From Peronospora farinosa (Eukaryota; Oomycota; Peronosporomycetes; Peronosporales; Peronosporaceae), in contig CANTFK010000986.1 of NCBI GenBank assembly GCA_947646735.1, positions 496,001 to 560,000 of the forward strand: a DNA stretch of 64,000 nucleotides, given 5' to 3'. The translations under genes and the position numbers were made by a program. Of this stretch, positions 1-64,000 are shown in pieces. The notes below the pieces were generated by a model. The model ran no database searches. It saw only the letters and a program-made list of their open reading frames with translations, and was not told the origin of the DNA. The stretch's first letter is position 1. Every line of letters begins with the position of its first letter.

Positions 1-10
1 TCATAGGGAG

Positions 11-1049
11 GTGGCAGAGCACTTGGTGCAGGGACTTGGTAAACAAGCCCTGGTCAACCTCTTGCATTGTCCTCCAGAGCAACATGTTGCTCAGTTGGAG
101 CAATTTGAGGCATTTTTTGTGCTCGGACAGCGTAGAAACGCGTCCGAGGTAAACAGCCAAGCCACGGCTGAGTCCATCAGTAGGACTCAGGATGAGCTTA
201 GTCTTGAGCAGGCACGTAATGAGGCGCTTAACAGGACTGTTGAACCACTCTAGGCTCGGTCTAGTCAGCCAAGGCCCATTTGGATGAGCCCTCCGAAGTT
301 TGATGGGAATGTCCCACATACGACTGTCTACAGTCTCTAGGCCGTGGAGCAATGCGGTATGGCGCAGCTCATCGAAGACGACACCAGAATGGTGTCGTAT
401 ACCATGTCAAATTTGCGTGACAAAGCTTCAGAGTGGGCTAAATCTGCGCTTACTCTAAGCTTACGGCAAACGCTGATGCGTTTCCATCGCAGACGATCTT
501 TGAGTCAAAGATTCGTGCTATGTACCAGCATCCTAACAATGAAGTATTACTTCAAACGCGCTTCCTTGGAACACGACAGGCGAAACGATTTCTGCAAGAT
601 TGTGTGCAGGAGATGCGTTCGCTGTCTGCATTCATTATTGTGGGTCCGATACCGGAACACATTAAGGTGCCTACGTTCATGAACGGACTACGGCACGGAC
701 CATCGCGTCAGGCCCTTTTTAGAAAGGTGCCAAAGACGATGGAGGAGGCAATTGAAATGCCATGGTTGAGGAGCAATCCTACAACAGCGCCTCGGCGACA
801 GCTTTGTATAAGCCGTCGTCCGTGAGATCGGATGCCACTCCGATCAAGATAGGCAATACAGACGTGTTCTGCTACAAGTGCGGCAAGCGCGACCATATGA
901 TGGCTCGCTGCTATGCCAAACTTTCTGCTGTTGCTAATACATACAGCAAGCAGGCTCTTTATCCGAAGGGAGGTGCGAAAAACCAGCTTGCACGACGTAC
1001 GGGTTCAGCATATGCCCAACATGGGTCGGGAAATGTGGGAGCGCAGTAG
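11..1049 (+). pseudogene. E1 gag remnant with CCHC zinc knuckle
   Basis: This is a retrotransposon nucleocapsid/capsid remnant spread over at least three reading frames (11-253, 344-682 or 520-825, 762-1049). The last frame has a zinc knuckle of form C-x2-C-x4-H-x4-C near 872-913, typical of the RNA-binding nucleocapsid end of Ty3 gag. Upstream, a helical segment rich in Glu and Gln and a region resembling the gag capsid domain can be read in pieces. The frame changes and an internal stop at about 251 show that no full-length Gag can be made. Protease follows about 60 bases downstream. The domain assignment is firm; the exact frame joins are not. Confidence 0.75.
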
Positions 1050-1110
1050 GGGCGGGATGCTCTACTGTCGCGGACTCTGAATCTAACCCTACGTTCAGAG
1101 TAACGAACAA

Positions 1111-1691
1111 ATGGCTAGCATAGTCCCTGAGGTACCGAAAGGTCGGACCTCAACCCTTTTGGTCTATAGCGCTCGAGTACGAGGCTATGACCAAGTGATG
1201 ACCCTTCTCGTGGATTCGGGTGCATCACAGAATTTTGCGAAACTCGCGGCTCTGAAAAATAGACCGGCGAGTTATGAGTCGCTTTGCCAGGATGGCAAGC
1301 GAGAAGAAGCGATCATTCGTTTAGCAAACGGCGCTCTCGTTAAATCGGAGGGAGTTCAAGTTGAACTCTCCTTCAGTTTCAGTGACTTCTCTTGTAAAGA
1401 GAAGTTCACGGTGCTAGGTATGGAGAGTCCTATGACCTCATCCTAGGTATGTCTTGGTTTGCTAAACACCAACCATGGATAGACTGGCGTACACGCACAG
1501 TCGCTAGCTCTACGCAAGACACCGGAAAGGATGTGCTTTTGCGAGAGGCTTATGCGATTGATGCTGTGTCCAACACAGTCGAGGGTGCGATGACGGTATG
1601 TCAATCGACACCAGGATCTACCCAGCTCGTTGAGCCTGGAGTAGTTGGAAGTGCCCTGACAGGAAGTCAGGTGGCACAAATTTCTACCTAG
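1111..1691 (+). pseudogene. E1 aspartic protease remnant
   Basis: This is a retropepsin-like domain. The active-site triad appears as Val-Asp-Ser-Gly-Ala-Ser at about 1210-1230, and a downstream flap-like hydrophobic segment follows. The frame shifts at about 1440 into 1449-1691, where a Gly-Met-Ser-Trp-Phe segment typical of the end of oomycete Ty3 protease domains continues. Beyond it lies a poorly conserved linker (about 1700-2260) with a 122-codon open stretch at 1888-2256. The protease would cut the Gag-Pol polyprotein, but the shift and downstream stops make this copy non-functional. Confidence 0.7.
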
Positions 1692-2262
1692 CTCGAGGAG
1701 ATAGGTGTGTGAATGGGACGATGACAGTTCGTCATGCGTCCAATGATCCTGCACAGAGCCAAGAGCCTGTGGCAGTTGATGGTAGGCTGACAGGAAGTCA
1801 AGCGCCACAAGAACCGGCTCTATAGCCATGAGCCTGGTGCGGTTGGAAGGAGTGCGTTAACTGAGACCTTCTTCCAGGCCAAAGGTCGTGGTGACTCGAA
1901 GAACGAGCACCAGATGTATTAAGACGATCAAGGGCACGTCGAAACGAGTGAGCCTTGGATCCGTCTCGGTCCAAGAGGACGGACCTACGAACGAGTTGTT
2001 TGAGGTCGTCGAAGACAAGATTCCGGAGGCATCCTCAGTTGAGGTGCTTCAACTTGTCTTGGCATCTGCCGAGGAGATAGTAAATCTCTCGGAGATGACG
2101 TGGGATCTGTTCCTGTACGAACTAAAGGAAGGAAAGATCCATGAGATAGTCGCACCAGTTCCAGAAGAGAACGTGGTGGACTGTTGCTCTTCATCCACAA
2201 TGGATGAGAGCGTCTTGGAGACCGAAAAGAAAAAACGGTTTGCTGCTCAAGGCTGAGAAGCC

Positions 2263-2955
2263 TTGAAGGACAGCCCGTTCTATGATGTTCTGTGGAAACA
2301 CCGTGATGTGTTTCCAGCAGAAGTGCCGAGCCGCCTACCGGCCGATAGGGGCATCAGGCACGAGATTGACCTGGAGCCTGGCACCAAGTATTGTGTGACC
2401 AGGCAACGGCTGTTGCCGAAGGAGAAAGTCGATTACATCGATGAGTTCTTCGACAAGCGAGCCAAGGCGAGACATGTACGTGAGAGCAAGTCACCTCACT
2501 GCAGCCCAACCTTCTGTGTGCGTAAAGCAACAGGTGGATGGCGCGTGGTTCATGCTTATAATAAGATAAACACGGCCACCATTCCGGCTCAAAAGCCGAT
2601 TCCGCGGAAAGATGCTTTGTTAAATTCCATGGGAAAGTCAACTATCTTTTCCGCGTTGGATCTAAAGGATGGCTACTATCATGTTCTCATAAGAGATACT
2701 GATGTAGCCAAAACGGCAGTAAGCACCCCAAGCGGTGTGCTGTAGGAGTGACTTGTGATGCCACAAGGGTTGAAAAATGCTCCGGCTACATTTAACCGAG
2801 TGGTGGCTCACGTGATGCGTCAGCACCGTGCCTACGCGCCCCATTACTTTGAAAATGTAATCGTGTATAGTAGGGCGGCTGACGGTCTGAGCGCAATATA
2901 TTTGCACAAGCATCATTTAGACGTTGTGTTGCAGACTCTGGGTGACGCTCAATAA
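2263..2955 (+). pseudogene. E1 reverse transcriptase remnant
   Basis: This is an RNA-directed DNA polymerase domain. The finger region (charged DRGIRHEIDL-type block) is followed by a Pro-Thr-Phe-Cys-Val-Arg-Lys-Ala stretch and a Phe-Ser-Ala-Leu-Asp-Leu-Lys-Asp-Gly segment holding the first catalytic Asp. An in-frame stop at 2743-2745 splits the domain. In the second half the active site that should read Tyr-x-Asp-Asp is Tyr-Phe-Glu-Asn (about 2848-2860), so both catalytic Asp residues are gone. The C-terminal thumb continues in other frames to about 3190. It is recognisable next to the intact RT of element E2, which shares most of these motifs. Confidence 0.85.
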
Positions 2956-3194
2956 TATGATAACTTGCAAAAGTGCGTAATAGGGGTCCCCGAGATACCT
3001 GTACTGGTCTGCATCGTAGGTGCACATGGTGTACGAGCAGACCCAGAAAAGGTAAAGGCTGTAAAGGAATGGCCAGTCCCACAATGTGAAGGATCTGCGC
3101 CAATTCCTTGGGCTCGCTAATTACTTGCATAAGTACATCAAGGATTATGCGGAGCGGGCTAAGCCATTGTCTGACCTTTTAAAAAGGATACAGA

Positions 3195-3706
3195 ATGGAC
3201 TTGATTAAAGGAGCAAGTACATCAGTGAAGCAACCCTTTGTAAAGGCACCGGTCTTGTCATTGCCAGACGCGGACAAGCCCTTTAGCGTCGTCTGTGATG
3301 CAAGCAGTTTTGCAATCGGCAGCGCGCGCTCATACAGAAGGATGACATCGGCATTGACCGTGTCATTTCGTATCAGTATCGGCTTTTAAAGCCGCAAAGC
3401 TGAACTACCATGTGCATGACAAGGATCTACTTTCAGTCAAGTATGCTCTTTTTAAGTTTTGTGTGCACTATGGGCACCGAAACATTTGCGGTTTGTACGG
3501 ACCACGCATCACTGCGGATCGCTATAAATGCACCGCACCTCTCGCCTATAATGGCGAGATGGCTGACATTCTTCTCTGAATTTAATTTTGAAGTTGGATA
3601 TAAGCCACGTAAGTCGAATGTCTTGTCTGACGCGTTATCGCGCAGACCAGACTTCGAGGCAAGACACCAGAAAAGTGTGTCTCGTGCAAAAGCACAAGGT
3701 GAGTAG
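3195..3706 (+). pseudogene. E1 RNase H remnant
   Basis: This is a Ty3-type RNase H domain linked to RT. The first catalytic Asp is visible in Val-Val-Cys-Asp-Ala-Ser (about 3286-3303). A frameshift follows near 3330. The domain resumes in 3410-3706, with Cys-Thr-Asp-His-Ala-Ser-Leu and, at its end, the tether segment ending Ala-Leu-Ser-Arg-Arg-Pro-Asp that joins RNase H to integrase in these elements. The protein is broken and inactive. The same landmarks occur in E2 (18441-17990) and E3 (22453-22870), which supports the assignment. Confidence 0.8.
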
Positions 3707-3711
3707 TAGCC

Positions 3712-5247
3712 ATGAAGGCCTACCATGTGACGAGCTCAATGGCCTTCGATATAAAGGAGTGCTACAGTCAGGACGAACATTGTCGCCTGCTGTTGGATCA
3801 ATTTAGTGGGCGAAAGATTACCCTTCCGTCGCACTTGAAAGCGAAACTAAATCGCTTTAGTTACAGTGATGGCCTGTTATGCCATCAACTGTCACCTTGT
3901 GACCCCTTGAGAATTTATGTCCCTCATGACACAGATCGCAAGCTAATGATACTTCACGAGTGCCATGATGCGCCATTTAGTGGGCATCAGGGCCGTGAAA
4001 AGACATTCTTACGAGTGTCAAAAGAATTTTGTTGGCCACACCTATATCGGTGGGTGGCCAACTATATTCGCTCTTGCGAAGAGTGTCAGCGCATTAAGCC
4101 TGCACCTTCGAGCAGTGCGCCACTAGAGCCAATGCCGATTCCGACTGAATGCTGGAAGTCGGTCAGCTTGGACTTCATGTTTGGCTTACCTCCTGACCAT
4201 AAAGGCAGGGCGGTGCTCGTTGTATTTGTAGACAAACTGAGCAAGATGGTTCATTTTGCACCATGTATCACCTAGATTTCAGGAAAAGAGGCTTCCCTCT
4301 TGTTTCTGGGTCACGTGTATCGACTACACGGGATGCCCGAGTCCATAAAAATCGTACCAGGATCCGCGTTTTACGTCGGGTTTTGGCTTCATATTTTTAA
4401 GCTTCTGGGTAGGAAGCTCCACATGTCAACAGCCGGTCATCCCCAGACCGATATCCAAACGGAACGGGTCGTTCGATTTGTGGCGGATGTGTTGCGTACT
4501 GTAGCGACTCCTAAGGAATGGAGCAAGCAACTGCCATTCGTGGAGTTCGCTATTAATAACAGTGTTCACGCCAGTACGGGTGAAACACCGTTTTATATTG
4601 ACGGACTGCGCCATCCTCGGACGCCAGTCTCGTTTGTGCGCATCCCGAGTCTTAGTGGGGGAGGGCCCCTCACTTCGCCCGGTGCGAATGCCAAAGAGGG
4701 CCAAGGTTGCCATAGTGGCACTGCTAGTTTAGCAGGGGTCACGGTGTCAATGAGGAGGCACGGCAAGAAGTGCCAGTGCTACTAGACGATGACTCTACAG
4801 CGTTATCAGCAGCGTCGACCATTGACCTACCTCTTGGGGGTGTCATTGGCGAGCTGGATGCTAAGAGCGTGAGCGAAGCTCAGCGCTTTGTGGATGAGCG
4901 ATTAGCCATCACACGTAAAGTCCGTGACGCGATGGCAAGCGTACAGGACAAGCAAAAACAATATGAAGACCAGCATAGTTGCAAAAACAATGAACACTTA
5001 AGTGTGGGAGACAAAGTGCTATTACGTAATGCTGACCTACCTAAACATGCAATTTCTGTACTACCTGGTGGTACTACTAAGTTATGCCTCGATTCATTGG
5101 GCCCTTTACAGTGGTTGAAGAAGTTGGAGACCTAAATTATAGGCTCACTCTCCCACCGTATATGAAGACGCACCCCGTATTTTACGTGGGTCGTCTGAAA
5201 CGGTATGTTGATCCAGAAGAGATCACATATCCACATCGGTCTAACTA
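3712..5247 (+). pseudogene. E1 integrase remnant with GPF segment
   Basis: The N-terminal H2C2 zinc domain (His-Asp-Ala-Pro ... Cys-Glu-Glu-Cys) is readable at about 3950-4100. The core follows, with the first catalytic Asp in Leu-Asp-Phe-Met-Phe (about 4168). A stop at 4273-4275 breaks it. In the second part (4300-4785) the segment that should hold the second catalytic Asp is changed and the motif is lost, while the His-Pro-Gln-Thr-Asp region remains. The C-terminal part (4770-5135, then about 5090-5247 in another frame) has a Phe-Ile-Gly-Pro-Phe block, the GPY/F module of Ty3 integrases. Integration activity is impossible for this copy. Confidence 0.85.
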
Positions 5248-6757
5248 GATCGATGGTGACGTCGACTGTGAGTCGAGCGTCGCGGCCGATCAGGCGACGA
5301 GGAAGCCGAGAGGCTCTCTGTATAAAAACAAGGCGATAGAGGACTCGGCGATCGAGGATGACTCCGCGCTTGACGCGTGTCTCTCATCACCAGTCGCTCT
5401 AAGATGTCCGAACGGGTCTTCAGGCGGTCATACCCCTGACGGTCCATCGTCCTCACATCGCGCAGATCCACAGTCAGTCGTGAGACTTGACTCTCGAGAT
5501 CTGCACCTGCCTCTTCAGCGCAGCGGACTCAGCTTGCGACTGAACAGCAGCAGGGTAGGCAGCCGCGAGTAGGTGGGCGTAATCGCCACTCCTATCAGGC
5601 GCCACCTGTGTTGGTGTACAAGGAAGGGAATACGCGCTTCCTTGTTGGAAGGCTGTTGGCCCACCGGTTTGTAAAGCGAAAGCTCCAAATCCTTGTCCAA
5701 TGGAAGGGTTACCCAACGAGCTTTGACTCGTGGGAGCCTGTGGACGCTTTGCGCGTCGACGTGCCTGGGCTGGTGGCTGCTTATGTGAATCAGCGCCAGC
5801 TGTCTTCTTTCTGCTAGGTCCGGATGGACTAGCAGAAAAAGCGTGGTGAGAATCAATTGAGGGTCGCTTGCCACCCAAGATTTCATGCGCACGCTTCATG
5901 GCGAAGTTGATTCGCTGCGATCGTTGTTTCGTTGCATCTACATGCAACTTTACACGGCGCCGAAGTTCAGCTTCATATTCGTCGGCTGTTTCGTTAGAAC
6001 GCAGCACGACTGGAATTGGGAAAGCACGACCAAGTGCTTTGCCCTGCTTTTTCCACAAGGGAAAGACGCTTTAAAAAGTATAAGCGTCCACTCTGCAAAA
6101 GCGCTGCGCTAGACCCATCCGAGTTCATCCACTCAGATGGAGGTGGCATTGGTGGCAAGCCACCACTCACGTAGCCGCCCTCGCGACGGCGTGCTAGTGA
6201 GACCGACTGTGAAGTCGCAGGGGCTTTTTTCTCACCCTCGCCAGAGTCTGACTCTCCATTATGGATTGTCAAGACGTCAGATATAGGGTTTACTTAGGCA
6301 GTCGATCTAGAATCCCCGACCTGCTGTTGAGTCGCGGCTGTTTCTATCGAAGCAGCTCGCTCAGTTTGGTCGTTGCGCTCGTTGGCGCAGACGACGAGGC
6401 ATGACCCTCGCTGTCAGGAAGCATGGAAGCTTCCTGAAGGCTGGGTGCCTCAAATGGTGGGGACATATGTACCATCAATGCCTGTGCTCATCACCACTTT
6501 AAGGTGATGACAATAGTGTACTCTTATTGTAGTCAACAACGAGAGACAAGTCTTCATCCACACCATATTGGGATGGACCAGTGTTCTCTGCTGGCAAGCT
6601 GACATTTAAATGTCGGCGTTGTCACAGAGACACTTAGCGACGACTGCAGATTATCCCGGTGCGTGAGCTTGGCTTTGGTCTGCATGGGAGCCTTTGCAAG
6701 CGACCCATCAGCCTTACCACGTTTCGGTGGCATCTTCTCGTTGTCGATGTTTTTCAT
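5227..6757 (-). pseudogene. E1 antisense gene: coiled-coil, Ser/Arg-rich
   Basis: On the strand opposite E1 pol, a decayed reading frame starts just inside the 3' LTR (Met at about 6757) and can be followed through frame changes: 6757-6554, 6272-5994, 6058-5474 and 5471-5241. The 194-codon block 6058-5474 is rich in Arg, Lys, Ala and Gln. Its last codons are followed, after a one-base frame change, by a heptad-like coiled coil (Leu-Lys-Arg-Gln-Val-Gln then Leu-Glu-Ser-Gln-Val) and a Ser/Pro/Arg-rich tail. The 3' half overlaps the chromodomain of pol. I recognise no family. Position, polarity and composition match antisense frames in E2, E3 and E4. It could be a chance open frame, but the pattern in four elements argues against that. 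Confidence 0.5.
5590..5817 (+). pseudogene. E1 chromodomain (end of pol)
   Basis: A short chromodomain closes pol. It has a basic beta strand, then Leu-Val-Gln-Trp-Lys-Gly-Tyr-Pro and Asp-Ser-Trp-Glu-Pro, the aromatic cage and Trp-Glu-Pro motif of this fold. Chromodomains in Ty3 integrases bind chromatin marks and steer insertion. It lies in a different frame from the preceding integrase end, so it is disconnected in this copy. It overlaps the antisense reading frame of 5227-6757 on the opposite strand. Confidence 0.8.
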
Positions 6758-6770
6758 AATGAAAAAATCG

Positions 6771-6788
6771 TCTTAAAGAGGGGGATGG
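6771..6788 (+). other. E1 polypurine tract
   Basis: A purine run (AAAGAGGGGGATGG) sits directly before the 3' LTR start TGTAACGGG at 6789. This is the expected site of second-strand priming in LTR retrotransposons. A comparable purine run borders the 3' LTR of E2 on the - strand. Confidence 0.7.
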
Positions 6789-7740
6789 TGTAACGGGCGA
6801 AAGTTACGCGGTTCGTTAAGTATCAAATACTTAACGGGCAGGCCTAAACGGGTACAAGGTACCTTAGGCATGCCACTTGGGTGCGGCAACCACCCTCATG
6901 AATGTGATATCCATGAATGGATTCACATTCAACGATGATGACGCCAGTTGGGACTGGGCGTCATGTTGACGCTTTAAACAGGAATCACCTGCGAGCTTAA
7001 ATATATTTTAAGCTCGCACGTAAGGATACGCTTTTAAAGAGACGCGTACCAATCTTTTATATTTGACAAATCATTATTTAATCTTATATTTAGCTTAAAA
7101 TCTATAAATATAAGTCAGTCTTGAATCTACTAAACATCGCACACTGCGCACGAGAAGCTGTATAAGCTTCTGCGTGTCGTAAATGTAGCTCTTGTCTTAG
7201 CGTTTCGCTGCGCGTTTCGCTTCAAAGCGACCGGCAACAGTTTGTACAGCGCTTTTCAGCGCCGAATAACACCACCACCACCGCATGCGGAGGCAAGACG
7301 GTCTAACCGCTTCCTTGCGCTGCTTGAAGGTGTGCCCGCGTAGTACGTGGCAGCTTCTTTATGAATTGCCCGTCTGAAAACACCCTATCAAACCGCTGCG
7401 GTTAAGATGCTCATATAAACTACTTCGCACCGTCGGAACGACAGGTGAACACCCTAGCAAAGTGCTGCGTTCAAATGCCTATATATACTACCTCGCACCG
7501 TCGGAACGACGGGTGAATACCCTAGTATATATATTTACCTACCTTGTCATCATCATTCTACACATCGAATCATCTCTCAGTTTTAATTAGCGATAGCGTG
7601 AGCAACTTTTCATAATCAGCGTGGTAGCATTGGAATAACTCTGGATAGCCGGTTTAAGATCACGGACCGTCATCAAACCAGGTATCCTTCAATACTGCTG
7701 CATTCGCGCACAAGGGTGTGGGAAAGGTTACGCAAGATTA
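6789..7740 (+). repeat. E1 3' LTR (outer end unresolved)
   Basis: It starts TGTAACGGGC, the same terminal pattern as the E2 and E3 LTRs. No second copy is visible, so the end is not proven; a terminal inverted match GGTTAC near 7723 is a candidate. Inside it, two imperfect copies of a roughly 68-base unit lie side by side at about 7376-7445 and 7446-7515 (both contain CACCGTCGGAACGAC). Nothing protein-coding is seen. Confidence 0.6.
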
Positions 7741-7903
7741 TTGTATGAATAATTGATGAGAAACGACTCTTTCCTATTTAGAGAGATACCCTTCTCTTGT
7801 GTCCAGGGGGGTTATAATCGTTGCAAGAGGATGAATGACCTTTCTTTAAGAATAAATCGGTCTATCCGACAGTGATACAGTAGGCTTGGATGAAGCCTGG
7901 GGC
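7741..7903 (+). repeat. 163-base direct repeat, left copy, flush with E3 outer LTR end
   Basis: This stretch is about 95% identical over exactly 163 bases to 36456-36618. The left copy ends at the outer end of one E3 LTR, and the right copy begins at the outer end of the other. The left-hand neighbour is the E1 LTR region. The sequence holds no gene of its own; in the right copy it forms the 3' end of a reading frame on the - strand. Confidence 0.8.
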
Positions 7904-8349
7904 TTTAATGGGGCTATACTGATAACAGTATAGTCTACCTTCACTGATGACAGTATACGCAGGTGCCTCAAAACCTCTCTTACACAAGAGTCAGAGGAAG
8001 CTTTACTTCCAAACGACACGCTTAAAAGTAGAGGAAAAGAAAACTGTATATAGTATAGTTAACTATCTAATAAAACTAATCTGTCATAATATATGTTAAT
8101 TATATTAAACTACAACTATGTAAGTTGACAACTTGCCCTCCACTTATTGCGCGCGTCCATCGGCCCTTGGTCAGCGCGTTAGTTGATATGATGGCCCATA
8201 TCAACCAATCAGAGGGCATCTCCAACTTCAAGGAGATCTAGGGACAATATTATAAGAAAAGATAATATTGTCAAATATTATTACTTATAATAATATTTTT
8301 ATTGACACTTCATATAAGTGTCAATAATATGTAACGGGCTGACCCCCCC
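7904..8349 (-). repeat. E3 3' LTR (left)
   Basis: It aligns along its length with 36007-36455 but is far more diverged than the LTR pairs of E2 or E4. It lacks about ten bases near the outer end and carries a small insertion near the inner end, close to GTAACGGGCTGACC. The divergence marks E3 as the oldest of the nested set. Confidence 0.75.
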
Positions 8350-8386
8350 CCAACATCACCCCCCCCAACATCACCCCCCCCTCAAC
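8340..8386 (-). other. E3 triplicated G-run polypurine tract
   Basis: On the - strand three runs of eight or more G are separated by TGATGTT-type spacers immediately inside the 3' LTR. This is the expected place of the polypurine tract. The tandem triplication is unusual, and the G-runs could fold into a quadruplex. Confidence 0.55.
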
Positions 8387-8481
8387 CAACAGTCACATTA
8401 GTGAATGTTTACTGACTATGGGAAAGGAAAACTTGTTGGTTTTTCTTTCATTCAAACTACTGCAACGCAATGACCAAGTAA

Positions 8482-10077
8482 ATGCGCGTCGCTGCTAAGG
8501 CAGCTAAGAACTCGGCTGCACCCATGTGTGCAGCCGCTACTGAGGCTTCACAGCCTTAGCCAGCTGACACTAATGTGTTTGCTGGAAGTCAACATCAGCC
8601 CGTGATATTGACTTCCAGCCAACGCCTGTTGCAGGTTCACGTGGCGCTTCACCACGTGAAGATGTTGACCCAGAGTTAGTCGTTGACTACTCTGGTGAGT
8701 CAGATGACGCATCCGACTTAAAGCCATCTGTTCCTCTCTCGAGATCTCCCCGGGGTGTTGCTTCATCTTCGATCTCAACCATAAAGGGACCGTGGTACAT
8801 TGAGTGAAATAATGTATCGAGAAATGTTCGAGTCGTCTGATGAATCAGATGACTCGCTGAACGAGACGAGGGATAGTGACTTGGTTGGGGTCGGTAAGGG
8901 TGATGTCAGTGCTTCTACTGACATCAATGCACGTGGTGTCGGTACTTCTGTTGACACCACGCAGGAGGCTTTAGACCGCAACGTATTGCGTCTTGCTCCT
9001 GATCGCAAGCCCTGGATGTCATCTAAGCATCTGCTTGATCGTTGGTCTGGAAAGACCAATGAACGGTTCCCCATACCGTTGCTTGATGCGTCAAAGCTTC
9101 ACGGCCTTGATGCCAGTGCGAAGAAATTTCGCACTGAGAACGACTATTACATAGATGTGTTTCTTGAACATATGGCTCACACACGAAGCGTGAGGCTGAC
9201 TCGTTCCTCCAATTTTGGAACGTAGTTATCACCAACGTTTTAAACGTTGGGAAAGAGGCTTGGTTTCAAAGACTTTTTGCTAACCACAATAAGTTTGAGA
9301 AACGAAGCACGTCCGGTGCATGCTATCGTTTGCACTGGTTGTCTAGAGAGGAAGGTCTGTTATGCCTCACTTAGGGTGACCCTTGCCCGTGGTGCCTGAT
9401 CACCTCGTCAAGAGCGCCTAAGGAGGCGTACCTCCTTACTGAGCCCTGGTGGAGAGCTCGCATCTCTTCTGATGTGCGTGAAGGAATTGCTACTTTGCAA
9501 TCTCTTTACAAGCGCGATGGGCGCTCGTTTTTTCGATGGTCCTTCTTCACCATCGGGTGTCCCTTGTCGTACTGTTCGACAAGGCCGGTAACGTCGGCCA
9601 TCAGTTAAGCCCGAGGTTCCCAGCTATCCGCCGAAGGCGGATAGCCACGCCATCGGACGAGATAACTCGTCCGACGTCCCTTCACCTCGCGGTGACTTAG
9701 CAAGCTTTCCACGAGGAAGCGCTTCCCACCATGAGAGTCCACCAGCGGATCCGGTGGTGGAGGGAAAACCCTGTCCGATTCTTTCATCGGACTTGTCCGC
9801 TGAGTTAGACGGGTTTGCCCGTGTAACTCATGAGCTACGTTGTGGTGTTGATCACGAACGGGATAAGCGTCGCCGCTTAGAGGACATTGTGCGACAGCTT
9901 GGGTTTGACCATGAGAAGTATCGGGCAAACAATGCTGTCGCACTATTAGAGAATGAACGGCGACCTCATTCTCTAAGTAACGAGCTGGCGACAGCTCGTC
10001 AAGAGATCGTCCAATATCATAGATCTCATCTCTACACGACCAGGTATCGAATCTGGTTCGTGACAACAAGAATCTGA
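8482..10077 (+). pseudogene. E3 antisense gene: CxxC module plus coiled coil
   Basis: Opposite to E3 integrase/chromodomain, a decayed frame starts just inside the 3' LTR (ATG near 8482-8491) and can be followed with several frame changes to 10077. An acidic Ser/Asp block lies at 8800-8920. A Trp-rich helical segment at 9100-9370 continues in a shifted frame after 9195. A Cys-Pro-Trp-Cys pair lies near 9390. The last part (9754-10077) is a charged coiled coil. The order and the Cys-x2-Cys-containing segment resemble the antisense frame of E2 (15060-16457). The 3' end overlaps the chromodomain of pol. No known family is recognised and the reading is fragmentary. Confidence 0.45.
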
Positions 10078-11600
10078 AGGGTATTCTTGAGAGTAATGGC
10101 TATCTTCGTCGTTCGAAGAAACCGCGTACCCAATGTATGGTCGAAGAAACCCCACGTAAAACGTAGGATGCTTACGCATCCTGCGTGGCAGATCGATCGT
10201 GTATGCGTTGCCTCGGCGGCGCAATACACGGAATAAGTTGATGTACTTGGGCAACAATTTAATTCTGCCCACATTAGTCACTACGTGCTAAGGTAAGTTT
10301 ACTGTTGACAGTAAAACTAAATCAACTTCAATAATTGTCTGAGCATTTGCCCTCCCATTATTCTCTGCGTTTCGCTTTTGCTTGTCCACCGCTTCTGCGA
10401 TGGAGTCTTGCACAAAACGGACTACCGCTTCACGGGTCAGCAGGAAATCCTCAGCTGACTCGTTGCTTTTGTCTGCAGTGCATTGTGAATGCACTGCAGA
10501 GATATCGGTTACTAATTCAGCGAGAACATTACTGTTCTCACCTATGATACCTCGAGCGATGCTAATATCTTCAGCATCGTTATCAGTAAGAGAGTAATCG
10601 CTCTTACTTTCTTCCTCTTCACCGAAGTCGAATGGTACGACTTCGTTTACTTTCGCGTCGACCATAACGTCGTCGCGTGATGAGCAAGATCCAGATTGGT
10701 TCTCGCTCGAGCGAGTATCTACCCCCTTAAATTAGAGTCACCCTCTACTAAGGTGGGGACACGTGGATGGCGAAGGCCATTCACGTAGAATGTTGTATGC
10801 GTCGAGGACGCATGCACTGAGTTATTGATGGCGAATTCGACCATCGACAAAACTCACTACAGCTCGTAAACGAGTGGACGTACCCTCGAAGAATTTCTTC
10901 GAGGACTCTATTGGCACGTTCAGTCTGACCATCAGTTTCTGGATGGTCAGAAGTAGACATTGTGAGCCGTGTTCCAAGTGTTTGGAGCACGGAACGCCAA
11001 AACTCAGCCGTGAACCAGGGGTTTTATCGGACACAAGTTCACGGGGTAAACCGTGAAATCGAAAGATTGTATCGATAAACACTCGAGCACATCCCTCTGC
11101 TGTGATCGACTCAGGTACAGCGACAAGATGTACCATCTTGCTGTACCTGTCCACAAACATGAGAATACCATTATTCCCGTGAGCGTCTTTGGGAACCCAA
11201 AGACGAAGTCCATTGATATGGACTCCCAACACTCTGCCGGAACAGGTAGAGGCTGCAATGGTGCACGGAGTGAAGGACTAGGCTTCACTCGTTGACACAC
11301 CTCGCAAGCACGCACGTACTTGCGCACAAACCTATACTGGCGTGGCCAGTAAAAGTCGCGACTGACCTTGAGGTAAGTCTTCTCACGGCCGCGATTCCCA
11401 CTTATTGGTGCATCGTGACATTAAAACATGATCCGTAACCTGAGATCATGTTGTGGCGGTACAACGACACGAGGCGTGTCGTTGTTGACGGCTGTGTAGT
11501 ACAGTAAGCCGTCCCGCTGGGTGTATCGATCGAGAGAAGATCAATACATGGCAGGCAAGCGCTTCTTAGCTTGCGTGGATGGGTCCTTGAGGTACTAGTT
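9605..11600 (-). pseudogene. E3 integrase, GPF linker and chromodomain remnant
   Basis: Reading leftward from about 11600: the RNase H-integrase linker, the H2C2 zinc domain (His-Asp-Ala-Pro ... Cys-Glu-Val-Cys, about 11420-11290), and the core with Met-Asp-Phe-Val-Phe (about 11200). The next acidic position is damaged (Val-Ser-Asp-Lys-Thr-Pro). His-Pro-Glu-Thr-Asp-Gly-Gln-Thr-Glu follows at about 10935. A linker (10665-10288), a Pro-Thr-Phe-Tyr-Val-Gly-Phe-Leu segment (about 10170) and a chromodomain with Trp-Arg-Gly-Tyr-Pro and Ser-Trp-Glu-Pro (9739-9605) complete pol. Frame changes split it. The block starts abruptly at about 11600, where + strand gag begins, marking an inversion breakpoint. 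Confidence 0.8.
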
Positions 11601-12585
11601 GTAAAGAAACTCACCTTGCTACAGGAGCAAGGTTCTCAACAAGCTGACCTGTTGAGAGAACAAGGCGATCGACAAGCTGTCTTGTTGGTGCAGCAGGGTG
11701 CTCAACAGTCTGAACTGTTAAGACAACAGCAGGCTAATGCTGTTGCCGCCGGTTCGACGTGTATACGTCGATTCGAGTCCTTGAAGATTGATGTCTCCAA
11801 GTACAAGGCAGTCGAAAGCGACTCTTTGTTTAGATGGTCGTCGAGCTCGACGATGCCATTGAGGCTCGTCGCATCGATGAAGATACAATGAAAGTCAAGT
11901 TCGCCATGTCGAACTTGGCAGGACGTGCCAAGGCTTGGGCCTTAGGGCTCAAACTGCATGACCATACGTTTTTCCAACGTATGATGTCTTCAAGGCGCGG
12001 CTCATACACACGTTTGAACCGCCTCGCGCCGAATTCAGGGCTCGGGCTGATCTACTAGATCTGAGACAGGGTAAGCATGATATACACGCTTACGCTCAAC
12101 ACGTACGATACCTCGTTAGCTGTATCGTACTGAACCCAATCGATGAACACACGCAGGTTACTGTGTTTGTTAAGGGTCTGACAGATGGTCCTGTTAAGAC
12201 CCACCTGTTCCGCTTGGAACTAGAATCGCTGGATCAAGCGATGTCTGCAGCGGAACAGGAGGACTTTAGCCTACAACAGGATCACGTCCACTCGGGGTCC
12301 TATCGTCCACCTAGACGACAGGAGGGCGGAGGTCCAGAACCAATGGACCTCTCCTATGTAGAGAGTGAGCGACATCGCTCTCCAGGGTACAAGCGATTGC
12401 CAAAGTGCAATCGATGTCAGAAGTTTGGCCACTACGCTTATGAGTGTAGTGCTTCACGCCCAGTGTCTCGTAACACTGGGAGTGACGATCGTCCGTCTGC
12501 CAAGAAGGGCCAGAGACGTGGGTCTTACGTTGCTGCAAAATCGCAACAACGTGATGGACCATCAAAACACGGTCGGGGTCAGTAG
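11586..12585 (+). pseudogene. E3 gag (inverted block) with Q-rich repeats and CCHC knuckle
   Basis: Gag lacks its first part, which is found on the other strand at 35960-35831/23062. At 11620-11740 three imperfect 39-base repeats encode Leu-Leu-x-Glu/Gln-Gln-Gly units of a Gln-rich coiled coil. The capsid-like domain follows (Ala-Lys-Ala-Trp-Ala-Leu at about 11925) with a frame change near 12050. At 12405-12446 a C-x2-C-x4-H-x4-C zinc knuckle ends the nucleocapsid part. Protease follows 120 bases later. The same arrangement in E2 supports the call. Confidence 0.8.
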
Positions 12586-12707
12586 GGGCGGAGCGCCCTA
12601 CTGATTCGGAAACTTCAAGAAAGTTCGCGGGACTCCTGACGAAGGTTGCTCCCAACACACAGTCACTGTGTGTTGCCGCTCCCAGTGATGAGGTATCCCT
12701 CATCAAC

Positions 12708-13334
12708 TTGAAGATCGAAGTGACAAATAACATGTCACTTCGCGCCCTAGTTGATTGTGGGGCTTCAAACAACTTTGTTCGACGCCAATCGCTTGATGAT
12801 CGAAGGCTCAAATATGTTGAGCGCGAGACCCCTCCAACGAGGATGACGGTTCTCCTTGCAGCTAGCGCATCCGTAACAGTAAAGAAACGTGTAGTGGGAA
12901 TTCACTACACGCTTGAAGGCAAAAAGTACGATGATGATTTCATTGTACTTGACCTGGATGACACATTTGATGTCATCCTAGGATGTGGTTCGGTCATTAG
13001 TCTGACTGCACAAGAACTCAGCGTGACAATCAGTCACGCTGTGGAGCAAGCTTCCGGCGGCTGTGAACAAGCACAGGCAGCGCCGAAGGTCCACCACTCG
13101 AATAAGTCGAGTGGACCGGGACATGAATGCTCGCCTAGAGGGCAGCATTCACCGAAGAGTAAACCGGTTGCCCAGAAGCGGCAACACGGTAATTCTAGAT
13201 CAACTGGAGAGTTGATCGTAGAGGATCTCGCTGTGGTTGCGCCACCACAGCTAGAGGAAGTCGATGGAACAGGTTCCATCGAGCCTGCGGGAATAAGTCC
13301 CCCGGAAATAATCACTGAGGGAATAAATCCTTAG
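12708..13334 (+). pseudogene. E3 aspartic protease and linker
   Basis: A retropepsin domain with the active site Val-Asp-Cys-Gly-Ala-Ser (about 12748-12765) ends in the Phe-Asp-Val-Ile-Leu-Gly segment typical of this protease (about 12970). It is followed by a Pro/Ser/Gln-rich linker with short repeated Ile-Ser-Pro-x-Glu-Ile-Ile units around 13290-13370, interrupted by a TAG at 13332. The Gly of the usual Asp-Ser-Gly triad is kept, with Cys in place of Ser. The linker continues in a second frame (13380-13691) toward RT. Confidence 0.75.
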
Positions 13335-13621
13335 GAAATTATCATTGAGGGAACAAGTCCCCAGGAAGTAACCGAGACGTTGAACGTCTTGGTTAATGAC
13401 GCATCAAACGTAGTCGCTTATACGCTTGATCTGATCGCGCCTCCAAAGTTAACTTCGGAGATAACTAAGTTGCCTACGCTAGAACCTAAAAGGTTCTTGC
13501 GTGATCTGCGTAGTGGCAAAGTCAAGCAGATCTGTGTGCTCGTCGCAGAGGACGAGTACATGACTGACATTCGGTCAGCTACAGTTTTTGCCGAGAAAGA
13601 ACGGTTCTCAGCAGCTCATCA

Positions 13622-14643
13622 ATGGACGAAAATGTCCTTGATGAAAAGACTCGGATTGAGCGATATACATCGCAATACTGGGAGTCACTGAAGTCAAATC
13701 CTTTGTACAAGGATTTGGTCGAATATAAGGAAGTATTCCCTGAATCCGTTTCGTGCGAGTTTCCTAAGGATAAAGGTACTCGACACGAGATCGACCTAGT
13801 TCCAGGCACAAAATATTGTGTCATGAAGCAGTGGCCACTGCCTCGGGAACAGGTTGAGGCGATCGACAAGTTCTTTGCCGATCGCCTAGCAGCGGGCCAT
13901 GTGAGGGAGTCAACTTCACCTCACAGATCTCCGACCTTCTGTGTGTGCAAGGCCACAGGAGGGTGGCGGATAATACACGCGTTCAAAAAGTTGAACGCTG
14001 CAACTATACCGGCGCAAACGGCGATACCGAGAAAGGACGTAATCATAGATGGTATGTCTAAGAGTACCATCTTTTCGTCCATGGATCTGATGGATGGTTT
14101 CTATCAGATCCTAATGCGTGAACGGGACATCCCTTACACAGCAGTGAGCACTCCCAGTGGTATGCTCTGGGAATGGTTAGTGATGCCGCAAGGGCTTAGT
14201 AGTGCACCAGCCACATTCAATAGTGTGTTTCACATCTATTGAGACCAGTGCGCAAATTCGCACCTTGTTACTGCGATGATGTGTTCGTCCATAGCGGGGC
14301 TATGGACGGGAAAACAGACGTTCGTAAGGTTCTTACACTTATGCGCGAGCATAAGTTGTACGCCAACCTCAAGAAGTGTATATTCGCAGCTAGCGAAATA
14401 CCACTTCTTGGGTGCATCGTCGGAAAGAACGGCGTACGCCCTAATCTAGAAAATATCAAGGCGACCACCGACTGGCCAGTGCCAGTCGATGTCAAGGGAC
14501 TAAGGAAGTTCCTTGGACTAGCGGCGTACTTGCACAAGTACTCGCGCAACTACGCCGAAATGACAGTACATCTTTCTTGTTTACGCTAGAGAAATGTAGA
14601 GTGAAATTGGAACGCTGACTGTCAGCGTTCCTTTGAACGTATC
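13622..14643 (+). pseudogene. E3 reverse transcriptase, cut by E2
   Basis: An RT palm and finger domain retains Phe-Ser-Ser-Met-Asp-Leu (first Asp, about 14080) and Tyr-Cys-Asp-Asp-Val-Phe (second catalytic pair, about 14270). A frame change near 14240 separates these two motifs. The thumb and connection continue to about 14590. Decayed codons then run into TATC at 14640-14643, where E2 begins. The pol reading continues in register after the right E2 LTR at 22444, showing that E2 split one gene. Confidence 0.85.
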
Positions 14644-14981
14644 TGTAACGGGGCTAGAACGTACCGTCACTAGCTTACACGTGCGCTTGAGGAAGACTCA
14701 AGCCCAAGTATTAGATTTTAAGTAAATTTAACTCTGATTTTTATTTTGGTTTTAATTCGTACTAATTACGAAGATTTTAGTCGTAATAAATACGACAGTG
14801 TTCCCGCCTTTCGGGAACCACACAATTTCAGGTTGATTTATCATTGGTCCATATTGGGGACTTTAGGCCCAATAATAAACCAATAATAAATTACCAAGCT
14901 GTGCCCGCTATTCGGGCCCAGCACCTGCCTACATATGTAATTGTTTATTCATATGAATACTATGTAATGTAGCCCATTACA
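14644..14981 (-). repeat. E2 3' LTR (left)
   Basis: It begins TGTAACGGGG and ends CCCATTACA on the + strand, a short terminal inverted repeat. On the - strand it is preceded by the polypurine run GAGAAGGGGGTGA (14982-14995). It matches 22101-22438 except for three positions (two near the TATTAG/GTATTA segment and one in the AATAA run). Confidence 0.9.
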
Positions 14982-15059
14982 TCACCCCCTTCTCATGACA
15001 GCGTTCACCAACCGTGAGCGCTCAACTGTCGAAAACCTTCGCCTACAAACGAACAAGCA

Positions 15060-16457
15060 ATGTCCGGAGACCCAACACCCAGTCCAGCAGCACTCCCAAG
15101 GAACGTCAGCGGGAGTGCATCAACCAACATCATGGCGCGGCAGCTCATACCTTGGTCGCTGTACGACTTGTCCGGAGCTCACGCTCCGGACTCACTGGAC
15201 ATGATGCGGGACTACTTCCGCCGATTTCGAAAACTGCGCGGGAAAGGTCTTGATGGAATCGAGCATGAAGCTCTACAACGTTCTTGGTGAGCCTTCATCC
15301 AACGTTGGAATCGGATGCTTGAAGATGGTAGCAGCTTTCAGTTATGGCTCGCCAATAGAGAGGAACTTCGCGCTGATCACTCCATCGGCGCGCTACGCGA
15401 AAGAGTGTGTGAGGATGCTTGGAATGAGGACCGTCTCTGCTTCGTCCATGTCAATGAAGGATGCCAATCTTGTGACTCGACTCCACGCCCAACTCATGAC
15501 GAATAACGACGACACATCGCTGAGTGTCCACTCAGTGATCGCGAACGAAGTTGGATTGCGAAGTATGAGCGAAGTCTGGGCGAACGGAGAAGCGCAGTTA
15601 TTCGTGGTGCGCCCCGCTGGCGGCACCACTAGCGACAGCGGAGTCGATCTCCGCGGGATCATCAGCGCAGGGCAGCGACACGTTCGCCTGCCCGTCCAGT
15701 TGCGCGATTCTCGCCTCGCAATCGTGATATGTATTCACCGCGACATTCTCGATCACGGCATCGATCTCGTTCGCGACATCGTTTGCGTTCGCGACATCGT
15801 TCTCGTTCGCGTCATCGTTCTCGTTCCCGACGACGTGGATCTCCTTATCGCTCTCGTTTGTCACGAGAGCGATCGCGTGCTCGCCCGCCTTGGAATAGTC
15901 CGACTTCGTGGATTCATACGACAGAACCACATCTGGAACGTCACGAAGGAGCGAGGAACGTGGTTCCCATGTATCCTGCTCGGGAGGGAATCCAAGCCAA
16001 CGTAATCGGTACCTACGCGCGGGTGGAACCGCACGCTTCTCATGAGCCGACTGCAGTAAAGGTTGTGGAGGGTCCTCGTGATCCACAATGCGGTCTACAA
16101 TCCATCGCACCTGTCCCTCCGCATCAACAAGCGGAGGAGGGCCCTCGCGGTGGTAGAGCTGGCGTCCTGGTTGCTCAGGACGATGTTGATCAGGCCGTGA
16201 ATATAGCTGCCGATGCTCGGCTGGAGGCTGAGGCTGCCAGTGAACGTGCTGCCCAGGCGGAGAAGACTTCGAGTGAGAACCGGCAGTCGAACCGTGAACT
16301 GCTCGAGCGGATAAGGATTCTGGAGCGCCAGATGCTTGGTCAGGTTCAGACGGGATCGAGACCCCGCCCCATGTCATCGACGCGTCAAGCACGACGGGAA
16401 GGCCGTTCGACTTACGAACCCCTGAAGCCGGCGTCGGAGCCAAACCGTGAAACGTAG
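15060..16457 (+). pseudogene. E2 antisense gene: CxxC module, RS-repeat region, coiled coil
   Basis: A single + strand reading frame of about 466 codons runs against pol with only three stops (TGA 15288, TAA 15504, TAG near 15630), so it was open recently. It starts about 80 bases inside the 3' LTR. The order is: a Trp/Arg-rich helical N-terminal part with a Cys-x2-Cys pair (about 15470-15485); an Arg-Ser repeat region (about 15729-15890) similar in composition to splicing-factor RS domains; a middle segment; and a coiled coil with an Ala/Glu-rich heptad pattern (about 16190-16340). The last third overlaps the chromodomain of pol on the other strand. The family is unknown. It resembles the E3 antisense frame in order and in the Cys-containing segment. 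Confidence 0.55.
15598..16443 (-). CDS. E2 chromodomain end of pol
   Basis: An open frame of 281 codons follows directly after the integrase stop, in another frame. A Pro/Ser/Gln-rich tether leads to a chromodomain: Val-Asp-Arg-Ile-Val-Asp, then Tyr-Arg-Leu-Arg-Trp-Leu-Gly-Phe-Pro and Asp-Thr-Trp-Glu-Pro-Arg (about 16100-15930). After the chromodomain the frame becomes low-complexity (Asn-Glu-Asn-Asp repeats), the complement of the Arg-Ser repeats of the antisense frame, so the true end is probably just after the chromodomain. Whether it is joined to integrase by frameshifting or is simply broken is not clear. Confidence 0.65.
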   Translation of the reverse strand: MAPTPASGVRKSNGLPVVLDASMTWGGVSIPSEPDQASGAPESLSARAVHGSTAGSHSKSSPPGQHVHWQPQPPAEHRQLYSRPDQHRPEQPGRQLYHREGPPPLVDAEGQVRWIVDRIVDHEDPPQPLLQSAHEKRAVPPARRYRLRWLGFPPEQDTWEPRSSLLRDVPDVVLSYESTKSDYSKAGEHAIALVTNESDKEIHVVGNENDDANENDVANANDVANEIDAVIENVAVNTYHDCEARIAQLDGQANVSLPCADDPAEIDSAVASGAASGAHHE

Positions 16458-16467
16458 CCGGACGATA

Positions 16468-17817
16468 TTACTTCAGCCGCTCGAAATAGAATGTCGGGTG
16501 GAGTCGCAGTGAAGAGGGGACGTCGTGTGTATAAGCGTCGCCAATTGCCATCAGAACCTTGAATGGACCGATGAAGCGTGGCGCGAGTTTACTCGCGCCC
16601 AGAATAGTGACCGCAGAATCCCTTAAACCTTCCGTCGATAATAATACATGGTCACCTTTCTCAAACTTGCTCATGTACTTTCTTCCATGTTTGTCAGCGT
16701 TCTCCTTCTGTTGGTCTACAGCAGTTTGTAGTGCGTCGCGCACAAAGCGGGTGATGGCTTGACGTTGGAGTATGAATTTCGACACGGCCATGTCATCAAT
16801 TGGTCGCGCCGACTCAATCGGCGCGTAGTTGGCAGTAGGTGAACGCTTACCCGAAGACGGGTCAATCAATGTCTGCGCAGTCCATCGAGCTAATGGGGAC
16901 GCCACGTCTGATGGCGTCAAAGTGGCCGTCTTTGCCTTGGATCGTGTTACTGAATTCGCGCTCAAAATACCGTGAGCTGCACTCGATCCTTGTTTATCAC
17001 CTTTATCACCCCCCAGAGTGGAGCCACTAGGTGTTGTGGGTCGCCCCACGGCCAGGACAGTAGGAACACGAGGGTGACGAGCCGAATTCACAAAATATGG
17101 CGTCAACCCTGTAGACGCGTGTACGGCGTTGTTGAGTGCGAACTCAGCGAGTGGTAAAAATGCACTCCAACTTGTAAATGACGTAGCATAACTCCGAAGA
17201 ACATCTTCGAGGACCCGGTTCACGTGCTCGGTCTGCCCATCCGTTTCCGGATGGGATGCCGTCGACATCAGCAGTTTTGTCCCGAGGAGCTCGAAAAGTG
17301 ATGTCCAAAATGCGGACGTAAATCGCGGATCACGGTCCGAAACTATGTTTTCTGGAAGGCCATGATGACGAAACACCGCGTCAATAAAGTGCGCCGCGGT
17401 CTCTGCCGCGGTGACCTTAGCGTGAACAGGCACGAGATGTGTCATCTTGCTGAATTCATCAACAAAAACCAAGATGCCCGTTCGAGCTTGGCTATCGGGC
17501 GCAAGCCCGAAGATGAAGTCCATCGAAACGGATCTCCAGGCCTCTGCTGCAATTGGCAACGATCGCAAAGGAGCCTGTGACGATGGTGATGGCTTCACAC
17601 GCTGGCATATTTCGCACGTTCGGATCCAGTTGCGTACCCACTTATACATGTGGGGCCAGAAGAATTCTCGAGACACAGCCGCGAAAGTCTTTTCGCGGCC
17701 TAAATGGCCGCCAGCAGGAGCATCGTGATACTCATGAATTATTCTTGCACGCAAATCCATGTCATTGGCAATCACCGTACGAGGAGAATCGAATTGGTCG
17801 ATGCTATACAGAAGCAA
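16468..17817 (-). CDS. E2 integrase
   Basis: An open frame of 449 codons encodes a nearly complete Ty3 integrase, which inserts the cDNA into the chromosome. In order: an H2C2 zinc domain (His-Asp-Ala-Pro-Ala-Gly-Gly-His ... Cys-Glu-Ile-Cys, residues about 30-75); the catalytic core with Met-Asp-Phe-Ile-Phe, Ser-Asp-Arg-Asp-Pro-Arg-Phe and the Glu of the Asn-Arg-Val-Leu-Glu helix, giving the D-D-E triad; a variable linker; and the GPF segment Phe-Ile-Gly-Pro-Phe (residue about 410). All three catalytic acids are present. The upstream RNase H frame ends nine bases before, so the Pol polyprotein is interrupted by a stop between them. Confidence 0.9.
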   Translation of the reverse strand: MLLYSIDQFDSPRTVIANDMDLRARIIHEYHDAPAGGHLGREKTFAAVSREFFWPHMYKWVRNWIRTCEICQRVKPSPSSQAPLRSLPIAAEAWRSVSMDFIFGLAPDSQARTGILVFVDEFSKMTHLVPVHAKVTAAETAAHFIDAVFRHHGLPENIVSDRDPRFTSAFWTSLFELLGTKLLMSTASHPETDGQTEHVNRVLEDVLRSYATSFTSWSAFLPLAEFALNNAVHASTGLTPYFVNSARHPRVPTVLAVGRPTTPSGSTLGGDKGDKQGSSAAHGILSANSVTRSKAKTATLTPSDVASPLARWTAQTLIDPSSGKRSPTANYAPIESARPIDDMAVSKFILQRQAITRFVRDALQTAVDQQKENADKHGRKYMSKFEKGDHVLLSTEGLRDSAVTILGASKLAPRFIGPFKVLMAIGDAYTHDVPSSLRLHPTFYFERLK

Positions 17818-17826
17818 ATCGCCGTC

Positions 17827-18519
17827 TTAACTGTATCGATGAATATGGTCGCGCTTGGTACGGGATAATGCTCCCAGTGCAGTATCGCTGGGAGCACGCA
17901 GATACTCGATAATGTCTGCATAATCTGAGTCACCCTTGTACGCTGCGACGATCTCATCGAATAAACACGGCTCGGGTGTAACCCGAGTTAAGTTCAGCGA
18001 TACACACATTGAACATCGGTCATCATCGTCCTCGTCATCAGTAGCCTGGCGACTCAGAGCAGTCCGAGGATCGTAGTCGGGACGTCGTGACAAGGCGTCA
18101 GCGAGAATATTGGTCTTGCCTGGCTTGTAATGCACGACGAAGTTGTACTCAGAGAAGAATGAGAGCCATCGTGCCATCCGTTAGGACAGGTGTGGGCTTT
18201 TTATCGCTGTGCGCAGCGATGCATGATCGGTGTACAAAGCAAACGTACTTTCACCAAGGAGATGCACGCGAAACTTGATGAGTGCATAGCGCATCGCTAA
18301 TAACTCCTTGTCGTGAACCGGATAGTTCTTCTCAGCTGGCTTCATCTGTCGCGACTGATAACTCACGACTCGTTCACGGCCCTCATCATCAAATTGCATG
18401 AGGGCACAACCGATTGCAAAATCACTGGCGTTGCAAACCACGTGGAACGGCTTGGAATCGTCTGGTAGGACCAGGACTGGCGCTGACGCTAGGCTCTTCT
18501 TTACTGCTTCGAAGGCTGC
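17827..18519 (-). pseudogene. E2 RNase H with two interruptions
   Basis: A Ty3 RNase H domain lies between RT and integrase. The block Cys-Asn-Ala-Ser-Asp-Phe (about 18435) has Asn where the first catalytic Asp of the family stands; E3 and E1 keep Asp here. Glu in His-Asp-Lys-Glu-Leu-Leu-Ala and Asp in Tyr-Thr-Asp-His-Ala-Ser are kept. A stop at about 18180 divides the domain, and the frame then continues to the Ala-Leu-Ser-Arg-Arg-Pro-Asp tether (about 18070). The Asn change plus the stop predict that this copy makes no active RNase H. Confidence 0.85.
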
Positions 18520-20982
18520 TTAGTGCTCGGGACGCCACAACCACGTGGCGTCTTTCTTCAAGAGTGACGACAAAGGCTGGATAGAACCAGCATAATCCTT
18601 CGTATACTTGTGCAAATAATTAGCCAAGCCGAGCCACTGGCGCAACTCCGTAGAGTTCTTGGGCGTGGGCCAAGAACAGATGGACGACACCTTCTCTGGA
18701 TCAGCTCGAACTCCCGATTTACTCACATAGCAACCTAACACCGGAATCTCCGGTGCACAAAAGAGACACTTCTTGAGATTCGCGTACAACTTGTTGTCCC
18801 GCATAACTTGAAACACTTGCTTCAGGTGTTGAAGGTGAACTTGGACATCGTTGAGGTTGCCCTCGGCGCGACTATGGACAAAGATATCGTCAAAATAACT
18901 TGGGGCAAAGTTCCGAAGAGGTCTCAACACTTGAGACACCATGCAATTGAAAGTGGCCGGAGCGTTCTTCAACCCTTGTGGCATTACCAGCCACTCCCAT
19001 AACATGCCACTCGGGGTGCTCACCGCGGTGAGTGGGATATCGCTCGGTCGCATCAGAATCTGGTAAAAGCCATCGGTCAAGTCGATGGCACTGAAGATGA
19101 CACTACCTGACATGGAATTCAGCACCATGTCCTTCCTGGGAATTGGCGTTTGCGCAGGAATAGTGGCATCATTCAACTTATTGAACGCATGCACTATCCG
19201 CCAGCCTCCCGTAGCCTTGTTCACGCAGAAGTTTGGACTCGAATGTGGTGAGATACTCTCCCGCACATGAACCGCTTTGCGGCGGCCTTCAAAGAATGCG
19301 TCAATAGCTTCGACTTGATCTCGAGGCAACGGCCACTGCCGTGTCACACAATACTTCGACCCTGGCACGAGATCAATCTCGTGCCGAACACCGCGGTCCG
19401 CAGGAAGTTCAGCCGGGATCTTGTCCGGGAACACGTCTGCATATTCACGAGCAATGTCGTAGACGGGGTTACCAGACTCTCGCAGGGACTCCCATGACTG
19501 TGATGCAAACCTTTCTTCACGCGCAGACTTCGGCTCAGCGCTTCGAGGACGCGCCATATGCTCCTCGTTTTCCACGGTAACCACCTCGTTGGTGATTAGA
19601 CACACTTGTTCCACAGTGCCTCCCTTAAGGTCACGTAGGAAATGCTTCCAGGAAAGCCCTGGAAGACTTGTAATGGAAGACGCATTACGAGGAGGACTCT
19701 CGACCTCGATATATTGGCGCCTTTGTGGACTCCCTTCCACGTACACGATAGCGTGGACACATTCCAACGCTAAATTCTCGGTGCTGTTGTCCCCATCGTG
19801 CTTCGAGTCACTACTCGAAGCTGGCGAACCGCAGCCAGGTGATAAACCATCACTCCCCTCTAGGCACTGGATGTCGTCATCCAAGATGCCGGAAACACTG
19901 GACGGGAGTACCCCAAACTCGACCGTCGACACTTGATGCGGGAGCTCCTGCTCGGCCGCCGTAAACCCGTGTGGGAGCCCCTGCTCAACCACAGTATGCC
20001 CATGTGGGAACCTCGGTTCGACCACAGTGGGTGATGATGGAAACCCCGGTTCGACCATCATGCTCTCGCGTGGGAGCCCCTGCTCAACCACAATATGCCC
20101 ATGTGGGAACCTCGGTTCGACCACAGTGGGTGATGATGGGAACCCCGGTTCGACCATCATGCTCTCGCGTGGGGACTCCTGTCCGTCCACGTCACACTCG
20201 CTGGCGAGCTCTTGCTCGTCGCCACAATGCTCTTGTGGGAGCCCCTGCTCGACCACAATAGGTGCAGATGGGAACCCCGGTTCAACCACTGCATTCACGT
20301 GCGGGAACCCCTGTTCAACCGCATTAATGACGCGCGGGAACCCCTGTTCGACCGCGTCGTCCACGTCGTCCTCTTCGCTCTGTAGCGAGGAGTCACTGTC
20401 ACTTGTGTCTCGAAGAACAGCACAAGCAGTGCAGAGAGGGCCATCGCTCGCTCTGTGCACCGCCAACGTCGTGGAATCACGATCCACGACTGTGACGTTC
20501 GGCCAGTCACTTGGAGATACCAAGAGTTGGGTAAACACTTCACTGACATCGAACTTGCGTCGACGTCTCACTGATCTGGCTAGCCAGTCGATCTGGGGCT
20601 TATAACGTGCCAACCATGGCATGCCCAGTATGCAATCGAATGCATAATTCATTGCGATCACCAAGAAATCATCATTACTGCGAAAGCCATCAAACGTATA
20701 CGGCAACGACACTTCGCGCCGCGATACGCGGTGTGGTTTTCCGTCAGCCAACTTGACGACGACTTGGCCAGGTCCCTCACGGACCCGAATGCCGGGAGGC
20801 AGCATCGACAAACAAGATTCACGAAAGAAATTGTTTGTTGCTCCTGAGTCCAGGAGTGCTCGCAGAGGTCGCCGGACGCCGGCGACATGTAAACTGACAA
20901 TAATCAGACGTGAATCACCGCTCGTAGTGGTGGCATTTAACCATGCGCGTAGCGCAGGAGGACAGGAAGGTTGGGCTGCCAC
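18520..20982 (-). CDS. E2 protease-reverse transcriptase
   Basis: An intact frame of 820 codons. The protease domain (residues about 25-160) has Leu-Asp-Ser-Gly-Ala-Thr and the Phe-Asp-Cys-Ile-Leu-Gly-Met-Pro-Trp end. A long linker (about 205-355) is built of 11-residue repeats (separate entry). RT occupies about 490-780: a Pro-Asn-Phe-Cys-Val finger block, Phe-Ser-Ala-Ile-Asp-Leu with the first Asp, Leu-Val-Met-Pro-Gln-Gly-Leu, and the active site Tyr-Phe-Asp-Asp. It ends with the thumb/connection segment, and the stop TAG at 18520 separates it from RNase H. All RT catalytic Asp residues are present. The proteins would act in the cytoplasmic virus-like particle. Confidence 0.9.
19935..20365 (-). 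repeat. 11-residue tandem repeats between protease and RT of E2
   Basis: About thirteen units of form Val-Val-Glu-(Gln/Pro)-Gly-(Phe/Leu)-Pro plus four variable residues follow each other. Sets of three units (about 99 bases) are nearly identical at 19971-20070 and 20070-20169. The array keeps the reading frame and lies in the normally variable linker upstream of RT. Confidence 0.8.
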
Positions 20983-21026
20983 CGGGGGACCCGGACCTCC
21001 GTTCCAACCAGTAGGGCGCCCTGCAC

Positions 21027-22074
21027 CTACTGGTCCCGACCGTTTTTTGGACGTGCGGCCGGTACAGCACCCTCATGATGGGCGTCCACTACTTGCACTG
21101 ATAATGGGGCTGGCGCACGGCACTCTGCCGCGCAATGTCCTGGCTTGCGACAACGAAAGCAAACCATTGGACGCCCGGTGCGAGCGTCACCTTTATGATG
21201 AAAGACACGTCGCCGGTCACCCGACGACTCAATAACGTCGATCTCCATAGGTCTGGACCAGAAGGCCGGGTAACGGTGACGACCGAGGGTTTGGCATATG
21301 CCTTTGTGACCCTAAAGTATTCACGGAGTGCGATGGCAAATGCCTCCTCCAATGTGGCAGGCTCGGCGCGCTCCAGCGATAAGCGGGTCTGCCCCTCACG
21401 CATACCATCCACAAAGACATTCACCTGCGTGTACATGTCCATGGGGTGCTGATAATACACGACGCCAGATGCCTAGCCATCTGTACGTAGTCGCGCATCG
21501 CCATTTTACCCTGTCGCATCGACAGGAATCTTGATCGCACCAGTTTCTCCTCTTGTGGTGGCTCGAAGGCAAGACGGAGATCGTCCTGGATGGTATCCAA
21601 GGTGGAGAATGCGTGCTCGTCCACAACGAGCTTACCAAGGGCCCACTCCTTGGCCTTCCCGGTGAGGCGGGAAAGAAGAAAGTTGACCTTCACCTGTGGA
21701 GCCTCAAGAAGTCTTGAGGCGATGGCGATATCAACTTCTCGGAACCACCGATTCAGCGATAACCGGTCCTTACCTTCTCCTGAGATGGAGGAGGTTTCTA
21801 TCTTCACGGCCTCATTACGTGAAGGTCGCGAGGGAGTTAAGCCTCGCCGGTTGGATTCGGCGAGCTCGCGTGCCATAAACTCATGTATGGCGAGACGTTG
21901 AGCATCAGGGGTCGCTGATCTCATCAGCGACGCGACGAATGCCTCTCCCGATATCGCCGCGAGGCGATTAAGGGCATTCCACTCAACACCAGTAAGATGG
22001 GGGAAGGTCGCGTGCTCCAGAAATAAATCTGGAGCGTCAAAGTACGACGATTTGCTCATCCCAAACTCGGGCAT
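21027..22074 (-). pseudogene. E2 gag with CCHC knuckle
   Basis: It begins with ATG at 22074, 26 bases inside the 5' LTR. An N-terminal helical part is followed by a capsid-like domain with [11 protein letters not shown] and Phe-Glu-Pro-Pro (residues about 135-180). The first frame ends at 21421. The rest continues in the overlapping frame 21460-21089 and the last part in 21248-21027, with a C-x2-C-x4-H-x4-C knuckle (Cys-Phe-Arg-Cys ... His-Cys-Ala-Ala-Glu-Cys, about 21165-21125). Two small frame changes therefore interrupt an otherwise well preserved gag. Confidence 0.85.
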
Positions 22075-22100
22075 AGGAAGGACTACTAAGTGCTACCAGG

Positions 22101-22438
22101 TGTAACGGGGCTAGAACGTACCGTCACTAGCTTACACGTGCGCTTGAGGAAGACTCAAGCCCAAGTATTAGGTATTAAGTAAATTTAACTCTGATTTTTA
22201 TTTTGGTTTTAATTCGTACTAATTACGAAGATTTTAGTCGTAATAAATACGACAGTGTTCCCGCCTTTCGGGAACCACACAATTTCAGGTTGATTTATCA
22301 TTGGTCCATATTGGGGACTTTAGGCCCAATAATAACCCAATAATAAATTACCAAGCTGTGCCCGCTATTCGGGCCCAGCACCTGCCTACATATGTAATTG
22401 TTTATTCATATGAATACTATGTAATGTAGCCCATTACA
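22101..22438 (-). repeat. E2 5' LTR (right) and primer site
   Basis: This is the partner of 14644-14981. On the - strand its inner end is followed by CC and then TGGTAGCACTTAG (22087-22098), a primer binding site beginning with the TGG that pairs with a tRNA CCA end. E3 has the nearly identical TGGTAGCACTTCG next to its 5' LTR, so both lineages use the same tRNA type. Confidence 0.85.
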
Positions 22439-22443
22439 TTATC

Positions 22444-22984
22444 AAGCAAAGCTTGATGCATTCGCCAGTATTGGCGATTGCCGATCAAGACAGACCATTT
22501 CATGTGGTCTGTGACGCCAGTGATTTTGCAATCGGCTGTGCACTGATGCAATATGATACAGACGGCGCAGAGCGTGTCGTCTGTTATCAATCGCGTCAGC
22601 TGCAACCGGCTGAGCGCAATTACCCGGTGCATGACAAGGAACTCCTTGCCATGAAGTATGCACTGGCCAAGTTTCGCGTCTATCTCTTCGGAGATAGACC
22701 GTTTATAGTGTATACAGACCATGCGTCATTACGCACGGCTGTAAACAGTCCACATATCTCGCAACGAATGGCGAGATGATTGTCGTTATTCGCGGAGTAC
22801 AACTTCTCCGTGGAGTATAAACCGGGACGACTTAACCTTGTCGCCGATGCTCTTTCACGTCGGCCTGACCTAGAGCAGACTGTGCGATCCGGCAGTGATG
22901 TGAACACCACTGTCTCCACGCTGAGTACCAGCGTCTTGTCGTCTATTTTACTCGACGACATTAGAATGACATGCGCACAAGATA
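22444..22984 (+). pseudogene. E3 RNase H (inverted block, right of E2)
   Basis: Pol of E3 resumes here in the frame left at 14643. The RNase H landmarks are Val-Val-Cys-Asp-Ala-Ser-Asp-Phe (about 22500-22523, first catalytic Asp kept), His-Asp-Lys-Glu-Leu-Leu-Ala, Tyr-Thr-Asp-His-Ala-Ser-Leu, and, after a TGA at 22777-22779, the tether ending Leu-Ser-Arg-Arg-Pro-Asp (about 22870). Coding continues to an Asp-Ser-Asp-Leu-Val segment near 22985. There the expected integrase linker is missing, because the inversion breakpoint is reached; the linker is found instead on the - strand at about 11590. Confidence 0.85.
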
Positions 22985-23062
22985 GTGATCTTGTGCGCCT
23001 GATGGTCGTCAAATTCATGTTATATGAACTTGGCGATGGTTGCATGTTGGTCGTCTCCGCTA

Positions 23063-24301
23063 TGTGGCGAAGCGAAAGAGTGAAGTTGGTAAAGTGTGAT
23101 CACATATTTTTGGTTAAGTCCGAAATGTCCAATATGGATGAATCGCGATCCCGCAGAAAAAGTTTCGAGATGATGGAAAATGGATGGAAAAAAGTGAATG
23201 GTGGAGTTCGCAGTTCTATGTGGAGTTAACTATGGCCTAGAAACTACGCAATTGCGATCTCAGGTATTTTTCGATGGTGACCCGCGTGAACGCGATCGCT
23301 AAGAAGGAGGATTGGTACATCCAAGTATGTGGAAGACGGTCTGGTGTGGATCACGTCGCTATACAATACTGGAATGAGGTGGACATGACATGTCATATAG
23401 ATGTACCATCTCACATTACCCGAGGAACGGTGAAGAGGACAAGTCGTGATTCGGCGGACCGCGATCCGATACTAATTGTTAGTACCGCGATCCGATACTA
23501 AAATAAGTACCGCGATCCAATACTAATTATTAGTACCGCGATCCGATACTAATTATTAGTACCGCGATCCGATACTAATTATTAGTACCGCGATCCGATA
23601 CAAAAAATGGTATTAGATCCAATCGAGGTAGCGATCCATCCAGATCGCGGCGATATTGGAGTGGACCACATTACAAGATCTGATTTTTTGAAAGGGCGAT
23701 ACGTGGCAATAGATCCTGAGCTACAGATAGGCAAGATCATAGGTTTTGGTATTTGATTAGTTAACATTAAACAGAGTTCAATTTGCTTCTAAGTACACGT
23801 GTCGACTTCTCTATTCCGGGAAGGATATTTGGCCTCCTGACGCCGAGACTATCGACTACAAGTGCACCCTGGATTGTTTTGGCCAGGTGAAAGAATTCTT
23901 AACACAACAACTCAACTGCTATTGGACGCAGAAATAACAAGTAAGGGCAAGGAAAGCAAGTGCAGAACGGATCAAGTGGTCAGAATGTTCTGCTCAAGTG
24001 GTCAGAAGATTCAAGCTTCGCCTTATTGGACTATTGGGATCTATTGGTACGATCAACAAACAAGTGCTCGGTCGATCTTGTAAAGATTTCCACAAGATCA
24101 CCAAAGCCCCTATCCCTAACCCGATTAGGATCAACATCGACTCAAGTCCACCGAGAGAGCAACCCGCCCTACCGACGGGTACACAAGGTGAGGAAGGCTA
24201 TATACACGGAATCGGGGTACCCCCTCCGTTTGTCGGTCGCCTGGGCGCCAGTGGAGACGTTGGAATCGCATCAGCAATTTTGCGAATCCCACTCCACCAC
24301 A
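23063..24301 (+). repeat. E4 5' LTR with primer binding site
   Basis: It starts TGTGGCGAAG and ends CCACCACA. The primer site TGGTGCGCGTGCCCGGA starts at 24303; its complement (CCGGGCACGCGCACCA) has the form of a tRNA 3' end, but the tRNA is not named here. A 26-base unit (TAGTACCGCGATCCGATACT...) is repeated about five times at 23457-23603, with irregular copies differing from the right LTR. No gene is seen inside. Confidence 0.9.
23457..23603 (+). repeat. 26-base tandem repeats in E4 LTR
   Basis: About five copies of a unit containing CCGCGATCCGATACTAAT lie head to tail. The matching array in the right LTR is at 34985-35132. The two arrays have diverged internally (for example AAAATAAG versus TTTAAGC) while keeping the same total length. 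Each unit contains two GATC or GATAC steps. Confidence 0.85.
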
Positions 24302-24377
24302 ATGGTGCGCGTGCCCGGATCTTCTGGTGACTCGGGATTTTACCATGAGTCCCTTAGAGAAGATGTAAAGGTCAAAA

Positions 24378-26579
24378 TTGAACCTGGGACTGAAGCGTCA
24401 GCGGCAAAGGGATCACCGTAGACGTGTGAAGAAAAAAGATCCCCGGATCATCAGCGTTTTGGGAGGGGCGCAGATGAAAAGAAATTTAAGGAGGATCATC
24501 AAGAGATTGATCTGGAAGAAAAACCTCTACCCCCTCCCCAGGTCCTTTCGAGGACCCCTGCGGATCGCGTTGCAAAACGCGATCCGCTGGATAAAAATCC
24601 TACGATTAAAACCGAAGGAAATGTATTCAAAACCACTCCGAATTCGAAAAAGAAGAAGAATTCGAAGCCATCTCGAGTGAAGATGAAGGCGCCTGAGTCG
24701 GATCGTGATGATGCCGACATGAAGCTGGCGCAGGAGGAAGACAAGGCGAAAGGATGGAAACTAGATCAGCTGGAATGGTGTTTGCATTGGAAGGCGCTTA
24801 AAGATCTGTTGTCAAACGATCCCGTTCTACTGATTTTGAAACCGAAGTTGATTGGATCGCTGCGAGGACCAATTTCAGCTCCCATTCCGACACCGAACCA
24901 GTTGGAAGCGATCCGTCGGCTTATAGAGTTGCTCCAGAACGCTGGATTCACCGCTGCAGCTTTTGACGCACAGGTGCTGTTGGAATGCGATCATGATCGA
25001 GTGATTCAAGCAGGGTGATCTCTTTTTTCGAAGCTAGTTTCGCTAATTAGAGAGCACGATCCGGTGGATCAGACGATCCAGCTGATTGCAGATATATCAA
25101 AAGGATATCATACGGGATCTTTGCAATATATGTCAGCGGAATCTGAAGGGGAGTCGGATGGCTCGATTAATATGCAGCGAATATCACTTGGACCAGCTGG
25201 TACAGTGCATATCCGCGAACGACTGGCACCTGTTAAGGCCGTAGAACAATCGACGACGGCACTCACAGCTGAAGACATGAATGTGACTGGATCAGTTCAT
25301 TGCAATCCTATTTTGAAGCTGATATGAGAAATTACGAGCAGGATCAAGCTCGCATGATCTCCAGTCGATCCGCGATCCCCACAAACACCCCAAAAGTTTG
25401 CATCTCGGATGTGGACCTGGAATCGGCCGAATCGCGTCAATCGCGATCCAATAATTACGATCCAGACTATTTGGGGTTGGAGGATCTAAGACGACCACAA
25501 GTGGAAAGTGCAGGCATTGTACCTAATGGTGGACTTGTCCACGCAGCGAATTCGAATGTCTGCGATCGCAGATCTAATAGAATTTACAGAACGGTACAAG
25601 GATGAAGATCGAGCGAGAAGCTAGGTTAACAAGGCCAAGTCGGCGTTCTTACGCTATCAAGCCCCGGATGATGAAAAATGTCTAGTATTTGGTAATTTAC
25701 TCACGGGGCCGGCACGAAATTGGTATAGCCAGTTAAGTCGATCCACTCGGAATTCTTGGAAGTCGTTGTTGGAAACCTTCATGATCCAGTATTGTGGATA
25801 TGGTATGTCTGTCGGGAGACAATATTACCATGCTAAGAAGCGATCCGATGACATGCCATTGGAATATTTGTATCGGCTGAATGTAGCCGCGATCCGAACA
25901 AAAAATTCCATTCGGGAGGGATCGCCTTCAATTCGTCGAAAACATGTGGAGAATTTTTTGGTAGACTTGATGATCGCGATCTGGCTAAGCAGTTGACGTT
26001 GTTACGCCTTGGAGACGCCGACGATATGGAAGAAACTCTGCGAACTTATCAACGCATGGAAGGAAGACAGTATCCGAGTGCAATGGGGTCAAGCAAATTT
26101 CATCAGCGATCTTCGTCGGCTTCCACTCCGGCACCCTCAAAACCAACTCGTGCCGTGAGATCGATTCGTCTGGAAGGCAGTAGCAGTGAGTCAGACTGGA
26201 TCAGACGCAAAAACAGATCGACGCAACCTTTGCGGGCTACAATACCGGATCGCGTGAAAAAATTCAGTGATCAACGTGCGAGATCGGACCATTTGGATCA
26301 AGATCGTGGTCCAGATCGCGTGGTGAATCAGAAGGCTTGTACCCATTGTGGGTCGAAGAAACACGATGATCGTGGATGCTGGAAGAGATAACGTGTCAAG
26401 AGTGTGGTCGTAAGGGACATCCTTCAGATAAATGTTTCTACACATGTACTGCCTGCGGAGATGTTCATGAGAATGGAAAATGTAGAATTGAAGAATTCTA
26501 CAAGATGATATGCAAGTGGTATGTCCCAACCAATCATGCTGGAATGCTCCCGCCGAAGGCTGAAGAAACGTTAAACTAA
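24378..26579 (+). pseudogene. E4 gag with three zinc knuckles
   Basis: Gag is read in pieces: 24677-25018, 25064-25327, 25300-25605, about 25560-25996 and 25993-26579. A Pro-Ala-Arg-Asn-Trp-Tyr block near 25700 and Gln-Tyr-Tyr-His-Ala-Lys-Lys-x-x-Asp-Asp near 25830 mark the capsid-type retrotransposon gag domain. Three knuckles follow at about 26337-26378 and 26393-26434 (both C-x2-C-x4-H-x4-C) and 26444-26482 (one residue shorter). The upstream 24378-25018 part is strongly basic and charged. Stops at 25016, 25325 and 26389 and frame changes mean that no complete Gag can be made. Confidence 0.75.
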
Positions 26580-26886
26580 AACGCTCGCCAAATTGGAATC
26601 TGGTACGAGCCGAGCGTTCTAGGCTCTGTATTTATGCATTTGTGGAAAAAAGATCGACAGATCAAGGTGTTAATACTCGGATCGACCAGACTGATACATG
26701 TGAAGATTCAAAATTCTGCGTTCAATATCAAGTGTCGTAAGAGCGGATGAATATGCCCGATCGCTGGCAAAAATGGAGCTCGATTTAGCACCAGTTGAAT
26801 CACGGGGATATTGAAAATATCATACCCCAGGAAAATAATTCAAGCAAGCCAAGACAACGGGCAAGATCATTAATGAAAAGGAGACT

Positions 26887-27286
26887 ATGTTATTTGATTC
26901 TGGAGCCGAAGTCTCAATCGTCGACACCACCTTTGCTCGTAAGGTAGGATGTGTCATTGACGAGAGTCAGAGGCAAGAATGTGTTGGGATTGGTGAACAC
27001 ATACATGACGGATGGTCGTACAAGAATCAAGATTACGCTGAATGGATCGCTAGTCTATTATTTCGATGCTTGGGAAAGAGATCAAGTAGGTCAAGACGCG
27101 ATCCTAGAAATGGATTTCATGGTCCCAGCTGGAATACGCCTGGATTTAGCCGATGGAACACTTTGTTTGCCGGATGAGGTCAGGATACTTCTGAATGGAC
27201 GAAAACCTCCTTACCGGGCGCGATCCGAAGTGGGTACCTACAGTAACTACGGGACCGGGTCAGATCAAGTATCTACAGCTAACTAA
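26887..27286 (+). pseudogene. E4 aspartic protease remnant
   Basis: A retropepsin start is clear: Leu-Phe-Asp-Ser-Gly-Ala-Glu-Val-Ser-Ile-Val at 26887-26920. A frame change near 27000 moves the domain into 26951-27286, which ends with Gly-Gln-Asp-Ala-Ile-Leu-Glu-Met-Asp-Phe-Met, the usual C-terminal block, and a Leu-Asp-Leu-Ala-Asp-Gly-Thr strand. The following 27290-27970 is a variable linker. It holds two 30-base units coding Asn-Asp-Arg-Asp-Leu-Ala-Asp-Leu (27790-27860). Confidence 0.75.
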
Positions 27287-27949
27287 TATCGGCGATAAAA
27301 GGTGAGTTTTAGTCATGGACCGCCAGTAGGTTGGTGGATGGTCGCTGATATGATACCTTGATCCCCAGGGTATGTTTCGGTGGGATCGCGTCGGTATAAC
27401 GAATGACAGACATTAGCGTTCGAAGCGACCACGGATCGAGAAGAAGAGCCACCGGAAAAATTTACCGGACCGCTAGTAGATAATCCTTCATACCCTACGC
27501 CGAAGAGGATCTTCGCACGTTCAAAGGAGGAAACAGAAAATGGGGCCACGGAAACGGTGAAACTCACGACACGATCCAATGATGAATGCGATGCGATAAG
27601 AGAAATCGGTGACAACAATGTGGAAGATTTAGTGATCGAAGATGAAAGTGAACAACTAGCACAATCTCCATGGTTGATCAATGCGATCAGAGGGATGTCA
27701 AATGTCGATCACGCGCAAGGTCCGTGGGGTGAAAAAAATTGCACTCACAATAACTACACACAGGAATGTATGGATCACGGCCCGACAATTAATGACCGCG
27801 ATCTGGCTGATCTGGCAATCAATGACCGCGATCTGGCCGATCTGGATCGCGATCTGCGAGAAAAAGAGCAAGCTAGTGATACTACGACTATCAACGACGA
27901 ATGTAATTTAGCCGGAGGAAGTGTAAAGATGAAGCTGGAAGACTCGACT

Positions 27950-29687
27950 GTATTATCACGAGGGTGGTGAATTGTATGTCAAAGGCGTGGATCAGCATAT
28001 GGCTGTCTTGCCTGAGATTGTGTCATCCACCGAAGAAGTTACGATTGATGATATCCAAGTGGGCGATCCGGAAGTTCCTCTAGCTAAAGACCAAGAAGGT
28101 CTACGGCAATTGATTTGGGCGAACCGACACTTACTCATCGGCAAATAAAATGCGCTTCCTCCCGCAGCTCGAGGAGCAGTATGTGACATTGATGTTGGTG
28201 GAGCAAATCCGATCGCACAACAAGTACGACCGGGCGCTCCCAGATTTCGCGAAAAGTTAGCTGACCTAATCAAAGGATTACTATTAGCCAGGATTATCCA
28301 ACCGTCGACATCACCATGGGCTTCGCCGATTGTGGTAATTAGAAAAAAGAATGGTGTCGACATCCGGTAATGTATTGAATATCGGTGGGTGAATCAACTC
28401 ACATGTACCCTATGCAGCTGATTAGCGAATTATTGCAATATATGGATAAAGCTATGTGGTATTGTTCGTTGGATATGGCCAGTGGATTTTGGGTCGTGGA
28501 AATGACCGAGCGAGCAAGGATGATTTCTGCTTTTATCACGCCGTCAGGTCTGTTCGAGTGGTTACGAATGCCGTTTGGGCTCAAAAACCTCTCCGCAGAT
28601 TTACCAACGTCTAATTGATAATGCACTGTATGGATACCTCAAGATCGGTACGGATCCAAATGCAATTGCTACAGGATCACTCGACTCCACTGATATGGTA
28701 ACGGGATCGCCAAAGCTGGTTGATGCATTTACTGAAGGCGAACCGGACACTAGCCAGAAGCCATCTGTGCTCGGCCGAAGGTGACATATTGAAATAGCAA
28801 CATCGTGGGCCTCCTTATATGATAAGGTAAAGCGATTGTTAAAAGTATGCAATGAATGTAATTTGTCGATCAGCCTCGCTAAATGTTTTTGGGGACGACG
28901 TAAGGTAGATTACCTGGGTCATCAAGTCTCACTTGCAGGAATAGAAGCTCATCCAAAGGATTTGGTATCGCTGGTGAATATTCCGTTCCCAAAAACGTTG
29001 ATTTCGATGCAATCGTTTCTGGGAAGCTTGAATTACTATAGTCGATTTGTCGAAGACTTTGCGATCTATGCGTCAGTGCTATATGAATTACGGGAAGCAG
29101 ATTTCCACGAAATCCGTTGTTCTGACAAGATAAATGCATTGGATTCGAGTATCGCCACCAGGAGCGATTCAGATCAAAACTTTGATATTGGGGGCGATCC
29201 AGATCCAGAAGGTCGGACTCGATGGGAAAAAAGCGATGATCGCAAGTACCATGTTGAAAGCCAAGATCGTTAATACCCCGATCCTCAAACATTTCGATCC
29301 AGATCGGCCTCCGTCATTGTCGTATACACAAGTAAATATGCAGTTTCAGCAGCTTTGTTGCAGGAGTATGATGGCACATACTGGCCAGTTACGTTTACAA
29401 ACCGAACGCTGAAGCCGAATGAGATCAATTACGGAATGGTCGAGAAGAAGATACTAGCTTTACTTCGGATTTTGGATATATGTTATTGCGTGATGGTCTC
29501 GCGAGAGATTAAAGTTCTTACGCGTTTCTCGACGATGGCCTGGTTGGTGCAATCCTACGGTCTCAATGGCAGGCTAGGTAGGTGGGCCGCATTATTATCG
29601 ACTTGGACGTTGGAGATCAAGAAATGTGAAAAGGGCAAAGATGAGATACTTGGTGCTCTGGCTGCAAGTGTGACTCCCCGTGAATAA
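27950..29687 (+). pseudogene. E4 reverse transcriptase and first RNase H, broken
   Basis: RT blocks are scattered over three frames. Ser-Pro-Trp-Ala-Ser-Pro-Ile-Val-Val lies near 28310, Ser-Leu-Asp-Met-Ala-Ser-Gly-Phe-Trp near 28470 (first Asp), Met-Pro-Phe-Gly-Leu-Lys-Asn near 28570, and the thumb block Val-Asp-Tyr-Leu-Gly-His-Gln-Val near 28910. The Tyr-x-Asp-Asp site expected near 28790 is not readable. An insertion-like Asp/Thr-rich stretch lies at about 28640-28780. A Ty3-type RNase H follows (Gln-Glu-Tyr-Asp-Gly-Thr-Tyr-Trp-Pro-Val near 29360). At least four stops and several frame changes make the region inactive. Confidence 0.8.
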
Positions 29688-29696
29688 GTCGATGAA

Positions 29697-31318
29697 GTGT
29701 TGATCGCGATCGCTTCCCGGAAACAGCCAAGGCAAACTCTAAGTATGCCACCTCCTACGGTGGAAGAAGATGAAATTCTCTTGGTCGTTAGTTTCAATGG
29801 ATCGGCACGAACCAAGGGAAAGGGTGGATCATACAGTGCGATAATATGGAAACTTCCTGAGTGGACTATTGTGTCTGCTGCATCGGAATATGCAACGGAT
29901 TTAACAGTGAACGAAGCCGAATATCGGGGTTTACTATTAGGTTTTGATCTATTGGAGAATCAGACTAGGGGACGCGTTATCAATTGTGGCGACTCCAACC
30001 TAGTGATTCGACAGATGCGGGGTAAAATCGATTGCAAGGCTCCTGGACTGCAGTTGTTGCGACAGAAAGCAATAGAGAAGCTTCGATCATGGCCGATCCA
30101 TGAGTTCTTACATATGAAGCGCGACTGGAACCAAAGTGCAGATCGACTGGCAATTACTGCTTTGCAGAAGGAAAAAGGTGTGATCATCACTTCGAAAGAA
30201 GATCGCCAAGATCTCATTACTCTTAATAGGCTGGATGAGCTGTTGAAGTCGAAGCAGAATGAATCGGTGGTTAAAGTTGCTGCGATTACCAGATCAACCC
30301 GGAGAAGACGTCAACCACCCGAGATTTTGCAAGAAGAATTTGTGCAGCAAATGCGAAGTGAACGTATACGACAAGCTCAAGATGAGGAATGTCGGATCGC
30401 TAACCTAAATATTTTTCTGATTGGTGATATAACGAATCTCAGCATGGAAGAAGCGAAGTCATGCGCCAAGATTGCAAGTAATTACGAAGTGGATGAGAGT
30501 GATCTTCTATTTTTCTGCCCGAGAGCTGTGAGAAATTCGCAAGATCGTGATGAAATTGCTCGTTTGGTGGTACCAGAAACTCTTCAGCAAGATTTTCTGC
30601 ATCACTACCATGCCAGTTTGGAAGGAGGGCACCAGAAAATCTGTAGGACGTATCAACGGATCAGATCTCGTTTTCATTGGAGAGACTTGTATCGCAGTGT
30701 ACAGCGATATGTGAGCGAATGCACTGACTGCGAAACTGGAAAAAGACGTCCTGTTATTAGTATAGAGACGCCGGGAAATTTACAAGCTACTTATCCATTC
30801 CATATTATTGCCATGGATCATATTCCATCGCTGCCTAGATCTTTAACGGCAACACTGTATTATTGGTCTGGGTCGATCTATTTTCGGGCTATGTGGTTGC
30901 CAAGGCGAGCAAGTCTAGAACGGCTCAGACGATCGCCGAGAATTACGAGGAGTGTGTCTTTCGACGATTCGGTGCGAGTGAAGCGATACGGCACGATCGG
31001 GAACCTGAATTATGTCGTATTTTTTTCGTGCGTTCAATCGACTTATTGGGCAAAAGCAAAGAGCGACTATGGCATATCGCCCTCAAGCAAATGGGACTGC
31101 TGAACCATTGTCCAGAAATTAACCCGAGCGTTGAAAATGTACGTCTCGGACGTCAATATGCTGAGCGGTTGACATTAGCGATAAACACTGCCCAAGACCG
31201 GGTACGTGGAGACACCCCTTTTTACTTGATCCACGGATGGGATCCTCGATCTACGTTGGAAGCTACGTTGCCACTGGGAAGTACTCAGCCACGAGATCGA
31301 GAACCTCGCAGATGGTGA
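29697..31318 (+). pseudogene. E4 second RNase H fused to integrase
   Basis: The 468-codon frame 29697-31103 begins with a second RNase H of the cellular/archaeal-like type: Ser-Phe-Asn-Gly-Ser-Ala (the family has Asp in place of this Asn), Asn-Glu-Ala-Glu-Tyr-Arg-Gly-Leu, Gly-Asp-Ser-Asn-Leu-Val and Asn-Gln-Ser-Ala-Asp. An extra RNase H has been reported in plant Tat elements and in some oomycete Ty3 elements. Integrase follows, with the H2C2 zinc domain (His-His-Tyr-His ... Cys-Thr-Asp-Cys, about 30600-30735) and Met-Asp-His-Ile-Pro. A frame change near 30860 moves the core into 30863-31318 (Val-Asp-Leu-Phe-Ser-Gly-Tyr), and the third acidic region is damaged. Confidence 0.85.
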
Positions 31319-31468
31319 TATCATGTACAACGACACTACCAGCGAGCCCGAGATGTAGTCAACGAACGACTTAAAATGGCTATCCAGACTCGAGCGGATC
31401 AGCATAATGAAGATTTACAACCTCACGAGATCAAGCCAGGTACCTAACTCTGGTTATACCTAGATCGA

Positions 31469-31963
31469 GTGAAGGAAGGATTTCCTCGAAAATTAGCACA
31501 TATGTGGCATGGACCTTTTCGAGTGAGTGAAGTGTGTGGTGATCACGCTGTTTGCCTGGAGATCGCTTTCACGCCGTATCGATTATTCCCGATCGTGCAT
31601 ATATCCAAGCTGAAATGTGTAAAAGTATCTCCCGACCGCCCGAAGCAGTTGTTGACGGTGGAAGAAGAAGATCGTTTTGATTTCGACGAGGCACTTCTGC
31701 CGGAGGATAGCTGGGAGCGGCAACTTAGAGATAACGAGTTTGAAGTGGAGAAGATTGCGGATATGCGATCCGGCAGAAAAACTCGTTTTGGACGGGTGCA
31801 TCGTCAATTTAAGGTTTACTGGAAGGGTTATACCGATCCATCGTGGGTTGATGAAGCGGATCTAAATTGTGGGGCATTGTTGCAGGAATTTGAGCGCGAA
31901 CAAGCTCGCCGTAATCGTTTCGAAATTATGCAGTCTCATGAAGAGGAAAAAGCTGAAGATTAG
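31469..31963 (+). CDS. E4 integrase C-terminus and chromodomain
   Basis: An open frame of 164 codons. The first part has His-Met-Trp-His-Gly-Pro-Phe-Arg-Val (a GPF module, residues about 10-20) and Pro-Ile-Val-His-Ile-Ser-Lys-Leu-Lys. The second part is a chromodomain: Phe-Glu-Val-Glu-Lys-Ile, then Phe-Lys-Val-Tyr-Trp-Lys-Gly-Tyr and Pro-Ser-Trp-Val-Asp-Glu, in place of the usual Trp-Glu-Pro. A stop near 31446 separates it from the integrase core. The domain is intact and likely bound chromatin when made as part of Pol. Confidence 0.8.
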   Translation: MKEGFPRKLAHMWHGPFRVSEVCGDHAVCLEIAFTPYRLFPIVHISKLKCVKVSPDRPKQLLTVEEEDRFDFDEALLPEDSWERQLRDNEFEVEKIADMRSGRKTRFGRVHRQFKVYWKGYTDPSWVDEADLNCGALLQEFEREQARRNRFEIMQSHEEEKAED

Positions 31964-32493
31964 TGAATTGGTTGTTTCGCTTATGGAGAGTGGAAATGGC
32001 TGTACAAGATGGTTGTATAGCTGGGGGAACTAGGATATATGTGAATATGAGTGTCGATCGAAGGTCTGAAAGACCATATCGCGGCTGAAAAGGCCCAAAA
32101 ACAAGAAGACAATTGCAAGAACGACCAGAAGAATTAAACGAAAACAGTGAAATTGTATTGAATGCTGAAGAAATGAAATCGGATCGCGAAGTGCTACTCC
32201 AGATCGGATCGCGAGAAGTTACTTTGGAAAAAACTTACCGGTCAGACGAGGGATCAGCGATACCAGGTAATCTTCAATCGAAATTCGATACTGGTTTCTC
32301 CACGGCTAGGCAGAGTCCAACATCGATAGCGCGGTGGACAGGTTAGGCATATTCTGCTTCTCACACTCCAGACCAGGATACCATGGTCGCACTTCTGCGT
32401 ACACTGGAAAGTGAAGAAAGCAAGTATCCAACAAAATGTACAGATCGCAGTGTCCTTCGATCATCCCTTGGAGAATAACGCGAAGAATAGTTT

Positions 32494-34560
32494 TCAGCGG
32501 GGTCCAGATCTCGATCGACGCTGTTTGCGGTGTAGACAAAATTGCGCTAGCTCTGGATATTCCTTCCGATGTTCACGGGAGATATACAGGAAGTGGGTTG
32601 CCTCCCACAAGGCTTGCCGATGTCGATCTTCATATTCGAGATAAATCGATGTCAGATCTTTAAACCAGCCGGTCATAGGAAAGAAGATGGGAGTAATCGG
32701 TCGACGAGTGACGTTCCACGGTTCCTGATCGTAAAGCGCAGTAACTTGTGCCGGGGTAATCAGTCGGGGAATCCACTCAGAATCAAGAAGAGACTTAAGA
32801 TTAGCTTTTGAGGAGTGAAGGGATACCCTTTCGGTCGGGACAAGTGTCGATAGAAAAACTCCACTCCCAATTCCGCAACACTGGTCAGATTGACCCGTCG
32901 AGCGCACCATGGAGCAACCTAAATCGACGATGGGGGTTTTCGCTCACAATACTATGAAATTATGCAAAACGTGATTCTTGGATATCCGGCAGATCGGCGT
33001 ATTGAGCGGGAGTGTGCAACGGGTATATACTTTCGCGAGTGTCACTGGAAATGCTAATTTTTTCGTCCGGGTCGCTAGAAGGTTCGCCAAAAAGGTCGAC
33101 CTTGGAAATTTTAGCCGTAAGGCTAGGAGGCGTATCGGGATTCAAGACTGGTGATTTTCTGGATGGTGGGCTACCATTGTGAATTATGATAGGAGACTGA
33201 GACGATTCGGTGTTGCCAAAGAGTTTCGTCACGGTGGTGCGAAGCCTCGCGGTTGAACGCGATCCGGAGAGAGCAGCAAGTGTAGTGTCTTCAGGATCGG
33301 AAGACCATCCGTCATACTCAGAGTCAGGCGAAGGTGAGGGACAAGCTTTGCGTTTCCCTTTGACTTTCGACGGAACATTGGGTTGCGTTGTAATACCAGA
33401 TAGCGCCGGAGTACCTGATCGCGCTGAAGTATGAGAATGCGTCGAAGTACCAGATCGCGTCGTAGTACCAGATCGCGCCGGAATTTCAGATCGCGCCGAG
33501 GTACTAGATGGAGTAGAAGTACCGGAAGCGCTGCGGGGACGTTTGCAGGAAACGTCCAGAGTCGGTAAAGATGATGCACGTTTGCGATTGGGCGACGAGG
33601 GATTGGAAGACGTGTGAAGGCTGGTCAGAGAAGGAAGTAAGCCCGTGGCCAACTTTGCCAAATGCGAACGAATTAATACTAGATCCTGGATGGCCAGATC
33701 GTGTTCCGCCTCTCGATCTGCAACTTCGGTACGAAGTCGACTCAAGGCTGCGTCGTTCCGAATACTCGCACTCAGGAGGCGATCATGATCAAGCTCGAGC
33801 GCGCTCAGCGTGTCTTGTAGTTGTTTCGCAGTTTGCTGGGCCTGAGAGCGAGCTTTCTTGTACTTAGACGCCTTGCTTTTCATGCGTTTAAAGTCATCAG
33901 CCAAAGTACTGTCTGCAGCATTACGCTGTGCGAAGATGGAATACAGTTGCTGTTGAAGGGACGCGATCTGCTGCCGAAATTTTCTTTCCAGAGATCGCTG
34001 AAGATTGGCCACCTCACGGCGGAATTTATCCTGCAGGCGATGTTTCTCTGCATTGGCCCGAAACAAGGCATTCTTTAGATCCGCGATCTCTTGAGACTGA
34101 TCTGTTAGCTGGTTCAGTTCTTGGTCGAGATCTTCGGCCATGTTGACAGCGGTGTCAAGTTGTTCACGAAACTCTTCATCTCGACGCAAGACGAATGTGC
34201 ACAGTCGAGGCACCAACTCGTGATACGAATTGAATTCCGTATCCAGCTAATTTCCACGAAATTCTTGCTTCTGCAAGGCAATTTCCATGGAGTGGTAACC
34301 TTCCACGATGGTATCTTGGGCTTCCAGGCGGTTATAAAGTGAAGAGATTAACGAGATCGCGGTTTGACGATCCGTAACGGGAGGAAGTATTTCCCAGTAG
34401 ACGCGAGCAAGATACGCGATCCGGTAGAAGAATTCATCGGTAGATCGAGCATGACGAGCACACCAGTTCGGGAGTGGCGATCGTTTTCGGGTGGAGATCT
34501 GGCCATAGAGGACGAAGTGACGAGAAGGGAGAAACGAGACAATGCACAGCTAGGCCAACA
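32494..34560 (-). pseudogene. E4 antisense gene with 418-codon coiled-coil frame
   Basis: On the strand opposite pol, between chromodomain and 3' LTR. The upstream part (34560-34250, decayed) leads, after a TAG near 34247, into an open frame 34246-32960. That frame has no in-frame ATG near its start. Residues about 10-190 form a long coiled coil rich in Gln, Arg, Glu and Leu. Residues about 195-290 are a Ser/Thr/Arg/Pro-rich region with repeated Thr/Ala-Arg-Ser-Gly-Thr units (about 33400-33520). An acidic Ser-rich tail follows. A further block at 32910-32494 is rich in Trp, Tyr and Arg. The family is not recognised. The frame stays open while sense gag and RT of the same element are broken. 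Confidence 0.6.
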
Positions 34561-34591
34561 CTGTATGTGGGCTAACGGTGCAGGGGACGAT

Positions 34592-35830
34592 TGTGGCGAA
34601 GCGAAAGAGTGAGTTTGGTAAAGTGTGATCACATATTTTTGGTTAAGTCCGAAATGTCCAATATGGATGAATCGCGATCCCGCAGAAAAAGTTTCGAGAT
34701 GATGGAAAATGGATGGAAAAAAGTGAATGGTGGAGTTCGCAGTTCTATGTGGAGTTAACTATGGCCTAGAAACTACGCAATTGCGATCTCAGGTATTTTT
34801 CGATGGTGACCCGCGTGAACGCGATCGCTAAGAAGGAGGATTGGTACATCCAAGTATGTGGAAGACGGTCTGGTGTGGATCACGTCGCTATACAATACTG
34901 GAATGAGGTGGACATGACATGTCATATAGATGTACCATCTCACATTACCCGAGAAACGGTGAAGAGGACAAGTCGTGATCCGGCGGACCGCGATCCGATA
35001 CTAATTTAAGCACCGCGATCCGATACTAATTATTAGTACCGCGATCCGATACTAATTATTAGTACCGCGATCCGATACTAATTATTAGTACCGCGATCCG
35101 ATACTAATTATTAGTACCGCGATCCGATACAAAAAATGGTATTAGATCCAATCGAGGTAGCGATCCATCCAGATCGCGGCGATATTGGAGTGGACCACAT
35201 TACAAGATCTGATTTTTTGAAAGGGCGATACGTGGCAATAGATCCTGAGCTACAGATAGGCAAGATCATAGGTTTTGGTATTTGATTAGTTAACATTAAA
35301 CAGAGTTCAATTTGCTTCTAAGTACACGTGTCGACTTCTCTATTCCGGGAAGGATATTTGGCCTCCTGACGCCGAGACTATCGACTACAAGTGCACCCTG
35401 GATTGTTTTGGCCAGGTGAAAGAATTCTTAACACAACAACTCAACTGCTATTGGACGCAGAAATAACAAGTAAGGGCAAGGCAAGCAAGTGCAGAACGGA
35501 TCAAGTGGTCAGAGTGTTCTGCTCAAGTGGTCAGAAGATTCAAGCTTCGCCTTATTGGACTATTGGGATCTATTGGTACGATCAACAAACAAGTGCTCGG
35601 TCGATCTTGTAAAGATTTCCACAAGATCACCAAAGCCCCTATCCCTAACCCGATTAGGATCAACATCGACTCAAGTCCACCGAGAGAGCAACCCGCCCTA
35701 CCGACGGGTACACAAGGTGAGGAAGGCTATATACACGGAATCGGGGTACCCCCTCCGTTTGTCGGTCGCCTGGGCGCCAGTGGAGACGTTGGAATCGCAT
35801 CAGCAATTTTGCGAATCCCACTCCACCACA
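34592..35830 (+). repeat. E4 3' LTR
   Basis: This is the partner of 23063-24301 at a constant offset of 11,529 bases. The purine-rich GCAGGGGACGA just before it (about 34580-34590) is the likely polypurine tract. Sites seen to differ include GAGTTT versus AAGTTG near the start and GAAACGG versus GGAACGG. Its 26-base repeat array is at 34985-35132. Confidence 0.9.
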
Positions 35831-35960
35831 GCTAAGATTGAGTAACATGGCACCAACGGCAGGGTTGCCGATGGTTTCAGCCATACGCTGAACCGCATTC
35901 ACTCAAATGGCGGAAATCATCACGCGTTGCGTGATGACATTCATCACCCGCTGATTCCAT
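35831..35960 (-). pseudogene. E3 gag start, separated by E4 and the inversion
   Basis: E3 gag begins with ATG at 35960, 47 bases inside the 5' LTR. The frame shifts near 35880, and the reading then ends Ala-Met-Leu-Leu-Asn-Leu-Ser at the GCTA target site of E4. It continues on the other side of E4 at 23062-23015 (Gly-Asp-Asp-Gln-His-Ala-Thr-Ile-Ala-Lys-Phe) before the inversion breakpoint. The rest of gag is at 11586-12585 on the + strand. The primer site TGGTAGCACTTCG lies at about 35992-36004. Confidence 0.7.
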
Positions 35961-36006
35961 AGCGGTGGTGCGGTGGTCGCTGAACGGACCACGAAGTGCT
36001 ACCAGG

Positions 36007-36455
36007 TGTAATGGGGCACCCTCCGACTATACTGATTACAGTATAGTCTACTTTCACTGATTACAGTGAAAGCAGGTGCCTCAATTACCTCTTTTACACG
36101 TGATCAGAGGAAGCTTATCAACTAAACAACGATTAGTTGAGAGGAAAAGAAAACTGTATTTAATATAGTTAACTATCTTAATAAAACTAATCTGTTATAA
36201 CCTATGTTAACTATATTAAACTACAACTATGTATGTTGACAACTTGCCCTCCACTCATTGCGCGCGTCCGTCGGTCATTGGTCAGCGCGTTGGTTGATAT
36301 GATGGTCCATATCAACCAATCAGAGGGCATCTCCAACTTCAAGGAGATCTAGGGACAATATTATAAGAAAAGATAATATTGTCAGATATTATTACTTATA
36401 AAAATATTTTTATTGACACTTCATATAAGTGTCAATACGGGCTCACCCCGTTACA
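36007..36455 (-). repeat. E3 5' LTR (right)
   Basis: 449 bases, TGTAATGGGG ... CCCCGTTACA, a perfect short terminal inverted repeat apart from one position. It aligns with 7904-8349. The outer end is flush with the right copy of the 163-base repeat. Confidence 0.85.
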
Positions 36456-36618
36456 TTGTATGAATAATTGATGAGAAACGACTCTTTTCTATTTAGAGAG
36501 ATACCCTTCTCTTGTGTCCAGGGGAGTTATAATCGTTGCAAGAGGATGAATGACCTTTCTTTAGATAAAAATCGGTCTATTCGACAGTGATACAGTAGGC
36601 TTGGACGAAGCCTGGGGC
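36456..36618 (+). repeat. 163-base direct repeat, right copy
   Basis: This is the partner of 7741-7903, with the same length and about eight substitutions. It begins at the last base of the E3 LTR. It contains the final codons and stop of the - strand frame 37090-36527; that reading stays open, with the same stop, in the left copy. Confidence 0.8.
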
Positions 36619-37090
36619 TGTCAAATGAACATATCAATCGAATGGCGTCCGTTATATCGCTGAGAGGCTCGACTTCATAATTTCTTGCTATATTAATTTG
36701 TTGAGATATGTAAAGAGATTGCAATAAAGAAAGATTGCAACATAATTCATCTCGAGAGTGACGCACAGATTTGAAGAGAAATAAGACGCAGACTTTTAAA
36801 ATTGTAGAAATAATGAAATGAGGGCAGATGCCAAATAAATTGAGCTCCTTCAAATAGTGATTATTAGCGATACTATCACTGTGGAGAGGATTAAGTGTAT
36901 CACTACCGAAAAACCTCTTTAATCGTTTACCACCAACTTTAGAAAAGAGTTTGAGCGGCAATCGTAACAATGCGCGGTTTATTGAAACAACTGATGCAAT
37001 GACTAGCGCTAACCCCGTGGAAAACAGATTCGACCGCGATGCCTGCAATCCGACAGCCAAAAGGAAAGAGGCCTGAGTCGAGCTTCAGTT
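36527..37090 (-). pseudogene. Possible decayed secreted-protein (effector-like) gene
   Basis: An open frame of about 187 codons follows a TGA at about 37090 and has no in-frame ATG; the first possible start is a TTG at 37060. The N-terminal part is hydrophobic (Ser-Phe-Leu-Leu-Ala-Val-Gly-Leu). Soon after comes a basic Gly-Gly-Lys-Arg-Leu-Lys-Arg-Phe-Phe cluster. The layout loosely recalls oomycete RXLR-class effectors, which have a signal peptide followed by a short basic motif, but no proper RXLR or EER motif is visible. The 3' end lies in the 163-base repeat next to E3. It may also be a chance frame. The family assignment is weak. Confidence 0.25.
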
Positions 37091-37666
37091 GAGCGTCACC
37101 ACTGCTCTTGTTACCGAGGCTATTTTCTGGAGACGGGCTTCAGCTTGGGTAAAACTCGATCATATAAACTTTAATATGTTTACCAACCGACCACGCCGAC
37201 CGACCGCCGTTCGCAGCTGGCTCCAGCAGTTTCACATCCTACCTGTAGAATCCAATACCTGTTTGATTTGATACCATTTGAAGACATTTCTAGCTCATCT
37301 GTGGTATTGCTATCAATTTCACTGTAAAATCAAATAAAATCTACTACTTTTGCGCAACGGAACAGAGAGCGAACAAGGCGGTCGCGAGAAACAATACAAA
37401 GACCAAATGTAGCGCTTCATTGTAGCATCCTCAGACTCGAGCACAAGTAAGTAAAGAAAGGACCTTGATTAGTAGTTGTCTGTAATATGCCGCAGCATGC
37501 CTCCCCCTGTAGCTCTTCCCTTGTTCCGATTACTAACTATATGGGTGTCCTAGGAACTTCTCTAATACTGACGAAGTGCATCGAGGGCGTTCTAGACGAG
37601 CTAACCAAGGGGAAAAATTCAAGTGTTAGGACGGGAACGCAATAGCTTGCAAAGAAGCTCAGCAGC
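37091..37666. other. Intergenic region, no gene seen
   Basis: This is the boundary between the transposon pile and the gene-dense host part. Only short open frames without recognisable features occur. It presumably holds the promoter of the + strand gene at 37667. Confidence 0.5.
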
Positions 37667-39520
37667 ATGCCCAAGCGCAAGGCCAACTGGTGGCCACCCA
37701 GTATTCTCTCCGACCCGGATGTGCTGAGCGTGGACGATGAAGGTCGTTTTGTGCTGTGCAAGATCTGCCATGTCCATTATGCCGTGCATGGTGGCAAGAA
37801 ACCTAAGCCCATCATCATGAATTCTAATTTCCGCACGCGGGCGTGGGATGTGCACAAGGAGCGCACCAACTCACATCGTCTACAGAAGCAGCAGGAGCGT
37901 TTGCAGCAGGCCAAGCTGTCGGCGCAACAAGGACAGACAGCAGATACGCAGGGGCAGCAAACAACTTCGGAACAAGTACAACAAACAGCACACAGACAGC
38001 AACAAACACACGAGAAATCCCCGAGTATGCCGCAGTCCCAGAATCAGGTGCAAACCCAATTGGTGGCTAAAATAGCGGTCCAGACTTTGACATCTGTGCA
38101 CGCACCACCACTCCTGCTGCCGGCTCCTTCTGTGATCGAGAAGGTTTCTCAGCCTCCTGCTCGATTACACAGCGGCACACAGGTATTGCAGCAGCGACGT
38201 CAGCAACAATATCAGCAGCAGCAGCAAAAGCAACAACAGCAAGGTGTCGAAGAGATTAAAGGCGCTGGACTCGATAAGTTGAAAATGGCTGCTCACGATA
38301 GTGCTGTAGAGCAGCCAGCTGGTGCATCTCCACAAGCCGTAACGGTAGCGACCATATCTGGCGCCGCTAGCATTCACAATGGAAAGCGTTTTGCTTCATC
38401 GACGCCGGTGGGCGTACCGTCTTTGAGACGTCGTGTGTTCCGGGCTGGATTGCCTGGATCATCGAGACAACTCATAGCAGATTCGGCTAATCATCCTTGC
38501 CAGAAGCATTTGTTCATGGTCCCAGGCACTGCGAACCATACACAGAGGACACCAGTAACCAGCAAGCACGCAATGGCGATGGAGCGGCAGGCAGACAGCT
38601 CGGCGCGATGGCATCACATGCACGACGATGTGAGCCGGGCTCTGAGTCCAGCACCTCGAAGGCGGCTACAGGGACCGGCCTCGTATACGAGCGGCGAGAT
38701 ACGTGCAGCAAAAACACTGGCACAAACAGAAACAGGTGACCTAGGTGGCAACAACAGCGAGAGAGTGGCAAAAAAGCTTCGGTCTCTTAATGCCGAATAC
38801 CATGCAAGCAACATGCGTTACACAGACGCTTACAATATGCGCCAGACAGACGTCTTGGATCGTAGCAGTGCGAGCTACAAGGAATATTGGGGCACGCTAC
38901 GCAATGTTTACACCTCCTCCAGCGGTGGCACGCGCGATGTACCATTCCGGAAGCGCCACGGCGGCAACCCGCCAGCAAAGTCGACCCAATCCAAGGAGAC
39001 AGAGGCTGATTCCACGACCCCCGACGAGTCTGGGTCTAGTGAAGATGCTTTTAAGCCGGCTGTGGTTGTTCACGATGCTTCGCTCATCAGTGCGATCGAA
39101 AGTCTCGCTGAAGTTACATCCAAGCAAATTGCCAATCTGTATGAAAAGTCAGCGATTACAGTCTCTAGTAGAGAGGCGCTTGCGGGGCTAGCTTCAGTGA
39201 TGACAAATTTGCGCGTGCTTCATGGTCATGCCTTTAAACGTATGATCGAGCTGCAGGAGAAGCATCTAAAAGTGATGGAAAATATATTGGATGTCAAGTT
39301 GCGCAAGGAGGCAGCTCGAAACGCGAGCATCAGCAGCGACAACGACACAACCACCACCAGCGGAGACAGCTATGGAAGAAGTTGCGGAAGTACTGGGGTG
39401 GTGGTGGTACCTCAAGTTAACATACCAAAAGTGGATTCCATGCTGAGGCAAGTAAGTGAACAAGCAAGCAAGCGAATACCGTACTGTCGGCCAAGCAACG
39501 CATCAAGAGCGAGCGAATAA
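37667..39520 (+). CDS. Q-rich zinc-finger protein, function unknown
   Basis: A single exon of 617 codons starting ATGCCCAAGCGC. Near the N-terminus Cys31-x2-Cys34 and His63-x6-His70 form a C2H2-like finger with a long loop, similar in spacing to BED-type DNA-binding fingers. Residues about 72-220 are Gln-rich with several poly-Gln runs. The middle is low-complexity. Residues about 400-425 carry Tyr-Lys-Glu-Tyr-Trp-x-Thr-Leu-Arg-Asn-Val-Tyr. The last third has a helical segment with Met-Ile-Glu-Leu-Gln-Glu-Lys-His-Leu-Lys-Val-Met-Glu. The last two blocks resemble parts of the protein at 48677-49857. A nuclear role is inferred from the finger only. I do not recognise a named family. Confidence 0.75.
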   Translation: MPKRKANWWPPSILSDPDVLSVDDEGRFVLCKICHVHYAVHGGKKPKPIIMNSNFRTRAWDVHKERTNSHRLQKQQERLQQAKLSAQQGQTADTQGQQTTSEQVQQTAHRQQQTHEKSPSMPQSQNQVQTQLVAKIAVQTLTSVHAPPLLLPAPSVIEKVSQPPARLHSGTQVLQQRRQQQYQQQQQKQQQQGVEEIKGAGLDKLKMAAHDSAVEQPAGASPQAVTVATISGAASIHNGKRFASSTPVGVPSLRRRVFRAGLPGSSRQLIADSANHPCQKHLFMVPGTANHTQRTPVTSKHAMAMERQADSSARWHHMHDDVSRALSPAPRRRLQGPASYTSGEIRAAKTLAQTETGDLGGNNSERVAKKLRSLNAEYHASNMRYTDAYNMRQTDVLDRSSASYKEYWGTLRNVYTSSSGGTRDVPFRKRHGGNPPAKSTQSKETEADSTTPDESGSSEDAFKPAVVVHDASLISAIESLAEVTSKQIANLYEKSAITVSSREALAGLASVMTNLRVLHGHAFKRMIELQEKHLKVMENILDVKLRKEAARNASISSDNDTTTTSGDSYGRSCGSTGVVVVPQVNIPKVDSMLRQVSEQASKRIPYCRPSNASRASE

Positions 39521-39721
39521 GTGATATACAAGTCTGCATCTCTCCAATGGCGGACGCCAGGCATTTGTAACAACTTTGCATAAGGCAAAACATCCTGTAA
39601 GCAATAAGTAGCTGTGCAGTACGCAGTAATAGTAAACAAAAAGTGGCGTAATCAGTATCAATGGTTATTGCGTATTTGATATGCAAATGCCACTAGTACA
39701 CCCAGCAGCACATTTTCAATT

Positions 39722-40684
39722 CTAGTGGCGATACCGCCGACTCCGCTTTTGCTCAGGACTTCGGCTGGAGCTCTTTGATCGTCGCCTGCGATGACTACGA
39801 CCGTTACTTCGATCACGATGACGTCGGAGCTCTCGACTCCTCGACCGGTCTCTGTCTCTCCGTCGTTTTCGATCATTAATGCGACTACGTTCTGGTTCGC
39901 TTTCTCTCCGCCTGCGCGTACATTCCTCTCGTCTCGACCTATCAACCGGGTGCCGTCTTTTCAGTTTGTCTTCTTTCTTGTCCACTTTTATCTTCTCCAT
40001 CAACTCCTTCAGTTTCTTTCTGATCTGCACGTAGCCCATATGCACTTTTCCCCCAAAGTGATCAGCTAGTCTCCGATCACTGTCAAAAATACTTAGAAAA
40101 GCACCACACACATCACAGACCCGCAACTTCTGGTTCACATTGTCTACCATCATGGTGACACTACTGGCATTAGAATTTGCAGTGCTCTGACGCAGCACTT
40201 CTCTCCTCTTTCTCTTGAACAGTTCTACCTGTTCCATCAGCTGTAGCGATTTGTCGACATCTCCGTCTTGTGCTGCTTGCTCGGCTTTGATCGTAGCGTC
40301 CTGTATATCCTGTGTAAACTGTAGGACCTGCGTCCTGTCCTGATTATCATCTCCATCCTCTTCCAATCGCTTCTGAGCTCGCGTGATCTTCTTTTCAACG
40401 TCAACCAGAAATTTTGACAGCTCATTAACCAATTGTCGTTCGTACTCAAAATCCCGTTCATCGTTCTCTTCCTGTTCAAAAGCCGAACGCAGGGCAGGAA
40501 CATGCAACAATTCGCAGGCGCCAGAATCCAGACGTGTGTGCTGGAACAATTCACGCGGGCACAAGCCACACAAGTAGAACTTGCATACCTTTGGATGATG
40601 GAAGTCTAGTATGGCTTCATTCGGTCGGTCGCCATCGCGGTTTAAACCCATGAGACTATCGAGTAACGCGCGCTGGGCGTCCAT
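39722..40684 (-). CDS. LUC7L: LUC7-like U1 snRNP splicing factor
   Basis: A single exon of 320 codons. It starts Met-Asp-Ala-Gln-Arg-Ala-Leu-Leu-Asp-x-Leu-Met-Gly, the typical LUC7 N-terminus. The first zinc finger lies around residues 34-60 (Val-Cys-Lys-Phe-Tyr-Leu-Cys-Gly-Leu-Cys-Pro ... Cys-Glu-Leu-Leu-His). A coiled-coil middle follows. The second finger, Cys-Asp-Val-Cys-Gly-Ala-Phe-Leu ... His-Phe-Gly-Gly-Lys-x-His, is at about 190-220. The C-terminal 80 residues are an Arg/Ser/Lys-rich RS-like tail. LUC7 proteins sit in the U1 snRNP and help choose 5' splice sites in the nucleus. Length and order match the family well. It converges with the gene at 37667, with 201 bases between the stops. 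Confidence 0.95.
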   Translation of the reverse strand: MDAQRALLDSLMGLNRDGDRPNEAILDFHHPKVCKFYLCGLCPRELFQHTRLDSGACELLHVPALRSAFEQEENDERDFEYERQLVNELSKFLVDVEKKITRAQKRLEEDGDDNQDRTQVLQFTQDIQDATIKAEQAAQDGDVDKSLQLMEQVELFKRKRREVLRQSTANSNASSVTMMVDNVNQKLRVCDVCGAFLSIFDSDRRLADHFGGKVHMGYVQIRKKLKELMEKIKVDKKEDKLKRRHPVDRSRREECTRRRRESEPERSRINDRKRRRDRDRSRSRELRRHRDRSNGRSHRRRRSKSSSRSPEQKRSRRYRH

Positions 40685-40701
40685 CAGTACGAGATCAAGA
40701 A

Positions 40702-40716
40702 GGAAAATGAATATGA
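40702..40716 (-). promoter_or_regulatory. Initiator-like element upstream of LUC7-like gene
   Basis: TCATATTCATTTTCC on the - strand, 18-32 bases before the ATG, resembles the oomycete initiator consensus (TCA plus pyrimidines, then CAWTTT). The call rests on sequence resemblance only. Confidence 0.3.
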
Positions 40717-40741
40717 AACCCTTTCAAAACTGTTACATGTG

Positions 40742-42180
40742 ATGAATGTTAAGATTTGGAGCCACGTTATCGATTTCTTATTTGAGGCTCTCCTTACCCG
40801 ATTGCGCAATACTTTCTAACCCGATTGCGCAACACTGTCACAAAAACAATCAAAAAAAAGGCCGGACTTGTGGTCGTCGTCAATTATTAGTAGCCGTTTA
40901 GGCAAGTAGTCAATCACTATGACAAGTTTCTCAGATAGCGACGGAAGTATAGACGGCCGTGAGAGAAGTTTGCTTGATCGCGAATACTTAATCGATCAGC
41001 AACTACAGCCTTTTATCATCAGCATTACCTGAGGCTTCCATAATGCTCAGCACTTGGCATCCAGGCGTAATCGAGACGACCGACCAATATTGCTCGAGAT
41101 TGTAGACGTCATGGGATATCACACAAGATACCTTTTACCGCAATGCAATCTCCGATTGCGATTACCTTACAATTGACGTTGTATCGGTTGGGACTCGATT
41201 TACAACGTGCATAGATCGACGAAACTCGCCGAGAGAGAGGATAGCATTAGTAAGTCGTCACATAAGATCCATCACGGCGATTTAGCAGCACTTGGCTGCT
41301 AAAGACAGATCATCCAACGTCACGACAGTTTTGCAGTCACAGTTTGCGCAGAACAAGGCTCGCCATCCTATCTTCCAGTCTCATTGCAACACATACAATT
41401 TGGCAGGTTTGTTGGCTTGACCGCGAGCACTGACGGTAGACTCAGTTTATTCGGGAGGTGATCTAGCAGACAACACATGCACAAATACGTCGACGGAACT
41501 TTATGTCTTGTTGCCGGCTAGCTTGCTCTTGAGTTTCTTAGTGAATCCCTGATCCCTGTTGCATTGCAGCCTTACCCCCAACAAGTCCAACGGGAAGTTT
41601 GTATTCCTAGCTATCACCTAAGCTTTAGAGAAGTGGAAATAACAAATTAAGCGTGTTTCTGCATCTAAATTCTACGGTCATCGTCATCGTCAAGCACATC
41701 TTTCTCTTTGTCTATAGGTGTTCTTTTTACGACATGTAAACTTTGTTCACTGTAGCTAGCGACAGCAGACGAGTCAGCGGTGAGCACCGCACCTAGAACA
41801 TTAGAAGAACGTTCACTGCATAGACGTCGTGTGCACGAAGTATCCGGAATAATGATGTGCATAGCGTAAATGGCTCATTTTAGAGAGAAATGTTCTTGAT
41901 GTGGCAAGCGAAAATTTATCTCATCGAAAATGTACTGCTTCTTCCTATGCTAACGAACTAGTGAGTTTTGTTAGCAGGGCGTATAAAGTTGATGCGTTTA
42001 TCGGCTGCTCTGACGTGACGAAGTCCTTGTTGGGGTTTCAAGCGTCATTGATAGAGTAGAGTGTCAGCATCCTGAGATGTTTTAGACTAAAATTCAAATC
42101 AACATTGGCTGTCAAGGTCTGGACATCCAGATCAGTGATATATTAATATGCTTCTTTGCATTTGGATAAGACTTATTTGG
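40742..42180. other. Intergenic region of 1.4 kb, no gene seen
   Basis: Both strands were scanned. The longest open frame (41862-41665, - strand, 65 codons with an acidic Asp run at its end) has no supporting features. The region separates two - strand genes and may hold the LUC7-like promoter and the 3' untranslated part of nothing recognisable. Confidence 0.5.
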
Positions 42181-43047
42181 TTACGACAGATCTGTTAGCG
42201 GTTTCTTGGCTAGCACAAAGGTGAATGCCACCGGGGTGTTGTCCCGTCGACTGCGCATGGGGACCCATTCGCGTCCAAAATGCGTTCCTTGATTCGCGAG
42301 TGCAGCTTGCACCTCCATCTCCCATGATAGTTCACTGAACACGCCTTCGAGCACGTTATTCTCACCGTATATGAACAATGTCTCGCCCACCTCGCTCTCG
42401 CACAGTTGGCTCAATTCTGTAAAGAGACCCAGTTCACTTCCCGTTACGAACGCTTCGCCCACCATATCGGCCCAGATTTCACTGCCTGGAGCCGACAAGA
42501 TATCGATGGTCTTGAGCAATGCGAGATTGCTTGCACGCGTGAGGTACATCGTAAGACCTTCCATTGCCCAGAACGTGGGGATGTCTGGATTAAACCTACT
42601 CGACAGTAAATTTTCTTCCCAATTGAAGTCGTTGAGGTTGGCCACGATGCAGTTGTGACGTTCTGCAATAAGCTCGGGGTCCAACTCATTCAACACCGCG
42701 CTCTTATGTGCGAAGAGTTGGACGCTTTGGTCGATCTCGAACACGTGACATCCACGCAATGAGCCGAGTCGGAACGCTCGGGTGTCTAGCCCTGCACCCA
42801 GTATCACCACTTGCCGGATGTTTGGATTGCGATGCAAAATGGCCTCGTCAAGGTATCGAGAGCGCAGCGCCATGAAATCTCCCGGTCTATAGGTCTCGGC
42901 TTTGAAACGCGGCACGAGCTTCGGTGCGATCTGGCGGGTCAATGGTTCAGCGAACAGGTCGAGAATCAAGTGATCGTCTCGGGCGCTTTCAATGGCGCGC
43001 AAGCAGGCGTCCACAAAGCTCATGTACTGCGCAAAATCCTCCCGCAT
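42181..43047 (-). CDS. Leucine carboxyl methyltransferase-family SAM enzyme
   Basis: A single exon of 288 codons. Residues about 82-95 read Val-Val-Ile-Leu-Gly-Ala-Gly-Leu-Asp-Thr-Arg-Ala-Phe-Arg, the S-adenosylmethionine-binding motif I of the LCM (PF04072-type) methyltransferases. Motif Phe-Glu-Ile-Asp (about 107) binds the ribose. Ala-Asn-Leu-Asn-Asp-Phe (about 143) and Phe-Trp-Ala-Met-Glu-Gly-Leu-Thr-Met-Tyr-Leu (about 170) follow as in the family. The variant with Gly-Ala-Gly-Leu-Asp-Thr-Arg is common in bacteria, notably actinobacteria, where the substrate is mostly unknown; eukaryotic LCMT1 methylates PP2A. Which role applies here cannot be read from sequence. It is probably cytosolic, with no signal peptide. 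Confidence 0.88.
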   Translation of the reverse strand: MREDFAQYMSFVDACLRAIESARDDHLILDLFAEPLTRQIAPKLVPRFKAETYRPGDFMALRSRYLDEAILHRNPNIRQVVILGAGLDTRAFRLGSLRGCHVFEIDQSVQLFAHKSAVLNELDPELIAERHNCIVANLNDFNWEENLLSSRFNPDIPTFWAMEGLTMYLTRASNLALLKTIDILSAPGSEIWADMVGEAFVTGSELGLFTELSQLCESEVGETLFIYGENNVLEGVFSELSWEMEVQAALANQGTHFGREWVPMRSRRDNTPVAFTFVLAKKPLTDLS

Positions 43048-44531
43048 TTGAAAAGCGGACGCAGGAAAGAGAAAGCGGATGTTGACGGTTTATGAACTGA
43101 GCTTGAGCTTGGGAACTCTGATTACTACTAGGTACGTCGATAAATACGTCAGTGGTTTAACGTCAACGCAGGGCATCGTTCGGTATGTGATTCTAGGTAC
43201 AGCCAGCTTGTGAGCACAAGCACATGGAGGCTTTCTACCCATCTCTATCGCTGACTGGAGGGAGAGCGGAGGTGTCGTCACTGACATGCAGCCGGCGTCT
43301 CTCGCACGTCATGCCCCGATAAGAGAAAAATCGCCTCAAAAATTGTTGCAGCTTGACAGTCGCAGGCGGACGTACTGCTCAAAGCAAATAGACGCATACG
43401 GCGTCACGGGTGCCTCTCTTGAGGCAAGTTAGAAAAAAGGGTCTGGTGACGACAAGCAGTTGCTCCAAACGCCACGGGAGTCGCCACGTTCGACTCGTAC
43501 AGCGTATGCAGCTACAGCTGAATTCGGCGTGGTGGACGTCGTGCACGAACCACTTTATCATTGACAAGCGTATCGACATGAAGCAGAAACTCAAAACAAA
43601 CCAAACCAAACCGAGGTCCAGTGATGTAACCCCCGAGGTAGGTGCGTGGCTACTAACAACGGCGTCGTGGCACAATTAGCGAAACCAGCAATCTTGAAAG
43701 CAAATCGTTGAGTGTCATCTAAAAGTTGTGCATCTGTTTGCCATGCAAAGCCTGCATCATCAATGCTGATTCAACACAGTAACGCCACGTTCAGGTGTCG
43801 GCTATGATCGCTCGACACATCTCGATTAAGCACAGAGCACACTTACACATACACATATGAATGCTTTCAGCTCGTATCGCTGCTTATACAATGTTCTTCG
43901 TCATTACTTCAGGAGCGAGACGGTCAAGATACAGCATGGCGAATTGTCAAGGAGGCCTGTACAGCGCCGGGTGACCTCAAACGGGGCAGCAACCATCCTC
44001 AAGATTTGAGCTACTGTCCCAGAATCCGCACACCTCTGGGCCTCGAGCTCTCATTGATGTTTTCAGCACGAGACCTTCCAGCCGACGCAACAAGCACACC
44101 ACATTGATCACGGGTCACTCTAGAATGACTGCTTGTCCACAAGATGCAGTCCCAATACCTGCTCGTTTCAGTGCGAATTGTCACTAAGATGCACACGCTA
44201 CTCCACTTGTCCATTCCATTTGGGTTTTGCTGGAGTCGTCAATGCACTAGCTCGGTGTAATGTACGCTTCGATCTGACTCCATTCGATACTGAAACTGAT
44301 CAAATTTGTAGTGGAGAGCTATTCATGACAAAGAAGCACTTGCTAATCCAAGTCATCGCTAACGGTGCATCGTGGTGAGAATGCCGTAATATCCAGTACA
44401 TTGAATATGAAGATGCGCTGGTAGACTGTAGTGTAGTGCAATTTCAGTTTACTTACATGCAGCTTTATTGAGCACTGCTGCAGTGCTCTTCTTTGTCGTT
44501 TTCTCTACGTCTTCTGCAGTCTCTGTGGCAC
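43048..44531. other. Intergenic region of 1.5 kb, no gene seen
   Basis: Open frames of 60-98 codons occur on both strands (for example 43410-43679 +, 43675-43379 -) but overlap each other and show no domain, signal peptide or conserved motif. The 5' part serves as upstream region for the methyltransferase gene, and the 3' part is downstream of the lipase gene. Confidence 0.5.
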
Positions 44532-46709
44532 TTAATGCAGCCACTTGTACGAGTTTGCAGAGGCACCGGCCATTTTCTCCAGATGATGATCAAGGCATTT
44601 TTCAATGCTACAAAGGTGGCGAATGTAGGCCAACTTGGGCCACACGGCACGCTGACCACCTTTGATGTAATGTATCATGTCCTGCATGGTGGGATTCAGA
44701 ATGGCTTTGATGCCGATCGATTCGAGGAAACGAAAGTCTGGAATAATTGTCACGTTTCCTGAAAAGTTCTGCTGAAAGTATGAACTGAACTGGTGCCCGT
44801 AGATTTTCGGAAAGAGGCCTAGGAACGCCAACATCTTGAGTCGATGACGCACATCGCCAGCAATAACGCTTTCGAGCTTGTAAAAGATGCTCTTGTTGTT
44901 GCTCGGTTTGTCGATCTCGTCACTGACGAACGGTACGACGTGAGGATTCACTTGAGAAACGATGAAATTGGTCACATCAAAGCCGCTGGCCATCGTCTCC
45001 ATGGGCAAGTCGTGCTGAATGCTACCATCCACCCACTCCTTGCTCAGGGACGCGTACGGAACGATATCTCCTTGAAAATCTCGTGCCATAAGTTGTTTTC
45101 CTTTCATAATGCCAGGTAAAGAGCAAGACACCGCAACGGCACTCCAAAGAAGTACGTGCGGCGTGTTGATATGACTCAACAACAGCTTCTTTGGACCTTT
45201 GTGACCCGTGATATCGGACGCTGAAACTGTAATACACACATGGCGACCTGTCTTCAGGAAAGCGTCCTGAAACGTGTAGCACATAGTCTTCTCTTCGGCA
45301 TTCATGGGCTCACTGTAGTAGTGCTCTGTCGTGCGCTCGAAGTCGGATGAAGCCACGAGGAAGCCAGTCTTTACGCAATGCGCGAGCTGCTCAAGAAGCG
45401 GTGGGAACCAGCGGATTCCAAATGGGAAATAACGCGTCGAGATATCGCTGACCAAGACTTCATTCAAGAGTTCTTCATTTGTCCTGCACGCAGTAAAGGC
45501 CGCAATGATAGAGCCACCTGAGGAGCCTGAAATGACATTCGGTAGTACATTTGCCTCAAGCAGCGTGCGTATAACCCCCATGTGATACATTGCAATAGAT
45601 CCGCCACCGCTCAAACACAATGCCGTCGACCCGAACGATTGCTTCATCCGCTGAAAGTACCGAAGTTTTTCCGCATGAGGAAACTTCTCGTCACTCATTT
45701 CCGCAAGCGTATCCAATGCGCGGATCACTAACGCATTATATCTCGTTATCGCCGTCTTAGTACCAGAGTTACATTCCAGATGCAGACTAGGTGAATCGAC
45801 ACCCAATTCATTGCGCATAACCACCGAAGCCACGACATAGCATAGCTCCTTTACATTGATCTTGTCTCCACCGTCAAGCGTACGTGTCAACGTGTCAACG
45901 TTGCATCGCATCTGCATGAAGTCGCAATGTTCCGTGTCTTGAGCCCGAATTGTAGTCTTCCAGTCATCTTTACCTTCCAGTACGTCCAGATATTGTGCCA
46001 TTTGCTTCCACTCCTGGTAGCTTTTAGTCGTCTTCATGAGTCGACGCAACCTCTCAGCTTGTTTGTCACGCACGCAAAAGAGCCCCACAAACACGCCTCT
46101 CGCTACCAAGAGAAGCTGCTTCACTACTTTCACAGTGACATACAACGAAAGCGAGAGCACAATGCGTGCCATCTGATACAGTGCAACAATCCATTGCAAG
46201 ATAATCACCACTTGCAGACCGCAGAACCACCCCACCCGCTTGTATTTGTACACGAGCAGCACGACAGTACTGACAATAGCCGCCCCTACCAATGGTCGCG
46301 CGACTACCTGCGGGTCCGACAAGTTCTCGAGTTTAATGTATCGGAGACTTTGAACCACCATCCGAAACTCTGCCAACGCGTCGTTCCCAAGAACCACCAC
46401 AACACCCCTACAGTATTGCACATACTCGTCGAGATGCGCTGGGGCGTCGGCAAGCCGTGCAAACAGTACGACAGCTAATTTGCTACCCAGACCAAGCACC
46501 ACAACAATGCCGCCCACCACGTTGGCCACAAACTGCGCAAACCGGTTCGAGTCCTTCCACGCTGCCTCCTCCCGCAGTGCGCGCTGCAAATTCTCCAAGC
46601 TACGCTTCTTGTTCACCAGTGGCATCCTGGCGAGTTTTGAGTGAATGCCGACTGGCAAGACGCGTTCTTTTTGTAGGTATAGACCCTCCTTGTGCGACAT
46701 GTGAGACAT
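44532..46709 (-). CDS. Patatin-like triacylglycerol lipase (SDP1/TGL type)
   Basis: A single exon of 725 codons. The N-terminal third has several hydrophobic helices (about 62-90, 135-165, 180-215). A DUF3336-like block (Thr-Lys-Ser-Tyr-Gln-Glu-Trp-Lys, about 225-250) follows. The patatin domain starts at about 365 with Leu-Ser-Gly-Gly-Gly-Ser-Ile-Ala-Met-Tyr-His (oxyanion hole). The nucleophile elbow is Gly-Ser-Ser-Gly-Gly (Ser about 396), and the catalytic Asp is in Trp-Val-Asp-Gly-Ser (about 555). This layout is that of yeast Tgl3/4/5 and plant SDP1 lipases, which hydrolyse stored triacylglycerol at lipid droplets. Both catalytic residues are present. The family usually has Asp-Gly-Gly/Ala/Ser at the second site, so Asp-Gly-Ser is acceptable. 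Confidence 0.93.
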   Translation of the reverse strand: MSHMSHKEGLYLQKERVLPVGIHSKLARMPLVNKKRSLENLQRALREEAAWKDSNRFAQFVANVVGGIVVVLGLGSKLAVVLFARLADAPAHLDEYVQYCRGVVVVLGNDALAEFRMVVQSLRYIKLENLSDPQVVARPLVGAAIVSTVVLLVYKYKRVGWFCGLQVVIILQWIVALYQMARIVLSLSLYVTVKVVKQLLLVARGVFVGLFCVRDKQAERLRRLMKTTKSYQEWKQMAQYLDVLEGKDDWKTTIRAQDTEHCDFMQMRCNVDTLTRTLDGGDKINVKELCYVVASVVMRNELGVDSPSLHLECNSGTKTAITRYNALVIRALDTLAEMSDEKFPHAEKLRYFQRMKQSFGSTALCLSGGGSIAMYHMGVIRTLLEANVLPNVISGSSGGSIIAAFTACRTNEELLNEVLVSDISTRYFPFGIRWFPPLLEQLAHCVKTGFLVASSDFERTTEHYYSEPMNAEEKTMCYTFQDAFLKTGRHVCITVSASDITGHKGPKKLLLSHINTPHVLLWSAVAVSCSLPGIMKGKQLMARDFQGDIVPYASLSKEWVDGSIQHDLPMETMASGFDVTNFIVSQVNPHVVPFVSDEIDKPSNNKSIFYKLESVIAGDVRHRLKMLAFLGLFPKIYGHQFSSYFQQNFSGNVTIIPDFRFLESIGIKAILNPTMQDMIHYIKGGQRAVWPKLAYIRHLCSIEKCLDHHLEKMAGASANSYKWLH

Positions 46710-48291
46710 AACGGATGAACGGATGGAAAATTTCGTTCATGCTGGCTGGGTCTTGCATCTATGAAGTGCTGATTTCTGCGGTAGGTGTTCGACACTTCGA
46801 AAATGTCACGGAGTCAATCAGTCGAATGAAACGCATCACAACTTGGGCTCGTATTGTATCTCTGGTTGTTCGGCGGTAGGTCTTGAACAACCAGAGCATG
46901 GCATTTGATAGCTCCGTGAAGACGACCTCTCGAACTGTACGTCAATGAAGCTTCGATCTTGCACCGACGCACAATATCCATCTAGCTTGTAGTTTTTTCC
47001 AGGTTGTAGCTTCTTCAGCAGCTATTTATCTGTATACAGGTGCAACTGATAGTTCATATATCGTTGTCAATGACATTGACATCAGGTTGCTGCTTCATTC
47101 GCCACATCTTGGTGAGCTGCTGCAGCAGATAATAGCTTCGGTGGAGATGTAGGCAACAGCTCCAACAACGCCCTGGCTTCTTTTTTCAGCAGCCAAAGCA
47201 TCTTCTTCGACTACAAAGCGTGGAGCGTCAAAATGACCGAACATGATAGCATTTGCACTAGCAGTTTAGCGACCTACGTGCTCAAGACGATGGTACCGAA
47301 GAAAACGTCGTGGCGCATTCCACCTGCCGAAAGTTGAGGGACTCCACACCGACTTTCTTCAGCAAAGATTCCACCAACCGCTGACATTTGCCTTGAAGTC
47401 TAGTCACGTGCTTCGGGAATGAAATCTGAAGACGAGCAACTGAGGCCCAGTTTGTCGTAATCTCGTGACCACCAGGTCGGACCAGAAGTTACGTCTCCGA
47501 TATTTACGAAGACACTCTTGACTCTTACACACTTGTACACCCAGGAGCACAAGAATGTTCGAGCGACTTACAGCTCGGGTACTAGAATAGCTGTAGTCTT
47601 TCCAGAAAATCTCGTAAACCATAACGAATAATCGACAATCTGTTTCCCCCACACAAAAAAAACCTTGCACGGGTACTCCACTTGAAGTCAATGCACGACT
47701 GGCTCCGTCTTGGGCTCCAAACTTTGAGCTGTGTACGTCAATTTTACACGGCCAGAATGCTCGAAAGCTGCTATGCTTCAGCACTTAAAGGAGGGATTTA
47801 CATTCTCACCACTGCTTTCGCTCCGCTTGAACTTGTCGAGCACTTCGGATGGCGTCCCAGAAAAAACTATCTGCATTGATCAAACAGACCAAGCACTGAC
47901 CAATTGCTGATATAGTGATGATCATGGATTGGTTGAGATGCTTCAAGTTGCCTACAATCATCTCCTAGAATACAGCAAATGATGATCAGATGATTGGATG
48001 CCAATCTGCCTGATTGCATAGAGTTCAAAGAGCGTGTTGGTGCGTGAAACAGGGCCAACGTTCTTACATGGATGGTATTCTCAAATTCTTTTTCCAGCCA
48101 TTAACAAAAGTGCAGCCACTGAGTGTTGCGCAGACGGTAAGAGGAAGTTGCAGCTGAGCCATTTGTCTGTTGCGACTTCCGTCGGCCTAATTATATCCTC
48201 TTGAAACACTGTTTCGGTCTGTCTCGAACAAGTTTCAAGAGTAAAGTCAGGATTTGCCATTGGGTGTGCAGTAAGTATTCGATCCCCCCAC
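46710..48291. other. Intergenic region of 1.6 kb, no gene seen
   Basis: The divergent spacer between the - strand lipase gene and the + strand genes to the right. The longest frame (47784-47404, - strand) lacks recognisable features. Promoters of both sides presumably lie here. Confidence 0.5.
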
Positions 48292-48471
48292 ATGGAGCGG
48301 AACAACGAGTCGGACACGAACCAAAGCTACACCAAGCACCCCCTTGTCACACAATTCGAACAAGAAGACGATAGCGTCACTGCTACTCGAGGTGAGGTCA
48401 CTACATTGACTGGAAGACTAGAAGAATATATGATTAGATACTTGCGGGATAAGCTACTTTCGAAGCTCTGA
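48292..48471 (+). CDS. Candidate small protein, 59 residues
   Basis: An ATG-started frame encodes a polar N-terminus (Met-Glu-Arg-Asn-Asn-Glu-Ser-Asp) and an amphipathic C-terminal helix (Thr-Gly-Arg-Leu-Glu-Glu-Tyr-Met-Ile-Arg-Tyr-Leu-Arg). There are no cysteines, signal peptide or membrane segment. It lies 205 bases upstream of the next + strand gene and could alternatively be the 5' leader or a first exon of that gene; no clear splice donor was found. Function unknown. Confidence 0.25.
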   Translation: MERNNESDTNQSYTKHPLVTQFEQEDDSVTATRGEVTTLTGRLEEYMIRYLRDKLLSKL

Positions 48472-48676
48472 CGCTAGCGCTTGTTGTTTCTGCTCTTCCT
48501 TTCGTCTTCTTCATTGTGTTGGGGTCATCATAGACGAGCAGCCTTGCTCTATAGTCGACATGCGAGGAGATATTTTTCACGCCGATCAGGTGCGTTTTCT
48601 TCTTCATCTTCTTCAGCCTTGCCCTCGCCCTCACCTGGTATTGAAATACCTTGGCACGTTCTAGGACGCTACCAAT

Positions 48677-49857
48677 ATGGTTAAAGGACAACAAAGCGAT
48701 GAAGACCAAGTGCATGTAGAAGCATCAGCTAGCTCAGACGGGGATAGTGATTGGAGTGGTCGGATTCGCGCGTCCATCGCCCGTTTGATGGAGATCGATG
48801 GCATTAACATGGACCCAGAGAGTAGCGCTAAGATAGCGGAGAAGGCAAAAGCTAGGATGGTGGAACAGGCCTTCAATGAACGAGTGGATCAGCTAGAAGC
48901 GGCAACTGTGACTGCCCATAAGGAATATTCAGACAGGTTGCGGCACGTGTATTCCGCCTCAACTGCAAAAAAGATGAAGTTGACGTCGGCGGAACCTCTG
49001 CGTACCACTGCGATGCAGTCTAGAAATGACTACGAAGCATTGGATGCATTAGCCATGGCCGCCGCTTCTGGCGCTCGACACGTTAACGAGCAAGCGGCGT
49101 CTATGAATTCGATGAAGGGGAAAAATGCCAAGCGGACATATAGTCTACTTCGCAACTCGCTGCCCTTGCGCGATAGAGCGAGTAAGCATATATGTTTTCA
49201 GTGGTTTGGTAATTATTCATCTAAGCTAACTACGAATCTGCTGCACGATTGTCTGCGCTTGTCTCTAGGTGACGGAGCAGGTAAGCACATTTCTTTTTTC
49301 AGTGATGACACTTTTCATCGAAGCTAAATGAATTTTGCTGCTCAATTCTCTGCTCTTGGGCTGAACGATGGAGCAGGTAAGCACGTTTGTCTCGGTGGAG
49401 TTGTCATTCGTTCTCTAACGACCGTGCGGTCTTTCTAGCCACGAAGCGAAGCCCAATACAAGTTCACGACCCGACATTAGCCCAGGCAGTGGACAAGCTT
49501 ACCAACAAGTTGATGCAGCTCCTCGTGCAGCTTGAAGCAGCATCGGATGCTGCTGCTACAGTAGAATCCATCATGGCCGCTGTATCAACGATCGCCTCGG
49601 AGACAACGGAAATGGGTCGCGTTGAGGAAACGGCCTTGGCACGCATTATGGAGATTGAGGAACACCGTCTGCAGATTATGCAGGGGCTCCTGGAATACGC
49701 AAAACGCAAGGAAGAGTGGAAACATGACCAAGAGGAAACAAAAGACAGCGTAGTGGATACATTCGCCAGTACGTCGCTATCGTCCGACACTAATGCCAAC
49801 GATACCGAGGCCGATGAAAAGCACATTGATACACACACAGAGACACTGGAACATTAG
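48677..49857 (+). CDS. Two-exon helical protein, distantly similar to 37667 gene
   Basis: Exons 48677-49181 and 49439-49857 join in phase (307 codons) over a 257-base intron with donor A/GTAAGC and acceptor TCTAG/CC. The N-terminal part is acidic and Ser-rich. Residues about 70-100 contain His-Lys-Glu-Tyr-Ser-Asp-Arg-Leu-Arg-His-Val-Tyr. The C-terminal half is a long helix with Ala-Arg-Ile-Met-Glu-Ile-Glu-Glu-His-Arg-Leu-Gln-Ile-Met-Gln. Both blocks match, in order, blocks of the protein at 37667-39520, but the zinc finger and poly-Gln are absent. The intron contains tandem duplicated donor sites (separate entry). The function is unknown and no named family is recognised. Confidence 0.7.
49172..49438 (+). 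repeat. Tandem repeats with duplicated splice donors in an intron
   Basis: Three diverged copies of a 96-99 base unit start at 49172, 49271 and 49367, each beginning GAnnGAGC(A/G)(G)GTAAGCA, that is, a 5' splice donor. The first donor is the exon 1 end. The second copy forms a possible 12-base microexon (49269-49280) between CTCTAG and GTAAGC that keeps the frame. The last copy runs into the acceptor at 49437-49438. Confidence 0.7.
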
Positions 49858-49977
49858 TGGGAAAAACGTAATGACTGTAATAAAGTGATACAGTTGCTGC
49901 GTGTTTCGTTCCAATCGAACAGTAAAAAGGCCAATTGATGACAGCTACTCTGTCATTTATGTCTGCCACATAAACAA

Positions 49978-50747
49978 ATGCACAAAGCTCCTAAAGTAGT
50001 CGCACAAATAGACTGTGGAGCTGCTCACATGAAGAGTGACGTTGACATGACGCACCACAGCGTGTCACAGGATACAGAAGAGGACGAGAATGAGAAGAAG
50101 ATGACTGTATTGCAGCATGGAGATGTCAGGACAGATGATGATTTGCAGGAAATTACTGCGGACGAGGACGTTGACGACGAAGAAGACGAAGAAGAGGTGG
50201 ACAGTGACGAGGACAAGGTCGAGGTCTCGGACAGTGCGTCAATGTTACGCATGATGCAACAATTATCAGAGGATGATACAAGACGTCATGAGCAGTTTCG
50301 ACGCTCGCACTTTGAGCGTGGAGCCATTAAACGAGTACGTGCAGCTTGGTAGGCTGAAGTAACGATAACATGGGTTCGTTTATTTATAAGCGGAGTGTGG
50401 TGCTGTTGTAGTGTATGGCTCAAGCGATTCAAGAGTGCACAGCTACGGAAAAAAGAGTGCCTGGTGTGACCAATGTCATGGCTATTGTCATGGCTGGTAT
50501 GACCAAGGTGTTTGTCGGTGAGATCACGGCAGAAGGTGCGTGAAGCTATGTTGAAAAAAGGGTGATAGTATAGGTTGGTCGCGTGCAACAGATTGATGGC
50601 GTGTCTCTTTTGATAGCACGGAAGATTATGGAGAAGAATGGTGAGACGGGGCCTATTCGTCCACGTCATCTGCGTGAAGCACATCGCAAGTATTACAAAC
50701 GTCGTCCACTAGCAAGGGGCCGCAACATGCGGCGTCTGCTTCGGTAA
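49978..50747 (+). CDS. TAF11: TFIID subunit TAF11
   Basis: Three exons, 49978-50334, 50412-50535 and 50617-50747, give 203 residues; the introns are 77 and 81 bases with GTACGT and GTGCGT donors. The N-terminal 90 residues are acidic with a long Glu/Asp run. The histone fold begins with Glu-Gln-Phe-Arg-Arg-Ser-His-Phe-Glu-Arg-Gly-Ala-Ile-Lys-Arg. It continues with Val-Met-Ala-Gly-Met-Thr-Lys-Val-Phe-Val-Gly-Glu and ends Pro-Ile-Arg-Pro-Arg-His-Leu-Arg-Glu-Ala. These blocks are the TAF11 (TAFII28) signature. In TFIID, TAF11 pairs with TAF13 through this fold at RNA polymerase II promoters. It lies only 120 bases downstream of the previous + strand gene and converges on the kinase gene. Confidence 0.9.
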
Positions 50748-50821
50748 ATACACTTAGCAAAATGCTGACACGATGCCGAGAGATGTTGTGCTTCACAAGT
50801 CTATTTAGTCGTCATAAAAAT

Positions 50822-53800
50822 CTATCGTGGCCGCTTTTCTTCATTTAAAAGGTGATCATTTTCTCGAGGGGAGGCGGCTTCTTCTTCTTCTTCTTGGTAG
50901 GTCTTACAGTTACCGCTGCGGTGAGGCGACGCTGACGATGATATCGCTTTGGCATCATCTCTACTGCCGCAGCGGTGGCTAGAAGCTGCGGCAGCGATTG
51001 TAGACATGGACGAGGAAGCCGACAAGAGCTGCGAAGACGGCACACGTCCAAGGGTCTCAGGGTAATAGTATTCCTCCTCATTTTCACCGAACATGGAGAG
51101 GAGCCACTGGTCCTTTAGAATTTGGCTAATCTCCGGAAACGAAGGACGTATATCCGGGTTTTCATGCCAACATGATCGCATCAGACGTGCCAGAGCGGGC
51201 GGACAATTAATCGTAATCACCGGTCGAAGACCATTCACGACTGCCGTCATCTGCGTACAACATAAAAGACACACATCGTAAGAGTGTTATGGGATTATTG
51301 GTCACCGAGCAGCAGTGTGAGATGAGCAACGCTATACGTACCAGCTGGAACGGATTCATGCCTTGATCACCGTAGGGCTTACTACGAGACCAGGTGGAGT
51401 AAAGCAAAATGCCAAACGAATACACGTCACCTTTTGTAGAGCACTGGATACCACCCATGGTAGCCATCTCAGGTGCCATGTAACTTGGCGTACCAACTTC
51501 TGCGGTCATGGTTGTAGCATCCGGCTCGATAAGCCGCGACAGACCGAAATCGCAAATGTTGATATCGTCTGTCTCTGAAATGAGCACGTTTGCAGGCTTC
51601 AGGTCACGATGTACGACGTGACGACTATGCAAGAAGCCCATGCCGCTTACAATCTGGCTAATCACTTTCATGAAAACGGATTCTTCTAAAGGGCCTTTGG
51701 CTGCTGGATTCTCAATGAGTGCACTCAATGACCTAGGACAAAAATCTGTCACGATATACAACACGCGGTTGTAGTAACTCACACCATAGAAGCGCACGAC
51801 ATTTGGGTGGTGCAGACGACTCAAAATGCTAACCTCACGTCGAAAGAAGCTCTGAAAATATTCCTGGCCGGTCACAGGACTGTACAGTCGTTTGACAGCT
51901 ACCACTGAGCTGCCGCCGCCACTGTGCAACAAACTGCGGAAAACCTGGCCAGATGTTCCATTACCCACCTCGCGCTGTAGTGATAGTGAATCGAACGGGA
52001 TGAGCCAGTCGCGACTGTCGTTGGAGACAAAGTACTCTAGGTCCGCCATATCCGAAATCTCAACGTACTCGGACTGCGAGAAGCTGTTTCCACGGTTCAG
52101 GAATGGCCCCTGAAAGGCATGTGGCTGGCGGGCAAGGCGACGCATGGTGCACATGCAGAAACCTAACGTTGAGAGTGCAATGGTGCCCAGAATGGCGACC
52201 ATTGCAAACGGAAAATCATATGATTCACAGCCATCGCCGCCGTAGCGAGCATCACAGCGACATACTGCTTGCGTCCCTGATAGGACACACTGACCATGAC
52301 CGCTGCAAGCTATTTCACTCTCCATAAACGCTGGGCACAATTGGCAAGTTGGTCCAATGTAGCCTTCGGCACAACTGGTACAAGGAAGTTTTCCTTCGAG
52401 TTTCCAACCCTCATGGCACAAACATTCTCCAGTCCCGTTAAGGCCACTGGAGCAAGTACCATGACCACAGTCGTACGGGCACTCTTGGCAATTCTCACCA
52501 AAAAAACCTTCTTCGCAATCGTAGCAGTCTGTGAGGGAGTCCCAGCCGCGGTGGCAATTGCACTTACCCGTGCCATACAATCCATCATCACAACGTCCTT
52601 CACCACACTTGCGACAGGAAATGCAAGTCTCGCCGTAGTAGCTACTCATGCATCCCACGCAGTTGTTTGAGTCGGACCATCCAACATCGCAGATGCACCG
52701 CCCGTCTCCATCGACCCCAGAGTTGCAGTGCCCGTGCGGGGCACAGATTGGACATGACCGACAATGGGCTCCAAAATGCTGCGGTGCACACTGGCATGAC
52801 ATAGTCATTGGGTTAAAATCCCAGCCGTCGTCGCAAAGAGAGCATCGACTCTCAGGGGTATAACCTTCGTCGCACAGGCATCCTCCGTCACCAGAATTGG
52901 TGTCATTGCAGTGGCCATGGTTATTACATGTGCGGCATGGAGTGCACGACGGTCCATAAAAGTCCCTCTCGCACTCAAGGCACCGTGACTCGGATGAAAA
53001 TCCTTCGGCACACACGCATTCTCCATCACCAAGAAGACCAAAATTGCACTTGCCGCCATCGCAAGGTTTACATGGCTGGCATGTCCGTCCAAAAAAAGAG
53101 TTCATACACTCCATACAGTTGTTATCTGAGTCAAAGCCAACGGCACATGCGCAGCGACCGCTGCCTGTTAGACCGTCATCGCAATTTCCGTGCGGAAAGT
53201 TGCAATCCGGACACCGCTCGCATTTCTCTCCAAAATATCCGGTCAAGCACGTTGCACACCGGGTATCTGGGTTAAACCCCTCAAGACACATACACTTTCC
53301 TGAGCCCAGCAAGCCTGAATCGCAAAGACCGTCGTTGAGGCACGGCTCGCAGGTTTGCTTACATTGCTTACCGAAAAATCCGCTGTCGCAGTCGCGGCAA
53401 TCTGGAGCAGCATATCCGGTTCTGCAAAAACACCAGTATTATCACGGCAATATTGTCAATCTGCTTTTATCAAACTTTAGCAACAAATATAGGTACCATA
53501 CACGCATGAACAGATACGTGGACTTATATCGTTTGCAGCACAGACACAATCGCCATTACCGAAGCAAGCGATGTGCGAGGCGCCATCCCATCCTGGACAA
53601 ACTGCACACCAAAAAAGTTAGTAAGGTGAAGGAAACAGTACGGACTTATGAGCAAGACCAACATCATGAATGTCGGGACTGTGCACGATATCACACCTGC
53701 ATTTTCCTGCGCCTCGAGATAAATATTGATTTCTGCATAGCCCGCAATGGAGACACCAGCCATAGAACATACGGGAAAATCATCGTGAGGACCGTTCCAG

Positions 53801-54440
53801 CTATAGTGAATTGATATTGACAAGCTGTCACTGGTAATCTCTGGAATGATCGACTTGTGTCCTTCTGGTCCAATAATTCCATTTCCCCAGGGTGGGAAAA
53901 TATTAAACATGTCATCACAATGAGGATAATTTGCTATCATATACATTTGGGACGGGTGTACTGGGGACGGCAGCATTTCGACGCCATTGATGAGGAGACT
54001 GTCTACTGATCCACGCCCACCAGTAGACGATTGCCAGTCAATCTGCTTGACTGCTACAGTTAAATCTGCCTGCATTCAAGCCCAGCAATACACACAACAC
54101 ATGATCATTAGCATACAATATATAAATTGATTTTTTCAGGCATTTCAAAATTTGATCCCATGGATCAACTTCTGCATACCTTACACACAGTTTGTTGTGC
54201 AAGTTTTAATCCTGTAAAGCACACGGGATCCAATGGTGAAAAGATGCATGAATTGTTCTTCCAGTGCCGACATTGTGCAATCACGTGTGTTTCTTGTACT
54301 AATGCAAATGAGGCTGGCACGACCATCATCATCATTGCTGTAATCCAGACTGCAACTCTATGGACCCACCACCTCCTTCGTCTGCTTGATATCCTGCTAT
54401 TTTGACCTATCCAATGTCTTCGATAATCCTGTTGTTGCAT
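50822..54440 (-). CDS. Receptor-like protein kinase with EGF-type repeats (TKL family)
   Basis: Five exons: 54440-54180, 54069-53697, 53601-53502, 53421-51342, 51250-50822. All joins are in phase, giving 1,080 residues. Residues about 22-48 are a hydrophobic signal or anchor after a basic start. An ectodomain with no known fold (about 88-210) is followed by roughly a dozen Cys-rich EGF/laminin-like repeats (to about 640) with recurring Gly-x-Cys-x-Cys and Gly-Phe-x-Cys patterns. One membrane helix lies near 650-673. The kinase (about 720-1000) has Gly-Asn-Gly-Thr-Ser-Gly, Val-Ala-Val-Lys, His-Arg-Asp-Leu-Lys-Pro-Ala-Asn, Asp-Phe-Gly-Leu-Ser and Ala-Pro-Glu: all catalytic residues, Ser/Thr type. 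An acidic tail ends it. The ligand is unknown; a plasma-membrane receptor role is inferred. Confidence 0.88.
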
Positions 54441-55232
54441 CTGTTCTTGTATCCTGCTGTAGCCAAAGACACAAGAGAGTCTCGACCTTTTTAAAGCTTA
54501 TTGCCTCAACTACAGCGCGTAAGTTGAATATAAAAATATAGAGTTATGTATCAATTGAAGTGGAAGAGCAAGTACTACTAGCAGTCAATCCACTGGCTTT
54601 TGTCCTGCTTCGTAAAGAGAAGACACTTGGCGTGGAATTATTGAGCTGCTCGTGGACTCGGTCTTGATAATTGCTGGCGCTTTAATGTGACTGCTGAAGT
54701 AGCGGTAAGAAGTCAGTTTCCTGATTATAACGATGATTTTAGTACGAGCTGACTTACGTATGCACGTACATTTTCGACGTAATAAGGTCGCTAAACTTAA
54801 TTTATTGCAATTATATATCTTGATCTGAATTTTACAAGACTTTTTAGAATATCGCCGCTTGGATTTTACCAAGTTGAAAAAGTACCCATTTTGCCACTTC
54901 AACAGCTCCATCAGTCACTACATAGTAGCACAATAGCGTGACAAAGTGTACTCTATGTACTTCATGTACAACCAAAAGTAGTAGTAATACAAGTGATGTG
55001 TCAGATCGATGGACAAAAAAACTTGACAAACTGTCAAAGCTGTTGGACAATGTGTGTATACAAAGTAGGACCGAAAATAGTTGAAAAACAAGAGAATTAG
55101 ATGCTTCAATTGTGACGTGTGTATCATACTTGCACTCTAACGTTTTGTACAAGGCTCTATGCCTATGTGGTATCTTCTCTATGTTTTTTTTTCTTGAATC
55201 CTTCGTCTCTACGTGTGTCAATGTCCGTTTTA
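54441..55232. other. Intergenic region of 0.8 kb, no gene seen
   Basis: AT-rich spacer between two - strand genes. It holds the upstream region of the receptor-like kinase gene and the downstream region of the B56-like gene. Open frames on the - strand (54911-54585, 55221-54844) are low in complexity and show no domain. Confidence 0.5.
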
Positions 55233-57026
55233 TTATGCCAAATCTAACAGCATGTCAAAACACTCGTCGGAAATCTCTCGAATACGCTTGTTCCAATGGG
55301 ACGTGGCATTCTCATGCAGTGCAGATGCAATCTTTTCACGCAGCACCTGGTCGCACGATACATACATGCTCATAAGCTGGAAGTTCCCGCACATGTTGCA
55401 TGCCTCCTGTGCCACCAGGAAATGCGTCGACTGGATGCAGGCCTGGATGCGTGTGAAGACGCGACACACGATCTCTGCGGGGAGCATAAGACCAAGCTGT
55501 AGAAACTGCGAGAGCAGACCCGATGTATACCTCACGAAAAACAACTGCAGCTGAACATTGCGGTGAGGCCACTTGAGTAACATCCAACGCAAAAAGTTCT
55601 CGCCGTGTATCGGGGAGAATGCGGCCATCCGGTTTACTAGCTCCCCCACCGCGCGGTATGTCGTCGCTTCCACCGAGTCGCTACATTCTGCATATTTCTC
55701 CAGTTGGTTCCGGTTGGAATCAGAGTTGCCATCACCTCCAGGCGAGCTTCGAACGAGTAGTCGGATCGCGCGCATCATGTGGTCGCATAATCCGGCGATG
55801 GTGTCACGGATCTGACCATCGCTGCTACCGAACACTTCAGCATTGTATCGTGCATCCCGTTCAATGACATCCATTGCTGCGTTCAAAAATCCAACAATGC
55901 CCTTGATGGTGACAAGGTCCTTGCCAGAATTGCAGGGGTTAAGCTCTACCAAGCCTTGGTGCTGAAAAATTGCGAGGGCAGCCGACGCAGCTGCTGCCAT
56001 CACACAAGAACGTAACCCCGCGATCGTGCGGAAGATCGCATTTATCACTGCAAACCGGTCGTACTGAGCTAGGATGTCGAGCTTCACCATCGTCAGCATC
56101 TCGTGTGCAATCCATTGCGGTGTAAAGTACATTTCTTGTAGTGTCTCTACAGGTGTACCACGAGCTGGCAACTCTTGGATCGACATGTCCGAGTTAAACA
56201 GCATGATCTCTAGTGCGGCTTGAAACTTTAGCAAATCAATGTCTAGAACGCCGCTCTGTGGTTTGCGAGCCGCCGGGATATCGATAATGTCGTCCTCGTC
56301 AAAGTGAAAGACATTCTCGTGTTGGACACCACCTAGAAGCAGTAGATTGAGCTCCTGGGTTACATCCATATCGGGGAACAATAGACACATGAGCTCCAGG
56401 ACCACTTCATCGGCTTTGAAAACGTCCTCCACGTTAGCGCGCTTGTTTTCGTGTCTGCGGCGCCCCACCCGGCGCTTAGACTTGCGTTTAGGCGTTCCCT
56501 CGCCGATCACCTCGGGCGATGACCCCATCTCGTCAAAATTATCGTGACTGAGCAATTGACCGGACTCGTTAAAGATACGTGCACTTTCAAACAGCGTCAA
56601 TGGCCGCATCTCTCGTCTGTGGTCATTCAACTTTCCTGCAACCGCAATTGACGGCGCTGACGACGCGAGCGAGACCGTGTCCATACCATATGGTATCTCT
56701 TCGAGCTCCTCGGCGATGATTGTTGCCGGGGGCCACGAGGTCGCGGGTACTCCGGAGCAATTCAGTTGCCAAGCGTTTGCCTCCCGCGGGATGCTGCAAC
56801 GTGCGCTCTTAGTAGGCGTCGGCAGCCACGCATCCTTCTCGAGACGCATGACATTGGCACGATGCTGATGATGCACGTGATGCTTATAGCGTGGCTCTGC
56901 GCGGCTTTCAGCCGTGCGACGACCGACATCGCGCTGGTGGTGCTTGAGTTTGCGCTGCAACTTCCAGTCCGTCTCATTCAAAACGCACGATAAAGTTGCG
57001 GGTGATGTGTCGGCTACGGGAGACAT
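55233..57026 (-). CDS. Divergent PP2A B56 (B') regulatory subunit-like protein
   Basis: A single exon of 597 codons from the ATG at 57026; the frame is open upstream, but no earlier ATG exists. The N-terminal third is polar with a basic Lys/Arg cluster (Lys-Arg-Lys-Ser-Lys-Arg-Arg-Val-Gly-Arg-Arg-Arg, about 180-192). The rest is all-helical. The C-terminal block, from Gln-Ser-Thr-His-Phe-Leu-Val-Ala-Gln-Glu-Ala to Thr-Ser-His-Trp-Asn-Lys-Arg-Ile-Arg, matches the conserved end of B56 subunits (Ser-x-His-Phe-Gln-Val-Ala-Glu-Arg-Ala, then Thr-His-Trp-Asn-Lys-Thr-Ile). B56 proteins recruit substrates to protein phosphatase 2A. The middle is much more divergent than in animal or plant B56, so substrate binding may differ. 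Confidence 0.6.
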   Translation of the reverse strand: MSPVADTSPATLSCVLNETDWKLQRKLKHHQRDVGRRTAESRAEPRYKHHVHHQHRANVMRLEKDAWLPTPTKSARCSIPREANAWQLNCSGVPATSWPPATIIAEELEEIPYGMDTVSLASSAPSIAVAGKLNDHRREMRPLTLFESARIFNESGQLLSHDNFDEMGSSPEVIGEGTPKRKSKRRVGRRRHENKRANVEDVFKADEVVLELMCLLFPDMDVTQELNLLLLGGVQHENVFHFDEDDIIDIPAARKPQSGVLDIDLLKFQAALEIMLFNSDMSIQELPARGTPVETLQEMYFTPQWIAHEMLTMVKLDILAQYDRFAVINAIFRTIAGLRSCVMAAAASAALAIFQHQGLVELNPCNSGKDLVTIKGIVGFLNAAMDVIERDARYNAEVFGSSDGQIRDTIAGLCDHMMRAIRLLVRSSPGGDGNSDSNRNQLEKYAECSDSVEATTYRAVGELVNRMAAFSPIHGENFLRWMLLKWPHRNVQLQLFFVRYTSGLLSQFLQLGLMLPAEIVCRVFTRIQACIQSTHFLVAQEACNMCGNFQLMSMYVSCDQVLREKIASALHENATSHWNKRIREISDECFDMLLDLA

Positions 57027-57100
57027 GGATGAAAGAGGGAAAGAGAGTGAGGCGGGCTGCTGAATGCGTGTAAGCAACGAAGCAGCAGATACGAACAGAG

Positions 57101-57120
57101 GAAAGAAAACGGTCGAATGA
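57101..57120 (-). promoter_or_regulatory. Initiator-like element upstream of B56-like gene
   Basis: TCATTCGACCGTTTTCTTTC on the - strand, about 75 bases before the ATG, fits the oomycete Inr pattern (TCAYTYY, five bases, then a T-rich block). The call is by resemblance only. Confidence 0.35.
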
Positions 57121-58372
57121 CAACGACGTCAGCAATGGCGACAATAGTAGTCTATGTCTCACGCACGGCTATGCACTGTCCGTATTGAATCTTACTCTTC
57201 TATTAAAGTATGCGACATTGGCGACTTTTGTGTCGGAGTATACTTATACAAAAATGCGGCGAATCTCTAGATTTCCGCGAAACGACTGCATCAAGAGCCG
57301 TCACTTTCGAGCTGCGAGCACATTGCGTTGCGCTCGTGGTGGCCGTTTTAATGTTGGGGCTGCTTTGTTTTTGCGATGAGATAGTGACTTTATCATGAAA
57401 GAGTCCACCGAGCAACGTTCTTGTGGTTGTAGAAATTCCAACCCATTGCGTTTTCTTCTGAGCCGGGGTCAAAAAGTTCTTGTGGCACTGCGGTGTCGGA
57501 GGGCCCCTACCCCTTGATCGTTAAATCCTCGGTGCCTGTGACACCGACGACGTCGATCGATTGCGCAAAGGGCTCGGGCCAATCAGGCTTGTCCTTAAGA
57601 TTTACTTCAACTTGTCCAGTCGTTACTTTTCCGTCAGTCGTCGACCAGGACAAAAAAATTCGTTATGAATCAAAAAAGATATTATATGATCCATAAGTGG
57701 CAGTGCCATCTGTTTTCCTCTGTAGCGGCCTTCCATTTCCACTCCTAAGTAACGCTAAGGTGCAGAACTAAGAGCTTCCAACGTCCATTCTTACAGCTTG
57801 TTTATACAGGCGCGACCTGAGACGTTTCCACTGATTTAGACTACGATTGCCTACATTACATTGTAGCGTGTACGATCTGACGACTTCTGGCCATGTCCTC
57901 TTGATGTCTTTTTGTTCCGCTCATCTGTAAACAATAAGGTTTTAAAACTTCAACATGCAAGCCTCTTAATCTGCTTCCTTTGATGCACGATACTGATCAT
58001 TCTCGACCTACTGGATATAAGCACTAGATTTGTCCGTACATGCTCATCAAGGATGGATATAGCTTACATTCACTACGTGTCGAATCGACGACGACCATGC
58101 AGCCAATTTGTATATCGCATGCTCTCAGTTTCAGGGAACTGAACCATTTTACCAAACCACCAGGAACGTCAGATACTAAAAGGTCAGTAGTGAGACAAAA
58201 CACTTGATATAATCGTCATTGACGATTCTACTTTAGACGTAGAACACAAGAGTTTTATCACAATGAAATAGGAGCCAGTGACTAGCGACGGCGTTGAATC
58301 AGAGAATCTGCGATACATTAAGTAATATTTAATCTTTACCATAATATTTGTTGGATGTACAGTGTGAAAGTT
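57121..58372. other. Intergenic region of 1.25 kb, no gene seen
   Basis: Spacer between the B56-like gene and the 3' end of the membrane/F-box gene, both on the - strand. A 67-codon + strand frame at 57493-57696 has no recognisable feature. No repeats or RNA genes were recognised. Confidence 0.5.
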
Positions 58373-61300
58373 TCATCTTACTCCCCACCATGTGAACGAC
58401 TCGGGAAGGACGTATGAGCGAAGCAGATCGCTCGAAAATTGTCCGATGAAAATGAATGTCATTGTAGCGAAAGCTACCATCGTGAGGTACCAATTTGAAA
58501 AAACCTCTAACGTAGAGAGGGTCTCTGCAGCCACAAAGCTTAACGGGTCTCGTTGGATCGTGTCATAAACTCCTTTCGGCACTTCGACACGTTCAATGGC
58601 ATAGTTTTCATCGCGCGATATAATGATCCCCAAAGAGCTCTGGATGCACGAGAGACATGTCAGTTGGTACATCGAAGTACGAGAGCACCCGTCATACAAA
58701 GATACAATACTGTACCTTGTCGGGCATATAGCGGAATACGTCAAAGGCACCGTCTCCTTCAGCTAAGCTGCACACCCAACACGTCACAACTTGTTAACAA
58801 CCAATCTACAGCAAACCGATCAAAAGTACAAGCGACCTACGAGATGAGAGTGGCGCCTTCGATCTCATCTTCTTCCGCCAAAGGTGGAAGCTTTTGATTC
58901 CGGATCCAGTCGGCGTTCAAGTACACCCACTTCAGTGCACGATTCACTTCATTGCTGGACGTAAGCACTTGAGCCGGATCCCTGTTGCATCGAAGACATC
59001 ACATAATAGAAGCGCGAATAGTAAGTACACACTATACTAACTATTTCTGCTGGTTCTCTTCACTAGGTACCTGGCTCCAACGATTTTGGGCAGCACAAGC
59101 GTGATGGCCTCATACACCAGCGATCGGGCACGGCTACCCATCCGATGGCTAATGCTATGAGCTCGAGAGCGTCCTGTGTGGTCTCGAAATGTTCGTCTCA
59201 GGCTTGCATGCAACCAAAAGCGAGCAGATTCTGCTTTCAGCATGTTGTTAACCTTGTGGCAAGTAGCCCGAGCAACCAAAAGATCTTCAGCTGCCAAGAA
59301 GAGTGCCACCTCAAACTGAATTTCGTACGGCAGGTTGAGAAAGATGCTGTCCTTTTGTGAGCTGCAATCATAAAAAACAAGATGTCGTTAACCAACACCT
59401 AGCAATTTCCGATACCAACCCACTTACTCATGCGCGAGTCTGGCTGAGACATCTGCGATCAAACGGCGTTCGGCTTCAGCAACGAACTTCATCGCAAGCT
59501 CTCCACAGACGCACATACCAATTCCAATCGTCGTACCAAACTGAATGGCGATAAGAAGATCCCCTGGCCACAAAAAGTCATAGGAGATGTACCAGCCACC
59601 GCACAGTGAAGCCACCTCCATCGATGAACGCCGCATGTGACTTGAAAAGTTTGTTTTTAAGTACAATAAGCGTTTCTGAAGAATCATTCCAACCATGCGT
59701 GTAGGCTTCCAGATGACGAACATATCACCAACCAGAGCGAAAATTACTCCGCTCGTGGTGGCAAGGACAAATGCTACCTCAATGCTGTGAAGATGGGTGT
59801 AAATAATGTTGAATGCCACGGCTCCGACAAGTCCTAGTAGGCTCATTACAGGAAGCGGAAGAATCTGTGTTTTTTCTAATTCTATCTTCTCGGCTTCTGT
59901 ACACAACAACACGATTACCATCAGTATGATAGAACTGGCAAAGCCTGTATTGCAAAGTCGTACCATTCATCGGAAAAGCCCGCGCACAACATCGCACTTG
60001 TTCCCCACCGAGAGTCACCAACATTCCAGATAAAGTACCCACTTGAACTGCGACGATTAGGTCATGGTAGATTGCGTAACTACCATAGATAACCCCCATG
60101 AAGCAGCCAAATTCGACAAAAGACCGCACCGGATACACATGCCAATTGTGTTTTATGTTAATAAAGCGGTCCTGCAAGATCACTCCTGCCCAGCGAGTTG
60201 GCGTAAACAGCACAAGCATATCGGCAAAGCACAAGAAAGCAATTCCAGCCATGGTTGCAAGGAGGACTGTGACTTCAAGACTACGTACATTCTCGAAGAT
60301 CCACTGAAATGTGCCCGAGCCTATGTATGCAAAAAAGAGCATCACAGGAAGTGGTCGAGCGCGATCTGTCTCAGTTACATCACAGCAGGGTACTCCAAGC
60401 AGCGACATTGGTGCAGTGATCGTTTCGCCGTTCTTGAGTAGACTTTGGCCCCATGGGATTAGCTTTGACCGGTTTTTTCGGAATAGCTCTCCAGAAAGCG
60501 TGACAACAATTCCTGAGAATGTCCCAAGCTGAAGCGCTAACAAAAGGTCACCATAGATTGCAAATGATCCCCATACAACGGCAAGCCAAGTGAAAACCTC
60601 CAAGAAAGAGCGCAGCGGCTCCAACTGCCAGTTTTCTTTCGCGTGCGTAACGCGACGTTGAAGCAGCAATCCAACCTCGCGTGTTGGTTCCCACATCAGA
60701 AACAGATCGCTTGCCGCCAAAAAGAATATGCCAGCGAACGATGCAAGACAGAAAGCCGCCTCAATACTGTCAAAGTACTGATAGATAGACAGCAGGGAAA
60801 CCATTGAAGCATACGTTATTAAGAACCAATAAAAAAGCAGCGCGCACGTTGCTGTTCGCTGAACGCGCATGTAGGTGCCAGCAGAAAGGTGGAGGCGTGT
60901 GCATGCTGAGTGGCCGCCAACGGATACCACAACACCCGATAGCGCAGCGAGAGTGAATGAGCTGAATGCCGTCGATGTAGCTGCAAACGTGCCAACAAAA
61001 ACTCCAGCGAAAACCAGCGCCTCGACGAACACGTGAAGTGGAAAAACAACCCACTTGTTTTTGAACTGTTTCACACCTGTGTGGAGCAACACAGCAGGAT
61101 GGACCTTATATGGAGCTGGACTCGTCAGGTACCCCACTGACGCCGAAACGACGACGTTGATTGCGGAATACTGCGAAAGCGAGAGCGCTACCTTATCATT
61201 GTTAATCACCGCGATAAATGTCGAGCACATATCAAGAGTTGACACTATCATGATACCCACAAATGTCCACTTTACCCGCTTGTAAAAGTGAGGGTAACGA

Positions 61301-62817
61301 TCTTTTACAATGCCCAAAGCCCGAGCAGACCATGGCTGTAGCGCGTTACTCGGACAGTTCGCATTTGTTGCTGCAGGTAAGCAAATATCAGCAGCTTGTG
61401 ACGGACAGTAGTCAGCACGTGTGAACACTCGCACATGACCCCCTTCATTCACTTCAATATCGTCCCAGCATTCCCTCGAAAACGCGATGCAGAAAGTCGA
61501 TAGTACGCAGGAAAACACAACCCCTGGTAGTCCATGAGAGACCTTAGGTGCGATAAGTGTGATGATACTGACACAGATACTGGCTGCCAACTGTCTTCCA
61601 AGCTCCATCCAAGATGGTTTTCTGCCGGAAAGTGCGAGAACATTGAGTGTGACAGCAGCCACGACAATGAAGTATAGTATAAGCGCCAATGAACTCGAAG
61701 GCACGTTTGCAGCACACACTAGGGAGAAAAAGTGCAGCACCATCACGACCACCGGAACGAGCTTCACCCAGTGGTCAGCAGGCATTTCCACATCCGTCTG
61801 CGGGCTTACAAAATGCGACCCGCTTGCTGAAGCCAACAACTCATTACTGAAAATAAGAAGGATACCACAAAATGTTCCAAGCTGCAAGGACAGCAGCACG
61901 TCCTTTGAAATGCTATACGAGAAGGCTGAAGCTCCAATCGTTCCTGTGACCTCAACTAGTGACCGCAGTGGATGCAGTTGCCAATCATTTCTAGTTCCAA
62001 CAATTCGTCCGTGGAGTACACTACTAGCTTGACGAGCAAGCGTGCACAAAAGCAGCAGCTCACATGCTATAAAGAGCAACACACCGACCAGCGTTATCCG
62101 CAGATAACTGAGCACCAATTGGTCCACTGACCGCTGTCTTTCATCCTCGTTCTGTTCTCCAAACACGCAACCGTGCACCCCTGTGTCCTTAATAATGTAC
62201 CCCACATAGACATAAAACAGCACCATTTTGAGCCACAACATGCCTTCATTCCTACTCCTCTGCTGTCTTGTCTCCAAAAGATGTAAATATGCCGCCAGTA
62301 AATCACTCACACATGCCAGTACAAGTGCCACACTTGCTCCAGCGCCTACAGCGATCCACCTCGAGTGTGAGGCTGTATACAATGACAGGACAGTTGCAAT
62401 CCACACAGAAACTTCAAGAAACAGTCGACGCTTTTCTCTCGGCCACGAACGTGGATCCGAACGGTCCAATAGTAGATTAGCAACATCTGCAGCCCATGGA
62501 ACGTGTCTCAGCACGTAACAGACGCCCAGATAACAAGCGCCAGTGCACGAGACGAGTAGAAACCCGTCTACGACGTCATGTACACGTGGTGGCAGCTCTC
62601 CAAGCGTCAGAAGAAGCCACAAACCCAGTGTAAGAGCTCCTACTAATGCGAGAACGCCACGACTATGTGACCGTCTCGTACGTCGCTCAGTAGCTGAAGC
62701 AGGCGCAAGTTTAAGCGCCGAGAGCAGAAGATCACCAAGTTTGTGAGTAGGCGCGATCTGGTCGGTTGTCATGGGCCACGACGCAGAAGATGCCGTGGCC
62801 GAGGCAAGGGAAAGCAT
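58373..62817 (-). CDS. Large multi-pass membrane protein with repeated modules and an F-box
   Basis: Six exons: 62817-59964, 59896-59428, 59361-59071, 58981-58841, 58767-58716, 58639-58373. The introns are 66-91 bases (59427-59362 and 59963-59897 the shortest, about 66) and all joins are in phase; total 1,357 residues. The start is the first in-frame ATG. Six repeats of a hydrophobic module (basic-Arg-Ser-hydrophobic-Val/Phe-Glu-Val/Phe, aromatic-rich helix, Asp-Leu-Leu-x-Ala-x-Gln-x-Gly-Thr, helix, Gly/Ser-Glu) lie at about 62460-62280, 61985-61830, 61050-60905, 60625-60480, 60140-60000 and 59645-59490, with other membrane helices between them. Residues about 1118-1162 are an F-box (Leu-Pro-Tyr-Glu-Ile, Asp-Leu-Leu, Cys-His, Phe-Trp). 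A last membrane helix is at about 1320-1337. Function unknown; no named family is recognised. Confidence 0.85.
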
Positions 62818-63406
62818 TGACTTTTGAAAGGACAATGCGGAATGCGGAATGTTTGTCGTACTTTGCGACAATTGTTTTAGGCTCGTAAAGTGGATAAATA
62901 GAGAATGATGGATCTGATATGTTGACTGTTTGAGAAGGGGTGAAAGAGACGAAATAGAGATGGTTTTACGAGACAGACGAGTCGATTTAACCGTTTCGAG
63001 GTTGCCGGATGCCTGGTAGCCGGTGTATCTTTCCCTTTACCCGCAATGAATCCAGTAACGTCCGTCATTATCACCCCCGTCTAAAATGATTAAAACGGCG
63101 CACGTGCCGTCTGTCGTCTGCACGAAGAAAACAGAGACTGGAATTGCGATGTGGACAGATGTTTATAACTTTTGCCACGCATAAAAACCTAATCCAGGCA
63201 GGCTACAAGTTAATGAAGGTTGAGTAACATAATGCTCGCTGAATGATTCAAATTGCTCGTGGAGGAAATGTACAAGCTCCAATATCAAGATTCTCTTGAC
63301 TTGCATTAGTTTTCTCTTCTCTGTTTGCTTCTTTGTGATGCTGTGATGTGCTACCACGGGACACTCGACTGTCGCATGCAAAGGGGGAAGAATGAGGTAG
63401 AGACGC
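62818..63406. other. Intergenic region of 0.6 kb, no gene seen
   Basis: Upstream region of the membrane/F-box gene and downstream region of the metallochaperone gene, both on the - strand. The open frames are short and featureless. Confidence 0.5.
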
Positions 63407-63686
63407 TTATGTCACTAGCTCCACGCTCTTTCCGCTGGCCTTGGACCATTTAAGCAATGCCTCGAGCATCACATTGACGTCGGCATCGCCTTCGACCAAG
63501 ATCTGCTGCTTCTCCACGTCGCATTTAACGTCCGACACGCCTGAGCGAGTTACAACAAGTTTAGAACCTAAGAGATAAGCGAAAATGCACAGAGAACTCA
63601 CCTTCGATCTTGTTAAGAATGCGCGTACAGGCGCTAGAGCAGCCGTCGCACGTCATGCCTACCTTAAACTCGGTCACTTTCGTCAT
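63407..63686 (-). CDS. ATX1: Atx1-like copper metallochaperone (HMA domain)
   Basis: Exons 63686-63602 and 63540-63407 join in phase across a 61-base intron (GTGAGT donor, CTCAG acceptor) to give 72 residues. A second possible acceptor (TTAG at about 63569) would add nine codons. The protein is one heavy-metal-associated domain: Met-Thr-Cys-Asp-Gly-Cys in the first loop binds Cu(I), then a helix with Cys-Thr-Arg-Ile-Leu-Asn-Lys-Ile and strands Val-Lys-Cys-Asp-Val-Glu-Lys-Gln-Gln. Size and motif fit yeast Atx1 and human ATOX1, which carry copper in the cytosol to P-type ATPases. It is divergent to the gene at 63895, with about 208 bases between the starts. Confidence 0.9.
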
Positions 63687-63894
63687 AATACTCGGATACT
63701 CGGCTATGGTGGTGCTTGGCTTATTAAATTGTGAGGAAAAATATGAAGGCGATCGGGGATCTTGGTGCTCTATGGTATACAGTTGTCAAGATAATTTCCA
63801 TTTCATGCGTTATTGTTGATTGAACCGAATATCGAAGCTAAGCGACTCGACCCTGCAAGTCAGTGGTGAATCGTAAACCGTTTCGTGACACAAT

Positions 63895-64000
63895 ATGCTT
63901 CGTCACGTCATACTAGTGCTCCTGCTGTGGCCTTGCAGCGTTTACTGTGTGCAATGTACGTACACGTTTAAGCGTGGACAGGATCAAGGTCATCGGGTTA
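63895..64000 (+). CDS. Start of a secreted protein, cut by window end
   Basis: ATG at 63895 opens a frame that runs off the window after 35 codons. Met-Leu-Arg-His-Val is followed by a hydrophobic core (Ile-Leu-Val-Leu-Leu-Leu-Trp) and a Ser-Val-Tyr-Cys region, the form of a cleavable signal peptide. A polar segment with Lys, Arg and Gln follows. The family cannot be told from this fragment. Confidence 0.5.
   Translation, partial: MLRHVILVLLLWPCSVYCVQCTYTFKRGQDQGHRV

Follow-up and report, generated by a model that had tools for sequence, protein, structure and literature searches.

Antisense frames in four Ty3/Gypsy elements

The window, that is the whole stretch of 64,000 nucleotides of Peronospora farinosa DNA analysed here, contains four Ty3/Gypsy elements, E1 to E4, whose parts are listed in Table 1. 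LTR boundaries were fixed for E2 and E4. An earlier note on this DNA had placed in each element a 3' frame on the strand opposite to pol. This position was confirmed, as the frames were opposite to pol and the chromodomains lay on the other strand. The note also had the frames ending near or over the chromodomain. In E1-E3, and in these only, the frame was seen to extend into the chromodomain end of pol, sharing about 190-290 codons with it; in relatives of E4 the ORF was clear of pol, ending at 3943 in the locus L069, where the pol stop is at 4127, and L071 and L072 were alike. The E1-type chromodomain was recognised by eye in an E1 relative.

Table 1. Features of the four elements in the window.
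Feature	Positions	Strand	Remarks
E1 integrase zinc domain	3703..4275	+	
E1 antisense gene, broken copy	5227..6757	-	18 stops in this span and frame; longest family ORF 537 codons
E3 antisense gene, broken copy	8482..10077	+	8 stops in this span and frame; longest family ORF 657 codons
E3 chromodomain, partial	9611..9715	-	antisense frame runs over it
E3 integrase zinc domain	11007..11420	-	
E2 3' LTR	14644..14982	-	LTR pair
E2 antisense gene, broken copy	15060..16457	+	3 stops in this span and frame; N-terminal Trp/Cys part, RS-like repeats, alanine-rich coiled coil
E2 pol 3' end	15598..16467	-	stop codon at 15598
E2 chromodomain	15913..16104	-	antisense frame runs over it
E2 pol, integrase	16468..17826	-	
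E2 pol, protease and reverse transcriptase	18520..21072	-	
E2 5' LTR	22101..22439	-	LTR pair
E4 5' LTR	23063..24301	+	LTR pair, partner 34592-35830
E4 pol piece, second RNase H (PF13456) and integrase zinc domain	29688..31103	+	Pfam
E4 chromodomain (PF00385)	31739..31897	+	29.3 bits, above cut-off 25.1
E4 antisense gene, broken copy	32960..34506	-	coiled coil, Ser/Arg-rich part
E4 3' LTR	34592..35830	+	99.0% identical to partner 23063-24301

All four window copies are dead and none is an intact gene. For E4, whose frame the earlier note had placed at 32494-34560 (minus strand), the frame that begins at 34560 contains 15 stops, and that of its open stretch of 428 codons (32960-34246) contains 11. 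Homologous ORFs elsewhere reach 973 codons, and the ATG of these relatives corresponds to position 34506, 86 bases from the LTR.

Genome-wide families and their association with pol

Each window frame belongs to a genome-wide family. Most listed copies were broken, and some of them keep one long antisense frame, with maxima of 537 (E1), 519 (E2), 657 (E3) and 973 codons (E4). Open frames of at least 480 codons were present in 34 of the 150 listed rows of the E1 family and of at least 560 codons in 17 of 150 for E3; 51 of 141 E2 copies had at least 460 codons (460-519) and 15 of 75 E4 copies at least 900. Upon dinucleotide shuffling of seven such ORFs (200 times each), the longest ORF obtained was 328 codons. 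Since the family ORFs reach 519-973 codons, the antisense frames go beyond chance. A further sublineage, found at three places, has frames of 742-754 codons without stops and is 47-49% identical to L072. In L071 the part compared below is followed by a frameshift, with the final stretch of the domain in a different frame; L073 and L076 are also broken, and L072 is without a clear start codon.

For pairing with pol, the rows entered were 75 of 147 for the E4 antisense gene, 90 of 97 for E4 pol, 141 of 143 for the E2 antisense gene and 49 of 93 for the L072 type; the rows omitted were judged to be second pieces of copies already entered, and one of them (C132 at 186, L072-type) may be a separate copy. 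All 150 listed rows were entered for both the E1 and the E3 antisense genes, and 150 of 151 for the E3 integrase. When a pol was listed nearby, the two genes were opposite and converging in 43 of 44 E4 copies, 118 of 118 E3 copies, 47 of 49 E2 copies and 16 of 20 E1 copies. The E3 value was obtained with the integrase of E3 itself, which replaced a pairing with the reverse transcriptase (RT) table in which, of the 8 neighbours found, 2 were opposite and converging. Copies without a listed pol amounted to 130/150 (E1), 92/141 (E2), 31/75 (E4), 32/150 (E3) and 39/49 (L072 type); most E1 and E2 copies fell in this class because the RT neighbour table held 150 scored of 2,281 candidates.

In the E4 family, the antisense frame was at least 850 codons long in 10 of 12 copies with a nearby pol of at least 1,800 codons, and in 0 of 20 when pol was shorter than 1,000 codons. 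Sixteen pols had at least 1,800 codons, and 15 of them were checked: an E4-type antisense place was located opposite within 6 kb in 12, an L072-type one in 2, and one belongs to the L071 element. That the antisense ORF is the gag of the element was ruled out in the Chronos-like copy, whose pol comes after another ORF on the sense strand, 836 codons long from stop to stop, that matches gag weakly.

The assignment of E1-E3 and E4 to two different lineages was borne out by integrase identity (54-58% among E1-E3, 24-30% to E4), which makes them distant clades. The L069 pol contained, in order, PF17917/PF17919, PF13456, PF17921 and PF00665, a dual RNase H (Ty3-type and putatively aRNH-type, by Pfam) followed by the integrase, and PF00385 was found at residues 1551-1602 (E 2.9e-4, 21.1 bits, below the cut-off of 25.1). 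Two RNase H domains, integrase and chromodomain also characterize Chronos, an oomycete Ty3/Gypsy group (PMC5348765), which the E4-type pol resembles in its domain make-up. In the main text of that paper, 'antisense', 'additional ORF', 'opposite' and 'ORF3' had 0 occurrences. The best named pol relatives were Peronospora and Phytophthora proteins.

The antisense proteins and similar genes elsewhere

The order of the parts differed, the coiled coil being first in E4 and last in E1-E3. A coiled coil had been claimed for all four proteins; in a crude heptad test the score was reached by 3/500 shuffles for E1, 2/500 for E2 and 0/500 for E4, in agreement with the claim, and the result was not clear for E3 (45/500). 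A nuclear localization (NLS) pattern of basic clusters was found in L013, L071 and L073, three of the four E4-type proteins, and was absent from the E1, E2, E3 and L072 proteins. The E4-type C-terminal domain is conserved, with the motifs GWF, CDLDILLDP and PWR, and E4-type proteins match one another with E down to 1.6e-58.

Between the E1-E3 and E4 proteins no convincing similarity was found, the score of the best pair being reached by 9/1000 shuffles with 21 pairs tested. The arrangement proposed to be common to both clades is supported in that each has an antisense gene; that it is the same gene in both received no clear support. With the same 21 pairs tested, the score of the E2-E3 domain was reached by 2/1000 shuffles and that of the E1-E3 N-terminal motif by 5/1000; hhalign of the E2 and E3 proteins gave P 0.013, yet a probability of 3.4%.

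A Pfam scan of antisense proteins of the E1-E4 types gave no family above cut-off, and the sub-threshold matches were mostly to coiled-coil families; TRP28/Transposase_28 (PF04195) was absent from the proteins scanned, and so was the bZIP family. In the PDB no match was obtained for the E3 and E2 proteins. Matches to a Plasmodium merozoite surface antigen (E 0.002, confined to Ser/Thr-rich repeats) and to the Rad50 coiled coil (E 0.06) were judged to be low complexity and discarded. When a protein database was searched with pol, 727 proteins were recovered, many of the 120 listed coming from Phytophthora; therefore, oomycetes are represented in it. In contrast with these hundreds of pol relatives, no relative of the antisense protein was found among the about 8,000 candidates that were selected by shared words and scored, a search that is weak for low-complexity proteins, whose words probably filled the candidate list. 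Viral contigs contained no relative of the antisense alignment or of a pol relative, and the oomycete Inr-FPR promoter consensus had 0 matches in the window.

In plant Ty3/Gypsy elements, aORF-3R (Grande gene23, RIRE2, Retand/TRP28) is a long ORF that lies between pol and the 3' LTR on the strand opposite to gag-pol, is found in most copies of a family, is conserved across species and has no known function (PMC7264820, PMC11963269). The antisense gene of Grande evoked in the earlier note is thus documented (PMC7264820), and GENE23 is a nuclear protein (PMC7264820, PMC11963269). The oomycete ORFs are similar to aORF-3R in position and orientation. However, Retand is a non-chromovirus lineage whereas the elements studied here bear a chromodomain, and, unlike aORF-3R as these sources describe it, the E1-E3 gene extends into the chromodomain end of pol. 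Boty-like elements, the LTR elements of another filamentous plant pathogen, the fungus Botrytis cinerea, contain an additional antisense gene, brtn (PMC8365987; Boty also in PMC7264820); the likeness is one of description. In our literature search, no such antisense gene was found reported for oomycetes.

HBZ is a nuclear coiled-coil bZIP protein with a regulatory role in HTLV-1. Its antisense gene has its promoter in the 3' LTR (PMC10186651). HBZ and the oomycete genes are both antisense in LTR elements; HBZ comes from a human retrovirus, no bZIP match was obtained here and no homology is claimed.

Selection on the antisense frame and proposed role

The check named beforehand was whether the antisense frame is under purifying selection where it lies outside pol. 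Over the C-terminal domain, which lies outside pol, L013 and L071 were compared on 208 codons with 0 stops (pN 0.338, pS 0.730); differences by codon position were 78/61/131, and the other five frames contained 7-18 stops. For L013 and L072, 242 codons were compared with 0 stops (pN 0.463, pS 0.759). Between the window E4 and L013, the antisense dN/dS was 0.457 with 1 stop codon set aside (binomial p 3e-5), against 0.87-1.07 in four other frames. For the other families, the antisense dN/dS outside pol was 0.43 (E3), 0.56 (E1) and 0.49 (E2, 30 copies), shared E2 variants were 22 nonsynonymous versus 15 synonymous (p 0.02), and L075 versus L076 of E3 gave a ratio of 0.88. Within the pol overlap the antisense frame was little constrained (E2 0.77, E3 0.86, E1 0.63). 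The minus frame sharing the antisense third positions gave similar ratios, 0.459 (E4 versus L013), 0.34 (E2), and 0.61 and 0.54 (E1/E3 comparisons), and is told apart from the antisense frame by its stops only. The E2 alignments used 30 loci (L039-L068) from a search with the frame of 15205, one base off that of Table 1; as the frame of the antisense gene it was rejected, TGA occurring in many of its listed copies.

These comparisons suggest purifying selection on the antisense frame, strong in the Chronos-like E4 lineages (L013 versus L071) and with a moderate, weaker signal in E1-E3 (0.43-0.56), and they support the earlier proposal of a retained gene. Our main reading, to which we assign a probability of about 0.6, is that in each of the four families the interval between pol and the 3' LTR contains, in antisense, a real accessory gene that encodes a nuclear self-associating regulator. 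The gene occupies the whole distance between the LTR and pol and, in E1-E3, continues into the chromodomain end of pol; its transcription would start at an antisense promoter that lies within the 3' LTR or next to it. The product, with its coiled coil, Ser/Arg-rich linker, NLS-like basic clusters and, in E4, C-terminal domain, would be nuclear and self-associating and may act on the chromatin, transcription or RNA of the element itself, in the way suggested for Grande GENE23 and other antisense ORFs of plants and in that of HBZ in HTLV-1. The putative function as a nuclear accessory regulator is deduced from composition, since Pfam, the PDB and the protein database gave no informative match.

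It is unlikely, though worth weighing, that the protein serves the particle instead, in its structure or its import (as a Gag-like chaperone, or as an aid to nuclear import of the pre-integration complex), a role discussed for plant antisense ORFs (PMC7264820). Long antisense frames accompany long pol frames, as expected of a mobility aid, and coiled coils and basic stretches would fit; however, a structural protein is expected from the sense genomic RNA, and in the Chronos-like copy the weak gag match belongs to a separate sense ORF. We consider it quite improbable that the antisense RNA matters rather than a protein, convergent transcription yielding double-stranded RNA which limits or times the element. 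Gypsy elements of Phytophthora infestans do carry sense and antisense small RNAs (PMC3522703) and other elements are known to have antisense non-coding RNAs (PMC7264820), but non-coding RNA is unable to explain the protein-level constraint, the excess of third-position differences and the absence of stops across 155-242 codons when lineages are compared. An RNA effect may exist in addition to the protein.

There is very little chance that the frame is spurious, kept open by composition and by pol constraint on the other strand. In favor of it, E1-E3 overlap pol as given above, and the E2 frame that is one base off reaches 266 codons, although many of its 144 listed copies contain a TGA. For the E4 types this explanation was rejected, as their ORF lies outside pol, exceeds the shuffle lengths and encodes homologous proteins in three pol lineages with 0 stops in the compared parts; in E1-E3 the signal is present in the part outside pol. 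Equally remote is the possibility that the gene is now a passenger, derived from a host gene or another element through a single capture in reverse orientation: no Pfam or PDB homologue reveals an origin, but a passenger would decay, whereas this gene is constrained between three pol lineages and accompanies all 15 pols examined of the 16 with at least 1,800 codons.

Beyond the accessory gene of each family, we tentatively propose, at somewhat less than even odds, that the chromodomain-bearing Ty3 elements here regularly include antisense accessory genes, in two distant clades, one of them dual-coding over the chromodomain, and that these genes form an HBZ-like control locus with a new E4-type C-terminal domain. 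Antisense 3' genes are known from plant elements (Grande, Retand), Boty-like fungal elements and retroviruses, and their function in retrotransposons is not settled. As they are antisense and inside repeats, such genes are probably often missing from annotation. These families, which comprise hundreds of copies and several lineages within a single genome, offer a system for measuring selection, convergent transcription and dual coding over the chromodomain. Conserved antisense genes in two distant Ty3 clades of one oomycete suggest that the arrangement evolves repeatedly and benefits the element; if the proposal is true, an HBZ-like control locus would be fixed in retrotransposons of another major lineage in addition to those of plants and fungi.

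Antisense frames in the window and across the genome

The earlier note had placed a frame opposite pol near the 3' LTR in each of four Ty3/Gypsy elements of the window (E1 to E4). These frames were found at those places, and all four are broken. Over the spans listed in the table, in-frame stops number 18 in E1, 3 in E2 and 8 in E3; for E4, the frame from position 34560 has 15 stops and the one with an open stretch of 428 codons has 11. When compared within the window, E1 and E3 are more degraded than E2 and E4.

Features of the elements in the window and of the adjoining region
Feature	Position	Strand	Remark
E1 antisense frame	5227-6757	-	
E2 antisense frame	15060-16457	+	
E3 antisense frame	8482-10077	+	
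E4 antisense frame	32494-34560	-	
E4 open antisense stretch	32960-34246		428 codons
E2 LTRs	14644-14982 and 22101-22439		LTR-bounded element, pol on minus strand
E4 LTRs	23063-24301 and 34592-35830		LTR-bounded element, pol on plus strand
Block before E4 antisense ATG	34555-34569	-	candidate 5' untranslated or promoter element
Related stretches, halves swapped	7740-8326 and 36027-36619		7740-7904 matches 36455-36619; 7914-8326 matches 36027-36437
Inverted pair	18119-18482 and 22463-22826		364 bases, 71% complementary
Region beside the nested elements	39722-57077		likely host genes

The two related stretches with swapped halves may be the LTRs of E3, one of them rearranged, with E2 and E4 nested between them. 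Since one arm of the inverted pair lies inside the E2 pol region and the other just beyond the E2 LTR, a second, older element fragment is probably present beside E2. The likely host genes gave Pfam matches to LUC7, leucine carboxyl methyltransferase, patatin with DUF3336, protein kinase and PP2A B56.

The P. farinosa genome itself (46.85 Mb, 274 contigs) was searched with pieces of each antisense frame, and the matched places numbered at least 147 for E4, 143 for E2, 150 for E1 and 150 for E3; these are places rather than copies, as one copy may give several rows. Among the matches listed, the antisense frame reached at least 900 codons in 15 of 75 E4 copies (maximum 973), at least 460 in 51 of 141 E2 copies (maximum 519), at least 480 in 34 of 150 E1 copies (maximum 537) and at least 560 in 17 of 150 E3 copies (maximum 657). 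In dinucleotide shuffles of seven such ORFs (200 per ORF, six readings), the longest frame obtained by chance was 328 codons.

On contig C235, six E1 antisense segments follow one another on one strand at intervals of about 1,460 bases (starts at 7263, 8724, 10185, 11646, 13103 and 14563), an arrangement that resembles a tandem array produced by amplification of this portion of the element. A group of reverse transcriptase (RT) places with near-equal scores was also observed on contigs C56, C198, C220, C229, C235, C240 and C248; many of its frames measure 1,384-1,387 codons, several lie less than 50 kb apart on C248 and C240, and the group probably represents a separate element.

Orientation relative to pol and anatomy of the element

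Pairs were formed between antisense places and RT or integrase places that share a contig and lie up to 6 kb apart (3 kb for E3). For E4, pol was found within this distance in 44 of the 75 copies entered; it was opposite and converging in 43 of them and on the same strand in one (contig C70). For E3, an integrase lay within 3 kb in 118 of the 150 listed copies, opposite and converging in all 118. A listed RT was within 6 kb of 49 of 141 E2 copies, with 47 pairs opposite and converging and two opposite but upstream. Among the matches listed for E1, 20 of 150 copies had an RT neighbour: 16 were opposite and converging, all at 2,984-3,095 bases, two opposite but upstream and two on the same strand. 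For the type of L072, an E4-type locus, pol was within 6 kb in 10 of the 49 copies entered, always opposite and converging. That many copies have no listed pol is partly due to the scoring of 150 of 2,281 RT candidates. Starting from the 16 E4-like pols of at least 1,800 codons, an opposite and converging antisense frame was present within 6 kb in 14, of E4 type in 12 and of L072 type in 2; the other two are that of the L071 element, which carries the gene, and one on contig C253, outside the count.

The arrangement was followed in an E4-type copy with long frames, read as two stretches (L069 and L070). In sense order, the LTR is followed by an 836-codon ORF, measured between stops, that matches Retrotrans_gag weakly (E 0.0014, below cut-off), and then by the pol frames, which encode protease, RT, RNase H, a second RNase H (PF13456), integrase and chromodomain. 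The antisense ORF lies after pol: about 180 bases separate the two stops, and some 86 bases lie between the first antisense ATG and the 3' LTR. The antisense ORFs of E1, E2 and E3 extend into the end of pol: the E2 pol stop falls at antisense codon 210 of 496, and the overlap in E1 and E3 is about 190-200 codons (counted by eye).

At the LTR end, upstream of the antisense start codon, the sequences carry a pyrimidine-rich tract that, judged by eye, resembles a polypurine tract in complement. In E4-type sequences, a block like CAYATACAGTGYTGG is kept (by eye) in the stretch that separates the antisense ATG from the LTR boundary; besides the window copy it is present in L013, L071, where it begins GCATACAG, and L073.

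Selection on the antisense frame

In the E4-type loci L013 and L071, the antisense frames outside pol share 50% amino-acid identity over 208 codons with no stop (pN 0.338, pS 0.730), and the differences by codon position are 78/61/131; the five other frames hold 7-18 codons with stops. Stops were equally absent between L013 and L072 (242 codons, pN 0.463, pS 0.759) and between L071 and L072 (155 codons, pN 0.562, pS 0.815). Furthermore, comparison of the window E4 with L013 gave an antisense dN/dS of 0.457, against 0.87-1.07 in four other frames (binomial p 3e-5). As judged from these comparisons, the antisense frame outside pol is constrained between the Chronos-like lineages of E4 type. In the E4 family, a long antisense frame was retained in 10 of 12 copies with a pol of at least 1,800 codons and in none of 20 with a pol below 1,000 codons, a joint length that may by itself also stem from age.

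Outside pol, dN/dS was 0.43 for the window E3 against its relative L075, 0.56 for the window E1 against its relative L074, and 0.49 over 30 copies of E2, where the variants common to copies comprised 22 nonsynonymous and 15 synonymous changes (p 0.02). The evidence for E1-E3 is nevertheless moderate, because the minus frame that shares its third positions with the antisense frame gave similar ratios (0.34-0.61 within families), the two being told apart by stops, because the E3 relatives L075 and L076 gave an antisense dN/dS of 0.88, and because the antisense frame within the pol overlap is under little constraint (0.63-0.86). In addition, some of the copies are imperfect: L071 carries a frameshift beyond the compared part, and the antisense frames of L073 and L076 are also broken. 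Thus, the purifying selection outside the chromodomain overlap that the earlier note had named as a test is strong in the E4 type and moderate in E1-E3, with little constraint inside the overlap.

The antisense proteins and their possible role

The E4-type antisense proteins combine a long stretch rich in heptads with a part rich in Ser, Arg and Thr and a C-terminal domain, the latter common to L013, L071 and L072, and their sequences mark them clearly as homologous to one another. In the E2 protein, Trp and Cys motifs mark the N-terminal part, and RS-like repeats and a coiled coil rich in alanine are also present. Of the four E4-type proteins, L013, L071 and L073 show bipartite clusters resembling nuclear localization signals (NLS); these had no match in the L072, E1, E2 and E3 proteins. 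A search of solved structures gave no informative relative of the antisense proteins.

Integrase identity is 54-58% among E1-E3 and 24-30% between E4 and E1-E3; the best named relatives of the E4-type pol are Peronospora and Phytophthora proteins. When 21 pairs of antisense proteins were tested with shuffles, the observed similarity was reached in 2 of 1000 shuffles for E2 with E3 and in 5 of 1000 for E1 with E3, a likeness that is suggestive, and no firm similarity link between E1-E3 and E4 was found. The two lineages therefore share the arrangement, as had been proposed, whether by common origin or by separate acquisition. The E4-type copy L073 (contig C232, 139000-143900) is about 90% identical in nucleotides to L069 over the ends of both pol and the antisense region, and about 40% identical in amino acids over the antisense N-terminal part; this mosaic probably arose by recombination between lineages.

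The main text of the paper on Chronos elements of oomycetes does not contain the word 'antisense' (PMC5348765), and among the papers listed by searches of the open-licence literature, part of which named oomycetes, Phytophthora or Peronospora, none describes such a gene for LTR elements of oomycetes. Nuclear location and a promoter of its own are described for Grande GENE23 (PMC7264820; PMC11963269; PMC8365987), and retroviral antisense genes such as HBZ offer another parallel (PMC10186651).

That oomycete Ty3 elements carry a real antisense gene under selection has strong support in the E4 type and moderate support in E1-E3. As to its mechanism, we infer that the ORF would be expressed from a putative antisense promoter at the 3' LTR. 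Its position, the coiled coil, the Ser/Arg-rich and basic parts and the NLS-like clusters fit a nuclear accessory protein, which is probably the role that this gene would play in the element.
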